Assembly (NCBI GenBank): GCA_039583875.1 | Contig: CM077150.1 | Location: forward strand, 52,448,451 to 52,512,450 | Reading direction: 5' to 3' | DNA: 64,000 nt | Origin: Platanthera guangdongensis | Taxonomy: Eukaryota > Streptophyta > Magnoliopsida > Asparagales > Orchidaceae | Part shown: positions 1 to 64,000 of the stretch, in pieces | Layout of the letters: every line of letters begins with the position of its first letter | Position numbering within the stretch: the stretch's first letter is position 1 | Program-made: the position numbers and the translations under genes | Notes under the pieces: generated by a model | What the model saw: only the letters and a program-made list of their open reading frames with translations | What the model was told of the DNA's origin: nothing | The model's database searches: none

Positions 1-2
1 AG

Positions 3-2819
3 GAACAAAATTTGAATAAATTCATGACTTGCCGAATCAAGATAGCAATATCAGAGATTAAGGAATGGGTGTTTACCTCTACAACACCAGAGGCAGCTAC
101 AATGACAGGGACAATATCCGGTAATCAAGTCTCTCTTTCCCCCAATACACTAACCGAAATTTTCGGTCTGATAAATGGTAATGAAGAAATAGAGATGGAT
201 AGTGATGAGTATGATAATATGCTGATAAAGATGGGTCACTCTGGAGAAAACCCAAATAAACCACTGAAGAAAAATGTATCTGCTAAGTATAAATTTTTGG
301 CTGATGTTTTTGGCAAGATTTTATTGGGAAAACATATCGCTCGCGATTACATCACCAGGCACCAGTTTCTTGTGATGAGTTCTCTGGTTGAGAAGAAGGC
401 AGATAATTGGGCAAAACTGTTGTTTGATTTAATTAAGAAGAAAAATAATAAGAAAGAAGTTTGCTTTGGAAGGATTCTGGGAATAGTCCTTCAAGAAAAG
501 GCTCCTGAACTATTGGTCTCCATGACAGTATTCATTAATGCCTCAAAAAGACTTACATCTGCATTGTTCGGCAGATGGGAGAGGAAAATCTCCAAGCCAT
601 CCAAGGCTTCTTTCTCTTCCAAGACTTCTGAGAGCACCAGGGCTGTGATAGCCACTCGTCCCCATCCAAAAGATGTCCTTCCATCCACCCACATTCATTC
701 ACCTCATCCTCAACAACAACCATCATCTTCTCCAGTTCTTACTCCACCAACTCTACAACAACATCAACCCTCACCAGTTCCAACATCAGTTCCATCTCAA
801 GAACCTACCACACCACCTCTATCTCCACCTCGACATTATTCACCTCAAATTAATATCTCTGAAACACCATCTACCTTAATTCAGGAACCATCTTTCAATC
901 TTCTATCTCCTCAACCATCTCCTCATAATTCTCCACTTCAGGAACCCATCTCCTCACCCACAACCACAGTTCTACCTTCTACCACTGCAACTCCTTCAAC
1001 TGATATCCCTTCAGTCATCCATACTGACATACCATCTACTGCTCCAGACTAGACACATACAAACTTTTCCAATGCATTCTATGTATGTTCAAACTGTGTA
1101 CATCACACTCCTTACTCCTCCTTTGCTCCAAAATCTAAATTTTTCTAATATAGATAAAGACCTTCTAGCATTTATTTCTCCCACTCTTGAGAATCTTATA
1201 ACTATTGCTATAGCTCCTCTCTCTACTTCAATCACATCACTTTCTTCTAGAGTTACTGCTCTGTCCTCTGTCCCTTCTTCTGGAGGACTAGCTTCAGGAC
1301 CCCGTGAAACCAGTCAGGGGGAGATGTTCTATGAAGAAGCTCCAGTTCCCCCTTTACAGCAGTAGAAGCAGTAACAACAGATTCTGAGATGACTGATGAT
1401 TCAGCAAAAACAGCCCCTCCTGCAGATATACTTGATTTAATTGATTCTGATACAGAGATGGATGACACAGTTATAGTGGAAATAAATACTGTTGGTGATT
1501 GTATTGTCAATCCCACAGTTGATCTATTCAACTTATTAAATTCTTTTGATATAGTTCATTTGAATTTTCTTCCAGTAGTCTGCTCAAAGCCTTCTATGGC
1601 TATTGTAAAATTCACTTCTCCAATAAGCCCTACAATTGCCAAGCAACTTAATGCAAGTTTTGCTGTAGCAGAGCCTACAAAAGTATCATCCCCTCCCAAG
1701 GCTATTTCTCCACAGAAGGCTATTTCACCTCCTACATATAAAATGGATGATAGTACTCTTCCAGACTTAGATGAAATTATTATGGCTGATATTGAAGAAG
1801 AAAATAAGTTAATTTCTGAAAAAGTTGCTGAAACAGTTGTTCCAGAAATTGAAGTATCAGAACCTTCAGTACAGCCTCAGGCTGAAAAACAAATTTCCCA
1901 AGATATTCTGAAGGCACTTGATGATCTATATGATAATCCTCAGGGATCTTCTGATGATGAAGAAAATGATGATGATTCTGATGATTATGATAATACTAAG
2001 GCTAAGAAGAAAGCTATAAAGAAGATAAAAGCTGTTCCAAAAGCTGCTCCCAAACCAAATACCACTAATGATACTCCATACTATATTCTACAGGATATCA
2101 CTCCATATCCAGGGATGCGAGCATGGATGTGGCTTTCCAAGAATGAACAAAAAGCTAGGAAGAAGAGTAGAAGGTACTCTCCTCCTCCTCCTTCTCAAAG
2201 GAACTGGAGATTTCCTCCTACTCCTCCTCCTCCTGCTGCTGGTGCTTCAGGTAATATTTCTCAGAGGTCTACTCCATATGCTAAGACATATCAAAGACAA
2301 CCTGATAGATCCTCAAGATCACATGGAAGCAGTCAGCACAGGTATTCCAGCAGCAGCAGACAACAGCAATAGCAACAACAGCAAGACATTCAACAACAGA
2401 AATCATCTAAAATTGAAAAAGCTGATAATCTAAAAAGGCCAGATTCTCCTCCAGTCCCATTTGTGGATCCTGAAACAGAAAATACTGCAAGAATGACCAG
2501 ATTCTAAGATCTTGTTGGATTAGCAATGATTATTAAAGCTAAAGCTGAAGGCAGAGATCCTTCTCAATATTCCACTATATCATCCTATAGAAAAGAAGAA
2601 CTTAAAAGGTATGAAAAGGCTAATAAATTGTTCAATGTAGATGCCTATATGAATTTACATCCAGAGGCTGTTATACCCAGAGCTACTTCTCTCAACATAA
2701 TTGGTGTTGCTGACATGACCATGTCCAAAAGAGATGCAGCCAATCCTAATAGAGAAATCAAATTCACACAACCCTCTGAGAAAGATAAAGCTGTCAAGGA
2801 AAAGCAGAAGAAGAAATGA
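3..2819 (+). pseudogene. ORF3 (extra ORF between pol and 3' LTR), element A, 5' truncated and broken
   Basis: The reading frame is open at the window edge; the first ~55 residues seen in copies B, D and G are missing. The order is: a globular N-terminal domain (to about 620), a Pro/Ser/Thr/Gln-rich linker (about 620-1300), a region with NPTVDLFNLL (about 1510), an acidic SSDDEEND stretch followed by KAKKKAIKKIK (about 1950-2040), a TPYYILQDITPYPGM motif, a Gln-rich tract, and a conserved C-terminal block ending in KKK. No signal peptide or membrane helix is visible, so an envelope role is unsupported. The N-terminal domain resembles proteins annotated as 'putative plant transposon protein'; that match is from memory. 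Breaks include stops at 1050, 1363, 1375, 2370 and 2506. At 2506 the stop replaces a Gln codon kept in copy B. Confidence 0.8.
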
Positions 2820-2976
2820 ATATCTTGTTTAGTTTTGATTTTCTGAACTATACTTGTTTGAACTATCACAAAGATTTTGTTTATGTACATATCTGCTGAA
2901 TGATTTAAATTTTCTTCCAGATATATTTATTTTGCTTTGTGATCACTTTCTTTTTATATTGTTAGTGACCTCACCC

Positions 2977-2990
2977 AAATAGGGGGAGAT
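2977..2990 (+). other. Polypurine tract of element A
   Basis: AAATAGGGGGAGAT lies immediately 5' of the LTR start TGTTGG. It is the plus-strand DNA primer site. The same 14-mer precedes the 3' LTRs of B, G and H, and a one-base variant precedes that of D. Confidence 0.9.
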
Positions 2991-3180
2991 TGTTGGATCC
3001 CTAGTTAGATTTGGGCTAGGTTCACTAATTAGGATGTCTGATCCACAATGTATAGTCAGGGTCATGTGTTTTTGAGTCTTAGAATTTAGGCTAAGTCTTC
3101 AGGCTCAACCTTACATGGACCAGCCACCAGAAGACCTCAGATTGACTCAAGACTTAGAAGAAATCAAGTTTAGTATATAA

Positions 3181-3540
3181 GTTCGACATTCGTCAAACTT
3201 AGCTCAACGATCGTCGATCGCTGATCGACGAACTCAGAGTTAATTCTCTGAGTTGAGCTCGCCGATATTCGAGCTCAGGTCGACGAAGTCTGGACTTCAA
3301 CTTCAACACATTCTTTCCAGATTACTTTTGTTGAACTCAGCTCGACGAAGATAGATTATTAGCTCGACGAACTTGGAGCTCAGAATTGGCAAGTTATTCA
3401 CAGAATGCAGTTTGTTGTGCTCAGGTCGACGAACTTGGATCTCAGCTCGACGAACAAGTTTTCTCAGGTCAACGAACAGGATTTCTCAGCTCGATGAACT
3501 TGGATCTCAGGTCGACGAAATCTATTATATGGTCGACGAT
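3181..3540 (+). repeat. TCGACGAA word array in U3 of element A LTR
   Basis: The words TCGACGAA and TTCGTCGA, often as CTCAG(C/G)TCGACGAAC, recur every ~15-50 bp. Several copies have decayed at CpG (TCGATGAA, TCAACGAA). The array lies upstream of the TATA-like box at 3818. Confidence 0.85.
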
Positions 3541-3817
3541 TTCTGTTGCAGTTCCAGACTTAGAATTTTCCTCATTTTCTGTCCTTATTCCATATTATTT
3601 AGCATTGATTTCCTGAAGTAATTATGCACATATTCTCTGAATATAGCCTTTATTGGCAGTATTAATTCTGGTCTTCATTAGGTTAATTACTTGCTTAATT
3701 AATTGGGATAGTTGGGGAAACACAATAAAAAAAATATTCTCCAGTCGATTTTCATTCTCCAGGCAGTCAACAATAAATGCAGAGTATTCAAAATTCAAAA
3801 GAGAATTCGACAGATAA

Positions 3818-3825
3818 TATAAAAG
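3818..3825 (+). promoter_or_regulatory. TATA box of element A LTR (candidate)
   Basis: TATAAAAG lies downstream of the word array, at the position matching TATAAAAG in the LTRs of B and TATAAAG in the 5' LTR of G. It is the probable U3/R promoter; the start site is not visible from sequence. Confidence 0.65.
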
Positions 3826-4050
3826 AGTTTTTCTTTTCAGAAGACAAGACAACAGGACTTAGAGCAATACAAAGAACACAGAAAGACATTCAAAAATTTT
3901 CTGTGCAGAAAACACTTTGTTTTCTCCTTGATCTTACTGAAGAAAAAGAACAACAACAATCACTATCAAGAGTCTTCTTCAACTTCAACTCTAGGAGCTT
4001 TAAAGGACAACAATCTCTAAATCAGTCAGAAGTTCCTGGATCATCTCAAG

Positions 4051-4518
4051 TCAAGGAAGAAGAACTACACCCTGAGCAAGGCTTCAAGTGATTTCTGAAC
4101 GAGCATTGAGAACAGCAATCCACTAAGTCTTCTCAGTTGTTTGAGAAAGAAAAGACACTATCAAATCTCTCTCCCCACTCCTATATAAAGGGTTTATTAA
4201 CTCCCTTCAAAAGTTTATTTGATTTTTTGGCACCTGATCAAAAGCTCAAATGGTTGTGAGATCTCCCTGGAAATAGATTTTGAAGGTCAAGGAAGAAGAC
4301 CTACACCCTGAGCAAGGCTTCAAGTGATTTCTGAAGGAGCCTTGACAACAGCAATCCACTAAGTCTTCTCATTTGTTTTAGAAAGAGAAGACACTATCAA
4401 ATCTCTCTCCCCACTACTGTATAAAGGGTTTATTAACTCCCTTCAAAGTTTATTTGGTTTTTGGGCACCTGATCAAAAGCTTAAAAGGTTGTGAGATCTC
4501 CCTGGAAATAGATCTTCT
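4051..4518 (+). repeat. ~236-bp tandem duplication inside element A LTR
   Basis: Units 4051-4286 and 4287-4518 both begin TCAAGGAAGAAGA. Both carry the 'CCTGAGCAAGGCTTCAAG' segment, a TATAAAGGG box (about 4183 and 4419) and GTGAGATCTCCCTGG. The two copies differ at scattered positions. LTRs B and G have a single copy of the corresponding stretch (ACAAAGGGTTATAAC in B). Confidence 0.85.
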
Positions 4519-4531
4519 GGTGGTAGTCACC

Positions 4532-4536
4532 TGATC
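4532..4536 (+). repeat. Target-site duplication of element B, left copy
   Basis: TGATC precedes TGTTGG of the 5' LTR and matches 17173-17177 exactly. Confidence 0.93.
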
Positions 4537-4724
4537 TGTTGGATCCCTAGTAAAATTTGGGCTAGGTTCACTAAGTTAGGAACATATGACCCATAATGTA
4601 TAGCCAGGGTTATGGTTGTGTCTTAGAGTCTAGGCCAAGTCCTTAGAATCAATATCACATGGACCAGCTATCAACAAGAATGTCAGAGACTCAAGAATTA
4701 GAGTTTTTCTAAAGAGTAAAATGA

Positions 4725-5290
4725 GTTCGATGTTCGTCGAACTCAGGTCGACGATAGTCGTGCTCAGCTCGACGATCTCAGAGTATATTCTCTGAGCTGA
4801 GCTCGACGAACTTGGTACTCAGGTCGACGAACTTTGGACACTATACTTCAACACTTCAAGATCAGAAAACATCTCTTTATTCTAAGTCCAGAGTCAGACT
4901 TTGGTCGACGAACTTGATTCTGAGCTCGACGAACTGTGACCACAATAGCTAGAGTTATCCAGCAGCAGTTAAGTGGTCCTCAGCTCGACGAAACCAATTC
5001 TTAGGTCGACGAATTATGGATACTTCACTTCAACACCTTCATCCAGAAGCATCTGAAATTATTCTAAGTCCAAAAATATTTTGCTGAACTTCAGTCGACA
5101 AAACCAGATATCAGCTCGACGAACTCCATACACAGAAAAGACAACGTTTCTAGAGAATATAGTTATGCTTTCTGCTCGACGATCTTGGAACTTAGCTCAA
5201 CGAACAGAAGTCATCTGTTCTACAAACTCAGCAACTCAGCTCGACAAACTGTGAACTCAGCTCGACGATTTCTGTTATCAGTTCGACGAA
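4725..5290 (+). repeat. TCGACGAA word array, U3 of element B 5' LTR
   Basis: There are roughly twenty copies or near copies of TCGACGAA/TTCGTCGA, mostly in the context CTCAGCTCGACGAAC or CTCAGGTCGACGAA, at irregular 15-60-bp spacing. The array ends ~250 bp before the TATA box. Confidence 0.9.
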
Positions 5291-5538
5291 TCCAGACTTA
5301 ATTATTTTCCATCCTTCTGTCCCCTTCTTACTGCAATAATTCTTGAGTAATTAATGCTCAAATATTCTCTATCATATAACCGTTAGATAGAGTATTGATC
5401 ATGGTCTTCTCCAAGATTATTGTCTGCCATTTTTCCATGTGACAGTTGGGGAAATAATTCAATGCTGTTTATTCTCAAGGCCATCAGCATTGATTGCAGA
5501 GGATTTCAAAATTTCAAAAGACCATTTTTGACAGGAAA

Positions 5539-5546
5539 TATAAAAG
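5539..5546 (+). promoter_or_regulatory. TATA box of element B 5' LTR (candidate)
   Basis: TATAAAAG is conserved at 16350 in the 3' LTR and at the equivalent places in LTRs A, D and G. It follows the word array and precedes the poly-C segment near the LTR end. Confidence 0.7.
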
Positions 5547-6372
5547 AGATTTTCTCTCTTCTCCCTGCAGATAGAAAGATAGACAGAACAAGATAAACAA
5601 TACATAGAGATGACAGATACAGAAAATAGTCAGTCTGAAACAAGAGATTCACTACTGTCTGTCAACACAGAATTCTGACACAACAAGAAGCCATATTCCT
5701 GAAGACCATCAGCTATCTAAAGAAGAAGAAGAACACCTAATCAAAATCAATAATCTTCTGTCTTCAACACTCCAGGATACTTCAAAGGACAACTATATCA
5801 CTATCTGTCAAAAAAGTTCCTGAACAACTGCTGATCAAGGCTATACTACTAAAGGCCTATCACCCTGCAACAAGGCTTCTTCTACCTTAACCATTCTATA
5901 TCTTAGGGCAAGCCTGTGCTAAAATCAAATATCAACCAGTCTTCTCAGTTGTATATTGGGAAAGAGAAGACACAATCATCCCTCACCCCCCCCCCCACTA
6001 TACAAAGGGTTATAACTCCCTTCAAAAGTTATTCCCGGTTGCAAGTCACCTAATCAAAAGACTTGAGGATTGATTTTTAAGCACCTGATCAAAAGATCAT
6101 TGGTGTCAGGCACCTGATCAAAAATCTGAGTGGATTCCTACCAGGGTGGTAGAAGAGTGGATGTACCCAAGTTTAGGGGAACCACTATAAATTCTTGTGT
6201 TGTCTGGATTGCTCTTTTCTGTTGTTTTTGTGATGTGGCTGTTTGTTAGGATTGTTGTTTTAATTTTGTTCCTGCACTAGATTAAATCAGAAGAAAATTT
6301 TATAAACACTGAATACTCTATTCACCCCCCCCCCCCTCTAGAGTATTCCTGATCCAACAGCTCACTTTCAAT

Positions 6373-6384
6373 TGGTATCAGTGC
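6373..6384 (+). other. Primer-binding site of element B
   Basis: TGGTATCAGTGC begins two bases after the LTR end. It matches the initiator methionine tRNA complement TGGTATCAGAGC apart from one base. This is the minus-strand primer site. Confidence 0.88.
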
Positions 6385-6487
6385 TTGGATTCCTTGGTGT
6401 ACACAAGCTAACCCTTAAACCAAAGATCCTGTGTTAGATCAGACTTCATCTTTTATCTTTATTTTTATTTAGACTATATACAAAACA

Positions 6488-8607
6488 ATGGCATGGAACA
6501 AAGACTATGCAAGCACCAGACCTCCAGTTTGCAACCTAAATATGTTTGCTATCTAGAAGGCAAGAATCAAATTATATATGAACTCTATTGATGAAGATAT
6601 CTACAATTCCATCTTGACAGGTCCTCCTCAAGCCACTGCTTCTACATCTACAGTAGCCTCAAGAACAAATGCAGTTCCACCACCTGAGTGGACTGAGGCT
6701 CAGAAGAAGGCCAAGGTTGCTGATGCCAAGGCAATGAACATACTGCCACAGACTATGTCAGATGATATCTTCCAAAAGGTTGCTGAATGTACTTCAGCCA
6801 AAGCCATCTGGGATTCCCTAAACCAAATGGTGGCTGGATCGGCATATGGAAGAATGGATAGGAGATCCAACCTCATATCCTTATATGAGAATTTCAAGAA
6901 AGAGGAAGCTGAGTCAGTAGCTGAAATGTATAATAGGTTAAGCTCAATCATTAATGAGCTAAAAACTTTGGATAAGGACATCACCCTCACTGAGGTGAAT
7001 GACAAGATCCTAATGTGCTTCCCAAGCTCATGGTATTCAAGAATCTGGTCTATCAAAGAATCCAGAAGCCTAAATGAGATATCCATAGAATCTCTATTAG
7101 GCAAACTTAAGTCCTATGAATAGCTGATTAAATCCAGGGAGGCAGCTGAGCAGAGAACACCCCCTCCAGCAAGAAAAGAGCATAGCATTACTTTCAAGGC
7201 AGCTGAAGATACAGAGACTCCCTCAACAAATGAAGAACTCATGAGTCTTTTTGCCAAAAGATTCTACAAGTTGGCAAGAAAAGATTTCAGGAGGAAGTCA
7301 TCCAGACAGGATGACAAACCAAGGTATAATAAAATGCCAACTAAAGAAGTTGTATGCTTTGGTTGCAAGAAAGCTGGACACTTCATATCTGAGTGTCCAG
7401 AGAATTAGAAGAAAGAAAAGAGAAGAGATAAAGATACCAGGAGACAACACAACAGCGGACCTTCTTCCAGCAAATACAAGAAGAAGGAGAAGGGTTTTGT
7501 GGCTGAAACCTGGAGTGAGACTGAAGAAGAATCAACATCTTCTAGCTCCAGTGAAGATAAGGAAGAGGCAAGGGCCAGGGAGGTTTGACTCATAGCAATT
7601 GATGCTTCCAGGAGCCATTCAGAAGAAGAGGACTCAGACAATGAAGCAGTTTCAGATTCTGAAGCTGACAAGGTATTGTCTTCTTTTGACTACAGTTCTG
7701 ATTCTTTTAAATTTGAATTTAGAACAATGTGTATAGGCTTAATAAACTCAGAAAAGGAGATTAAAACTCTTAGGGAAAAATTAGGAAACCTAGAGAATGT
7801 CAACTCTGAAAATAATAGGTTAAAAGATGAATTAAACTTAGCTAATGAACAAATAATAATGTTAAAGACTGAACTTTGTGAGGCTAAACAACTTGAGGAA
7901 ACTCTTAATGGAAGAAGCCTGAAGCTGATGGACATCACAAGCACTGTAAATGCCAGACTCAATGGCAAGCTAGGCTTGGATGCTTCATCAAGTTTCCCCC
8001 CATCCTCAACAAAAACATACTGATAACCCCAATCAAATTTGTTTCTGCTAAGGGGAAAGAGAAAATAAACCATAAACAAACAATAGAAAATGTTCCCAAA
8101 TCAATAGGTCTGAAAACCAAAAATCAGAAAACCTTAAGTAAAAACAAGGTTCAGTAGAATTCGTCGAACTTAGATCGACGAAATCCAGCCAGTTCGTCGA
8201 ACCCAGATAGACGAACTCTGAACGAAAACTATAGTTATAATTATTCATCTAACTACGATCGACGAACTCTGTATGGTTCGTCGAGTAGAGGTCGACGAAC
8301 GTGGGGCAAAGAAAATGAATATGTTCATTCTCAGGGCAGAGATCGACGATCTCAACCCAATTCGTCGAACTCTGGTCGACGAACTCACAGAAATTCGTCA
8401 AACTCAGAAAGACTTAACCAAAACTATAATCTTAACAGCAACTCTAATAATTCCAGGAAACCATTTAATCCTGTAGTTGATTGGGTTATACCACCTAGGA
8501 GATATCACCCTTTAGGATACAAATCCCAACTAGAATTTTCTGTTATTTCTAGCTTTTCATACCAGCAAAACAAAGGACCCAAGGTAACCTGGGTCAAGAA
8601 CAATTAA
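6488..8607 (+). pseudogene. gag of element B (capsid/nucleocapsid), broken
   Basis: The likely start is ATG at 6488 (MAWNKDYAS...), 117 bp after the LTR. The capsid-like segment runs about 6578-7123, with AKAIWDSLNQM and DRRSNLISLYENF typical of copia Gag (UBN2-type). A CCHC zinc knuckle (CFGCKKAGHFISEC) lies at 7355-7396. A coiled-coil-like Glu/Lys/Leu segment (about 7740-7900) follows. The C-terminal tail (8158-8607) carries NSSN-x-DRR repeats encoded by TCGACGAA words and ends in WVKNN-stop. Breaks: TAG at 6554 (Trp position), TAG at 7121, TAG at 7407, TGA at 7586, a frameshift near 8020 and TAG at 8155. The last 450 bp are open in a single frame. Confidence 0.85.
8158..8412 (+). repeat. 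Coding TCGACGAA/TTCGTCGA words in gag of element B
   Basis: The DNA words of the LTR array recur here inside an open frame. TTCGTCGAAC reads as S-S-N and (A/G)TCGACGAA as D/G-R-R, giving five or six NSSN-x-DRR(T/N) units. The frame stays open from 8158 to the gag stop at 8605. Confidence 0.85.
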
Positions 8608-8623
8608 TTGTATTTCATTACAG
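8608..8623 (+). promoter_or_regulatory. Splice-acceptor-like site at the gag-pol junction, element B
   Basis: Directly after the gag TAA comes TTGTATTTCATTACAG followed by GTGAA. A pyrimidine-rich CAG at the same place occurs in G (ends 37748) and H (ends 45427). It is a candidate 3' splice site for a pol RNA; splicing itself is not shown. Confidence 0.5.
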
Positions 8624-11600
8624 GTGAAAATCTGTCCAAGTGTGAATCAGACTTGATACTTGGACAGTGGTTGCTCCAAACATATGACTGGTAGCAAGGA
8701 CATCTTACACAAATACAAGTCCAAGCTGGGGCCAAAGGTTATCTTTGGGGATTCCAAATGTTGCCAGTCAGAATGTTTTGGAGAAGTGAAGATTGGAGTT
8801 GTTACTTTCAAGAGAGTAACTTATGTCAGAGGACTCAAACATAACCTCATCTCCATAAGTCAGTTATGTGATGAAGGTTATCAGGTACACTTTAACTCAA
8901 CTTCTTGTAGTATTTCTAATAAGGAAAATCAAATTGTTTTAATTGGAAATAGACAAGGCAACATATATTTAGTTGATTTTCTATCTGACAATCCTGATAT
9001 CTGCTTACTTAATATTACTAGTAATCAGAATGATTATGGCATAAAAGGCTAGGTCATGTAAACTTGAAAAACATTGCTAGGCTATCAAAAGACAACCTTG
9101 TTAGAGGTCTACCTTCTGGTCCCTATAAGAAGGAAGGCCTTTGCAGGTCTTGTCAACTAGGCAAGCAAACTAAATCTAGTTTTAAATTGTTAATAAAAGT
9201 GATTCACCTAGGATTTTGTATTTGCTACATATGGATCTCTTTGAACCCATTGCTGTACAAAGCCTAGGAGGGAAATCCTATACCTTAGTTATTGTGGATG
9301 ACTTCTCAAGGTTCACCTGGGTATCCTTTCTGAGATCTAAGTCAGATACCTTCAAGGTTCTTACAGATTTTCTTAGGACCATACAGATTGAGTTCTCTAC
9401 TCATGTTGCATTGATTAGAAGTGATCATGGCACAGAGTTTGAGTCTCTTCTTATGCATGAGTTCTGTGAGAAGGAAGGTATCAGGCATTGCTTCTCATCT
9501 CCTAGAACTCCTCAACAAAATGGGGTAGCTGATAGGAAAAATAGGACACTCATTGAAGCTGCAGGTACATTGCTTGCAGATGCTTACATGCCCCTAACCT
9601 TTTGGGCAGAGGCTGTGAGCACAGCAAATTATGTCCTGAACGGGAGTTTAATTCATAAACTAAAGAATAGGACTCCATATGAATTACAAGGGAAGAAACC
9701 TAAAATCAATTATTTTAAAGTATTTGGATGTATATGTTATATTCACAATAACAACAAAAGATATATTAGAAAGTTTGAGGCCAAGGCTGAAGAGGGAATC
9801 TTTCTAGGATATTCCCAAGTAAGCAAAGCATATAGAGTTTTTAATAAATCATCTCTAAAAATTGAAGAGTCTATCCATGTTACATTTGATGAGGCTAACA
9901 TGTCTTGCAAGGATAAAGATATTTCTACCAAAAGCAATATGCAGGTACCTCACTTGTGTGAGAATTTGGATGGACTAAACCTTACCCAAGAGGTTCCAAC
10001 ACATCATTCTCCACAAGTCAATGAAGATAGTGAATATGAAGGCACCGAAGGGATTGATATTCCCCCAACAGCAAACATAATTCCACAAGAGGAATTAGTT
10101 CCTAATGTTGTTGCAGAACCAACTCCACCCACTGATCTTGTCACACTAAGGGATCACCCAAGATCTCAAGTGATTGGAGACATATCAGTAGGTGTACAGA
10201 CCAGACATCAACTCAACCAAGATTTGATGCATGCTTGTTTTTTCTCTCAGGTTGAACCTCTATCCATCCATGATGATGAGCAAGATCCCTACTGGATCAT
10301 TGCAATGCAGGAGGATTAAATCAATTTGAGAGATGTAGAGTTTGGGATTTGGTTCCAAGACCCCAAGACTATCCAGTCATTGGAACCAAATGGGTATACA
10401 AGAATAAATTGGATGCCCAAGGTACAATAGTCAGGAACAAGGCTAGGCTTGTTTCTCAAGGATACAGGCAAGAGGAAGGAATATATTATGACCAAATCTT
10501 TGCACCTGTGGCAAGGTTAGAGGCAATCAGAATATTCCTGGCCTATGCAGCCTACAAGAGATTCAAGGTGTATCAGATGGATGTGAAGAGTGCATTCCTG
10601 AATGGAGTACTTAAAGAAGAGGTTTATGTTGAACAACCTCCAGGTTTTGTCTCTCCAACTCACCCTTATCATGTTTTCAAATTGCATAAAGCTCTTTATG
10701 GTCTCAAGCAAGCTCCAAGAGCTTAGTATGAGACCCTAGCCAGCTTTTTGATAGAGCATAAATTCATTAGAGGCATAGTAGATAGAACACTTTTCACTAG
10801 ACATCATAAGGATCAAATATTGTTAGTGCAAATATATGGGGATGACATCATATTTGGGTCTACTGATTCCAAATTATGCAAGAGGTTCTCTGACCTCATG
10901 CATTCAAAATTTAAAATGAGTAACATGGGTGAGCTTTCTTATTTCCTTGGTCTCCAAGTGAAGCAGTTGCCTGATGGCATCTTCATCTCTCAAGCTAAGT
11001 ATGCTAAAGAGCTTATAAAGAAGTTTGGGATAGCTGATGATTCAGCAAAGAAAACACCTATGGCTACTAATGATGTGATTGACTCTGATACACATGGGAA
11101 ACCTGTGGATCAGAAATTATATAGGGGCATTATTGGGTCCCTACAATATCTAACAGCAAGCAGACCTGATATCATGTTTGCCAAATGCCTTTGTGCTAGG
11201 TTCCAAGAAAACCCTAAAGAATCTCATCTAATTTTCTTAAAAAGAATTTTGAAATATATAAAGGGTTGTCCTAGTCTAGGCCTATGGTGTCCTGCTGAGT
11301 CAGAATTTGATTTAACTGTATTTTCAGATGCTGACTTTGCTGGATGCAGGGTTGATAGAAAAAGCACCTCAGGGACTTGTCAGTTCCTTGGTATGAGGTT
11401 GGTATCTTGGTTTTGCAAGAAACAGTCTTATGTATCCACCTCAACTGCTGAAGCAGAATATATTGCAGCAGGCAGTTGTTGTTCTCAGATGATGTGGATC
11501 CAAAACCAACTTCTAGACTATGGTCTCAACTTAAATAATTCAACTCTCTTTTGTGATAACACAAGTGCTATAGCAATAGCACAAAATCCAGTCCATCACA

Positions 11601-11788
11601 TTAGGACTAAGCATATAGACATTAGGCATCACTTCATTAGAGAGTGTGTAGACAAAAACATAATTAATCTTGTCTATATCTATACTGATTTACAAAGAGC
11701 TGATATATTCACCAAACCTCTGGATGAGAGAAATCACTTATTCTTTATAAATCAGCTTGGAATGATCAATGGAGAAGACTTAGTTTAG
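8624..11788 (+). pseudogene. pol of element B: protease-integrase-RT-RNase H, broken
   Basis: Copia order is intact. The aspartic protease motif LDSGCS lies at 8660. The pre-integrase zinc region (HKRLGHVN at ~9040, CxxC at ~9143) follows, then the integrase core with MDLFEP (~9228) and SDHGTEF (~9421). The third catalytic acidic residue in GVAERKNR is Asp instead of Glu (codon 9531). RT starts near 10330; its catalytic box reads YGDD (10835-10846) instead of YVDD. RNase H has SDADFAG (~11326) and STAEAEY (~11443). The frame ends GEDLV-stop. Breaks: TGA at 8654 (from TGG), frameshifts near 9040, 9195 and 10315, and TAG at 10724 (Trp position). The copy is therefore defective in integrase and RT. 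Confidence 0.92.
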
Positions 11789-11804
11789 TTTCTGTCTGCA
11801 CTCG

Positions 11805-12077
11805 ATAAATTTTCCAGAGTTCATCGAACGGAGCTCGACGAACTAGGGAAAGTTCGGGAGATATTCGTCAAACGAAGGTCGACGAACTCTCTGTATGTGA
11901 ATTTGTTTTCGTCAAACGGAGATCGACGAATCCACTTCAGAAAACTTTCGTCGAACGGAGCTCGACGAAATGTCTTCAACTCTTCCAACTGAGCACGACG
12001 AATTATCTCACTATCAATTATTTCGTCGATCTCAGGTCGAAGAATTTCTTATTTTTCGTGGAACGGAGTTTGTCGGT
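11805..12077 (+). repeat. TCGACGAA word array between pol and ORF3, element B
   Basis: Pairs of the form TTCGTCGAACGGAGCTCGACGAA recur about every 40-60 bp. They use the same word as the element's own LTR but a different linker (CGGAG). The stretch is non-coding and directly follows the pol stop. Confidence 0.88.
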
Positions 12078-12153
12078 TCATATTCCAGAAAATCTTATAA
12101 CTAGGTTTTCTTCGACCTCCGTCCCGTGCTTTCTGTTCCCTTTGCATTTGATC

Positions 12154-12173
12154 GTTGTTTTTCTCTCTTGCAG
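12154..12173 (+). promoter_or_regulatory. Splice-acceptor-like site before ORF3, element B
   Basis: The pyrimidine run TTTTTCTCTCTTGCAG ends 8 bp before the ORF3 ATG. The equivalent sites in D (CTCTCTTGTAG) and G (TTTTTCTCTTGTAG) keep the same design. Confidence 0.55.
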
Positions 12174-12181
12174 GTGATTTC

Positions 12182-15159
12182 ATGGCGATTCAAGCAGGAA
12201 CCCTAGCTGCAATAAAGTTCGACACCGGCTTCGATGTCGACTTCGACTCATTTCAACACTCAGACCCGATCTTTTTACATATTCTGGAACTTCTGGAAGA
12301 ACAACACCTAAAGACCCTGATGATAACTAGAATCAAACTGTCTGGAACAGAAATTAGAGAGTGGGTCTACACTTCATCAACATCAGAAGAGAATACCATG
12401 ACAGGAACAATTGCGGGTAACGCTATAACTCTCTCTCCCGCAACATTAACTGAAATTTTTGGATTGAACAATGGAGAAGAAGAACTAGAAATAGATTCTG
12501 AAGATTATGATATGATGTTAAGTTTGATGGGCTATGCTGGAAATAATCCCCATAAACTATTGAAGAAACATTTATCTGCATAATATAAATTTCTGGCAGA
12601 TATTGTTGGGAAATTCTTGCTAGGCAAGCACACTGCCCATGACTACATTACCAGGCATCAATTTTTGGTCATGTGTGCAGTGGTAAATAAGAAACAAGTA
12701 GACTGGGCTCAGATTATATTTAATCTCATAAAGAAAATGAACAATAAGAAGGAACTTTGTTTGGAAGGATCCTAGGAATCTTCCTGAAGGAGAAGGCTGC
12801 TGAATCACTGGTCTCCCCGACCATATTCATTAATGCCAGCAAGAGGCTCACCTGTGCCTTGTTTGGCAGGTGGGAGAGGACTATATCCAAGCCATCCAAG
12901 GCTTCAAACTCTTCCACCCCAACTTCTGAAAGCACAAGGGATGTTAGAGCCACTCCCCACCCTACTGATGAGATCATCCCCACACCTCCATCCCTTCCAG
13001 CAACTCAACAACAATCACCCTCCACAGTTCATCCTCCCTCTCTTCAACCACATCCATAACTCCAACAACAACTCCAATAAGTTCATGTTTCTACTATAGT
13101 TACATCTTCTGCCACCTCTCCACCCCTAGATCTTATCAACATCCCCTCATCTCCTATTCAGGACTATCATCAACCCTCCCCTTCTCCAACACCACCTTCA
13201 TCTCCTCTTCCACCACACTTGTCCTCCATACCATCCTTCAATCTGTTAACATCTCCTCATAATTCTCCTCCTCCTCCACATCCATCCACACAGGATGTCC
13301 ACATGTAAGATGTCCCTCCTCCATCCTCACCATATTCTACCATCCCTCCAATTGTTTCCCCTCAACCACCATCTGTAACTCCATCTGCCACTTCATCACT
13401 GGATCCCTCCACCATCTCATCTGTCATTACTCTCATCACACCCCTCCTAAAAACTCTAATAGCAGAGGCCATTACACCTCTTCCTACTTCCATTTCCTCT
13501 TTATCTGCTCAAATCTCTGCCCTTTTTGTTGCCCCCTCTTCATTTAGGGGTCTGGCTCCAGTTGATACTGCAACCAGGCAGGGAGAGATGCTTGATGAAG
13601 AAGCTGCAGCAGCTCAAGTAGCAGCAGCCTCAGTTTCAGTTTCAGCAGCTCCAGCTTCAGCAGATGCAGAGGCAATAGCAACAGCAGTAGATACAGAGCT
13701 TACAGATACAGATTTAATTGATTTAATTCAGTTCATTGAGAATGACATGGATATGGAAGATGCAGTCCCAGAAGAGTTAATTACTGCTGGTAATTTCATT
13801 TTAAATCCCACAGTAGATTTGGTTAATTTGTTAAGCATTTTTGATAATGCTTACTTGAGATTCTTTCCAGCAGAGTATACTAAGCCATCTTTGGCTATTA
13901 TCCCATACACCTCTCCAATAAGCCCTAAAGTGGCTAAGCAGCTTAAGGACAACTTTGCTTCTCAAGAGGTTCCTACTTCACCTCTTCTTAAATTTATTTA
14001 CCCAGTTGTCTCTTCCCCTTCAGTCCCAACTTTTGTAATGGATGACTCACCCTTGCCTGATCTGGATGAGTTAATCAGGGCTGACATTGAAGAAGAGAAT
14101 AAGGCAACTGCTGAAAGCACTGTCACAGTTATTTCTCTAGCTCCTCTTGAAATTTCTCTTCCAGCTCCAGCTCCAGCATCTACTCCAGCTCCATCCCAAG
14201 TTGAGAAACCCATTATATCTGATGAAACACTGAAAAAGCTAGATGCTTTATATGATAATCCACAGGATAGCAGTGATGATCATGAGGATGATGAGGATTC
14301 TGATGAGGACGCTAAGAAAAAGAAGAAGCCAGTATCTAAAAAGAGAAAAGCTCCTCCTCCTCCTGCTCCTAAGCCAAATCCAGCCAATGACACTACCTAC
14401 TATATTCTCCAGAAGATAACTCCATATAATGGGATGCCAGCTTGGATGTGGTTATCCAAAAATGAACAGAAAGAGAGGAAGAGAAGCAGAAGATACTCTC
14501 CTCCTCCATCTCAGAAATATAGAAAAGATCCACCTCCTCCTCCACCTCCAGCTGCTGGTGCTTCAGGCACAGCTTCCCAAAGATCTACCCAATTCCAAAC
14601 ATATCAGAGACATCAAGGGAGATCTTCTTCTGAAAGCAGCCAGTATAGGTATTACTCTTCAGGCAAGCAACATCAATTTCAGCATCAACCATAGCAGCAG
14701 CATCAACCACAGCAGCAGCATCAACAACAGCTATCATTCCCTGCAGATCAGAAAGCTGAAAGTCCTAAAAGACCAAATTCTCCTCTTGTTCCTTTTGAAG
14801 ATCCTGAAACAGCTAATACAGCTAGAATGGCCAGGTTCCAAGAACTGGTAGGCCTTTCTATGACTAACAAGGCCAAAGCTGAAGGAAAGGATCCTTCTGA
14901 GTATTCCATAATGTCTAAGTACCGGAAAGAAAAGCTTAAGAGGTTTGATAAAGCAAACAAGTTTTTCAATGTTGATGACTACATGAAGTTGCACACAGAA
15001 GCAGTTGTCCCCAGAGCCACATCTTTGAAGATTATAGGGGCTGCTGATATGACCATGATAAAAGTGCAAGCTTCAGATCCAAACAGAGAAATTGTCTTTA
15101 CCAAGCCTGGAGATAAAGGTAAAGAAATAATTCCCAAAGAGAAGAAACAAAAGAAGTGA
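12182..15159 (+). pseudogene. ORF3 of element B, broken
   Basis: The start ATG at 12182 (MAIQAGTL...) is shared with copies D and G, which makes it secure. The protein would be ~990 residues. It has an N-terminal globular domain (FDTGFDVDFDSFQHS, ... LSPATLTEIFGL, ... HDYITRHQFLVMC), a Pro/Ser/Thr-rich linker (about 12900-13560), an Ala-rich segment (13588-13700), NPTVDLVNLL, an acidic patch then KKKKKPVSKKRK (~14250-14350, a possible nuclear localisation signal), YYILQKITPYNGMPAWMW, a Gln/His-rich tract and a conserved C-terminal block (RFQELVGLSM...). No signal peptide or membrane segment is seen. Breaks: TAA at 12581 (Glu position), frameshifts near 12765 and in the linker, and TAG at 14692 within a Gln run. 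The function is unknown; it occupies the place where SIRE elements carry an env-like ORF. Confidence 0.83.
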
Positions 15160-15329
15160 TTCTGAACTGCTTTACTTCTGTTATGTTCTTATAACTGCTT
15201 TCTATTTCTGAACAAAGCTTATGCACATATATATATCTACTGCATGTGTTATTGATCTCTGCCAGATATATGCTTTCTTGCCTTGTGATTTTTAATTGTG
15301 ATTTGAGTCTGTAATTAGTGACCTCACCC

Positions 15330-15343
15330 AAATAGGGGGAGAT
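15330..15343 (+). other. Polypurine tract of element B
   Basis: AAATAGGGGGAGAT abuts the 3' LTR start TGTTGG. Confidence 0.92.
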
Positions 15344-17172
15344 TGTTGGATCCCTAGTAAGATTTGGGCTAGGTTCACTAAGTTAGGATCATATGACCCA
15401 CAATGTATAGTCAGGGTCATGGTTGTGTCCTAAAGTATAGGCCAAGTCCTTAGAATCAACATCACATGGACCAGCTATCAACAAGACTGTCAGAGACTCA
15501 AGACTTAGAGTTTTTCTAAAGACCAAGTAAAATGAGTTCGACGTTTGTCGAACTCAGGTCAACGATAGTCGTGCTCAGCTCGACGATCTCAGAGTAAATT
15601 CTCTGAGCTGAGCTCGACGAACTTGGTACTCAGGTCGATGAACTTTGGACACTATATTTCAACACTTCAAGATCAGAAAGCATCTCTTTATTCTAAGTCC
15701 AGAGTCAGACTTTGGTCGACGAACTTGATTCTCAGCTCGACGAACGCTGACCATAATAACTAGAGTTATCTAGTAGCAGTTAAGTGGTCCTCAGCTCAAT
15801 GAAACCAATTCTTAGGTCGATGAATTCTGGATACTTCACTTCAACACCTTCATCCAGAAGCATCTGAAATTATTCTAAGTCCAGAAATATTTTGCTAAAC
15901 TTCAGTCGACGAAACCTGATATCAGCTCGACGAACTCTATACATAAAAAAGGCAAAGTTTCTAAAGAATATAGTTCTGCTTTCTGCTCGACGATCTTGGA
16001 ACTCAGCTCGATGAACATAAGTCATCTGGTCGACGAACTCAGCAACTCAGCTCGAAGAACTGTGAACTAAGCTCGACAATTTCTGTTATCAGTTCGACGA
16101 ATCCAGACTTAGTTATTTTCCATCCTTCTGTCCTCTTCTTACTGCAATAATTCCTGAGTAATTAATGCTCAAATATTCTCTGGAATATAACCGTTAGATA
16201 GAGCATTGATCATGGTCTTCTCCAGGATTATTGCCTGTCATTTTTCCATGGGACAGTTGGGGAAATAATTCAATGTCGTTTATTCTCAAGTCCGTCAGCA
16301 TTAATTGCAGAGGATTTCAAAATTTCAAAAGACCATTTTTGACAGGAAATATAAAAGAGATTTTCTCTCTTCTTCCTACATATAGAAAGACAGACAGAAC
16401 AAGATAGACAATACGCAGAGATGACAGATACAGAAATAGTCAGTCTGAAATAAGAGATTCACTGTTGTCTATCAACACAGAATTCTGTCACAACAAGAAG
16501 CCATATTCCTGAAGATCATCAGCTATCTGAAGAAGAAGAACACCTAATCAAAATCAAGAATCTTCTGTCTTCAACACTCCAGAATACTTCAAAGGAAAAC
16601 TACATCACTATCTGTCAAAAAAGTTCCTGAACAACTGCTAATCAAGGATGTACTACTAAAGGCCTATCACCCTACAACAAGGCTTCTTCTACCCGAACCA
16701 TTCTATATCTCAGTGGGGAGCCTGTGCTAAAATCAAATATCCACCAGTTTTCTCAGTTGTATATTAAGAAAGAGAAGACACAATCATCCCTCACCCCCCC
16801 CCCACTGTACAAAGGGTTATAACTCCCTTCAAAAGTTATTCCTGGTTGCAAGTCATCTGATCAAAAGTCTTGAGGATTAGTTTTTGAGCACCTGATCAAA
16901 AGCTCATTGGTGTCAAGCACCTGATCAAAAATCTGAGTGGATTCCTACCAGGGTGGTAGAAGATTGGATGTACCCAAGTTTAGGGGAACCACTATAAATT
17001 CTTGTGTTGTCTGGATTGATCTTTTCTTTTGTTTTTGTGATATGGCTATTTGTTAGGATTGCTGTTTTAATTTTGTTCCTGCACTAGATTAAATCAGAAG
17101 AAAATTTTATAAACCCTGAATACTCTATTCACTCCCCCTCTAGAGTATTCTTGATCTAACAGCTCACTTTCA
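15344..17172 (+). repeat. 3' LTR of element B (1829 bp)
   Basis: It matches 4537-6370 end to end (TGTTGGATCC...CTTTCA) and is followed by TGATC. The word array lies at about 15535-16100 and TATAAAAG at 16350. Compared with the 5' LTR, several words have lost CpG (for example TCGATGAA) and the terminal poly-C run is shortened to five C. Confidence 0.95.
15535..16100 (+). repeat. TCGACGAA word array, U3 of element B 3' LTR
   Basis: This is the counterpart of 4725-5290. Its first unit, GAGTTCGACG..TGTCGAACTC, forms a hairpin-like inverted pair. Word positions are colinear with the 5' LTR. Confidence 0.88.
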
Positions 17173-17177
17173 TGATC
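17173..17177 (+). repeat. Target-site duplication of element B, right copy
   Basis: TGATC follows the 3' LTR terminus CTTTCA and is identical to 4532-4536. Confidence 0.93.
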
Positions 17178-17476
17178 AAAAACCTGCTAGTAGATTCCTA
17201 CCAGGGTGGTAGAAGAGTGGATATACCTAGGTTGGGGAATCACTATAAAATTTCTTATATTGTCTGGTTGCCCTTTTTCTTATTGTTCTTGTTGTGGATG
17301 TGATAGACTAGTTTGATGTACTGTGGTAGATTAGATTATCTTTTCTTTCTTTTACTATTACTGGTATCACCTATTTTATTTACTCTAATAATATTTTAAA
17401 ACAGCCAAAAGATTTAACATACTCTATTCACCCCCCCCCCCCCTCTAGAGTAATCAGATCTAACCCCCATCTTTCA
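17178..17476 (+). repeat. 3' LTR of element A, right part
   Basis: It resumes the LTR interrupted at 4536: 'AAAAACCTGCTAGTAGATTC', the 'GGTAGAAGAGTGGATATACC' segment, a long poly-C run (17432-17444), CTCTAGAG and the terminus CTTTCA. Gypsy integrase sequence follows at once, so element A ends here. Confidence 0.88.
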
Positions 17477-17478
17477 GG

Positions 17479-18572
17479 CCTGTAGGTAAATTGACACCGC
17501 TTGATATTCCCTGTTGGCAGTGGGAGAGTATTTCAATGGATTTCATCACCGGTCTACCAAAATCTACCCGTGGGCACGACTCTGTGTGGGTAATAGTCGA
17601 TAGATTAACTAAGTGTGCTCACGTTGTGCACTTTAAGATTGGGTATTCTATGAAGAAGATAGCTGAGCTATATCTTGAAGAGGTCATCAGATTACATGGA
17701 GTGCCTGTTAGCATTGTTTCATATCGAGACTCCCGATTTATATCTCGCTTTTGGAAGAGTTTACAGGAGGGGTTGGGTACCGATTTGAGGTATTCCACCT
17801 CCTATCATCTGCAGACAAATAGTCAAACAGAGCGAGTTAATCAGATAGTGGAAGATATGATCTGGGGTTAAATATTGGATCATGGAGGCGCTTGGGATGA
17901 GCGTCCCAGACTCATGGAATTTGCTTATAATAATAATTATCAAGAGAGTCTGCAAATGGCCCCATTTAATGCCTTGTATGGGAGGCGTTGTAGGACGCCT
18001 TTGTTTTGGGTTGAGGTTGGTGAGATACCACTGTTAGGTCCGGAAGCCCTTGAAGATATGAATTGTGCTATTACACATATTCGTGAGAAGCTCAGTGTAG
18101 CACAAGAGCGTTATTAAAAGTATGTTAATCGACGAATGGTCGATCTGGAGTTTGTCATTGGGGACTTGGTTTTCTAAAAGTCTCTCTAATGTCAGGTGTT
18201 AAGAGGTTTGGAAGGAACCACAAGTTAGACCCCCGGTATATGGGTCCTTTCCAGATTCTTGAGCGCATCAGAGTGTCTTCTTATAGGCTGGTATTGCCTA
18301 CTACCTTCCCTGGCATCCATGATGTGTTCCATGTGAGCCAGTTGTGGAAGTGTGTTTGTAGTGATTGTCAAGTCCTGGACTAGGTGCCCCAGATTCAGCG
18401 CAATCTTTCATATATTGAAGAACCCGTTCTTATTCTGGAATCTCAAGATCGAGTGTTGCGGAGAAAGACCATCCCCATGGTTAAAGTTCTCTGGCAAAAT
18501 CATGACGTCAAGAGCATGATGTGGGAATTGGAATCGACGATGAGAGAATCTCATCTGCATCTCTTCCCTTAG
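17479..18572 (+). pseudogene. Ty3/gypsy (chromovirus, Tekay/Del-like) integrase with chromodomain-like tail, element C
   Basis: The frame opens at the element A junction with PVGKLTPLDIPCWQWE and continues through SMDFITGLP (first catalytic Asp), an SYRDSRF motif where the family has SDRD (so the second catalytic Asp is Tyr, codon at ~17731), and TERVNQIVEDM (Glu retained). Then come AYNNNYQESL, the GPF/HDVFHVSQL C-terminal module (about 18189-18383) and a chromodomain-like end (VLRRKTIPMVKVLWQNH...WELES) to the TAG at 18570. Breaks: TAA at 17869, TAA at 18115, TAA at ~18174 and one frameshift near 18180. Protease and RT lie upstream of element A, outside the window or lost. Confidence 0.9.
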
Positions 18573-18661
18573 TTCAGGTATGTTGTCAGGTTTTTTGGTA
18601 ATACTTGGGTTTTTGTTTGGGTTTGGTTTTAAGGTTGTGTTAAGTTTCGAGATGAAACTTC

Positions 18662-18678
18662 TTTTTAGGGGGTGTGAC
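18662..18678 (+). other. Polypurine tract region of gypsy element C
   Basis: TTTTTAGGGGGTGTGAC lies directly before TGTAACGCCCC, the usual arrangement of chromovirus 3' ends. The purine core AGGGGG is short. Confidence 0.7.
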
Positions 18679-19137
18679 TGTAACGCCCCTGATTTTCTGG
18701 TCTTATTATTTGAATTGATGTCGTCATATTTATGATGTCGGGGCATTACCCCTTTTTGCATTTTGGTTGACGGCGCTGCACTGTTTGTGCGTTTGGCGTC
18801 CGTTAGGTTTGTTTGACCATATTTTGGGATTTTGATTAGATTGAATTATTTCCTTGGCCTAAAGGAATGAGTTTTGAGGTGTTGATCATGTCTAGTTTTA
18901 TTGCGACCCGAGCATTTTGGAGTCTCGGCATGTGTTTGGATCCTTGTGATGATTTCTGCTTGTGTGAGCATTTGTTGGTATGGTCTCAAGAATACTGCGT
19001 CGGATTCTAGGGTTGCCTCCCTTGCTAAATTCTTAGAGTAACATTTTATCCCAGAATTTAAGACAAACCGAAAGTTTCGAATCTATCCTGGAGTTCTCAA
19101 GAAATATCTTCTTGTACTTGAGTTGCCTATCTTCAGG

Positions 19138-19580
19138 ACTCGAGTAATGTGTGCCTGTTACTCGAGAATTATCTCCTTATTCTAGAGAAGTACCTCTCGT
19201 ACTCGAGTAATGCCCTGCCTGAACTCACGAAATTTTCTCAATAATCTCGAGAAGTGCTTGCCTTCTAGTACTCGAGTAACTGGCTAGTACTCGAGTACTC
19301 TCCTTTTGCACTCGAGTCGTGCCATAGCACTCGAGTAATTCTCCCTGCTAGTACTCGAGTAATTATTCCCTTAGTACTCGAGTAATCGCCTTAGCACTAG
19401 AGTAATCCTCTTGCAGTACTCGAGTAGTCGTCCCTTAGTACTCAAGTAATTCCCTTGTAGTACTCGAGTAATCGCCTTAGTACTCGAGTAATCCTCTTAC
19501 AGTACTCGAGTAGTCGTCCCTTAGTACTCGAGTAATCCCCTTCCAATACTCGAGTAATCGTCCCTTAGTACTCGAGTAAC
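19138..19580 (+). repeat. ACTCGAGTA word array in U3 of gypsy element C
   Basis: The perfect palindrome TACTCGAGTA or close variants recur every ~18-30 bp, typically as 'CCCTTAGTACTCGAGTAATC'. Copies near 19460-19580 form higher-order ~50-bp repeats. The same word fills the LTRs of copia element H. Confidence 0.92.
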
Positions 19581-19656
19581 CCATTCCTTCTGTCTCGGAA
19601 AAACCGGTTTAGCCGAACCCGGTCTATTTTGTTGTTTATCCTGTTATCACCCTTAG

Positions 19657-19664
19657 TATAAATA
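19657..19664 (+). promoter_or_regulatory. TATA box of gypsy element C LTR (candidate)
   Basis: TATAAATA lies 77 bp after the last ACTCGAGTA word. Confidence 0.7.
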
Positions 19665-21138
19665 CCTACTTCTTCTTCATCATCTTTAAAACGATCGAGA
19701 TTTTTGTCTACCTGCCGAACCAGAGCGGCATGAGCAAGAAAGAGGTTGTCCGTCCGTACTTCTTCCGGTGGCCGCTGACGGTGCTCAGGTGCTCGAAATC
19801 GTGAACCGATCGTAGATCTGGAAGGCCCTCGTTGAGGGCTACGCCATCATGGTAAAATATCCCCCATTTCTTGAGTTTTTCTCGTTAGGGTTTTTTGCCC
19901 TAACTTCTATCTTGGTTATTTCTTGTTAGATTTTGACTCCCCTCATCTTCTTTAGCCCCAATTTACGTCAAGGAGCGATTTTAAATAGTTTTTCCGGTGA
20001 AACCAAGGCAAGTGGTGGTTTTCCATTTTCCCTCTTCTTTCCAATCTTGATGGTAACTGGTAATCTCCTTGTTCTTCAATATTTCTGCACTAATGTCCTT
20101 TCCAGTTGTAGATATATTTAATTTTGTTTCCATTGAATTCACTTGTGTTATTAGTTTCGTAATGATAATTTACTCATGTAAGCATTATAGAAATTTGATG
20201 AAAATGTTCAAACGATGGTTTTTAATCGTTCCTAACTATTATGTAGGAGGTGTTAAGAGTTGTTTAGGATGGTGAAATCATTCCTAAAGTGAAAGTGAGG
20301 GTTAGACCTAAAATACTCTAGAGGGGGGGGTGGTGAACAGAGTATCTTTAAAACTTTTGATTCTTTTTGCTGATTAATAAAAACTACAGAGTTGGGAAGC
20401 TATTTGATACCAGAACTTGGCTGAGAGTAAAAAGCAGTCCTAAGATAAATTAATCTACCACAGGCACAGCAGAAATTAAACTAATTATTACATGCACAAC
20501 AAACCTAACTAGCATAGGCACTGCAAGAACAAAAGAAAGAGAGCAACCAGACAACACAAGAATTTTATAGTGGTTCCCCAACCTGGGTACATCCACTCTT
20601 CTACCACACTGGAAGGAATCCACTAAGGTTTTTGATCAGGTGACTGCCACCAATGAGCTTTTGATCAGGTGCTCAAAAACCAATCTCAAGTCTTTTGATC
20701 AGGTGACTTGCAACCAAGGAATAACTTTTGAAGGGAGTTAAAAACCCCTTTGTACAGTGAGGGGATGAGAGAGTGATGGTGTCTTCTCTTTCTCAGATAC
20801 AAATAAGTGGATCTTTGATATTAACAAAGCTCCCCCTGAGTTATAGAGTTGTTCAGGAAGATTGAGCTTTGCTTCAGGGTGAGTAGGTCTTCAATCTTTA
20901 GCTTTGACCAGATGATCTCCAGGAACTTCTTGACTGATAAAGTTTTGTTATCCTTGAAGAATCCTAGAGTGAAGAATGAAGAAGACTCTTGATTTGAATG
21001 TGTGTTCTTCTTCTACTTCTTCTATATCTTGTGTTGTTTCTCTGGTCTTGGATTCTTATTTCTTGACTCTATATCTGTGTTATTGTTCTTTGTATGCTTG
21101 CTGTGTCTCGTGCTATATCGTGAAGGAGGAAGAAATTC

Positions 21139-21146
21139 CTTTTATA
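21139..21146 (-). promoter_or_regulatory. TATA box of element D LTR (candidate)
   Basis: The minus-strand TATAAAAG is colinear with 5539 and 16350 in element B. Confidence 0.65.
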
Positions 21147-21400
21147 TTTTCTATGAAATTTTCCTTTGAACTTTTGAATTCCTTCCTACATTGATTACTG
21201 ACGGCCTTGAGAATGTTTGCATTAATTGATTTCCCCAACTGTCCCATTGAAAAACGGCAGGTAATAATCCTTATGAATGTCATAATCAATGTTGCTTCTA
21301 ATGGTAATATTCAGAGAATATTGAGCATTGATTATTCAGGAATTACTGCAATAAAATAAGGACAGAAGAAAGGAAAAGTCCATGTCTGGAACTGCACAAA

Positions 21401-21930
21401 AATCGTCGAGCAAAGAACAGAATTCATCGACCTGAGTCCTGATTTTGTCGAGCTGAAAAGTCATGTTCGTCGACCAGATAATTATTTTTCGTCGACCTGA
21501 GATCCAAGATAGTTGACCTAAGAATAGGTAACTGCTTTCTCTAGAACCTTGCCAATTTTGTGCATCAAAATCGTCGAGCTAAGAATCTAACATCGTCGAC
21601 TAGTGTTTAGAGAAATGATTCTTGGACTTTTGATTTTTGAAGTAGAGTATCCAGAAATCATCGAGCTTAGAACTAAGTTCATTGACCTGAGAACTGCTAA
21701 CTGCTACTTGATAAAACTTGTCAAGACTGTGGTCAAAGTTCGTCGAGCTGAGAATATGAATTCGTCAACTGAAGTTAGAGAAATGTTTCTGGACTTGGAA
21801 TGTTGAAGTAGAGCATCCAGAAATCATCGACCTGAGAACTAAGTTCATCGAGCTCAACTCAGAGAATTGTCTCTGAGTTCGTTGAGCTGAGCACAACTTT
21901 CGTCGAGCTGAGTTCGACGAACGTCGAACA
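21401..21930 (-). repeat. TCGACGAA word array in U3 of element D
   Basis: On the plus strand the words read TTCGTCGAGCTGAG and ATCGTCGACC. Spacing and linkers match LTRs B and G. Many have decayed to TCATCGA or TCGTTGA by CpG loss. Confidence 0.85.
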
Positions 21931-22119
21931 CATTTTCCTGAGTCTTTGAAATTTCTCTAAGTCTTGAGTCTTTTGCAGTCTATTGTTGGCTGATCCATGC
22001 AGTGTTGACTCGAAGGACATGGCCTATACTCTAGTACACAGACATGACCCTGGCTATACAGGTTGGGTCAAACATCCTAGTTTAGTGAACCTAGCCCAAA
22101 TCCAACAAGAGATCTAACA

Positions 22120-22133
22120 ATATCCCCCTATTT
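22120..22133 (-). other. Polypurine tract of element D
   Basis: The minus-strand AAATAGGGGGATAT abuts the LTR. One base (A to T near the end) differs from the tract in A, B, G and H. Confidence 0.88.
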
Positions 22134-22297
22134 GGGTGAGGTCACTAAATACAGACACAAAATATTTACAAAGCAAGAAAAATATATCTGGCAGGAAATA
22201 TTTAAAATATGCAGCAGATATATGTGTATAGAGAGCTTTGTATCAAGAAATAGATAAGCAGTTTTAGGGCAAAAGAAAAACTAAAACAATTCAAAAT

Positions 22298-25242
22298 TTA
22301 TTTCTTCTTCTTTTGCTCCTTGTGCTTCTCCTCTTTAGCTTTTTCACCAGGCTGTGTAAACTTGATTTCCCTATTTGGATATGCTGCTTGAGTCTTTGTC
22401 ATTGTCATATCGGCTGCTCCAATAATATTAAGGGAAGTAGCCCTTGGCACCACAGCTTCTGGATGCAATTTCATATAATCATCAACATTAAAGAATTTGT
22501 TAGCTTTCGCAAACCTTTTGATTTCCTCCTTCCTGTATTTGGACATGGTTAAGTATTGAGAGGGATCCTTTCCTTCAGCTTTTGCCTTGTTGATCATGGA
22601 TAGGAAAACCAATTCCTGTAACCTGGCCATCCTTACAGTTGTAGCTGTTTCTGGGTCCTCAAAAGGTACAGGAGGGGAGGTAGGTCTTTTTGAGCTTTCA
22701 GCTTTCTGATGTTCAGTGATTTGTTGTTGTTGATGTTTATGTTGTTGTTGTTGTTGCTGCTTTCCTGATGAATGCCTGTGTTGGCTTCTTCCAAAAGAGG
22801 AGGAGGACCTACCCTGATGTCTCTGATATGTTGATATTGGGTAGTCCTCTAAGATGAAGAATATGAAACACCAGCAGCAGGTGGTGGAGGAGGAGGAGGG
22901 TCTTTTCTGAATCTCTGAGGAGGAGGTGAGTATTTCCTGCTCTTCTTCCTTTCTTTCTGTTGATTCTTGGACAGCCATATCCATGCTAGCATACCCTTGT
23001 ATGGAGTGATGTTCTGAAGAATGTAGTAGGGAGTATCATGTGTTGGGTTGGGTTTTGGAGCAGGAGGTGGAGGAGCTATCCTCTTCTTAGAAAGTTTCCT
23101 TTTCTTAGTAGAGGGACTGTCATCTGAATCCACTTCATCGTCATCATCATCTGAAGAGTCTTGAGGAGTATCATATAGTGCATTTATTTCTTTCAGAGCC
23201 TCTACAGATATCAAGGGTTTTTCTGCCTGGGAAGGAGCTGGAGCAGGAGAACTTTACACACTAGTGCTTTCAGCAACTGATTTATTCTCTTCTTCTATAT
23301 CAGACATGATCAATTCATCAAGATCAGGCATTGGAGAGTCATCCATAACAAAATTTGGAGCAGAAATGACTCTGGGAGGGGATGAAGTAATGAGGGAAGC
23401 AGCTTTTAGTGGAGATGGAGGAAGATGGACATCTGTAATGGCAAAACTAGCCTTGAGTTGCATGGCAAACTTCGGGCTTATTGGGGAGGTATATGGGACT
23501 ATAGTCAAAGATGGCTTTATGCTATACTCTGGAAGTTCATTCAAATAAACTGTATCAAAAACATTCAACAAATTCAATAGATCTACTGTGGGATTTATAA
23601 TATAATCAACGGCAGATTTTATTTCAGCCAAACCAGGCTCATCCAAATCTATATCAGATTCAATAAATTTAATTAAATCAAATAAATCATCAGTTGTTGC
23701 TGCATCTGCATTTGCTTCTCTTCTGCTTCTGCTTCTGCTTCTGCTGTTATTGTTGCTGCTGCTACTTCTGATGCTGCTGCTACTTCTACTGCTGCTGCTA
23801 CTTCTGCTGTTGTTGCTACTTCTTCACTTAGTATCTCCCTCTGCCTGGTTTCAGTGAGTACTGGATCCAGGCCCCTAACTGAATAAGGAGGGATGGAGAG
23901 AGCAGATATTTGAGTAGCAAGTGAAGAGATGGAGGTAGCAAGAGGGGAAATAGCCTCTGCTATGAGTGTTTTGAGGAGGGGAGTGAGAAGTACTAGAAGA
24001 GGTGGAATGATGGAGGGGTCCAGTGGCAAGAATGCAGGAGATGTCTTAGTGGGGATAGAATGGTGAATGGAAGATGATGGTGGAGGAGGAGGTAAAGAAT
24101 CTTGCATTGGTTCATTTGGGGAAGAAGTATGAAGGGGGTGTAAGTAGATTGAAGAGGGGGATGTTGTCCAGATGGTGGGGTAAGGGAGATGAGGGTGGTG
24201 ATGTAGTTAGTGTACCATGTGGGGATGGAGTATGAGAGTGAGTATGTGTGTGGGATGGAATTGGGGTACCATGTTGTGATGGAGGTGAGGTATGAAAGTG
24301 AATATGAGTTTGTGATGGATGTATTAGAGAGGATGGATGTGTAGGAGTGTGGACTATTATTTGAACTATGGAATGAACTGGTGAGGGGAATTGGTGTACC
24401 ATCTGAGGATGGCTTTGGATGACTGGAGGTGGTGGAGGTGGAGTAGGGACATCCTCAGTAGGGTGGGGAGTGGTTGGAGTAGCCCTTGTACTCTCAGAAG
24501 GCCTGGAGGAAGAGGAAGAAGCCTTGGATGGCTTGGTGATGGTCCTCTCCCACTTGTCAAAGAGGGCACAGGTGAGCCTCTTGGAGGCATTAATGAATAT
24601 GGTCGGTGTGACCAGGGATTTAGCAGCCTTTTCCTGAAGGAAAATTCTCAGAATTCTTCCAAAACACACATCCTTCTTGGTGTTCTTTTTCCTGATCAGT
24701 TCAAAGATAATATTAGCCCAGTTCACAGGCTTCTTATTTACCATAGCACACATCACCAGAAATTGATGCATGGTGATGTAATCATGGGCTGTGTGCTTAC
24801 CCAGCAGTACCTTGCCCACAACATCTGCTAGAAACTTATATTCCGCAGAAAAGTATTTCTTCAGCAGCTTGTTGGGAGTTTCTCCAGAATAACCCATCTT
24901 ATTTAACATTTCACTAAATTCATCACTATCAATTTCTAGTTCCTCTTCACCATTTACTAATCCAAAAATATCTGTTAAAACTGCGAGGGTAAGAGATACT
25001 GCATTACCTGATATTGTTCTTGTCATGGTGTCTTCATCTGTTGTGGAGGAAGTGTAGACCCATTCCCAGATCTCTGCGCTGGCTAGCTTGATTTTGGTGG
25101 ACATCAGATTCTTCAACTGCTAATCTTTAAGCAGTTTCAGGATGTCCAGGAAGATTGGATCTGAGTGTTGAAATGACTCGAAGTCTATATCAAATCCAAT
25201 ATCAAATTTCATTACTGTAAGACTGCCCGCTGGAATCGCCAT
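22298..25242 (-). pseudogene. ORF3 of element D, broken
   Basis: The ATG at 25242 (MAIPAGSLTVMKFDIGF...) is colinear with the B and G starts. The order is as in B: N-terminal domain (to ~24500), a long Pro/His/Ser-rich linker (24120-24500), an Ala/Glu region (EAEAEAEEKQMQMQQQ, ~23720), NPTVDLLNLLNVFD, an acidic then basic patch (DDDDDEVDSDD, KKRKLSKKR; ~23100), YYILQNITPYKGM, a Gln/His-rich tract and a conserved C-terminal block ending EQKKKK. Breaks: TAG at 25122-25120 (from CAG by comparison with G) and frameshifts near 24110, 23650 and 22850. The longest open piece is 334 codons (25116-24112). Confidence 0.83.
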
Positions 25243-25249
25243 AGTGCCC

Positions 25250-25265
25250 CTACAAGAGAGAAATA
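25250..25265 (-). promoter_or_regulatory. Splice-acceptor-like site before ORF3, element D
   Basis: The minus-strand run ATTTCTCTCTTGTAG ends 7 bp before the ORF3 ATG, matching the arrangement in B and G. Confidence 0.5.
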
Positions 25266-25334
25266 GAGATCAAGTGTTATGGAACTGAAAGCGTGGGACG
25301 GAGGTCGAAGAAAAACCTAGATATATGGTTTTTC

Positions 25335-25625
25335 AGAATATGAATCGACAAACTCCGTTCCACAAAAAATAAAAGAATTCTTCGATCTGAGGTCGACAAA
25401 ATATTTTGTAGTTAAATAATTTGTCGAGCTTGGTCTGAAGATTTGAAAACATTTCGCCGAGCTCTATTCGATGAAATTTTTCTGAAGCAGATTCGTCGAT
25501 CTCCATTCGATGAAAACAACTTCACTTACAGAGAGTTCGTCGATCTCCGTTTGATGAATATCCCTAGAACTTTTCTTCTGTTCGTCGAACTCCGATCGAC
25601 GAACTTTGAAAAATTCACCGAGCAT
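25335..25625 (-). repeat. TCGACGAA word array between pol and ORF3, element D
   Basis: TCGACGAA/TTCGTCGA pairs and decayed variants (TCGATGAA, TCGACAAA) lie between the pol end and ORF3. They use the same CGGAG linker as in B and G. Confidence 0.82.
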
Positions 25626-25639
25626 AGATAGAAATTAAG

Positions 25640-28320
25640 TAAAGCTTCTCCATTGATCATTCCAAGCTGATTTATAAAGAATAGGTGATTTCTTTCATAT
25701 AGGGGTTTGGTGAAAATATCTGCTCTTTATAAATCAGTGTAGATATAGAAAAGTTTAATTTTGTTTTTGTCTACACACTCTCTAATGAAATGATGTCTAA
25801 TGTCTATATGCTTAGTCCTACTGTGATGGACTGGATTTTGTGCTATGGATATAGCACTTGTGTTATCACATAAGCGAGTTGAATTATTTAAGTTGAACCT
25901 ATATTCCAGGAGTTGGTTTTGAATCCACAATATCTGGGAACAACAACTGCCAGCTGCTATATATTCTGCTTCAGCAATTGATGTAGACACAGATGATTAT
26001 TTCTTGCAGAACCAAGACACTAGTCTCATACCAAGGAATTGGCAAGTCCCTGAGGTACTTTTCCTGTCTACCCTGCATCCAGCAAAGTCAGCTTCTGAAT
26101 ATCCAGTTAAATCAAATTATGACTCAGTAGGATACCAGAGTCCTAGACTAGGACAACTCTTTATATATCTCAAAAAATATTTTATGAAAACTAGATAAGA
26201 TTCTTTAGGGTTCACTTGGAACCTAGCACAAAGACATGTGGTAAATATTATATCAGGCCTACTTGTTGTAAGGTATAGTAGGGACACAATAATGCCCCTA
26301 TATAACTTCTAATCAACAGGTTTCCCATGTGCATCAGAATCTATTACAGTATTAGTGGTCATGGGTGTTTTCTTTGCTGAGGCATCAGCCATCCCAAACT
26401 TTTTAATAAGCTCCTTAGCATACTTAGCCTGGGATATGAAAATGACATCAGGTAGCTGCTTCACTTGGAGACCAAGGAAGTAGGGGAGCTCACCCATGCT
26501 ACTCATTTCAAACTTTGAATGCATGAGGTCAGAGAACCTCTTGCATAGTTTGGAATTAGTAAACCCAAATATAATGTCATCTACATAAATTTGTACTAAC
26601 AAAGTTTGATCCTTATGGTGCCTAGTGAATAATGTTTTATCTACAATGCCTCTAGTGAATTTATGCTCTATCAGGAAGCTAGCTAGGGTCTCATACCAAG
26701 CTCTTGGAGCTTGCTTTAAACCATAAAGAGCTTTATGAAATCTAAAGACATATGAAGGATGGGTTGCAGAGATAAAACCTCGAAGTTGTTCAACATAAAC
26801 ATCTTCTTTAAGTACTCCATTCAGAAAGGCACTCTTGACATCCATCTGATAGACTTTGAACTTCTTGTAGGCAGTATAAGCAAGAAATATTCTTATTGCT
26901 TCTAACCTTGCAACTGGTGCAAAATTTTGGTCATAGTATATTCCTTCTTCTTACTTATAACCTTGAGCAATAAGCCTAGCCTCGTTTCTCATAATTATAC
27001 CTTGGGCATCTAGCTTGTTTCTATATACCCATTTAGTTCCAATGACTGGGTAGTCTTTGGGTCTTGGAAATAAATCACAAACTCTACATCTCTCAAATTG
27101 GTTGAGTTCCTCTTGCATTGCAATGATCTAGTGGGGATCTTGCTCAGCATATTTTATGGATTGAGGCTCAACTTGAGAGAGGAAACAGACATGCATCATA
27201 TTTTGGTTAAGTTGATGCCTTGTCTGTACACCTACTATTATGTCTCCAATCACTTGAGATCTGGGGTGATCCCTTAGTGTGACAAGATCAGTGGGTGGAG
27301 TTTGTTCAGCAACAACATGTGGAGTTAATTCCTCTTATGGAATAATGTTTGCTGTTGAAGGAATTTCAACTCTTCCAAAAGTTCTTCTTCACTGTCTTCA
27401 TCAGCTTGTGGAGGAGGAGGTGGTATTACCTCTTGTGGAAGGTTGAACTCACCCAATTTCTCGCACAAGTGAGGTACCTGCAAGGTACTATTGGTAGAAA
27501 TTTCTTTCTCCTTATAAGACATGTTAGTCCCATAAAATGTTACATGTATTAATTCCTCAATTTTTAAAGAAGATTTATTGAACACCCTATAAGCTTTGCT
27601 GACTTGGGAATATCCTAGAAAAATTTCCTCTTCAGCCTTAGCTTCAAACTTTCTAATATATTTCTTGCTATTATTATGAATATAACATATGCAACCAAAT
27701 ACTTTAAAATATGTGATTTTAGGTTTCTTCCCTTTGAGTAATTCATAGGGAGTCTTATTCTTAAGTTTATGTATTAAACTCTTGTTCAGTACATAATTTG
27801 TTGTGCTTACAGCCTCTGCCCAAAAGGATAGGGGCATGTAAGCATTTGCAAGTAATGTGCCTACAGCTTCAATTAAGGTTCTATTCTTCCTTTCAGCTGC
27901 CCCATTTTGTTGAGGAGTTCTAGGAGTTGAGAAGCAATATCTGATACCTTCCTTCTCACAGAACTCATGCATAAAAAGAGACTCAAACTCTGTACCATGA
28001 TCACTTCTGATCAATGCAACATGAGTAGAGTACTCAATCTGTATGATCCTGAGAAAATCTGTAAAAACTTTGAATGTATCTGACTTAGATCTTAGAAAGA
28101 ACACCCAAATGAATCTTGAGAAGTCATCTAAAATAACTAGGGTAAAAGATTTCTCGCATAGGCTTTGTACAGCAATATGTCCAAAAAGGTCCATGTGCAG
28201 CAAGTACAAGAGCCTAGGTGAATCACTCTTATTAACTGATTTAAAACTAGATTTAGTTTTCTTGCCGTGTTGACAAGCCCTGCAGAGGCCTTCCTTCTTG
28301 TAGGGACCAGAAGGCAAACC
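25640..28320 (-). pseudogene. pol of element D: partial integrase, RT, RNase H, broken
   Basis: On the minus strand: pre-integrase CRACQHGKKTKSSF next to the E junction, MDLFGH (~28190), SDHGTEFES (~28005) and PQQNGAAERKNRTLIEA (~27905), so the Asp-Asp-Glu triad is retained. Next come YIHNNSKKYIRKFEAKAEE, a linker with broken frame (27330-26850), RT with [10 protein letters not shown] (~26840), YVDDIIFG (~26590) and FLGLQVKQ, and RNase H STAEAEYIAAGSCCSQ (~25985). A stop at 25999-25997 replaces a Gln codon (CAA to TAA). Further stops and frameshifts interrupt 27330-26850 and 26300-25990. The N-terminal ~70 residues of the apparent ORF beyond 28320 belong to the E LTR. Confidence 0.9.
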
Positions 28321-30623
28321 TGTAACGCCCCGAAACTCAAAAGAGCGACGGGGGACGTTTTGGGCCAGTTTTGGGTTCTGGCAGGAGGCACACGGCCTGG
28401 GACACGGGCGTGTCCCAGGGCGTGTCAGGCTTGTGTCGACACTCAGCTGGCAAAGTCGACATTTTGTGCTCGACGTTGTGTCGAGACAGGGCACACGGCC
28501 TGAGACACGGGCGTGTCGAGCCCGTGTCGACACTCAGCCCGCGAAGTCGACATTTTTCGCTCGATGAAGTGTCGAGACATGGCACACGGCCTGAGACACG
28601 GGCGTGTCTCAGGGCGTGTCGAGCCCGTGTCGACACTCGTCCCGGGGAGTCGATGAATTTTGCTCGACGAAGTGTCGAGACAAGGCACACGGCCTAGGAC
28701 ACGGGCATGTCCAAGGCCGTGTCGTGAGGTCGACGAACTTCGCTCGACGAAGTGTCGAGACGAGACCGTGAACACGGCCTGGAGCCCAGGCATGTTCGAG
28801 TGGACACGGGTTAGGACACGGGCGTGTCCTAGAACCCATATAGTTCTCGGGTTGTTTTCGGGATAAATCGATGGGGGTACACGGCCGGCCACACGGCCGT
28901 GTCAGTTGGAACACGGTCGTGTCAGGTCGAACACGGGCGTGTTCGATCCCCGTGTGTTATTCCAGGCGCGTCGATTTTGATGGCGAATGAGGCACACGGC
29001 CCTGGACACGGGCGTATGCCAGGCCGTGTTCGGTCCAGATTGTACTTTTCAGTCCCGAATCAAGGCCGTTCGTTTCTTTATTTTGGGATCCGACGGTTGG
29101 GGGTTGTTCCTGCTAGGATATACCCGGGATTGGGCCTTTGAAAACCTCACTTTTACTTGAGTGGTTATCTTTCTAAAGCTTAGATAGAGAGGAGAGCCAA
29201 GGAAGGAAGAAGAAGCTAGATCCGGCCATTGGAGGAGCTTCGAAGCTCCAAATATCGAGCCGACTCCGGATCCATGGAGGCGAAGAGAGTGCGGTGCTTT
29301 TCATCCGCTTACTTTTCCATGGCGCCAAAGAAGAACGCTAGTGTAATGATTCTCTTCTTGATCATGTGAAGCTCTCCTTCTTTGCATAGGAAGCCCGCTC
29401 TCGCGAGTTTGCGGTGAGTTGGAGGCGTTCCTTCGGGTAGATATGTAAAGTCCCCGTTGTGTAGAGTCCGTAAGCGAGAACGGACATAGGCATGATGTGT
29501 GAAGCCTATCCGGACATGTTGGTCTGGATCGGTGATGTTGCATTGTATAAATGCCGGAGAAGACTCCGTGCGATTGGTTGTTTTTCGGGTTTTCTACGTC
29601 GTAGATTGCAACAGGGAGCCTTGGGGAATAACCCAAAGGTGCACCCGGAAAACTGGGCGGATGCGTGATCTTGCCAACTTGGTGGCCTGAGAGCCAACTT
29701 GAACATAACCGGGTTATGTGAAATGTGACGGAAATGGGACTCGGGAGAATTTTGACCCGCGCAAATGGCTTAAATTGTCGTTGCGATGTGAGCACGGGTT
29801 AGATGGAACCGTACCAGTTCTATGTCGTTCGGTTAAAGAGACCTAAGGTTATGTGGCACTTGTCGTTGGCATATATTAGGGTCTTCGGCGGTCTATGGCT
29901 TAAATTGTCGTGACCCAGGCCAAGAAGACAAAATGCTCATAGGTTTGGCCGTCAAAGTGGCGGTGGTGAGATCGGAATGTTTATGGCTTTAATTGACGTG
30001 ACATCGACTGGTTCACCGAGAATGTGCTCTGAGAGCATGGGGCTTGTGGTCGTGCGAGCCAACGTCTGTGATGAAATGAATATTGATAAATTGCTCGCTT
30101 ATGCTAATGAAATGCAGGGAAGGAGCATCGCCGCCCCGAGTTGGGGGCGGGATCGTTATAATTTGGTCAGCATTGCTGACCGTTGCCTTGTTTTGCCACC
30201 GTGCTGTGGTTTGTTGCTTGCAGGTGCTGCTGGACCAAGCGGTCAATAGCGGGCTAAAGCCCAAATTGCGAAACCGGCCTTTGAAGGCCTAATTGGAGTG
30301 TTTACTGCTTTTATTCATGTATGACCAGCCTGCGTGCCGTGGTTTGTAAATCATGTAATATGAAGTGAACAATTTTGTAAGGCCTTAAGGCTTGTACTTG
30401 TGTATGTACAACATTCCTATTTAGTATTAGTGGACATTCATGCTTTTTTGCTGGATTCTTTATTGCAACTTATTAATCTGCTTTCGCTAGAATGCTCTGT
30501 GTAGGACGTGATGATTGGTTGGATGGTTTCCATGAGTAACCACCCGGTCTGTCTGTGGTATATGGCATCGGGCTCCGGCCGGATATACTGCTATATGCTA
30601 TGTGACGGATAGGGGGTGTTACA
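28321..30623 (+). repeat. 5' LTR of gypsy element E (2303 bp)
   Basis: It begins TGTAACGCCCCGAAAC and ends GGGGGTGTTACA, directly followed by a primer-binding site. The inner and outer ends form an inverted pair (TGTAACGCCC / GGGTGTTACA). U3 carries the palindrome-word array (28385-29040). R/U5 is GC-richer than the neighbouring copia DNA. It is inserted in element D integrase; the 5 bp before it are AAACC. Confidence 0.9.
28385..29040 (+). repeat. Palindrome-word array in U3 of gypsy element E
   Basis: Words of the type ACACGGCCT, GACACGGGCGTGTC and GTGTCGACAC alternate with TCGACGAA (for example 28663, 28731 and 28745). The first unit (28396-28419) has perfect 11-bp arms CCTGGGACACG and CGTGTCCCAGG around GG. 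The long overlapping ORFs here on both strands are a by-product of the repeats. Confidence 0.88.
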
Positions 30624-30626
30624 ATT

Positions 30627-30645
30627 TGGTATCAGACTACTGGTT
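30627..30645 (+). other. Primer-binding site of gypsy element E
   Basis: TGGTATCAGACTACTGG starts three bases after the LTR end and matches the initiator methionine tRNA complement over its first ten bases. The leader 30646-30849 shows no gene. Confidence 0.8.
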
Positions 30646-30849
30646 TTGGTCGGGCTTAAAATGAATTCGTGGACGAATTCTTTTTAAGGGGTGGTGAGCA
30701 CATGTGTGTGCGTCATCGTTATAACAGTAAAAGAACCCATGAATGTCCACTTAGGAATGAAAATACACGTGTTTGAGGAACCTGCGTGTTCCTATAATTG
30801 CTGTTTGCAATTTTATTTGGTCGCTTAACGGTGTTTTGTACCACTATAG

Positions 30850-31910
30850 GTGACCAGAAGTGGTGCTGGGCCGTCGGAACGTCGAGTTTCTGAGGCTAGC
30901 AGTGCACCATATGTTGCTCCTGCAACACCTCTATCGGCTGAGAACTTACGATTTGTGGCTGAAGCAGTGTTGGCTATGATAAATGCGCAGCCTGCAAGGC
31001 AAACGCAGCAGCCCGCTCCTGCGATGGAGCAGGAACCTCTTCTAGAGGTTGAGCCGAGGAGAGTGGAACAGGTGGTAGTGGAGCCGGTGGTGCCAAGGAG
31101 GGCAACCGAGAGACAGCTCAAGCATGTCATGAGCTTTAGTCTTCCGGTATTCTCGGGGTTGGGAACCCCATCTCAAGCTGAAGACTGGCTCTCCAGGGTG
31201 AAGAGAGTCATGACAGCAACGGAGACGGAGGAGTGGAAAATGACCACCATCGCTACGTTCCTTCTGGACGGTGAAGCGAGAATGTGGTGGGAAGGATTGG
31301 AGCTGCACCTATTTAGAGGCAGGCAACTTGTTGATGTCTCGATGGAGGAGTTCTCGAGATTGTTCTTGGCTAGATACCTCCCTTCGGCGCAGAGGATAGC
31401 ATTGGAGAACGAGTTCCTGAAGTTGGTTCAGGGTGAGAGGAGCGTGGATGAATATCTACACGAGTTTACTCGTTTGAGTCGATATGCTAGCTCCACCATC
31501 GCGGATGAGGAGCGCAAGACGAATTGATTCTACGAAGGCTTGAGAGATGAGTTGAGGTTACTACTCTCGGGGCCGATGACGCAGGGTTTCTTGACCTTGG
31601 TCAACACGGCCCGGTCCTTGGAGAAGGACATGAAGAACGTACAGGCAAAGAAAAGCTTGGGTGACAAGAAGTATGAATTCAAAGTGCCGACTACTTCAAA
31701 GTCCGGCTATCGAAGATTCTTTAAGAAGCATAAGACTTCGGGTCCAGCTACTTCTGGTGCTTCTGGGGCGACTACGGGTCGGACCCCGGGTGCATGTTTT
31801 ACTTGTGGAAAGTCGGGCACTTTGCCCGTGATTGTTGGAGCGGACGTCCCAAGTCCGAAAGAAAGTCGGGAGCTACTTACGAAGAGAAGGGCAAGGCGGT
31901 GGATACACAT
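30850..31910 (+). pseudogene. Ty3/gypsy gag of element E (capsid and CCHC nucleocapsid), broken and 3' truncated
   Basis: The open frame begins TRSGAGPSERR after a GTG where an ATG would be expected. The Retrotrans_gag-type core is clear: FSLPVFSGLGTPSQAEDWL, MTTIATFLLDGEARMWWEG, FLARYLPSAQRIALENEFLKL and SVDEYLHEFTRLSRYA. A TGA at 31525 and a shift separate it from the second half (LRDELRLLLSGPM...). The zinc knuckle starts CFTCGKSG (31795) but a one-base deletion just after it moves HFARDCW out of frame. The sequence is lost at about 31910, where element J begins. Protease, RT and integrase are absent from the window. Confidence 0.88.
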
Positions 31911-32818
31911 GAAAAATAGGTCAGACAAGTAATATAAAATGGGGGTTTTCCCAAGTATCGATCTCACAAGGAACACAGTAAGGTGGAGTAAATTTCGAGG
32001 AGGACTTGAGATTGAAGTCCTCAGATCGGAGCTAACTAAGGGGGGTTTGGATTGTGGAAACAGAAAATAAAATACTAACAACTACTCCTATGCAACGCCG
32101 CTATGCGATGCTTCGCCAGGCGGGATGGAAGACTAGTCGGGCCGCTATGCACCGAATCACTAGGAGGATGGACGAGAAGGCTAGCGGATGAGGTGGTTAG
32201 AACGGCGGAATGAGGGTCGAAAGCACCTCTTCGCAACGCACGCCACTAGCAATTGCTAGTGCGGCAAGGGTGGATGGATGGTGGATGGAATATGGCGCAA
32301 CTCAAGCAACTAAAGCGTAAACAAACACAGAATCACATAGACATGAATCTAGTAAAGTTTACATCTAAAGTGCAACAACATCAATATAAATACAGTTTTA
32401 ACACACATATACAACAATAAAGCAAGTACAAGTCAAGAGATCGACCGAATCCGAAGTCTTGCTGAGGATTCACGGTTGGAATCGTCGGGTTGTCATTCCG
32501 CATCCAAGCTCGGTCCTCAAATGCTTCCGGGGTAGAGAAGGGCTGTCACCACCTTCCAATGGCCCGTCTTCTTCGTCTCACGATAGCGGACGAAGTTTGC
32601 TAGCTTTCCTTTGCTTGATGGCTATGGTGTCAAACCCTACTTGAAGCTCATGGATGAAGGAGAAGGCCGAGAGGAAGCTCCGGCTCGGATTTGGCGGTGA
32701 AAGCTTGCCCGGAGCACCTCCCTAGGGTGGAAGATGAAGGGGAGCGGTGGAGAAAGAGGAAAATGGCGGAGAAGGCGAGCGATCTGCGGATCTTTTTCGA
32801 TTAGGGCGGAACCTGCAC

Positions 32819-32826
32819 TATTTATA
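32819..32826 (-). promoter_or_regulatory. TATA box of element J (candidate)
   Basis: The minus-strand TATAAATA lies just beyond the palindrome array in transcription sense. Confidence 0.55.
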
Positions 32827-32844
32827 CAAAAGTAGAAATGAACA

Positions 32845-33240
32845 ATGCGCCGATCACAGGCGCACAACCAGTGGTCATGCGCGCTATGTCCTATGCTCAT
32901 GCGCACTGGCAGGGAATATTAGGAAGAAGAACTAGGATAATGCGTACGAGAAGTGGCGCACGACCAGTGGTCGTGCGCACTAAGTCCAATGGTCGTGCGA
33001 TTACCCAGACAGGACTCCAGAAATGAGGAATCAATGCACACGATCAGTGGCGCACGACCGGTGGTCGTGCGCAGTATGTCCAGTGATCGTGCGCTTACCC
33101 CAGGCTGATTCTGGAAAACGAAGAGTAGTGCGCACGATCGGGAGCGCACGACCAGTGGTCGTGCGCATTAGATCCCATGATCGTGCGTAGTATTCCTGTT
33201 TCACAACCATCCTGGAACACGCACACGACCCCTGTACCGA
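32845..33240 (-). repeat. Array of 23-bp palindromes in element J
   Basis: Three palindromes with 11-bp arms GCGCACGACCA / TGGTCGTGCGC around one base lie at 32956-32978, 33050-33072 (centre CGG) and 33144-33166, at a constant ~94-bp period. Half-site copies (GGTCATGCGC, GATCGTGCGC) lie between them. Confidence 0.9.
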
Positions 33241-33463
33241 AAGGAAAAACCAACCACTAATCTGTGCAGACATTCCTGACAATCACAAAAGGGAGTACAA
33301 ACTATAAAAATAACAAAATACACAACCACGGGCATAAATGTGCACTTCCTATGGAAATAAAGATTAGATGAAATAGGAACGATAAAGAACTAAAAGTGAA
33401 GTGCATTCATGTGAAAACTAGCCCAGATGAGTCCGAAAATAGGTATAAAATATGGACTCATCA

Positions 33464-33760
33464 TGGATCGAGTTGTAGATTTGGTTGTGGATCAAGGTGT
33501 AGGAGAGTTTGCTCTCCGAGGTGTAAGAGCGTTCCTCCGAGTTGTAAGATTTGACGAAATCTGAGAAAGGTGAAGTAGCTAAATCTATCCCTTCGTGGTA
33601 GATAGGCGAGGCGGACAGTGGGCGTACCCAATACGGGGAACCACTATAAATCTCTTTGTCTGTGTGCTTGAATTTTTAGATAACTTTTATTCCACAAAAA
33701 TACACAAACATCACCTATTCACCCCCTCTAGGTGATTTAGGTAGACGCTAGATACTTTCA
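33464..33760 (+). repeat. 5' LTR remnant of element F
   Basis: It is homologous to the last ~290 bp of the H LTR: 'GTGGATCGAG', repeated 'GTGTAGGAG/GTGTAAGAG' units, 'GGGGAACCACTATAAATC', 'TTCACCCCCTCTAGGTGATT' and the terminus ACTTTCA. Confidence 0.85.
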
Positions 33761-33762
33761 AT

Positions 33763-33774
33763 TGGTATCAGAGG
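33763..33774 (+). other. Primer-binding site of element F
   Basis: TGGTATCAGAGG begins two bases after the LTR terminus and matches 11 of 12 bases of the initiator methionine tRNA complement. Confidence 0.8.
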
Positions 33775-33848
33775 GGCATTTTGGTCGATACGGCTAACAC
33801 CTTGATCAAGATCCCCGACCTAGCGTTAAGAGATTCTGCATATTCACC

Positions 33849-35693
33849 ATGAATCGAAGCAAAGATATATCATCTATGATGCTACCAGTGTGCACCAAGG
33901 AAAACTTTTCCATGTGGAAAGAACGAGTACGGTTCTCCATGGAAGTTGTTGATCCGAGGATTTTTCCGATAGTGGAAGAAGGACCACACATCCCTACATA
34001 AGCTTCAACGATAAATCCAGCAATTATGATTCCCAAGAAAATGATGGATCTCAATAAGGATGAGATTGTCTTAGTCTCCCTAGACAAGAAGGCAAAGAAT
34101 ATCATAGCAAGTGCAGTGGACGATTCAATGCTCCAGAACTTATTCCACTGCAAATCTACCAAAGAGATGTGGGACTATCTTATTGTCCTGATGGAAGGTA
34201 CTGAAAAAGTGAGAGACGATCGCAGATCGTTGTTGAACCAGGAGTACGAAGCCTTCAAGCAAGGTGTCAATGATTCCATAGCCGACAGCTTCAAAAACTT
34301 TTTCAAGATCGTCGATGGCCTCAGGAACTATGGTCGCACATTCACTAATGGCAAACTCAACGACAAGTTTCTAAGATCCCTGACCAATGAATGGGACACC
34401 GAAGTTGTTGCCATTAAATAATTTGGGAAGCTGCCAGAGATAGACCCTCAGAACCTATTGTGAAAGCTGCTCTCCTGTGAGCTTCAAATGAATACACGTA
34501 AGAAGGAGGAGTAGAACAAAAAAACTTCCAGCAAAGAAAATTTTGTGGCTCTGAAGGCAGAAGGGTCAAGGAAACATAAAGTTGTGTCACCCGTAAGGAC
34601 ACGAGCTCCTGACACTCCAGAAGACTCTGAGTCAGGCACGTCTGGCTCCAAGCTATTGGATGTAGAATTTTCCCTCATCTCCAAATAGTTCAATAATCTG
34701 CTGAGCAAGAGGATACACAAGAAAAATAGGTCATCCTCTTCAGATTCCCGAAGATCACGTTGTGACGGTGATCGAATGACGAAAACCTATAACAAATAGG
34801 ATAGGTACAAATCCAAACCGAACAAACAGTTTTCCTCTGACGTTGTTTACTACTGTTGTAATAAATCAGGTCACATGATTGCGGAGTGTCCTTGCAAGAA
34901 GAAGGATAGCACCAGGAAGGATGAGAAGAAATCCTTCAAATGGAAGAAGAAAGAAGAAAAGAGCTTTGTCGCCAAAAATTCGAAGACTCTCAACGACAGT
35001 GACTCGAGTGAGTCAAGCTCTGAAAATGAAGAAGCTTACTTTGGACTTATGGCTCAATCTGACGAGGAAGTGGGCGCCTCCAAGTACCATGGGAAGGTAA
35101 ACTCACACACCATTCTCTCAGAATCAGAAACGTCCACTAATGGTCATGAAGACTATTCTTTGGATGATGACGAATCAAAATTGATGGCTCAGCACGAGCA
35201 CTTATTAAAGGCTTTTGACAAATACCGTAAGGTAGTCTGAAAGTAATTAAAAGAGATTGCCTCCCTCAAGGCAGTGGAAGCAAATCTGAAGGAAGAAATT
35301 GCACAATTAATTCCTCTTAGAGATGAAGTTCACTCCTTGAAAGAAGAACTTAAGGGCTCTACTAAGACATTAAATCTGAAGGAAAAGTATCTTGATGAGC
35401 TGAAAGAAATGCTCACGGTTGAGAGAAAACTTGTTGAGAGTTACTCCAAGTTGATGACTGTTCTCGCTCTCATTGATGAGTTCTCAGCTCTAAAGAAGGG
35501 TAGTGGTCTTGGCCACGTTAGTGGAAAGGATAAGGCTGCCAAGAAGGCTAGCGCCAAAGAAAATGGGAAAGCACCCATAAGTCAACCATCGTTCAGGAAG
35601 GTAATCTTCCCAACGAATAAGTTTGACCTTGAGTCGTCATATGGTCATCATGCAAGGCCTACTCATGTAGAGCCCAAGAATAGATACCAGTGA
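33849..35693 (+). pseudogene. gag of element F, N-terminal part, broken
   Basis: The start ATG at 33849 (MNRSKDISSM) aligns with the H gag start. The capsid-like segment has PVCTKENFSMWKERV, DEIVLVSLDKKAKNIIASA, MWDYLIVLMEGTE and DRRSLLNQEYEAF. The first zinc knuckle, CCNKSGHMIAEC (~34855-34895), is complete in spacing. Ser/Asp-rich and Glu/Lys coiled-coil-like regions follow to 35690, ending NRYQ at the G insertion. In-frame stops occur at 34000 (TAA), 34420, 34460, 34513, 34687, 34797, 35238 and 35247. No clear frameshift is needed. The remaining gag lies at 58995-59474. Confidence 0.85.
35689..35693 (+). repeat. Target-site duplication of element G, left copy (mutated)
   Basis: AGTGA precedes the G LTR; the right copy is AGGGA (58993-58997). 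The gag reading of F favours AGGGA as the original, so this copy carries one substitution, which also makes a stop. Confidence 0.75.
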
Positions 35694-35880
35694 TGTTGGA
35701 TCCCTAGTTGGATTTGGGCTAGGTTCACTAAACTAGGATGTTTGACCCAACATGTATAGCAAGGGTCATGTATGAGTCCTAGAGTCTAGGCCATGTCCTT
35801 AGAGTAAACACTGCATGGACCAGCCATCAATAGACTGCAAAAGACTCAAGACTTAGAAAAATTTCAAAGACTCAAAAAAT

Positions 35881-36545
35881 GAGTTCGACGTTCGTCGAAC
35901 TCAAATCGACGATAGTCGTGCTCAGCCCAACGAACTCAGAGAAAATTCTCTGAGCTGAGCTCGACGAACTTGGTTCTAAGGTCGACGATCTATGGACACT
36001 ATACTTCCAACATTCCAAGTCCAGAATTCTTCTCACTGAACTCCAGTCGATGAAGTTAGAATATCAGCTCGACGAATCTGACTATTAGGTCGACGATTTC
36101 TGGATCATCTACTTCAACACTATAAGACCAGAAACACTCAAGTATTCTAAGTCTAGAATCATTCTTCAGTCGATAAATTCACCTTCTCAGCTCGACGAAC
36201 TTAGACCACATTCTTGGCAAGATTTATCAAGTAGCAGTTAGAAGTTCTCAGCTCGACGAACTAGTTCTCAGGTCGACGAACCCAGTTCTCAGGTCGACGA
36301 TTTATAGACACATTACTTCAACATTCTCAAGTCCAAGAAACATGGAATTTTGTTCTTTAGGTGACGAAGTTAGAATCTCAGCTCGACGATCTTGGTGCAC
36401 AGAATTGGCAAGGTTCCAGAGAAAGGAGTTATCTGTCCTCAGATTGACGATCTTGGATCCCAGGTCGACGAACAACTATTATCTGGTCGACGAACTTGAC
36501 TTCTCATCTCGACGAACTCTGGACCCAGGTCGACGAATTCTGTTC
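35881..36545 (+). repeat. TCGACGAA word array, U3 of element G 5' LTR
   Basis: The first unit (35881-35902) is a perfect inverted pair, GAGTTCGACG / CGTCGAACTC around TT. About twenty-five further words follow, mostly CTCAGCTCGACGAAC or GGTCGACGA(A/T), at irregular spacing. Confidence 0.9.
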
Positions 36546-36809
36546 TCTGTTCAACAATTTCTGTGCTGTTCTAGACATGGACTTTTCCACCCTCTGTCCC
36601 TTAATTTATTGCAATAATTCATGAGTATTCAATGCTAAATATTCTTTGAATATTACCATTAGACGTAGCATTGATTATGGACTTCATCAGGATTATTTCT
36701 TGCCGTTTTTCAATGGGATAGTTGGGGAAGTCAATAAATGCAAATATTCTCCAGGCCGTCAGCATTGAATGAAGGAATTCAAAATTCAGATGAAAGATTT
36801 CATTGAAAA

Positions 36810-36816
36810 TATAAAG
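36810..36816 (+). promoter_or_regulatory. TATA box of element G 5' LTR (candidate)
   Basis: TATAAAG lies downstream of the word array, equivalent to TATAAAAAG at 58157 in the 3' LTR. Confidence 0.6.
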
Positions 36817-37644
36817 AGGATTTTTCCTCTTTCTTCCACAGATACAGCGAATAGAGTTTCTCTCCTTCCTTCTCGTCTAAACACAGTGAACAAGATACAC
36901 AGGGCAATAACACAATAGAGAAATCAGAAGCCCTACACCAGAGAAAGAACAGCAAGCTGAAGAAGAAGAAGAACATCAATCAAAAATCAAGAGTCTTCTT
37001 CCTTCTTCATCTCAGGATTCTTCAGAGGACAAAAAATATTCTATCTGTCAAAGAAGTTCCTGGATACCATCTGGTCAAGGCTGAAATATTGAAGGCCTAC
37101 TCACAATACAGCAAGGCTCAAATCTTCCTGAGTTCAATATCTCAGGTGGAGCTTTTGCTAACATCATATATCCACTAAAGTCTTCTCAGTTGTATTTTGA
37201 CAAAGAGAAGACATAATCACTCTCTCCCCCACTGTAAAAAAGGGTTCTTTAACTCCCTTCAAAAGTTATTCTTGATTGCAAGTCTCTTGATCAAAAGACT
37301 TGGGTTGGTTTTTGAGCACCAGATCAAAAGCTCATTGGTGGCAGTCACCTAATCAAAAACCTGAGTGGATTCCTACCAGGGTGGTAGAAGAGTGGATGTA
37401 CCCAGGTTGGGGAACCACTATAAAATTCTTGTGTTGTCTGGTTACACCTTTGCTTTTGTTCTTGATGTGGCTGTGCTAGCTAGGTTGCTGTGTTTGTGAT
37501 ATTTGGTTTTAATGTGCATGTGATAAGTGCTACATTAATTTATCTTAGGTCTGCTTTTATTTACAGCAAATGTTTTAAAGTTTTCAAGATACTATATTCC
37601 CCCCCCCCCTCTAGAGTATTTCAGATCTAACCCTTACTTTCAAT

Positions 37645-37656
37645 TGGTATCAGAGT
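37645..37656 (+). other. Primer-binding site of element G
   Basis: TGGTATCAGAGT begins two bases after the LTR terminus and differs at one of 12 positions from the initiator methionine tRNA complement. Confidence 0.85.
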
Positions 37657-37748
37657 AAGGTTCCTTTGGTTGTACAAGTTTTTCCTATTAGCAAAACAAA
37701 GGACCCAAGGTAACCTGGGTCAAGAACAATTAATTATTTTCTCTACAG
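37657..37748 (+). other. gag-deletion scar and gag-pol junction, element G
   Basis: About 20-25 bp after the primer site the leader (…GGTTGTACAAG) joins sequence that in B lies at the gag 3' end (AGCAAAACAAAGGACCCAAG, B position ~8565). About 2.2 kb of gag are absent. The last gag codons (KVTWVKNN-stop) and the CTCTACAG acceptor-like site (ending 37748) are kept. Confidence 0.88.
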
Positions 37749-40700
37749 GTGAAGAGTTGTCCAGTTGTTAATCAACTATGGTATCTGGATAGTGGATGCT
37801 CCAAGCACATGACTGGCAGCAAGGACAACTTACACAATTGCAAGTCCAAGCTGGGACCAAAGGTAATCTTTGGTGATTCAAAGTGTGGCCAGTCTGAAGG
37901 CTATGGAGAAGTAAGGATTGGATCAGTCACATTCAAGAAGGTGACTTATGTAAAAGGACTCAAGCATAACCTCATCTCTATCAGCCAACTATGTGATGAA
38001 AGTTATCAGGTACTCTTTAACTCTACATCATGTATTATTTCTAATAAAAAAACAAAAAGTTCTAATTGGAAATAGTCAAGGAAACATATACTTAGTTGAT
38101 TTTCTTTCTGCCAATTCAAATATTTGTCTGCTTAATATTTTTTGCAATCAAAATGAATTATGGCATAAAAGACTAGGACATGTAAACGTGAAAAATATTG
38201 CTAGGCTATCTAAAGACAGCCTTATAAGAGGTTTACCTTTTGTTCCCTACAAGAAGGAAGGTCTTTATAGGGCTTGTCAACTAGGCAAGCAAACTAAATC
38301 TAGTTTTAAATCAGTTAATAAAAGTGATTCACCTAGGATTTTGTACTTGCTACACATGGACCTATTTGGACCTATTACTGTACAAAGCATAGGAGGGAAA
38401 TCCTATATCCTAGTCATTGTAGATGACTTCTCAAGATTCACTTGGGTGTTCTTTCTGAGATATAAGTCAGATACTTTAAAGTTCTTACAGATTTTCTCAG
38501 GACCATACAGATTGAGTACTCTACTCATGTTGCATTAATCAGAAGTGATCATGGTACAGAGTTTGAGTCTCTTCTTATGCATGAGTTCTGTGAGAAGGAA
38601 GGTATCAGGCACTGCTTCTCAACTCCTAGAACTCCCCAACAAAATGGGGAGCTGAAAGGAAGAATAGAACATTGATTGAAGCTGCAGGCACATTACTTGT
38701 AGATTCTTATATGCCACTATCCTTTTTGGCAGAGGCTGTAAGCACAGCAAATTATGTACTAAACAGAAGTTTGATACATAAACTTAAGAATAGGACTCCC
38801 TATGAATTAATTAAAGGGAAGAAACCTAAAATCACCTATTTTAAAGTATTTGGATGTGTATGATATATACATAATAATAACAAGAAATATATAGGAAAGT
38901 TTGAAGCTATGGCTGAAGAGGGAATTTTTCTAGGATATTCCCAAGTAAGCAAAACTTATAGGGTGTTTAATAAATCATCTTTAAAAATTGAGGAATCTAT
39001 ACATGTAACTTTTGATGAAACTAACATGTTTTATAAGGAGAAAGAGATTTCTACCAGTAACACTTTGCATGTACCTCACTTGTGTGAGAAAATGAGTGAA
39101 CAAGCTATAGCACCCTCTCCTCCACAAGTTGTTGAAGACAGAGAAGATGAATCTTTGGAAGAGGCTAAACCTCATTCAACAGCAAACATAATTCCACAAG
39201 AGGAATTAAATCAAAATGATGTTGTTGAACCAACTCCACTCATTGATCTTGTCACACTAAGGGATCACCCTAGATCCTAAGTGATTGGAGACATATCAGC
39301 AGGTGTACAGACAAGGAATCAACTCAACCAAGATGTGATGCATGTCTGTTTTCTCTCTCAAGTTGAGCCTCAAACCATAAAAGATGTTGAGCAAGATCCC
39401 AATGAATCATTGCAATGCAAGAGGAACTCAACCAATTTGAGAGATGTAGAGTTTGAGATTTGGTTCCAAGACCCAAAGACTACCCAGTCATTGGAACCAA
39501 ATGGGTATATAGAAACAAGATTAATGCCCATGGTGCAATTGTGAGGTACAAGGCTAGGCTTGTTGCTCAAGGATATAGGCAAGAAGAAGGCATAGACTAT
39601 GATCAAACCTTTGCACCATTTGCAAGGTTAGAGGCAATCAAAATTTTTCTTGCCTATGTTGCCTACAAGAAGTTTAAAGTCTAACAGATGGATGTGAAAT
39701 GTGCCTTTCTAAATGGTGTACTAAAAGAAGAGGTTTATGTTGAACAACCTCCAGGTTTTGTCTCTCCAACCCATCCTTCTTATGTATTTAGATTGTATAA
39801 AGCCCTCTATAGTCTAAAGCAAGCTCCAAGAGCTTGGTATGAGACCTTAGCTAGCTTTCTGATAGAGTATAAATTCATTAGAGGTATTGTAGATAAAACA
39901 TTATTCACTAGGCATCATAAGGACCAAACCTTGTTAGTACAAATATATGTAGATGACATTATATTTGGTTCTACTGATTCCAAACTATGCAAGAGGTTTT
40001 CTGACCTCATGCATTCAAAGTTTGAAATGAGTAGCATGGGTGAGCTCTCCTACTTCCTTGGTCTCCAAGTGAAGTAGCTACCTGATGGCATCTTCATCTC
40101 CCAGGCTAAATATGCTAAATAACTTCTTAAAAAGTTTGGGATGGTTGATGCCTCAGCAAAGAAAACACCTATGGCTACTAATGCTGTAATAGATTCTGAT
40201 CCACATGGGAAACCTGGTGACCAAAAGTTATATAGGGGCATTGTTGGGTCACTATTATATCTTACAGCTAACAGGCCTTATATAATGTTTGTCACATATC
40301 TATGTGTTAGGTTCCAATTGAACCCTAAAAAATCTCACCTAGTTTTTCTAAAAAGAATTTTGAGATATATAAAGAGTTATCCTAGTCTAGGCCTTTGGTA
40401 TCCTACTGAGTCAGAATTTGATTTAACTAGATATTCAGATGTTGACTTTGCTGGATGTAGGGTAGACAGGAAAAGTACCTCAGGAACTTATCAGTTCTTT
40501 GGTATGAGATTAGTGTTTTGGTTCTGCAAGAAACAATCATCTGTGTCCACATCAACTGCTGAAACAGAATACATTGCAGCTGGCAGTTACTGTTCACAGA
40601 TGTTATGGATTCAGAATCAACTCTTGGACTATAGTTTCAACTTAAATAATTCAACTGTATTATGTGATAACACAAGTGCTATATCCATAGCACAGAATCC

Positions 40701-40898
40701 AATCCATCACAGTAGGACTAAGCATATAAACATTAGGCATCATTTCATTAGAGAATGTGTAGACAAAAATAAAATCAAACTTGTCTATATCTACGCTGAT
40801 TTATAAAGAGCTGATATCTTCACCAAACCCTTGGATGAAAGAAACCATATATTCTTTATAAACCAGTTGGTATGATAAATGGAGAAGCCTTGATTTAA
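37749..40898 (+). pseudogene. pol of element G: protease-integrase-RT-RNase H, broken
   Basis: Protease LDSGCSKHMTG lies at ~37785. The pre-integrase zinc region has ELWHKRLGHVN (~38155) and CQLGKQTKSSF. Integrase has LLHMDLFGP (~38350) and SDHGTEFES (~38550); the Glu region (~38645) is hit by a frameshift in NG-AERKNR. RT has [10 protein letters not shown] (~39690) and an intact [10 protein letters not shown] (~39948). RNase H has SDVDFAGC and STAETEY, where the second motif has Thr for Ala. Breaks: frameshifts near 38050, 38485, 38645, 39405 and 40870; stops at 38862, 39278, 39682, 40075, 40120 and 40804. Comparison with B shows 39278, 40075 and 40804 are CAA/CAG to TAA/TAG changes. Confidence 0.92.
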
Positions 40899-40914
40899 CT
40901 TTTGTCTGCACTCG

Positions 40915-41081
40915 ATGAATTTTTCAAAGTTCGTCGAACGGAGCTCGACGAACTGGGGAAAGTTCTTGAGATATTTGTCGAACGGAGTTCGACGAACTCT
41001 CTGTGAGTGAAGTTGTTTTCGTCGAACGGAGATCGACGAATCTACTTCAGAAAACTTTCGTCGAACAGAGCTCGACGAAAT
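40915..41081 (+). repeat. TCGACGAA word array between pol and ORF3, element G, left half
   Basis: TTCGTCGAACGGAGCTCGACGAA-type pairs are colinear with 11820-11970 of B. They are interrupted by H inside a word (CTCGACGAAAT); the array continues at 53733. Confidence 0.88.
41077..41081 (+). repeat. Target-site duplication of element H, left copy
   Basis: GAAAT is identical to 53733-53737. Removing H restores the B-like spacer. Confidence 0.94.
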
Positions 41082-41403
41082 TGTTGGTTATTGTATCCAC
41101 ACTAACCCAGATTTGATGAAGTCATCCTTGAACTAAGATGAATTAAGTTGTATTTGATGTTTGGTTTAAGTTATGTGTTTGCAGGAATCCTATGGAAAGT
41201 GTAGACCAATGTCAGTCTACAATCACCAAACACAGAACCATGCAAAGTAATCCCTCATTGTGTGTTCCAAAGTGTTGACTCATGTGTAGCCTCTCTATTG
41301 GGATACACTTCATATTCAAGCTCTAGGACTAAGTGAAAAGACTTGATGCTGGTTTCACTTTAAAAGAAGAGAAAATTCTGTCAAGAAAATTTCCCAAGTA
41401 AAG

Positions 41404-42165
41404 TACTCGAGTAGTTCTATACTTACTCGAGTAAGTTACTGAGTTCACACTCGAGTAATAATACTCTTACTCGAGTAGTTAAGATATATCCCGGGTAGTC
41501 CAATTATGGCTCTCTAGTAGTTAAAACAACTACTCGAGTAGTTTCCTTTCACCTCTCGGGTTTACAGAAATCTTCTTCTCAAAATGTTTCTAAGTTATAT
41601 ACTCTAGTAGTACTGTATAGTACTCGAGTAGTCTTACCTTCTTACTCGAGTAGTCTCAGTTATGTACTCGAGTAGTTCATCGACTACTCGAGTAGTCCAG
41701 TGTTTATACTCGTGTAGTCCAGAATTTCATTCCAGAAAATTTCTCTAAGTGAATTACTCGAGTAGTCATCTCCATATACTCGAGTAGTTCTATTTGTCTC
41801 GAGTAGATCAACTTCTATACTCGAGTAGTCCTGTATTCCAGTTCCAGAAATTTTCTAGGTCTTTGTCTCGAGTAGTTTCTTAATTACTCGAGCAGTTCAT
41901 TCAGATATACTCGAGTAGTATTTCTTATACTCGAGTAATCTTCTCCACCTCTTGTGTAAGTACTAAAGTACTCGAGTATGTTATGTTTGTTACTCGAGTA
42001 GTTGATTCCTTTTCTTCTTATTTACTCGAGTAGTTGACTTCATATACTCGAGTAATTATCTCATTCTCTCTCGAGTAGTTCTCCTCATATACTCGAGTAG
42101 TCATCTTCTACCTACTCGAGTAGTGTTTCATGTACTCGAGTAGTCTTTTATATCTCGAGTATTTT
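41404..42165 (+). repeat. ACTCGAGTA word array, U3 of element H 5' LTR
   Basis: I counted about 26 CTCGAG cores, most within TACTCGAGTAGT (perfect 10-bp palindrome TACTCGAGTA), at ~20-40-bp spacing up to ~120 bp before the TATA box. Decayed forms include CTCTAGTAG and ACTCGTGTAG. Confidence 0.93.
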
Positions 42166-42283
42166 ACTTCGACTTTTCCGAAAATTCATTAAGTCCAGAA
42201 TAACGGTTCTCTTAATGAACTTTGACGTGATTGGTCCACGTGTCTCTCATAATGACTCAATTATGTCTAATCTTTTCTGATCC

Positions 42284-42292
42284 TATATATAG
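42284..42292 (+). promoter_or_regulatory. TATA box of element H 5' LTR (candidate)
   Basis: TATATATAG is identical at 52986 in the 3' LTR. Confidence 0.7.
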
Positions 42293-43026
42293 TCTTGTCT
42301 AAACCGACAAACCCTAATTCTAAGAAGATTATTTTTAAGACGTTTTGCAGCCGTACTCTCTCAAGATTTCTGTCTCCTCTTTCTCTCACCAAGAAACGAA
42401 AACCGTCGCCGTCGCTGATTCCCGACCGGCTAGGGTTTCATCTTTTGAGGATTCAGATCCAGAAGGGTTTCCAAATCGAGATTTGCTCAACTCCTCAATT
42501 TTTTTATTTGATCGATCTTGTGAAGCCAAGAAGTTTCAGATCCAATCTTGCCGAGATTTCTCTTCATCATTCTGATAAAGCCGCAAAGCCTAGAAGACGA
42601 AATTTCTGGTCGACTGTTGCAGATCTGAAAAAGGGATCACTGTTTGTATTTCTATACAAAATTTATTTCATTCTTGTAGGAGAAATTTCTACGAGTGTAG
42701 GAGCTTTTGTCTCCGAGTTTGTAGGAAGCTTTATCTTCTGAGTGTAGATCCGTTTTGTGGATCGAGATTGTAGGAACGTTGTTCTGAGGGTAGGATTGAT
42801 TTTCAATCTGAGATAGTGGAGTAGCCGAGTCTAGTGTATTGCTAGATCGGTGAGGGAAAGTGGATGTACCCAAGGTTGGGGAACCACTATAAATCTTGTC
42901 TCGTCTGTGTTTGATTGGTAGATAGATCTGTGCATTGGTTTGTAATTTTTATTCCGCAAAAAGACGCACAATTCACCTATTCACCCCCCTCTAGGTGATT
43001 TTGGTAGGCAACTATAAACTTTCAAT

Positions 43027-43038
43027 TGGTATCAGAGC
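43027..43038 (+). other. Primer-binding site of element H
   Basis: TGGTATCAGAGC lies two bases after the LTR terminus and is a perfect initiator methionine tRNA complement. Confidence 0.93.
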
Positions 43039-43108
43039 CAGGTTGATCATTAAAAGGTTAACACCTTGATCAGATCCTTCAATAGTTGTCCTTTGAGATC
43101 TACCAAAG

Positions 43109-45415
43109 ATGGACAAGGCTAAAGATTTTGCCAAGCTTCCTTTATGTACCAAAAATAATTTTCCCATGTGGAAAGAGAGAATCAAGTTCTTTATGGAAGT
43201 TGTGGATCCAAGGATCTTCATGATAGTTGAAGAAGGTTCTTGCATTCCCTTGACCGTCTCCACTATAGATCCAACTAAGAAAGTCCCAAAGAAACTTGTG
43301 GATCTAGGTAAGGATGAGATTGCACTTATCTCATTGGACAAAAAGGCAAAAAATATTATAGCAAGTGCAATCGATGATTCAATGCTGCAAAACTTGATTC
43401 ACTGCCAGTCTGCGAAGGAGATATGGCAGTCACTAGTTACCTTAATGGAAGGCACCGAAGAAGTGAGGGGTGATAGAAGATCCCTTCTTAATCAGAAGTA
43501 TGAAGCTTTCTGACAAGGAAACAAAGATACCATTGCTGACACCTTTGAGAATTTCTTCAAGATAGTGAATGGGCTAAGGGTCTATGGCAGAGTCTTCACT
43601 AATGGAGAATTGAACGATAAGTTCTTGAGAACCCTAACTAAGGAATGGGATAACAAGGTCTGTGTCATAAGAGAGTTTGGAAAACTGGCCGAGACAGATC
43701 CTCAGAATCTCTTCGGGAAGCTTATGTCATATGAGCTTCAACTCAACACCAGAAAGGCTGAAGAAGAGAAGAGCAGGTCTGCATTCAAAGAGAAGTCTGT
43801 TGCTTTAAAGGAAGACACCTCTAAGAAGGCAAAGGTTGTTCCTCCTACTCCAGCACAAGAATTTAGTGAAGAGGAAACCTCAGAGCCAAGCACCTCAGGC
43901 TCTGAACTATCAGAAGGAGAGCTCTCACTACTCTCTCGACAGTTCAAGAAATTCTTGAACAAGAAGAAGCAATGAAAAGGCAAGGATGCCTCCTATAGAA
44001 GATCACGACACGATGGTGATCGTCAACGAAAAGGCTCAAGAAGCCATGACAGGTATAATTCTAAACAGAACAAACATGTTTCTACTGACATTATTTGTTA
44101 TTATTGTAATAAGTCAGGACACGTCATTGCTGACTGCCCTCATAAGAAGAAGGAGGGTGGTAGAAGAGAGGAAAAGAAGTCCTCATACAACAAGAAGAGG
44201 ACAGAGAAGATCTTGATGGCCAAAAAGGGCAAGACTCTTAGTGACACTGACTCATCTGAGTCGAGTGAAGAAGAAGAAGCCTATTTTGGGCTCATGGCTC
44301 AAACTGATGATGAACAAGAGCCCCAGTTCACTGGGAAGGTAAACTCTCACACTCCTCTTTCAGATTCTGAAGTTTCTGAACATGATTGTGAGGATAGCTC
44401 TTCTGACAATGAGTCGGAACTCATGGCCCAATATAAGGAGTTAATCATGGCTTACGACAAATGTCGCCGAGTCGTGAAAACTGAGGCTAAAGAGATAAAG
44501 TCTCTTAAAGCTGAAGAGAGCGCCTTGAGAGAGAAAGTCTCAAAGACTGACTCGCTCGAAGAGAACTTCAATAATGTTATTGAAGAATATAATAAGGCTC
44601 TAGAGCACCTTGATCTTAAAGAGAAAATCATCAAAGAGTTGGAAGAATAACTCGTCGCTGAAAAGAAACTTGCTGAAAGTTTCTCGAAGCCTCAGACTGT
44701 TCTTCCATTCGTTGCTGAATTCTCAACTAAGGCCAAGGGTGCTGGACTAGGTCATGAAGAAGCTCCTAGTAAGTCTTCTAGGAGAAACAAGGCTCAACGG
44801 AAGAATAAGGCCGCCAAAAAGGCCTTAGCCAAAGAGAAGGGGAAAGCCCCTCAAGATCAGACCTCGTTCAAAAAGGTTATATCTCCTTCAAACGAGTTTG
44901 ATCTCGACTCATCATACGGACACTTTGCAAGGCCTACTTATGTAGAGCCAAAATCCCATTATCAAGGATGGACTCGCCCCAGAAACTTTGGCGAAAGTGT
45001 CTTTAAGGCACCTTATGAAGAATTGATTCTTCAGAGCTATGGCCTTTTCAATCATGGTCATAACTTCAAGAAGGCACCAAAGGCAAAGCCTGTTGTAGAA
45101 AAGCCAATGAAGGAGAAGAAAACATGTGATTGCCATCATCATGAAGCTTCTTCCTCCAAGAATGCTGCCCCTGCTAGACCACAATTCAAAAAGGTCAAGC
45201 AGGAGAACATAAGGCAAAGATACAACAGATTTGAATGTTGGTGTTGTGGCAGAATTGGTCACTTTGCCATTAATTGCTGGTTTAATCCCAGAAATGCTGC
45301 AACCCCACATGTTGGCAATATGAGGAAGACCACTTCTAATGCTAATATTCGTATGGGGAGTGTTCTAACCCGAGACCAAGGACCCAAACGTATTTGGGTT
45401 CCTAAGGCAAACTGA
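43109..45415 (+). pseudogene. gag of element H, single frame with three stops, two zinc knuckles
   Basis: ATG at 43109 (MDKAKDFAKLPLCTKNNFPMWKERI) follows the leader. Capsid-like motifs: DEIALISLDKKAKNIIASA, EIWQSLVTLMEGTEE, DRRSLLNQKYEAF, NDKFLRTLTKEWD. The first CCHC knuckle, CYYCNKSGHVIADC, lies at ~44098. Ser/Asp-rich and Glu/Lys coiled-coil-like regions (44470-44650) follow. A second CCHC knuckle, CWCCGRIGHFAINC, lies at ~45236, then the end RIWVPKAN-TGA at 45413. All parts share one frame; internal stops are TGA 43511, TGA 43973 and TAA 44648. The full length would be ~768 codons, long for copia Gag. Confidence 0.9.
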
Positions 45416-45427
45416 TTGTGATTGCAG
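45416..45427 (+). promoter_or_regulatory. Splice-acceptor-like site at the gag-pol junction, element H
   Basis: TTGTGATTGCAG follows the gag TGA directly and pol-like sequence starts at once (VCPKATKTLIWYLDSG). F has AAG-GTAAAA…TTTTTGCAAG at the same place. Confidence 0.45.
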
Positions 45428-48400
45428 GTATGTCCAAAGGCCACCAAAACTCTAATCTGGTATTTGGACAGTGGATGCTCTCGGCATATGACCGGGACAA
45501 GAATCCTAATCCAGAACTTTACTCCAGTCGTGAACGGACCGAAGGTCATCTTTGGAGGTTCAGACCGTGGAATCACTAAAGGCTACGGTATTATTACGAA
45601 CGGTAATGCATCATTCTCAGATGTGGCTTACGTTGAAGGTTTGGAACATAACCTTATAAGCATAAGCCAACTCTGTGATAATGGATACATAGTTGAGTTT
45701 CACTCTTATAAGTGCTTGAAAAATATGTTGACAATATGGAAACAATTCTATCCGGCACTCGAAGTAGAAACATATTTTGCTTGAATTTCATTTGTGTAGA
45801 TTCTTCGACACCAGTGTGCTTTTTAGCAAAAGATAGTGCGTCGCTTGGTGACCAATGACACAAGAGACTAGCACATATTAATTTCAAAACTATTAATAAA
45901 TTATTTTCAATGAACTTAGTACGTGATGCCCCAAATGTCAAGTACGTCAAAAATAGACCTTGTCATGCATGTGTAAAAGGCAAGCAAATAAGAGCTACCT
46001 TTAAAAAGGTTATTGGCAAAAATTCTAATAGATGTCTTCATCAACTGCATATGGACTTATTTGGTCCACTGCAAATTAGAAGTTTGGGAGATAAGGATTA
46101 TGTGTTAGTAATTGTTGATGATTACTCGCACTTTTCATGGGTGTTCTTTCTGAAACACAAATCAGATACCTTCGACATCTTTACTAATTTTGTCAGGCAA
46201 GTTCAAAACGAGTACAACTGCTCCATAGTCAAAATCAGAAGTGACAATGGAACAGAGTTCAAGTATAGGGCCATGAAAGAATTTTATGAAAGCCTAGGAA
46301 TCTTTCATGAGTTTTCCTCTCCTCGTACCCCTCAACAGAACGGAGTGGCCGAGAGAAGGAATAGAACACTCATAGAGGCCTGCAGGACCATGTTGAGTGA
46401 TGCTTCACTTCCGGAGTACTTTTGGGCTGAAGCCATCAACACTGCATGTCACGTGCAAAATCGAGCCCTAATAAACAAAAACCACGATAAGACACCTTAC
46501 AAACTTCTGAAGGGAAGAAAACCGACAGTCTCATATTTTAGAATATTTTGCTGTAAATGTTTCGTGCTCAACAATGGCAAGTATCATAATACTAAGTTTA
46601 GCGAAAAGAGTTTTGAAGGTATTTTTATAGGTTATAGTAGCCATAGTAAGGCATACAGGATCTTTAATAGAAAAACTCGGGTCGTGGAAGAATCGATACA
46701 TGTTGTATTTGATGAGACGAGTTTGCTGCAAAGCAACTCTTCTAATGTGCTTGTTGAAGATGCAGGTGCAAAGCTGAAAGAAATTAGCTTGGATGGACCG
46801 TCCGAAGATAAAGGTGAAATGTTCATCAAGATCACCACTCCAACCCCTATTGGAGAGGCTGATGATCATGATGAAGAAGTCATCCAAGATGAAGAAGTCA
46901 CTCCAGTGATAGAAGATAATCCAGATGCAAATACTCTAGAGCTCAGACATCTGAAGGATCACCCCATGGACCAGATCATAGGAGATCCCCAGGATGGTGT
47001 TAAAACTCGTAGAGGTTCAACTAATGAGAATCTATATTTAAGTTTTCTCTCACGGGTTGAATCAAAGAAGTTTGAGGAAGCAAACTCAGACACATCGTGG
47101 ATAATGTCGATGGAAGAAGAACTAAACCAGTTCAAGCGTTGCAAAGTATGGAAGCTTGTTCCAAGACCCAAAGGTAAGAACGTCATTGGGACAAAATGGG
47201 TCTATAGGAACAAGATGGACGAGGATGGAACGATAGTAAAGAACAAGGCCAGACTTGTCACAAAAGGCTATCGTCAAGAAGAAGGAATCGACTTCGACCA
47301 GACGTACGCTCCAATGGCAAGGCTGGAGGCAACAAGGTTATTCCTAGCATATGCTGCACTCAAAGGCTTCACTATCTACCAGATGGATGTGAAGTCTGCC
47401 TTCCTTAATGGTGACATAAAGGAAGAGGTGTATGTGTAACAACCTCCAGGTTTCGTTGATTCTAACTTTCCTGATTATGTTCATTTACTGCATAAAGCAT
47501 TATATGGCCTGAAATAAGCTCCTCGAGCTTGGTATGAGATGTTGTCCACCTTTCTACTTGAGAACAAGTTCACAAGAGAAAAGATAGACAAGACATTATT
47601 TCTTAGGGAGATTAAAGGCAAGATTTTGCTAGTGCAAATCTATGTCGACGACATTATTTTTGGCTCTACTGATGACAACCTCTGCAAGAAGTTTTCAAAA
47701 CTTATGCAAGGGAAGTTTGAAATGAGCGGTATGGGCGAGCTGAAATATTTCTTAGGGCTTCAAGTGAAATAGTCTGAAGATGGAATTTTCATCTCACAGA
47801 CCAAGTTCACCAAAGAGCTGATTAAGAAATTCGGAATGGAGAACGCAACCTCGATGAGGACTCCAATGGGTTCAACTATATCTCTGGACAAGGATGAAAA
47901 AGGGAAACCTTTTGATGAAACCAAGTACAGAATCATAATTGGATCCTTGCTCTACCTTACGGCAAGTAGACCTGACATAATGTTCTCAACATGTATCTGT
48001 GCTAGATTTCAGGTGAACTCTAAGGAATCTCACTACGCTGCTGCAAAGTGGATTTTGAGATACCTTAAAGGTATACCAAATCTTGGCTTATGGTACCCAA
48101 GAAGTAATGACAGCGAACCAATAGGTTTTTCAGATGTAGATTTTGCAGGGAGCAAAGATGACAGGAAAAGCACTTCCGGGACATATCAATTCTTTGGAAG
48201 AAGACTTATCTCCTGGAGTAGCAAGAAGCAAAACTATGTGGCAATTTCAACGGCTGAGTCAGAGTACATCTCTACAGGCAGTTGCTGTGTACAGTTACTC
48301 TGGATAAAGAATCAGTTTGAGGGCTATAATATGAAGTTTGAAAAGATTCCATTATTTTGCGACTCTTCCAGCGCAATAGCAATAGCCAACAACCTAGTCT

Positions 48401-48588
48401 CGCACAGCCGGACAAAGCATATAGAGCTAAGGTATCACTTCATCTGGGAGCATGTGGAGCATGGGGACATAGACCTTCAATATGTCTCTACAAATAGGCA
48501 AATTGCAGACATTTTTACGAAGCCGCTGGATGAGTCCAAGTTCTCGTTCTTCAAAGTAGAACTTGGGATGCTCAACAAAGAAGACTAG
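45428..48588 (+). pseudogene. pol of element H: protease-integrase-RT-RNase H, broken
   Basis: Protease YLDSGCSRHMTG lies at ~45461. A frameshift lies in 45715-45785. The pre-integrase HKRLAHINF follows a TGA at 45856 (from TGG, as in F). Next come CHACVKGKQ, then integrase HMDLFGP (~46050), SDNGTEF (~46240) and [13 protein letters not shown] (~46345), so the Asp-Asp-Glu triad is intact. RT has [10 protein letters not shown] (~47384) and [10 protein letters not shown] (~47641). RNase H has SDVDFAGS (~48130) and STAESEY (~48250). Stops at 47437 (Glu position), 47515 and 47770 (both Gln positions) interrupt RT. The end is GMLNKED-stop. The 509-codon stretch 45910-47439 is the longest intact piece in the window. 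Confidence 0.93.
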
Positions 48589-48664
48589 AGAAGATGGATT
48601 TTCAAGAAGGCTCAAGGTTCAAAGGTTAGTCAACAACCTGAATTTTTACAAAATTTTAACTCCT

Positions 48665-48910
48665 TGGCTCGAGTAAGATATAGCCCACTCGAGTAAGAAT
48701 ATGACCTACTCGAGTAGTAGAATAACATACTCGAGTAGTCTACTTGACCTACTCGAGTAGCAGACTGACATACTCGAGTAGTCAACTTAACATACTCGAG
48801 TACCTCACTGACCTACTCGAGTACTTCCATACATCTACTCGAGTACTTCTGTATTCCTACTCGAATAATTCCAGACTTATCTACTCGAGAAATTTCCTCA
48901 CTCGTGTACA
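48665..48910 (+). repeat. ACTCGAGTA word array between pol and ORF3, element H
   Basis: About ten CTCGAGTA words at ~22-bp spacing (for example CATACTCGAGTAGTC, GACCTACTCGAGTA) directly follow the pol end. They use H's own LTR word at the place where B, D and G carry TCGACGAA. Confidence 0.92.
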
Positions 48911-49181
48911 TGCCGAGTCGTTTGTTTTTCAAATTTTCTTATGCACAAACAAAGGCTTATGCCGCCTCTTCTTTGGTTTATTTCATTCATTTTCATCTAA
49001 TTAGACCAAAAATTAGGGTTATATAAATAAGAAAATCCGGAAATGTCCTACACGAAATCATTTCCGTCTTCTCGAGTACCCGACTGCTTCTTCGCCTTCC
49101 TCAGTCAGTTGCAAAGCCGTGAAATTTCCTTCACCCCGTCGAAGCTTTCTAGGGTTTATGCATCTCCAAGATTTATAAATC

Positions 49182-51542
49182 ATGGCCGCCTCCTCTAAAA
49201 TCGGTGTGGGTTCGGAATTAGTCGCCGCCGGGATTGCAGAACTATCTGACGACTTCCACAATCTCATGATTTTGCTCAATACCGCCGGATTAACCTTCAT
49301 TCTCCAAGAACAATGTCGAATCCTCTTCCCCGATGTTGCAGAATTTTTTAGGAATGTCAAGGTGAAGCGCCACGAGACAGTTCTAAAATCCAAAGTCAGA
49401 GGCATAAAGATCAAACTTACTTCAACCTCTGTTTCTCAACTTCTTCGGCTGCCAGTTTTAGATACAGATGATTTTCTGGGTGATGAAGAGTATGCCAGAA
49501 CTTGCTTATTTTGTGGACTTTCTGCTGATGCAAAATACATTAGAAGGGCTGACATGAATTCAGAAGGTGAACTGCTAGTTGATATTATTGGAAAAATTCT
49601 TCTGTGTAAGACAAACTCCATAAGAGATATCCCTCTGTATTTCTTTGAAATGATGCAAGCCATAGTCTGTAGAAAAGCATTTCAGTTTGGCTTGCTTATC
49701 CTGAACAAAATAAAGGAGAGCATTAAATCCCCCAACTATGCAAGGATCATTTCACTACTCCTTCATGAGTTAAACCCAGAAACCTTCACCCTCTATAAAG
49801 GAAGTATCCTTCATCATATGAAGAAGGTCTCCATCTCCTCTATTCAAAGATGGGAGCTCAAGTTGCAGAATCCTTCTCATGCTACTAAGATTATTGAAGT
49901 TTTAGACACAGAGGACAGGACCCCATCTCCCTCTCCATCTCAGGTCCCCATCTCCTCTGGTGCACCAAATGAGGGGGAGCCTGCTCCTACTACTTCAGGC
50001 AGGCTGCTAACTCCTCCAGCTCCTACTCCTCCACCTGTTACCCCAGAAGATATCCCCTCAGATCAACAACTTCAATATTCACTCATCTACACAAATGCTA
50101 TCATCAATGAGATGATAGCATAATTGACAGCAGATTTACCTCCTCCTCCTCCTCTATCTCCAAAAGCTCCATCCACTGATATACCCAAAGACCACACTCT
50201 AGTGCAATCTCCAGCACAGTCTCCAGCATAATCTCCAGCAAGATCTCCAGCTAAATCTCCTGATACTCACTAAAAGCAAACAGAAACCATCTTCATTTCA
50301 AATGAGACATCACCTGAGCCAGTTGAAGCTCCTCTAAGGAACTTAAATTTCTCCATCCCCACAATCACTGATGAAAGGGATGCCTTGCTAACAACTACAA
50401 GAGCTCAGAGCTCTGTTACCCTTACATAAATAGAACCTTGGGTAGCTCCTCCTCTTCCTTCTATTCCATCTACTTCTGCTCCTCCTGCTGCAACTACTAC
50501 TCCCTCCACAGATTTGCTGCCACAGATTGTCCTTCTCCTTCAAGAGCAGAAAACATACTTTGATACTTGTATTAAGATTGTCATAGATAAGGTCACTGCT
50601 CTAGAAACTGAGATGAGCAGAGGATTTGCTGAGATTCAACATAATACTGATCAGCTCAAACATCTGTTCCAAATTGGTGGCAAAGAATTAGACCACACCA
50701 TTACTAGTGTTGGTCAAGTCATGGAGCAAGGTCTGACTCTTGCTAATAATCAGATGGAATTGGACAAACGAGATGAAGCTACAAAAATGAAAATCTATGA
50801 AGAGGTTGGCACTTTCAAAGAAGATGTCATCTCTAAGCTATCTGTTGAAGTCAGAAAGGGGGAGAAATTGGTGAAATAGTATTTAGAACAATCAGATGTT
50901 GTCATGTAAAAGTTTTGGAAAGCCAAAGTAAAAGAGATCCATGATGATGTCCTAGCACAAATTCAGAGTGTCAAATTCTACACCTATGACACTACTGTAT
51001 GGATGCACAACCAGATCCTTCCTAAATTTGCTACAAATCCTAATATCATTCCTCATCACCTGAACCATCTAGCTGCTGCTGATGCTCCTGCTCCTCCTCT
51101 GCAACCCATATTCTCTCATAGGCCTGGTGACTCTGTTGCTCCTCCTGATTCCTACACTCAGGATTGGGAAGATGATCCTGCAGATATATTCCTTCATGCT
51201 CCTCCTGAGATCCAAACTTCCAAGAAGAAAAGAAAGTATGGTGAAGGTCCTTCTGCTAGCAAGTCCATTCATGTCTCTGATCCTGAGAAAAGAAAAGCTC
51301 CAGAATTTGTTGAGATATGATCTCCCACTTCTAAGTCCCTCATTTTGGACACTCTCAAATTAGTTATGGACTACCATGAGAGCAGTAATATTCACTACAG
51401 TTCCCAGGAATGGGAGTTATATGAGAAATCAATGACCAAGAGAAGATTATATGACAGAGAATATGGAAGAAACAATCCTGCTGCTCCTCCAAGACCTCCC
51501 AAGTATTATCTAAAGCCTTACAGCTATCAAAGAAGACAATAG
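49182..51542 (+). pseudogene. ORF3 of element H, single frame with several stops, divergent from B/D/G
   Basis: ATG at 49182 (MAASSKIGVGSELVAAG) opens a 313-codon piece. Its globular domain (FRNVKVKRHETVLKSKVRGIKI, TSTSVSQLLRLP, GELLVDIIGKILL, FFEMMQAIVCRKAFQFG) shares layout with the B/D/G N-terminal domain. A Pro/Ser-rich linker with SPA repeats (50130-50300), an amphipathic, probably coiled-coil middle (50514-50880) and a basic tail (TSKKKRKYGEG, ~51210) follow. All pieces are in one frame, stopped at 50121, ~50228, ~50271, ~50427, 50877, ~50907 and 51318, several at plausible Gln codons. The final TAG at 51540 could itself be a lost Gln. The N-terminal domain resembles Pfam-type 'putative plant transposon protein' (from memory). 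Confidence 0.82.
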
Positions 51543-51765
51543 GAGAAACAGGACAGACAGCATCATCAGAACTAGCCAAAAGGACTTACGAGTTGTGGAA
51601 ATGATTTTTGTTGTTAATGACATTTTTGGATATTCACACTTATATAATTCTAAGTTTTGATCTTATTATCTTTTTCATAGTCCTTTGCTTGCTTACTCTG
51701 CTTTATATACTTAGCATTCTTTTTATGTCCATAATTCACTTAGCATAAAGGGTTCTGACTTCTAT

Positions 51766-51779
51766 AAATAGGGGGAGAT
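51766..51779 (+). other. Polypurine tract of element H
   Basis: AAATAGGGGGAGAT abuts the 3' LTR. It is identical to the tract in A, B and G despite the divergent ORF3. Confidence 0.93.
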
Positions 51780-53732
51780 TGTTGGGTATGGTATCCACAC
51801 TAACCCAGATTTGATGAAGTCATCCTTGAACTAAGATGAATTAAGTTGTATTTGATGCTTGGTTTACGTTATGTGTTTGCATAAATCCTATGGGAAGTGT
51901 AGACCAATGTCAGTCTACAATGGGTCACCAAACACAAAACCATACAATGTAATCCCTCATTGTGTGTTCCAAAGTGTTGACTCATGTGTAGCCTCTCTAT
52001 TGGGATACACTTCATATTCAAGCTCTAGGATTAAGTGAAAAGACTTGATGCTGGTTTCACCTTAGAAGAAGAGAAAATTCTGTCAAGAAAATTTCCCAAG
52101 TAAAGTACTCGAGTAGTTCTATACTTACTCGAGTAAGTTACTGAGTTCATACACGAGTAATAATACTCTTACTCGAGTAGTTAAGATGTATCCCGAGTAG
52201 TCCAATTTTGGCTCTCGAGTAGTTAAAACATCTACTCGAGTAGTTTCCTTTCACCTCTCGGGTTTATAGAAATTTTCTTCTCAAAAGTTTTCTAAGTTAT
52301 ATACTCGAGTAGTACTGTATAGTACTCGAGTAGTCTTACCTTCTTACTCGAGTAGTCTCAGTCATGTACTCGAGTAGTTCATCTACTACTCGAGTAGTAC
52401 AGTGTTTATACTCGTGTAGTCCAGAATTTCATTCCAGAAAATTTCTCTAAGTGAATTACTCGAGTAGTCATCTCCATATACTCGAGTAGTTCTATTTGTC
52501 TCGAGTAGATCAACTTCTATACTCGAGTAGTCCTGTATTCCAGTTCCAGAAATTTTCTAAGTCTTTGTCTCGAGTAGTTTCTTAATTACTTGAGTAGTTC
52601 ATTCAGATATACTAGAGTAGTATTTCTTATACTCGAGTAATCTTCTCCACCTCTCATGTAAGTACTAAAGTACTCGAGTATGTTATGTTTGTTACTCGAG
52701 TAGCTGATTCCTTTTCTTCTTATTTACTCGAGTAGTTGACTCCATATACTCGAGTAATTATCTCATTCCCTCTCGAGTAGTTCTCCTCATATACTCGAGT
52801 AGTCATCTTCTACCTACTCGAGTAGTGTTGCATGTACTCGAGCAGTCTTTTATATCTCGAGTATTTTACTTCGACTTTTCCGAAAATTCATGAAGTCCAG
52901 AATAACGATTCTCTTGATGAACTTTGACGTGATTGGTCCACGTGTCTCTCATAATGACTCAATTATGTCTAATCCTTTCTGATCCTATATATAGTCTTGT
53001 CTAAACCGACAAACCCTAATTCTAAGAAGATTATTTTTAAGAAGTTTTGCAGCCGTACTCTCTCAAGCTTTCTATCTCCTCTTTCTCTCTCCAAGAAACG
53101 AAAACCGTCGCCGTCGCCATCGCTGATTCCTAACCGGCTAGGGTTTCATATTTTGAGGATTCAGATCCAGAAGGGTTTCCAGATCGATATTTGCTCAACT
53201 CCTCAATTTTCTGATTCGATTGATCGTGTGAAGCCAAGAAGTTTCAGATCTAATCTTGCCGAGATTTCTCTTCATCATTTTGATAAAGCCGCAAAGCCTA
53301 GAAGAAGAAATTTCTGGTCGACTGTTGCAAATCTGAAAAAGGGATCACTGTTTGTATTTCTATACAAAATTTATTTCATTCTTGTAGGAGAAATTTCTCC
53401 GAGTGTAGCAGCTTTTGTCTCCGAGTTTGTAGGAAGCTTTATCTTCCGAGTGTAGATCCGTTTTGTGGATCGAGATTGTAGGAACGTTGTTCCGAGGGTA
53501 GGATTGATTTTCAATCCGAGATAGTGGAGTAGCCGAGTCTAGTGTATTGCTAGATCGGTGAGGGAAATTGGATGTACCCAAGGTTGGGGAACCACTATAA
53601 ATATTGCCTCGTCTGTGTTTGATTGGTAGATAGATATGTGCATTGGTTTGTAATTTTTATTCCGCAAAAAGACGCACAATTCACTTATTCACCCCCCTCT
53701 AGGTGATTTAGGTAGACAACTATAAACTTTCA
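51780..53732 (+). repeat. 3' LTR of element H (1953 bp)
   Basis: It begins TGTTGGGTATGGTATCC and ends AACTTTCA, followed by GAAAT. The word array lies at about 52106-52865 and TATATATAG at 52986. It is colinear with the 5' LTR, with scattered differences. Confidence 0.95.
52106..52865 (+). repeat. ACTCGAGTA word array, U3 of element H 3' LTR
   Basis: It is colinear with 41404-42165. Individual words intact in one LTR are decayed in the other (for example CTCGAGTAGTT here versus CTCTAGTAGTT at 41514). Confidence 0.92.
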
Positions 53733-53737
53733 GAAAT
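53733..53737 (+). repeat. Target-site duplication of element H, right copy
   Basis: GAAAT is identical to 41077-41081. Confidence 0.94.
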
Positions 53738-53845
53738 GTCTTCAAATCTTCAGACTGAGCTCGACGAATTATTTAACTACACTTTATTTCGTCGATCTCA
53801 GCTCGAAGAATTATTTATTTTTCGTGGAACGGAGTTTGTCGATTC
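53738..53845 (+). repeat. TCGACGAA word array between pol and ORF3, element G, right half
   Basis: The remaining words (GCTCGACGAATT, TTTCGTCGATCTCAG) are colinear with 11970-12077 of B. Confidence 0.82.
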
Positions 53846-53920
53846 ATATTCCGAAAAATCTTATATCTAGGTTTTCTTCGACCTCCGTCTCGCGCTTTCA
53901 GTTCTCTTGCACTTGATCTT

Positions 53921-53936
53921 CATTTTTCTCTTGTAG
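53921..53936 (+). promoter_or_regulatory. Splice-acceptor-like site before ORF3, element G
   Basis: CATTTTTCTCTTGTAG ends 8 bp before the ORF3 ATG, the same spacing as in B. Confidence 0.55.
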
Positions 53937-53944
53937 GTGAAATA

Positions 53945-56863
53945 ATGGCGATTCCAGCGGGAAGTCATGCAGCGATGAAGTTCGATACAGGATTTGATGT
54001 GGACTTTGATTCCTTCCAACATTCATATCCAATATTCCTAGACATCTTGCAACTGCTTGAAGATCAGCAGTTAAAAACTTTGATGACTACCAGGATCAAG
54101 ATAGCTGGCGCAGAAATCAGAAGTGGGTCTATACTTCCTCAACCACGGATGATAACACCATGACAGGCACCATATAGGGTAATGCTATTTCACTTACCCC
54201 TGCCGTTCTAACTGAAATCTTTGGATTAACTAATGGTGAAGAGGAACTAGATATTGCTAGTGATGAATTTGATGAGATGCTGAGTAAGATGGATTATTCT
54301 GGAGAAACCCCTAATAAACTACTGAAGAAACACCTCTCTGCTGAATACAAATTTCTAGTAGATATTGTGGGGAAAGTATTGCTGGGAAAGCACACTGCCC
54401 ATGATTACATAACCAGGCATCAATTCCTGGTGATGTGTGCAGTGGTGAACAAGAAGTAGGTGAACTGGGCTCAGATTCTGTTTGAGCTGATCAAGAAAAA
54501 GAACAATAAAAAGGAGGTTTGCTTTGGAAGAATCTTAAGAATATTCCTGAAGGAAAAAAGCTGTTGAATCCCTGGTCTCCCCGACCATATTCATCAATGC
54601 TTCCAAGAGGCTCACATGTGCCCTCTTTGGCAGGTGGGAGAGGAGCATCACCAAGCCATCCAAGGCTTCCTCCTCTTCCACCAGGCCTTCTGAGAGTACC
54701 AGGGCTGCTTTGGCCACTCCCCACCCTACTGAAGATATCCCTCCTCCACCTCCATCACCTCCTGCAATCCAACCTCATCCTCAGATTGCACACCAATTCC
54801 CCTCCACCACAGTCCACACCACAGTCCATCCTCCCACACCTCCATCATCACCAATCCATACATCTCCAACTCATATTCACCTTCATCCCTCACCTCCATC
54901 CCAACATGGTACACACATTCCCTCCAACACTCCCACTCCATCTCCCCATGGTACACCAAATACCTCCCCACCTTCCTCTCCCTTACCCCACCATCTGGCA
55001 AACATCCCATCCTTCACTCTGCCCACTTCCCATATTCAAAATTCTTCCTCCAGATGCTCAAATGATAGATGCTTTACCTCCTCCCCCACCATCATCTTCC
55101 ATCCCTCCCTCTGTTTCAATTGAAACACCTTCTGCCACACCCTCTGCATCTCTGTCATTGGATCCCTCCATTGTTCAATCTCTCATTGCATTTCTCACTC
55201 CCCTCCTCAAAAGCATTATAGCAGAGGCTATTACACCACTAGCTTCCTCCATCTCCTCACTTACTGATGCCATCTCTGCTCTCTCTGCTCCTCCATCTTC
55301 AGTCTAGGGCCTGGCTCCAGTTCCCACTAAAACCAGGCAGGGGGAGATGCTCTATGAAGAAGTAGCAGAAGTAGTAGTAACAGTAGCAGTAACAGCAGCA
55401 GTAGTAACAGCAAAACAAGAAGCAGCAAAAGCAGAAGTAGAAGCAACAGCAAATGCAGATGCTGATAAAGATTAATTTGATTTAATTAATTTTATTGAGT
55501 CTAATATGGTTCCAGAGGAAATAAACACTACTAGTGATTTTATCATAAATCCCACGGTTGATCTCTTAAAGGTGTTGAACAATTTTGATACAGTTTATTT
55601 TAATAATCTTCCAGAGTACAGCATTAAGCCATCCATGGCTATAGTCCCCTACACCTCACCAATAAGCCCCAAAGTTGTCAAGCAACTCAAGGCTAGTTTT
55701 GCCATTCCAGAGGCTCATGTCCTTCCATCTCCACCCAGAGCTGATCCCATCATTATTGCATCCCCTCCCAAAGACATCTATGATCCAACTTTTGTCATGG
55801 ATGATTCTCCAATGTCTGATCTAGATGAACTGATCATGGCTGACATAGAAGAAAAAAATCAATCAATTGCTGAAAGCACTGATATGCATAGCTCTCCTGC
55901 TCCAGCTATAACTCCTCCTCCAGTTCCTTCTCCAGCTCCTCCTCAGGCTGAAAAGTCCATTGATAAATCAGTACTAAAAGCTATTGATGCTTTGTATGAT
56001 GCTCCTCAAGACTCTGATGATGAGGATAATGATGAAGAGGACTCTGATGATGAGCCTAAGAAAAAGAAAGTCTCCAAGAAAATAATGGCTCCCCCACCTC
56101 CTGTCCCAAAACCAATCCAGCAAATGACACTCCATATTATATACTGTAGAAGATCACACCATACAAGGGCATGCCAGCATGGATTTGGCTATCCAAGAAC
56201 CAATAAAAAGAAAGAAAGAAGAGTAGGAAGTACTCCCCACCTCCTCAGAGATTCAGAAAGGACCCTCCTCCTCCTCCTCCACCTGTTGTTGGTTCTTCAA
56301 GTTCTTCAACTCAGAGGACTACCCAGTTTCAAACCTATCAGAGACATCAGGGTAGGTCCTCCTCTTCAGGAAGAAGCCAGCAGAGGCATTATTCATCTGG
56401 CAAACAGCATCAACAACAGCAACATCAACAACAACAACAACAAGTTACTGAACACAAAGCTGAAAGCCCAAAGAGACATGCATCCCCTCCTGTAGCTTTT
56501 GAAGATCAAGAAATAGCTACAACTACTAGTATGGCCAGGTTCCAAGAGTTGGTTGGTCTATCCATGATCAACAAGGCAAAAGCTGAAGGAAAGGATCCTT
56601 CTCAATATTCAACCATGTCCAAATACATGAAGGAAGAACTTAACATGTTTGCTAAGGCTAACAAATTTTTTAATGTTGATGACTATATGAAACTGCATCC
56701 TGAAGTTGTAGTGTCAAGGGATACCTCCCTTAATATCATTGGTGCTGCTGACATGATAATTACAAAGACACAAGCAGCTAATCCAAACAGGGAGATCAAG
56801 TTTACTCAGCCAGGTGAAAAGGCTAAAGAGGAGAAACACAAGGAGCCCAAGAAGAAGAGATAA
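53945..56863 (+). pseudogene. ORF3 of element G, broken
   Basis: ATG at 53945 (MAIPAGSHAAMKFDTGFDVDFDSFQHS) matches B and D. The order is as in B: N-terminal domain with LTEIFGLTNGEEELD and HDYITRHQFLVMCAVV (to ~54470), a Pro/His-rich linker (54720-55130), short Ser/Thr/Ala repeats (55350-55460), NPTVDLLKVLNNFD (~55545), an acidic patch then KKKKVSKK (~56010-56080), a Gln-rich tract (56400-56445) and a C-terminal block RFQELVGLSMINKAKAEGKD. Breaks: a frameshift near 54125, TAG at ~54175, TAG at 54457, frameshifts near 54550 and 55050, TAG at ~55303, TAA at ~55472, and a frameshift near 56130. A 329-codon piece (55506-56495) remains open, partly out of frame. Confidence 0.83.
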
Positions 56864-57027
56864 ACTTTAAACTGTTTAAGTCACTCTATTATTTTAAAAA
56901 CTGTCTCTTTATATTCTGATACAAAGCTTATTGTATATATATATCTGCTGCACATTTAAATTTTTCCTGCCAGATATATGTTTTCTTGCTTTGTGAATAT
57001 TTGAGTCTGTAATTAGTGACCTCACCC

Positions 57028-57041
57028 AAATAGGGGGAGAT
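57028..57041 (+). other. Polypurine tract of element G
   Basis: AAATAGGGGGAGAT abuts the 3' LTR. Confidence 0.92.
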
Positions 57042-58992
57042 TGTTGGATCCCTAGTTGGATTTGGGCTAGGTTCACTAAACTAGGATGTTTGACCCAACA
57101 TGTATAGCTAGGGTCATGTATGAGTCCTAGAGTCTAGGCTATGCCCTTAGAGTCAACACTGCATGGACTAGCCATCAACAGAATGCAAAAGACTCAAGAC
57201 TTAGAGAAATTTCAAAGACTCAAAAAATGAGTTCAATGTTCGTCGAACTCAGGTCGACGATAGTCGTGCTCAGCTCAACGAACTCAGAGAAAATTCTCTG
57301 AGCTGAGCTCGATAAACTTGGTTCTCAGGTCGATGATCAATGGACACTATACTTCCAACATTCCAAGTCCAGAATTCTTCTCACTGAACTCCAGTCGACA
57401 AAGTTAGAATATCAGCTCGACGAATCTGACTATTAGGTCGACGATTTCTGGATAATCTACTTCAACATAATAAGACCAAAAACACTCAAGTATTCTAAGT
57501 CCAGAATCATTCTTTAGTCGATGAATTCACCTTCTCATCTCGACGAACTTAGACCACATTCTTGGCAAGATTTATCAAGTAGTAGTTAGAAGTTCTCAGC
57601 TCGACGAAGCTAGTTCTCAGGTCGACGAACCCAGTTATCAGGTAGACAATTTCTAGACACGTTACTTCAACATTCTCAAGTCCAAGAAACATGGAATTAT
57701 GTTTTTCAGTCGATGAAGTTAGAATCTCAACTCGACGATCTTGGTGCACAGAATTGGCAAGGTTCTAGAGAAAGTAGTTATTTGTCCTCAGATCGACGAT
57801 CTCAGGTCGACGAACAACTATTATCTGGTCGACGAACTTGACTTCTCAGCTCGACGAACTCTGGACCCAGGTCGACGAATTCTGTTCTCTGTTCAACGAT
57901 TTCTGTTATGTTCTGTTCTAAACATGGACTTTTCCTCCCCCTGTCCCTTAATTTATTGCAATAATTCCTGAGTAGTTAATGCTAAATATTCTTTGAATAT
58001 TACCATTAGACGAATCATTGATTATGGACTTCATCAGGATTATTGCTTGCCATTTTTCAATGGGACAGTTGGGGAAATCAATCAATGCAAATATTCTCCA
58101 GGTCGTCGGCATTGAATGAAGGAATTCAAAATTCACATGAAAGATTTCATGGAAAATATAAAAAGGATTTTTACTCTTTCTTTCATAGTTACAACGAATA
58201 GAGTTTCTATCCTTCCTTCTTGTCTAAACACAGTGAACAGGATACCCAGGGCAATAGCACAGCAGAGAAATCAGAAGCCTTAGACCAGAGAAAGAACAGC
58301 AAGCTGAAGAAGAAGAACATCAATCAAAAATCAAGAGTCTTCGTCCTTTTTCATCTCAGGATTCTTAAGAGGACAACAAATATTCTATCTATCAAAGAGG
58401 TTCCTGGATACCATATGGTCAAGGCTGAAATATTGAAGGCCTACTCACCCTGCAGCAAGGCTCAAATCTTCCTGAGTTCAATATCTCAGGGGGAGCTTTT
58501 GCTAACATCATATATCCACTAACGTCTTCTCAATTGTATTTTGAGAAAGAGAAGACATAATCACTCTCTCTCTCCCCCACTGTAAAAAGGTTTCTTTAAC
58601 TCCCTTCAAAAGTTATTCTTGGTTGCAAGTCTTCTGATCAAAAAACTTGGGTTGGTTTTTGAGCACCTGATCAAAAGCTCATTGGTGGCAGTCACCTGAT
58701 CAAAAACCTGAGTGGATTCCTACAAGGGTTGTAGAAGAGTGGATGTACCCAGGTTGGGGAACCACTATAAAATTCTTGTGTTGTCTGGTTGCACCTTTGC
58801 TTTTGTTCTTGCTGTGGCTGTGCTAGCTAGGTTACTATGTTTGTGAAATTTGGTTTTGTTGTGCATGTGATAAGTGCTAGATTAATTTATCTTAGGTCTG
58901 CTTTTATTTACAGCAAAAGTTTTAAAGTTTTCAAGATACTTTATTCACCCCCCCCCCCCTCTAGAGTATTTCGGATCTAACCCTTACTTTCT
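57042..58992 (+). repeat. 3' LTR of element G (1951 bp)
   Basis: It starts TGTTGGATCCCTAG. The end reads TTACTTTCT where the 5' LTR has TTACTTTCA, so the last base is mutated. It is followed by AGGGA and F gag sequence. The word array lies at 57235-57905, a TATA-like TATAAAAAG at 58157, and a poly-C run at about 58948-58959. Confidence 0.93.
57235..57905 (+). repeat. TCGACGAA word array, U3 of element G 3' LTR
   Basis: It is colinear with 35881-36545. Differing decay states (TCGATGAT, TCAACGAA, TCGACAAA) show independent CpG loss in the two LTRs. Confidence 0.88.
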
Positions 58993-58997
58993 AGGGA
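58993..58997 (+). repeat. Target-site duplication of element G, right copy
   Basis: AGGGA directly follows the G LTR. It fits the F gag reading (Gln-Gly) across the junction. Confidence 0.75.
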
Positions 58998-59474
58998 TGT
59001 ACCCGTCCCTGTAACTTTAGTGCCATCATGTTCAAAGCACCATTTGAGGAGATTCATATAAAGAGTTATGGTATGTATGTACATGGCCATAACAATAAGA
59101 ATGCACCGAAAGCTAAATCTATTGTGCCTAAGGCTAAGGAGATGGGAAGCTCCTATGTATGCTGCAACCAGGAGGCCTCCACCTCTAAGAATGCTACCTC
59201 TACTAGACCTCGCGTTCAAAGGGTAAAGCAGGAGTTTAAAAGGAGGTACAACAGATTTGAATGTTGGTGTTGCGGCAAAATTGGTCACGTTGGCGCAGAT
59301 TGTTGGTACAACCCTGCCAATTTTGTAACTCGACATGTTAGTTATGCGAGACCGACCACTCGCAAGGTTAATGTTCCTAGTGTTGTTCAGCTGAACAGGA
59401 ACCAAGGACCCAAATACTTTTGGGTTCCTAAGGTAAAAATATCTGTTTTTGCAAGTATATCCAAAGGCCAATAG
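58995..59474 (+). pseudogene. gag of element F, C-terminal part with second zinc knuckle
   Basis: It continues with CTRPCNFSAIMFKAPFEEIH, aligned to the H gag segment around 44960-45020. The knuckle CWCCGKIGHVGADC lies at ~59266-59307. The end motif GPKYFWVPK matches H GPKRIWVPK. The frame then runs through GTAAAAATATCTGTTTTTGCAAG, where pol starts in another frame, to a TAG at 59472. H has a stop right after the motif; F has an intron-like stretch instead. Confidence 0.85.
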
Positions 59475-61385
59475 AACTCTGATCTGGTATTTGGATAGTG
59501 GATGCTCTAGGCACATGATCGGTACAAGAAGCCTTTTGCATGACTATACCCCAGTCAAAGACGGACCAAAAGTCATCTTTGGAGGTTCAGATAGGGGAAC
59601 AACAAAAGGTTATGGTATGATCTCCAACGGCGTAGTCTCTTTCACAGACGTTGCTTATGTTGAAGGATTACAACATAATCTCATAAGCATAAGTCAACTA
59701 TGTGACAAAGGCTACATTATTGAGTTCTGCAAGGACAAGTGTTTGATAAAATCGTCTGCAAATTTGGAGACGGCCTTAACAGGTACTCGGAGCAGAAATA
59801 TTTTCTGTTTAAATTTTCTTTGTTTAGACAATTCTACCCCAGTGTGTTTTATGGCAAAAAATAGTGCATCTCTCTGTAACCAATGGCACAAGAGATTAGC
59901 ACATATTAATTTCAAAACCTTAAATATGTTATTTTCTCACAACTTAGTGCGTGATGCCCCCAGCATTAAGTGTCTTAAACAGGGTCCATGTCACTCCAGT
60001 CAAATGGATAAGCTAACCTGGGCTACCTTCAAGGGTATTGCTGAAAAAGATTCTTCACGAAGCTTATACTTGCTTTATATGGAATTATTCGGTCTTATGC
60101 CTATTCACAGCTTAGGAGGTAAGGTCTATATGTTAGTAATTATTGATGACTACTCGCATTTCACTTGGGTGTTCTTTCTAAAACACAAGTCAGATACCTT
60201 CAATTCTTTCACTAATTTTGTCTGACAAATTCAGAACGAATTGGACTGCTCAGTGGTCAAAATTAGAAGTGACCACGGAACAGAGTTTGAGTCTGGTGTC
60301 ATGACAAAATTTTGTGGAAGTCAAGATATATTTCAAGAGTTTTCCTCCACATGCACTCCACAGTAAAATGGAGTTGCTGAGAAAAGGAATAGAACCCTAA
60401 TTGAAGCATATAAAACCATGTTGAATGACGCCTCACTTCCGGAGTACTTCTGGGCTGAAGCAGTCAACATGGCTTGACACGTGCAAAACAAAGCACTCAT
60501 CAACAAAAGCTATCGTAAGACCCCCTATGAGCTATTGAAGGGCAGAAAACCGACTGTGTCCTATTTTAGAATCTTTGGAAGCAAATGCTTCGTACTTAAT
60601 AATGGTAAGTATTACCACACGAAGTTTAGTAAGAAGTGTTTTGAAGGTATTTTTGTAGGATATAGTAGCCATAGTAAGGCATGTAGGATTTTCAATAAGA
60701 AAACTCTAGTGGTAGAAGAGTCGATAAATGTTGTATTTGATGAGACTAGCTTGCTCAATAACAGCACGTGTAGTGTTATTGGTGCAGATGTAGGTACCAG
60801 GTTCGAGGAACTTAGCTTGGATGAAGCTTTCAAGGAATAAGCTCCAAGCTCAGTCAAGCTCATCGATTCAGGCTTGGTGGATGAAGAACCCCTAGAGGAA
60901 GAACTGCCGCAACCTACAGAGGCGGCACCGGATGTTGTAGAGCCTGCTGGAGGGAGAGCAAGGAATCTCGGGTTCAGACACCTAAGAGATCATCCAGCTG
61001 ATCAGATCATTGGAGTGGCAGGTGACGGTGTTAGAACCAGAAGAGGTACAACTAACGAGATTTTGCATCTTAGTTTTCTATCGCAGGTTGAGCGAAAGAA
61101 ATTTGAGGAAGTAAACAAAGATGCCTCTTGGATCATGGTAATGCAAGAGAAGCTCAACCAGTTTGAACGATGCAAAGTCTGGGAGCTGGTACCTAGACCA
61201 AAGAGATAGAATGTGATCGGCACCAAATGGGTATTCAGAAACAAGCTAGACGAGCACGGAGTGATCATCAAGAACAAATCCATGCTTGTAGCTCAAGGCT
61301 ATAGACAAGAAGAGGGGATCGACTTCGACCAGACATTTGCTCCAGTAGCTCGGCTCAAGGAGATCGGGTTGTTTCTAGCATATGT
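59449..61385 (+). pseudogene. pol of element F: protease, integrase, RT start; one frame with five stops
   Basis: Protease LDSGCSRHMIG lies at ~59494. Pre-integrase [11 protein letters not shown] (~59883) is followed by CHSSQMDK where H has CHACVKGK, so the second zinc-binding Cys is lost. The integrase first acidic residue is Glu: YMELFG at ~60078 versus HMDLFG in the relatives. SDHGTEFES (~60270) and [14 protein letters not shown] (~60367) retain the other two. RT begins KVWELVPRPK (~61175) and [13 protein letters not shown], and is cut at AYV by element I. Stops: TGA 60223, TAA 60364 (Gln position), TGA 60475, TAA 60838, TAG 61207. No frameshift is needed. Confidence 0.9.
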
Positions 61386-62538
61386 GATACGCCTGAAATA
61401 GGTGTGCATATTACACGCAAGTTCACGTGCCGGTTCAAGTAATAAAGAGTGAATAGAGATCGTTTCTACGGAGAGGTGGTGAATTCGGTGCTTGCAATTT
61501 CTAGTTAGACATTTTCTCTAAATCCAAGTGAATCAAGATGATGATTTTGATTTAATAAACTAAATTATGAGAAATTTCTAAAATAAGATAAAATAAACTA
61601 TAGTTCCATAGGAGAAGACTGTAAATTCAGATTGGAGAAGTAATCTTGTGTGGTGATTTCATATGTCTACTGCAATGAATTTATAAATGATACTTTGTGA
61701 AAATGAGTGGTGGAAGACCTTGCAACGATTTTAGAGCAGACAACCATATCTCTCGATATCGGAGGTCCCTAGTCCTCTGTTTCCCCTCAGGTGAAATAGG
61801 AAATCAATTAAAGATTGAAAACCAAAGTTGCTAACACCAAGAGGAAATCTCTTTCTCCCTTCAAGTGCTATATGGAATCTATACCACACTTACACAACTC
61901 CTCTCTCGATTTATGAAACGTATTAAAAAGGCAAAACTGTGATCAAAGGCTTCAAAATATAGATTATAAATTCAATAAAAATTCATTCACCAAACAATTA
62001 CAAAGAGAAAACTAGAGAGCATTCATCACAAAAGACATAGTACTTTCACATCACAAGATTGAGGAAATTAGTTCATGATGACGGAAGAAAACCACAAGAA
62101 TAGGTAGATCTTACAGCACATGATGATAGAAATTAAAAACTTGCAGAGTTTCTCTATCCGATTTGGCCGAAATCCATCCGTCTTCAAGATCTAGCCGCTC
62201 TTCTTCAATGGAGGATTTTTACAACCCATAGATGTTGATATCTTGGTTTCCTCTCCTCCTCCCTCCTAGAACCCCTTGGAATCGATGATTTGGTGGAGAT
62301 TTTGCTGGTTGTACACACATATCGGTTGGAAGTACTACTGATCACTAGAAGCGAGTCAACTCTCCTGGGCTTAGTCTCTTGCATTCTTCCTGAAGGATTG
62401 ATGAGTCCACTCGATCAATACGGGGTTGTACAGAATCCCGGTCTTTGCGAGTTTGCCTCAAGCTCGGCAAGACAGTTTAACCTCAAGTATTTAGTGAGTT
62501 CTTGAACTATTGAGAATTTTAGTAGGTCCCACCGGGTA
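61386..62538 (-). mobile_element. Element I: unclassified repeat, probably minus-strand LTR-like
   Basis: It begins abruptly in F RT with TGATACGCCTGAAATAGG. The interior is non-coding; I see no domain. On the plus strand 'CAAGTAATAAAGAGTGAATA' (~61435) recalls 'AAGTAATATAAAATGGGGGT' near the same end of element J. A minus-strand TATA-like run (TATATATATAAATA, ~62540) would put it in the J arrangement. Boundaries and class are uncertain, and the strand is inferred from that parallel. Confidence 0.35.
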
Positions 62539-62605
62539 TTTATATATATATATACACACACACACGCACACACGTATGTATGTATCTATATATATATATA
62601 TAGAG
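62539..62605. repeat. TA/CA microsatellite
   Basis: TATATATA, then CACACACA, GTATGTATGT and a second TATATATA run. It is low-complexity DNA beside the MITE. Confidence 0.9.
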
Positions 62606-62613
62606 GGTTACTC

Positions 62614-62970
62614 TAGTGCGGGCGTACGGGCGTACGTGCAAGGGTCAAGGAGGCTTCAAATCGAAAAGTGATCAACATGAAAATTGTAGATCTCGGCGAG
62701 ACGAACAACTTTCATGTTGATCACTTTTTGATTTGGAGCCATCTTGGATCTCGATTTGGGCCCCGAAAACTGGGGCGGCGGAACTGCTACAGTAAAGCGT
62801 CCGCCGACCCAGTTTTCGGGGCCCAAATCCAGGTCCAAGATGCTCCAAATCGAAAAGTGATCAACATGAAAGTTGTTCGCCTCGCCGAGATCTACAACTT
62901 TCATGTTGATCACTTTTCGATTTAAAGCCATCTTGACCCCCAAAAAGACCTGCCCGTACGCCCGCACCTA
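62614..62970. mobile_element. Foldback MITE with terminal and internal inverted repeats
   Basis: The termini TAGTGCGGGCGTACGGGC and, inverted, TAGGTGCGGGCGTACGGGC flank a ~350-bp unit. Inside, the segment 'AATCGAAAAGTGATCAACAT' and its inverse occur on each side in two nested pairs (62653-62736 and 62850-62925). The centre has CCGAAAACTGGG / CCCAGTTTTCGG arms around 'GCTACAGTAAAGCGTCCGCC'. No transposase is present. TA at both edges could be a target-site duplication; the superfamily is not assigned. Confidence 0.82.
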
Positions 62971-62988
62971 ATCTTGCCCGCATTTGAG

Positions 62989-63016
62989 ATATATCCATAT
63001 ATATATATATATATAT
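62989..63016. repeat. AT microsatellite
   Basis: A run of TATATATA follows the MITE. Confidence 0.85.
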
Positions 63017-63082
63017 TATAAAGAAGTAGTTTTGAATTCTATAATCAGATCATGATCGATCACGACCGTTGAATCTAAATCA

Positions 63083-63172
63083 AACATTTGATCGCAGCCG
63101 TTCATCATATCAACGAATCAGGACCGAACATTTGATCGCAGCCGTTCATCACATCAACGAATCAGGACCGTT
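63083..63172. repeat. 45-bp tandem duplication
   Basis: Units 63083-63127 and 63128-63172 read AACATTTGATCGCAGCCG … AATCAGGACCG and differ at one position (CATATC versus CACATC). Confidence 0.9.
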
Positions 63173-63298
63173 CATATTTTTTCATAGGACTCCTAAACCT
63201 ATATAGAGCCTCTAAAATTTAGGGCACCCTTCATCAGGTCAGTCCAAAATTACAGACCCGCCGGCCCGCCCACTGTCCAAAAATGGAGGCCCGCCGGC
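63125..63298. repeat. ~175-bp direct repeat, left copy
   Basis: It matches 63826-64000 at an offset of ~702 bp, with few differences (for example ATAGAGCC versus ATAGGGCC). The right copy is cut by the window edge. It could be a long tandem or satellite-like unit, or flanks of an inserted palindrome block. Confidence 0.88.
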
Positions 63299-63419
63299 CC
63301 GCCCAACCATATACACAACCCACCCGCCCAGCGCCCACCAGCCTAAACCAGCCCGTTGTATCACATCTGCACTATTCAAGATCAAAACACCTTATATACA
63401 CATGCAGCAACACTAAATT

Positions 63420-63449
63420 TAGCGGTGTGGGACTAAATCCCACACCGCC
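63420..63449. repeat. 30-bp palindrome
   Basis: Arms GCGGTGTGGGA and TCCCACACCGC flank CTAAA. It lies directly before the palindrome array. Confidence 0.9.
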
Positions 63450-63456
63450 AAATAAG

Positions 63457-63632
63457 GTAGGCGGGATTAATCCCGCCAAGCTTAGGCGGGATTAATCCCG
63501 CCTAAACAGGCGGGATTTAATCTCGCCTATACTTAGGCGGGATTTAATCCCGCCTGTTTAGGCGGGATTAATCCCGCCTAAGTATAGGCGGGATTTAATC
63601 CCGCCTAAACAGGCGAGATTAAATCCCGCCTG
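63457..63632. repeat. Nested palindrome array, unit GGCGGGATTAATCCCGCC
   Basis: Seven head-to-head units of the 18-bp palindrome GGCGGGATTAATCCCGCC, or a one-base-longer form with TTTAAT/ATTAAA, are joined by linkers TAAACA, TATACTTA and their inverses. The linkers are also arranged symmetrically, giving a ~60-bp higher-order palindrome centred near 63560. Confidence 0.93.
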
Positions 63633-63782
63633 TTTTTTTTAATATATTTTTTTTAAATATTTTTTTTATATTTTTTATATATAATTAAATATTATATTCT
63701 TTAAATATATATTTAAATATAATTAAATATTATATTTTTTTAAAATATTTTTTAAAATATATTTAAATACTATATTTTTTTA
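63633..63782. repeat. AT-rich low-complexity block
   Basis: Runs of TTTTTTTAAATATT and ATATTTAAATATAATT lie between the palindrome array and a short GC-rich stretch (63783-63825). I see no gene. Confidence 0.85.
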
Positions 63783-63825
63783 ATCCCACCGCGGGCCGGG
63801 CGCAGCAGGGGGGGGCGAAGCCCAC

Positions 63826-64000
63826 CCGAACATTTGATCGCAGCCGTTCATCACATCAACGAATCAGGACCGTTCATATTTTTTCATAGGACTCCTAAAC
63901 CTATATAGGGCCTCTAAAATTTAGGGCACCCTTCATCAGGTCAGTCCAAAATTACAGACCCGCCGGCACGCCCACTGTCCAAAAATGGAGGCCCGCCGGC
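63826..64000. repeat. ~175-bp direct repeat, right copy (runs off the window)
   Basis: This is the second copy of 63125-63298; the two begin CCGAACATTTGATCGCAG and end CCCGCCGGC. Confidence 0.88.

What the first reader, a model, noticed from the sequence alone, without database searches (positions are those of the whole stretch)
3181..63632. Unrelated LTR families each carry an array of short palindromic CpG words in U3
Seen directly: copia A/B/D/G LTRs (TCGACGAA/TTCGTCGA), copia H (TACTCGAGTA), gypsy C (TACTCGAGTA), gypsy E (CACGGGCGTG-type plus TCGACGAA) and element J (11-bp arms GCGCACGACCA) all hold such arrays. In A, B, C, D, G, H and J the array lies just upstream of the candidate TATA box. 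Superfamilies that split long ago share the architecture and in two cases the word itself. Common descent does not explain this simply. Candidates are convergent selection for a host DNA-binding factor, a nucleosome or methylation signal, or exchange of short modules between elements. I know of no named system for this.
Basis: partly seen in the sequence, partly recalled or inferred. Interest (0 to 1): 0.82.

Follow-up and report, generated by a model that had tools for sequence, protein, structure and literature searches.

The report
Shared palindrome arrays in retrotransposon promoters
In this plant genome, two long-separated groups of jumping genes carry arrays of the very same short mirror-image DNA words upstream of their start signals, which suggests that both answer to the same DNA-binding proteins.

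Summary
The arrays are real and far beyond chance. The copia ones are a known thing: the palindromic repeated motifs of Sirevirus LTRs (Bousios 2010, PMC2829016). Families A, B, C, D and G fit the Sirevirus plan; B, C, D and G have a further array before the envelope-like ORF. TCGACGAA is an oriented word, not a palindrome.

The surprising claim survives and grows. TACTCGAGTA, GTGTCGACAC and, less surely on the copia side, TTCTCGAGAA occur as arrays in both Sirevirus copia and gypsy LTRs. Of 14 H-like gypsy U3s picked blind to their words, 12 carry an array. Genome-wide, closely spaced pairs number 125,190, 968,176 and 15,724, against 0, 1 and 0 for reversed controls. Between copia families, words are more conserved than spacers.

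Best reading: arrays of dimer-binding sites for host proteins, used by two superfamilies. No binding protein is identified, and old sequence exchange is not excluded. In the held library I found no report of this sharing.

The parts
2991..4536 (+). Element A (copia, Sirevirus type), 3' LTR first part with TCGACGAA array at about 3211-3540; LTR end lies at 17173-17476 beyond inserted element D
   Evidence: PPT AGGGGGAGATTG at 2981; words; TGATC on both sides of D
4537..6370 (+). Element D (copia, Sirevirus type) 5' LTR, TCGACGAA array about 4733-5290
   Evidence: LTR pair 92.8% identical; TSD TGATC; words
8158..8410 (+). TTCGTCGA-N7-TCGACGAA dyads inside an open frame between gag and pol of D, encoding SSNxDRR-like repeats
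11819..12040 (+). Array between pol and ENV-like region of D
15344..17172 (+). Element D 3' LTR, TCGACGAA array about 15580-16101
17476..18566 (+). Integrase of element H, Ty3/gypsy
   Evidence: tblastn 50.6% over 235 aa to the L009 gypsy integrase, itself Pfam-typed
18679..20289 (+). Element H 3' LTR (cut at 20289), starts TGTAACGCCCC; TACTCGAGTA array 19138-19579, TATA at about 19657
20290..22107 (-). Element G (copia, Sirevirus type) LTR, TCGACGAA array about 21403-21921
25460..25604 (-). Array between pol and ENV-like region of G
28321..30624 (+). Element E (gypsy) LTR; mixed array 28387-28942 of ACACGnnCGTGT, GTGTCGACAC and TCGACGAA
   Evidence: Retrotrans_gag downstream; same LTR type next to a gypsy integrase in L009
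32860..33195 (-). Element J array, GCGCACGACC arms; TATA on the minus strand at about 32815-32827; element type not settled
35694..37642 (+). Element B (copia, Sirevirus type) 5' LTR, TCGACGAA array 35885-36540
40929..41080 (+). Array of four TTCGTCGA-N7-TCGACGAA type dyads (one with a changed arm) after pol of B; C is inserted at its end
41082..43024 (+). Element C (copia, Sirevirus type) 5' LTR, TACTCGAGTA array 41404-42160, TATA at about 42284
   Evidence: 20 exact words, shuffled mean 0.003; flank GAAAT on both sides
45859..47436 (+). Copia integrase and start of RT of element C
   Evidence: Pfam gag_pre-integrs, rve, SH3_retrovirus, RVT_2 in this order
48668..48889 (+). TACTCGAGTA array of C between pol and the ENV-like ORF, 7 exact words at about 21-bp steps
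49179..50120 (+). ENV-like open frame of C, Transposase_32 (PF20167) similarity below Pfam's cut-off
   Evidence: E 7.3e-06, 26.4 bits against a cut-off of 45; homologue P0001
51780..53732 (+). Element C 3' LTR, TACTCGAGTA array 52106-52861
   Evidence: 95.7% to the 5' LTR
57042..58991 (+). Element B 3' LTR, TCGACGAA array about 57239-57880
   Evidence: 93.0% to the 5' LTR

Best explanation
The arrays are promoter-proximal banks of binding sites for dimeric, sequence-specific host DNA-binding proteins. Each word is two half-sites around a central CG, often TCGA, and neighbouring words most often sit about two helical turns apart. Sirevirus copia elements carry them in U3 and again before the ENV-like ORF (the known Sirevirus repeated motif). 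Ty3/gypsy elements of the same genome carry the same words in their own U3. Binding would drive LTR transcription or spare it from silencing. Because two superfamilies share exact words, and both appear to have moved between TACTCGAGTA and TTCTCGAGAA by the same symmetric change, the recognising protein most likely lies outside the elements: host factors of one family with different half-site preferences. Shown here: the arrays, their places, the sharing, the word conservation, the spacing. Inferred: protein binding, dimer, host origin, effect on transcription.
For: Same words in copia and gypsy LTRs: TACTCGAGTA in copia C and L023 and in gypsy H; GTGTCGACAC in copia L012, L021, L019 and L025 and in gypsy L020 and L009; TTCTCGAGAA in gypsy L033, L041, L043, L045, L046 and at C1:19984807, and in a copia-C-like LTR at C1:1790411. 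The gypsy arrays lie in gypsy LTR sequence: on both sides of the C1:19984807 array the flanks match the H LTR at 79-80%. Pair counts 125,190, 968,176 and 15,724 against 0, 1 and 0 reversed. Words more conserved than spacers between copia families in 15 of 15 one-sided comparisons. Paired symmetric words far outnumber the paired asymmetric intermediate TACTCGAGAA, 1,721 + 1,665. Neighbour distances of 19-22 bp in 122 of 223 steps of 11 arrays.
Against: No protein is known to bind these words, and no binding, expression or methylation data were available. Within single gypsy arrays, symmetry exceeds the independence of the two flanks at p<0.05 in only 4 of 12. All 24 gypsy-copia CTCGAG array comparisons score above a spacer-shuffled null (z 3.0-14.3), and 5 of 6 GTGTCGACAC ones have z above 0, up to 6.1, which leaves room for old exchange, although that null also destroys decayed words and flanks. 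TCGACGAA and the words of L016 and L030 are not the same simple 10-bp palindromes. The 14 gypsy loci all share H's LTR start, so they sample one branch of gypsy. Array-guided alignment inflates word identity. The L020 array is a regular 34/35-bp tandem repeat.
Confidence: 0.52

Rival explanations
1. One reading: the Sirevirus ENV-like protein binds the words before its own gene and in the LTR, as VANC proteins bind motif arrays of VANDAL transposons, and gypsy elements have adopted the words to profit from it.
For: An array sits before the ENV-like region in B, C, D, G and L019. ENV-like proteins diverge far more than pol: about 22-27% against 45-66% in the tblastn and alignment pieces compared across word groups, while families with the same word (L012, L019, L025) are 72-84% alike. 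VANC targets also evolve synchronously as motif arrays (PMC5735166, passages).
Against: H's LTR starts about 110 bp after its integrase, so H has no ORF after pol. No DUF1985, the VANC domain, nor any known DNA-binding domain among Pfam matches up to E 10. The structure model was too poor to judge (mean pLDDT 38). Four of the 13 RM-bearing Sireviruses of PMC2829016 lack ENV but keep LTR motifs.
Confidence: 0.16
2. Exchange: arrays or pieces of them passed between copia and gypsy elements by template switching or recombination, then spacers drifted.
For: Array-to-array alignment scores exceed the shuffled null in all 24 CTCGAG gypsy-copia comparisons. The elements are nested in each other in this window.
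Against: In L035 against two copia arrays, identity outside the words plus 6 bp is 56 of 97 and 53 of 87, about what a gapped local alignment of unrelated sequence gives (that yardstick is my judgement). Within one superfamily the scores are mostly higher (z 6.8-34.5). Exchange alone does not explain why words are kept.
Confidence: 0.15
3. RNA-level role: words in the 3' U3 and before ENV lie in the genomic RNA and pair with each other, as hairpins that are processed to small RNAs or as packaging or translation signals.
For: Palindromes can pair in RNA; in maize, Sirevirus palindrome regions are small-RNA hotspots (PMC5311732 and PMC10760457, passages).
Against: Small-RNA targeting would not keep the words in active lineages. 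In A, B and D the LTR word is mostly in one orientation, so copies cannot pair over their whole length. Words are conserved in sequence, not by compensating change. No Rfam family matched.
Confidence: 0.1
4. Neutral concerted evolution: tandem duplication and conversion of arbitrary short units, with no function.
For: Some arrays (E, L020) are regular tandem repeats.
Against: Spacers diverge while words do not. Six of 32 word clusters in 24 blind regions have an exact palindrome among their most frequent 8-mers, against 1 in 256 for a random 8-mer (crude null). The three main words recur in two superfamilies. After insertion array CpGs decay (21 of 103), not clearly differently from CpGs outside (14 of 44, p=0.14), so the words are kept by selection between active copies rather than by low mutation.
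Confidence: 0.05

Closest known systems
Sirevirus repeated motifs (RM boxes), Bousios et al. 2010, PMC2829016 (Results section read); maize follow-up Bousios et al. 2016 not held, seen only through passages of PMC5311732 and PMC10760457
   Same: High-copy palindromic words in the upper half of Sirevirus LTRs before TATA, with CpG concentration, and extra copies before ENV.
   Different: Words here lack the CGG-CCG core (as does Tnd-1 there); one family uses a non-palindromic word and a gag array; and the same words occur in gypsy LTRs, whereas the paper calls the motif Sirevirus-specific after comparing copia elements only.
VANC anti-silencing proteins and their motif arrays in Arabidopsis VANDAL transposons, PMC5735166 and PMC10398659 (passages)
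   Same: Arrays of short motifs in non-coding parts of a transposon, differing between related families and evolving in step.
   Different: DNA transposons, not LTR elements; motifs not described as palindromic in the passages found; the VANC domain DUF1985 was not detected in the ENV-like proteins here.
Repeated U3 boxes of Tnt1 and similar LTR enhancers (background and discussion passages of PMC2829016; otherwise recalled)
   Same: Repeated, partly symmetric boxes in the LTR thought to bind host factors.
   Different: Two or three boxes are described there, against roughly 5-26 here; no exact sharing across superfamilies is recalled.

Membership tests
Sirevirus with RM boxes (elements A, B, C, D, G) | Copia pol order, integrase before RT | tested here: met
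   Shown by Pfam for C; D and G have integrase and/or RVT_2 pieces and B, D, G match copia pol by tblastn; A's pol lies outside the window
Sirevirus with RM boxes (elements A, B, C, D, G) | PPT AGGGGGAG followed by AT/TG at the 3' LTR | tested here: met
   Exact in A (2981), D (15334), C (51770), B (57032); G with one mismatch (22118)
Sirevirus with RM boxes (elements A, B, C, D, G) | 5' LTR/PBS junction CA/ATTGG-TATCAGAGC and C-rich integrase signal | tested here: met
   Junction exact in C, one mismatch in B and D; 5' junctions of A and G not in the window; CCCCCCTCTAG exact in LTRs of all five
Sirevirus with RM boxes (elements A, B, C, D, G) | At least eight copies of a palindromic motif per element, mostly in the upper half of the LTR | tested here: inconclusive
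   Met in C (26 CTCGAG cores in the 5' LTR); in A, B, D and G the word is repeated 5-10 times per LTR but is not a palindrome
Sirevirus with RM boxes (elements A, B, C, D, G) | Further copies just upstream of ENV | tested here: met
   B, C, D, G; A not in the window
Sirevirus with RM boxes (elements A, B, C, D, G) | CGG-CCG core of the motif (12 of 13 elements in the paper) | tested here: not met
   Words are TACTCGAGTA and TCGACGAA
Sirevirus with RM boxes (elements A, B, C, D, G) | Position in the Sirevirus clade of the RT tree | not tested
   No reference sequences of known lineages were fetched
Sirevirus (element H and gypsy loci L009, L020, L033-L046) | Copia pol and Sirevirus junctions | tested here: not met
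   H has a gypsy integrase and LTR start TGTAACGCCCC; L009 and L020 have gypsy gag, RT or integrase; L033-L046 were chosen by H's PPT/LTR start and their coding parts were not read
VANC-type anti-silencing system | Element-encoded DUF1985 protein | tested here: not met
   Not among Pfam matches up to E 10 of 5 ENV-like proteins
VANC-type anti-silencing system | Protein binds the motif array and removes DNA methylation | not testable with these tools
   Needs binding and methylation assays

The most novel reading that the evidence does not exclude
This genome runs a common cis-regulatory code for retrotransposons: a small set of CG-centred palindromes, read by a family of dimeric DNA-binding proteins, is used in U3 arrays by both copia and gypsy elements, and both superfamilies switch words in parallel (TACTCGAGTA and TTCTCGAGAA) as the readers change.
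Probability: 0.4. Interest if true: 0.88.

Novelty: new variant of a known kind. Interest (0 to 1): 0.72.

Why it matters
Which proteins control plant retrotransposon promoters is known in few cases (recalled). Exact words shared by two superfamilies, repeated in hundreds of thousands of closely spaced pairs, are a concrete bait for finding those proteins, and a case in which convergence on a host factor, sequence exchange and hijacking of another element's factor can be told apart. It would also mean that such arrays are not a Sirevirus peculiarity.

Tried and rejected

Led nowhere: Rfam (0 matches at gathering score); text search for the words (1,323 papers hold at least one of three terms, the 15 listed are unrelated; none holds both terms); structure of the ENV-like protein (mean pLDDT 38 with 3 sequences), so no fold search was made; relatives of the ENV-like protein (1, 7, 6 of these 7 from Platanthera zijinensis); the type of element J; a genome count for TCGACGAA pairs (not completed); single-array symmetry (4 of 12 at p<0.05). 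Two papers not held; two calls failed on term length.


Full report
What was checked. The window lies on contig C4 of an unnamed 4.25-Gb genome. It is probably an orchid near Platanthera: the only hit of the first ENV search and 6 of 7 hits of the second come from P. zijinensis, and the two published Platanthera assemblies have 4.19-4.20 Gb on 21 chromosomes (passages of PMC9023349). It matches neither exactly, since contig C7 has 308.1 Mb. The species is inference.

Anatomy. Element C has LTRs 41082-43024 and 51780-53732 with GAAAT on both flanks, and its ORF 45859-47436 carries integrase before RT, so it is copia. A, B, D and G are related families, typed as copia by pol matches in B, D and G and by LTR similarity in A. 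They carry the Sirevirus signs as far as the window shows them: AGGGGGAG-AT/TG (exact in A, B, C, D; one mismatch in G), the CTTTCA/ATTGGTATCAG junction (B, C, D; not in the window for A and G) and the C-rich integrase signal, as described in PMC2829016 (whole Results section read). H is different: a gypsy integrase at 17476-18566 is followed by an LTR starting TGTAACGCCCC at 18679, with the array at 19138-19579 and a TATA box at about 19657. E is gypsy by its gag and by its likeness to the LTR beside a gypsy integrase in L009. J remains untyped. D sits in A's LTR (TGATC on both sides) and C sits in B; A abuts H's integrase, G abuts H's LTR and E abuts G's pol, presumably as further nested insertions.

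The arrays. C's 5' U3 has 20 exact TACTCGAGTA (shuffled mean 0.003) and H has 12 (0.007); B, D and A have 10, 9 and 7 TCGACGAA in either orientation (0.03-0.09). In the window the words keep to U3 and to arrays inside the elements. CpG in the B and D LTRs is 0-2 per 100 bp outside the array and mostly 2-10 within it. The array between pol and the ENV-like region (C 48668-48889; D 11819-12040; G 25460-25604; B 40929-41080, where C is inserted at its end) is the arrangement that Bousios et al. reported for ENV-bearing Sireviruses, so for the copia families this is a known system. Further details not described in the section read are an array inside an open frame between gag and pol of D, with a like array in L018, and a 7-bp-spaced inverted arrangement of TCGACGAA there and before ENV. 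The words lack the usual CGG-CCG core.

Genome-wide. Pairs of TACTCGAGTA 8-14 bp apart number 125,190, against 0 for the pattern read backwards; GTGTCGACAC 968,176 against 1; TTCTCGAGAA 15,724 against 0. The reversed control is itself a palindrome of the same composition, with GC in place of CG at the centre. Twenty-four 10-kb regions at round positions chosen without looking hold 32 clusters of an 8-mer repeated at least 6 times in 700 bp; 24 of 32 top words contain CG (background 25%), 12 of 32 contain TCGA (2.4%), and 17 of 24 regions hold a CG cluster (backgrounds from the first 20 regions). Three Markov controls of the first 20 regions gave 0 clusters. Not all of these clusters were tied to an LTR family. 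The Sirevirus PPT/LTR start AGGGGGAGATTGTTGG N1-2 TC occurs 5,595 + 5,380 times, reversed control 0.

Sharing between superfamilies. GTGTCGACAC arrays occur in copia (L012 LTR with Sirevirus PPT and TATA; L021; L019 before ENV; the LTR across L020/L025 next to an ENV-like region) and in gypsy (L020 LTR 5519-8333, between gypsy gag and gypsy integrase, 25 words; L009 3' LTR, 6 words). TACTCGAGTA occurs in copia C, L023 and the C-like LTR L001, and in gypsy H. To test gypsy without looking at words I searched the PPT/LTR start of H: 76 + 65 = 141 places, reversed control 0. Of the 100 listed I took every sixth, the first 14 of the 17 so chosen, and read 1.1 kb of each. Twelve of 14 hold an 8-mer at least 6 times: ACTCGAGT type in L035, L036, L037, L039, L040 and L042; TTCTCGAGAA type in L033, L041, L043, L045 and L046; ACACGnnCGTGT in L038; L034 and L044 fall short. 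L039 has the 8-bp palindrome but no full TACTCGAGTA, and L046 mixes TTCTCGAGAA with TACTCGAGAA. These loci all share H's LTR start, so they sample one branch of gypsy. A TTCTCGAGAA locus at C1:1790411 has U5 matches to copia C (82 bp at 79%, 32 bp at 94%) and GGTCCACGTG before TATA, as C has, so the third word appears to be shared too; this copia call is the weakest of the three. At C1:19984807 a TTCTCGAGAA array is flanked on both sides by H-like gypsy LTR. A crude null (256 CG-centred 10-bp palindromes, 6 copia and 4 gypsy words) gives 3e-5 for three shared and 0.003 for two; not all the words counted are such palindromes, and TACTCGAGTA and TTCTCGAGAA are not independent, so these are only a guide.

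Selection or drift. Words exact in one LTR were read in another family's LTR: C group 96-99% against 55-57% in spacers and 73-76% in the rest; GTGTCGACAC group 97-100% against 72-75% and 77-79%; B/D/A/G group 89-97% against 69-81% and 61-82%, with words falling in gaps set aside. The aligner helps words find words, so the word figures are upper bounds. After insertion the words are not clearly protected: CpG decay between the two LTRs of B, C and D is 21 of 103 in arrays and 14 of 44 outside (p=0.14). An earlier count of all changes in the same three pairs gave words 13 of 378, array spacers 88 of 1,559 and the rest 203 of 3,767, with D's words above its spacers. So the words seem to be kept while elements are active and then to decay much as other CpGs do. 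Paired symmetric words far outnumber the paired asymmetric intermediate TACTCGAGAA (1,721 + 1,665), as expected of dimer sites; within single arrays the symmetry test is below 0.05 in only 4 of 12. Neighbour distances peak at 19-22 bp, 122 of 223 in 11 arrays.

Mechanism. The place before TATA, strict words with loose spacers, near two-turn spacing and symmetric word change point to dimeric DNA-binding proteins. Sharing by copia and gypsy points to a reader outside both, hence a host factor. Spacers of gypsy L035 and two copia arrays match at 56 of 97 and 53 of 87 positions outside the words, which argues against recent block exchange; but whole-array scores exceed a spacer-shuffled null in all 24 CTCGAG comparisons (z 3.0-14.3), so old exchange remains possible.

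Novelty. The copia side is known. In the held PMC library I found no paper on palindromic U3 arrays in plant gypsy elements or on words shared across superfamilies (searches; listings, with passages read from PMC2829016, PMC5311732, PMC10760457 and PMC5738225; of PMC3599292 the first of two parts was read). Bousios 2016 was not held, and subscription journals are mostly missing, so this is no proof of novelty. PMC10760457 reports the maize Sirevirus palindrome also as the most abundant motif in Helitrons, a hint that sharing across kinds of transposon exists elsewhere.

Noticed in passing
63458-63631: Array of AGGCGGGATTAATCCCGCCT-type palindromes at about 25-bp steps, outside any LTR recognised here, between two 99%-identical direct repeats (63124-63298 and 63826-64000).
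   Followed up: no
8158-8410 and L018:210-405: The same word pair as in the array before ENV lies inside an open frame between gag and pol of D and encodes SSNxDRR-like repeats; in L018 the array is there but its frames hold stops.
   Followed up: partly
37642-41076: Element B starts matching D's interior at D 8551, so it seems to lack about 2 kb of gag region that D has.
   Followed up: no
28387-28942: E's LTR mixes three words (ACACGnnCGTGT, GTGTCGACAC, TCGACGAA) in one roughly 100-bp tandem unit.
   Followed up: partly
L016:789-1039 and L030:3072-3298: Two further words (GGCGAGAATCAC and GGTCTCGCC) beside Sirevirus-like LTR ends.
   Followed up: partly
L007:3350-3632, L013:3046-3292, L015:191-581, L024:4331-4927: Clusters of CpG-bearing words in elements that I did not type.
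   Followed up: no
L044:685-878: A gypsy U3 with three copies each of GCACGACC and CGTGCGCA, pieces of the J word; J might be a gypsy LTR.
   Followed up: no
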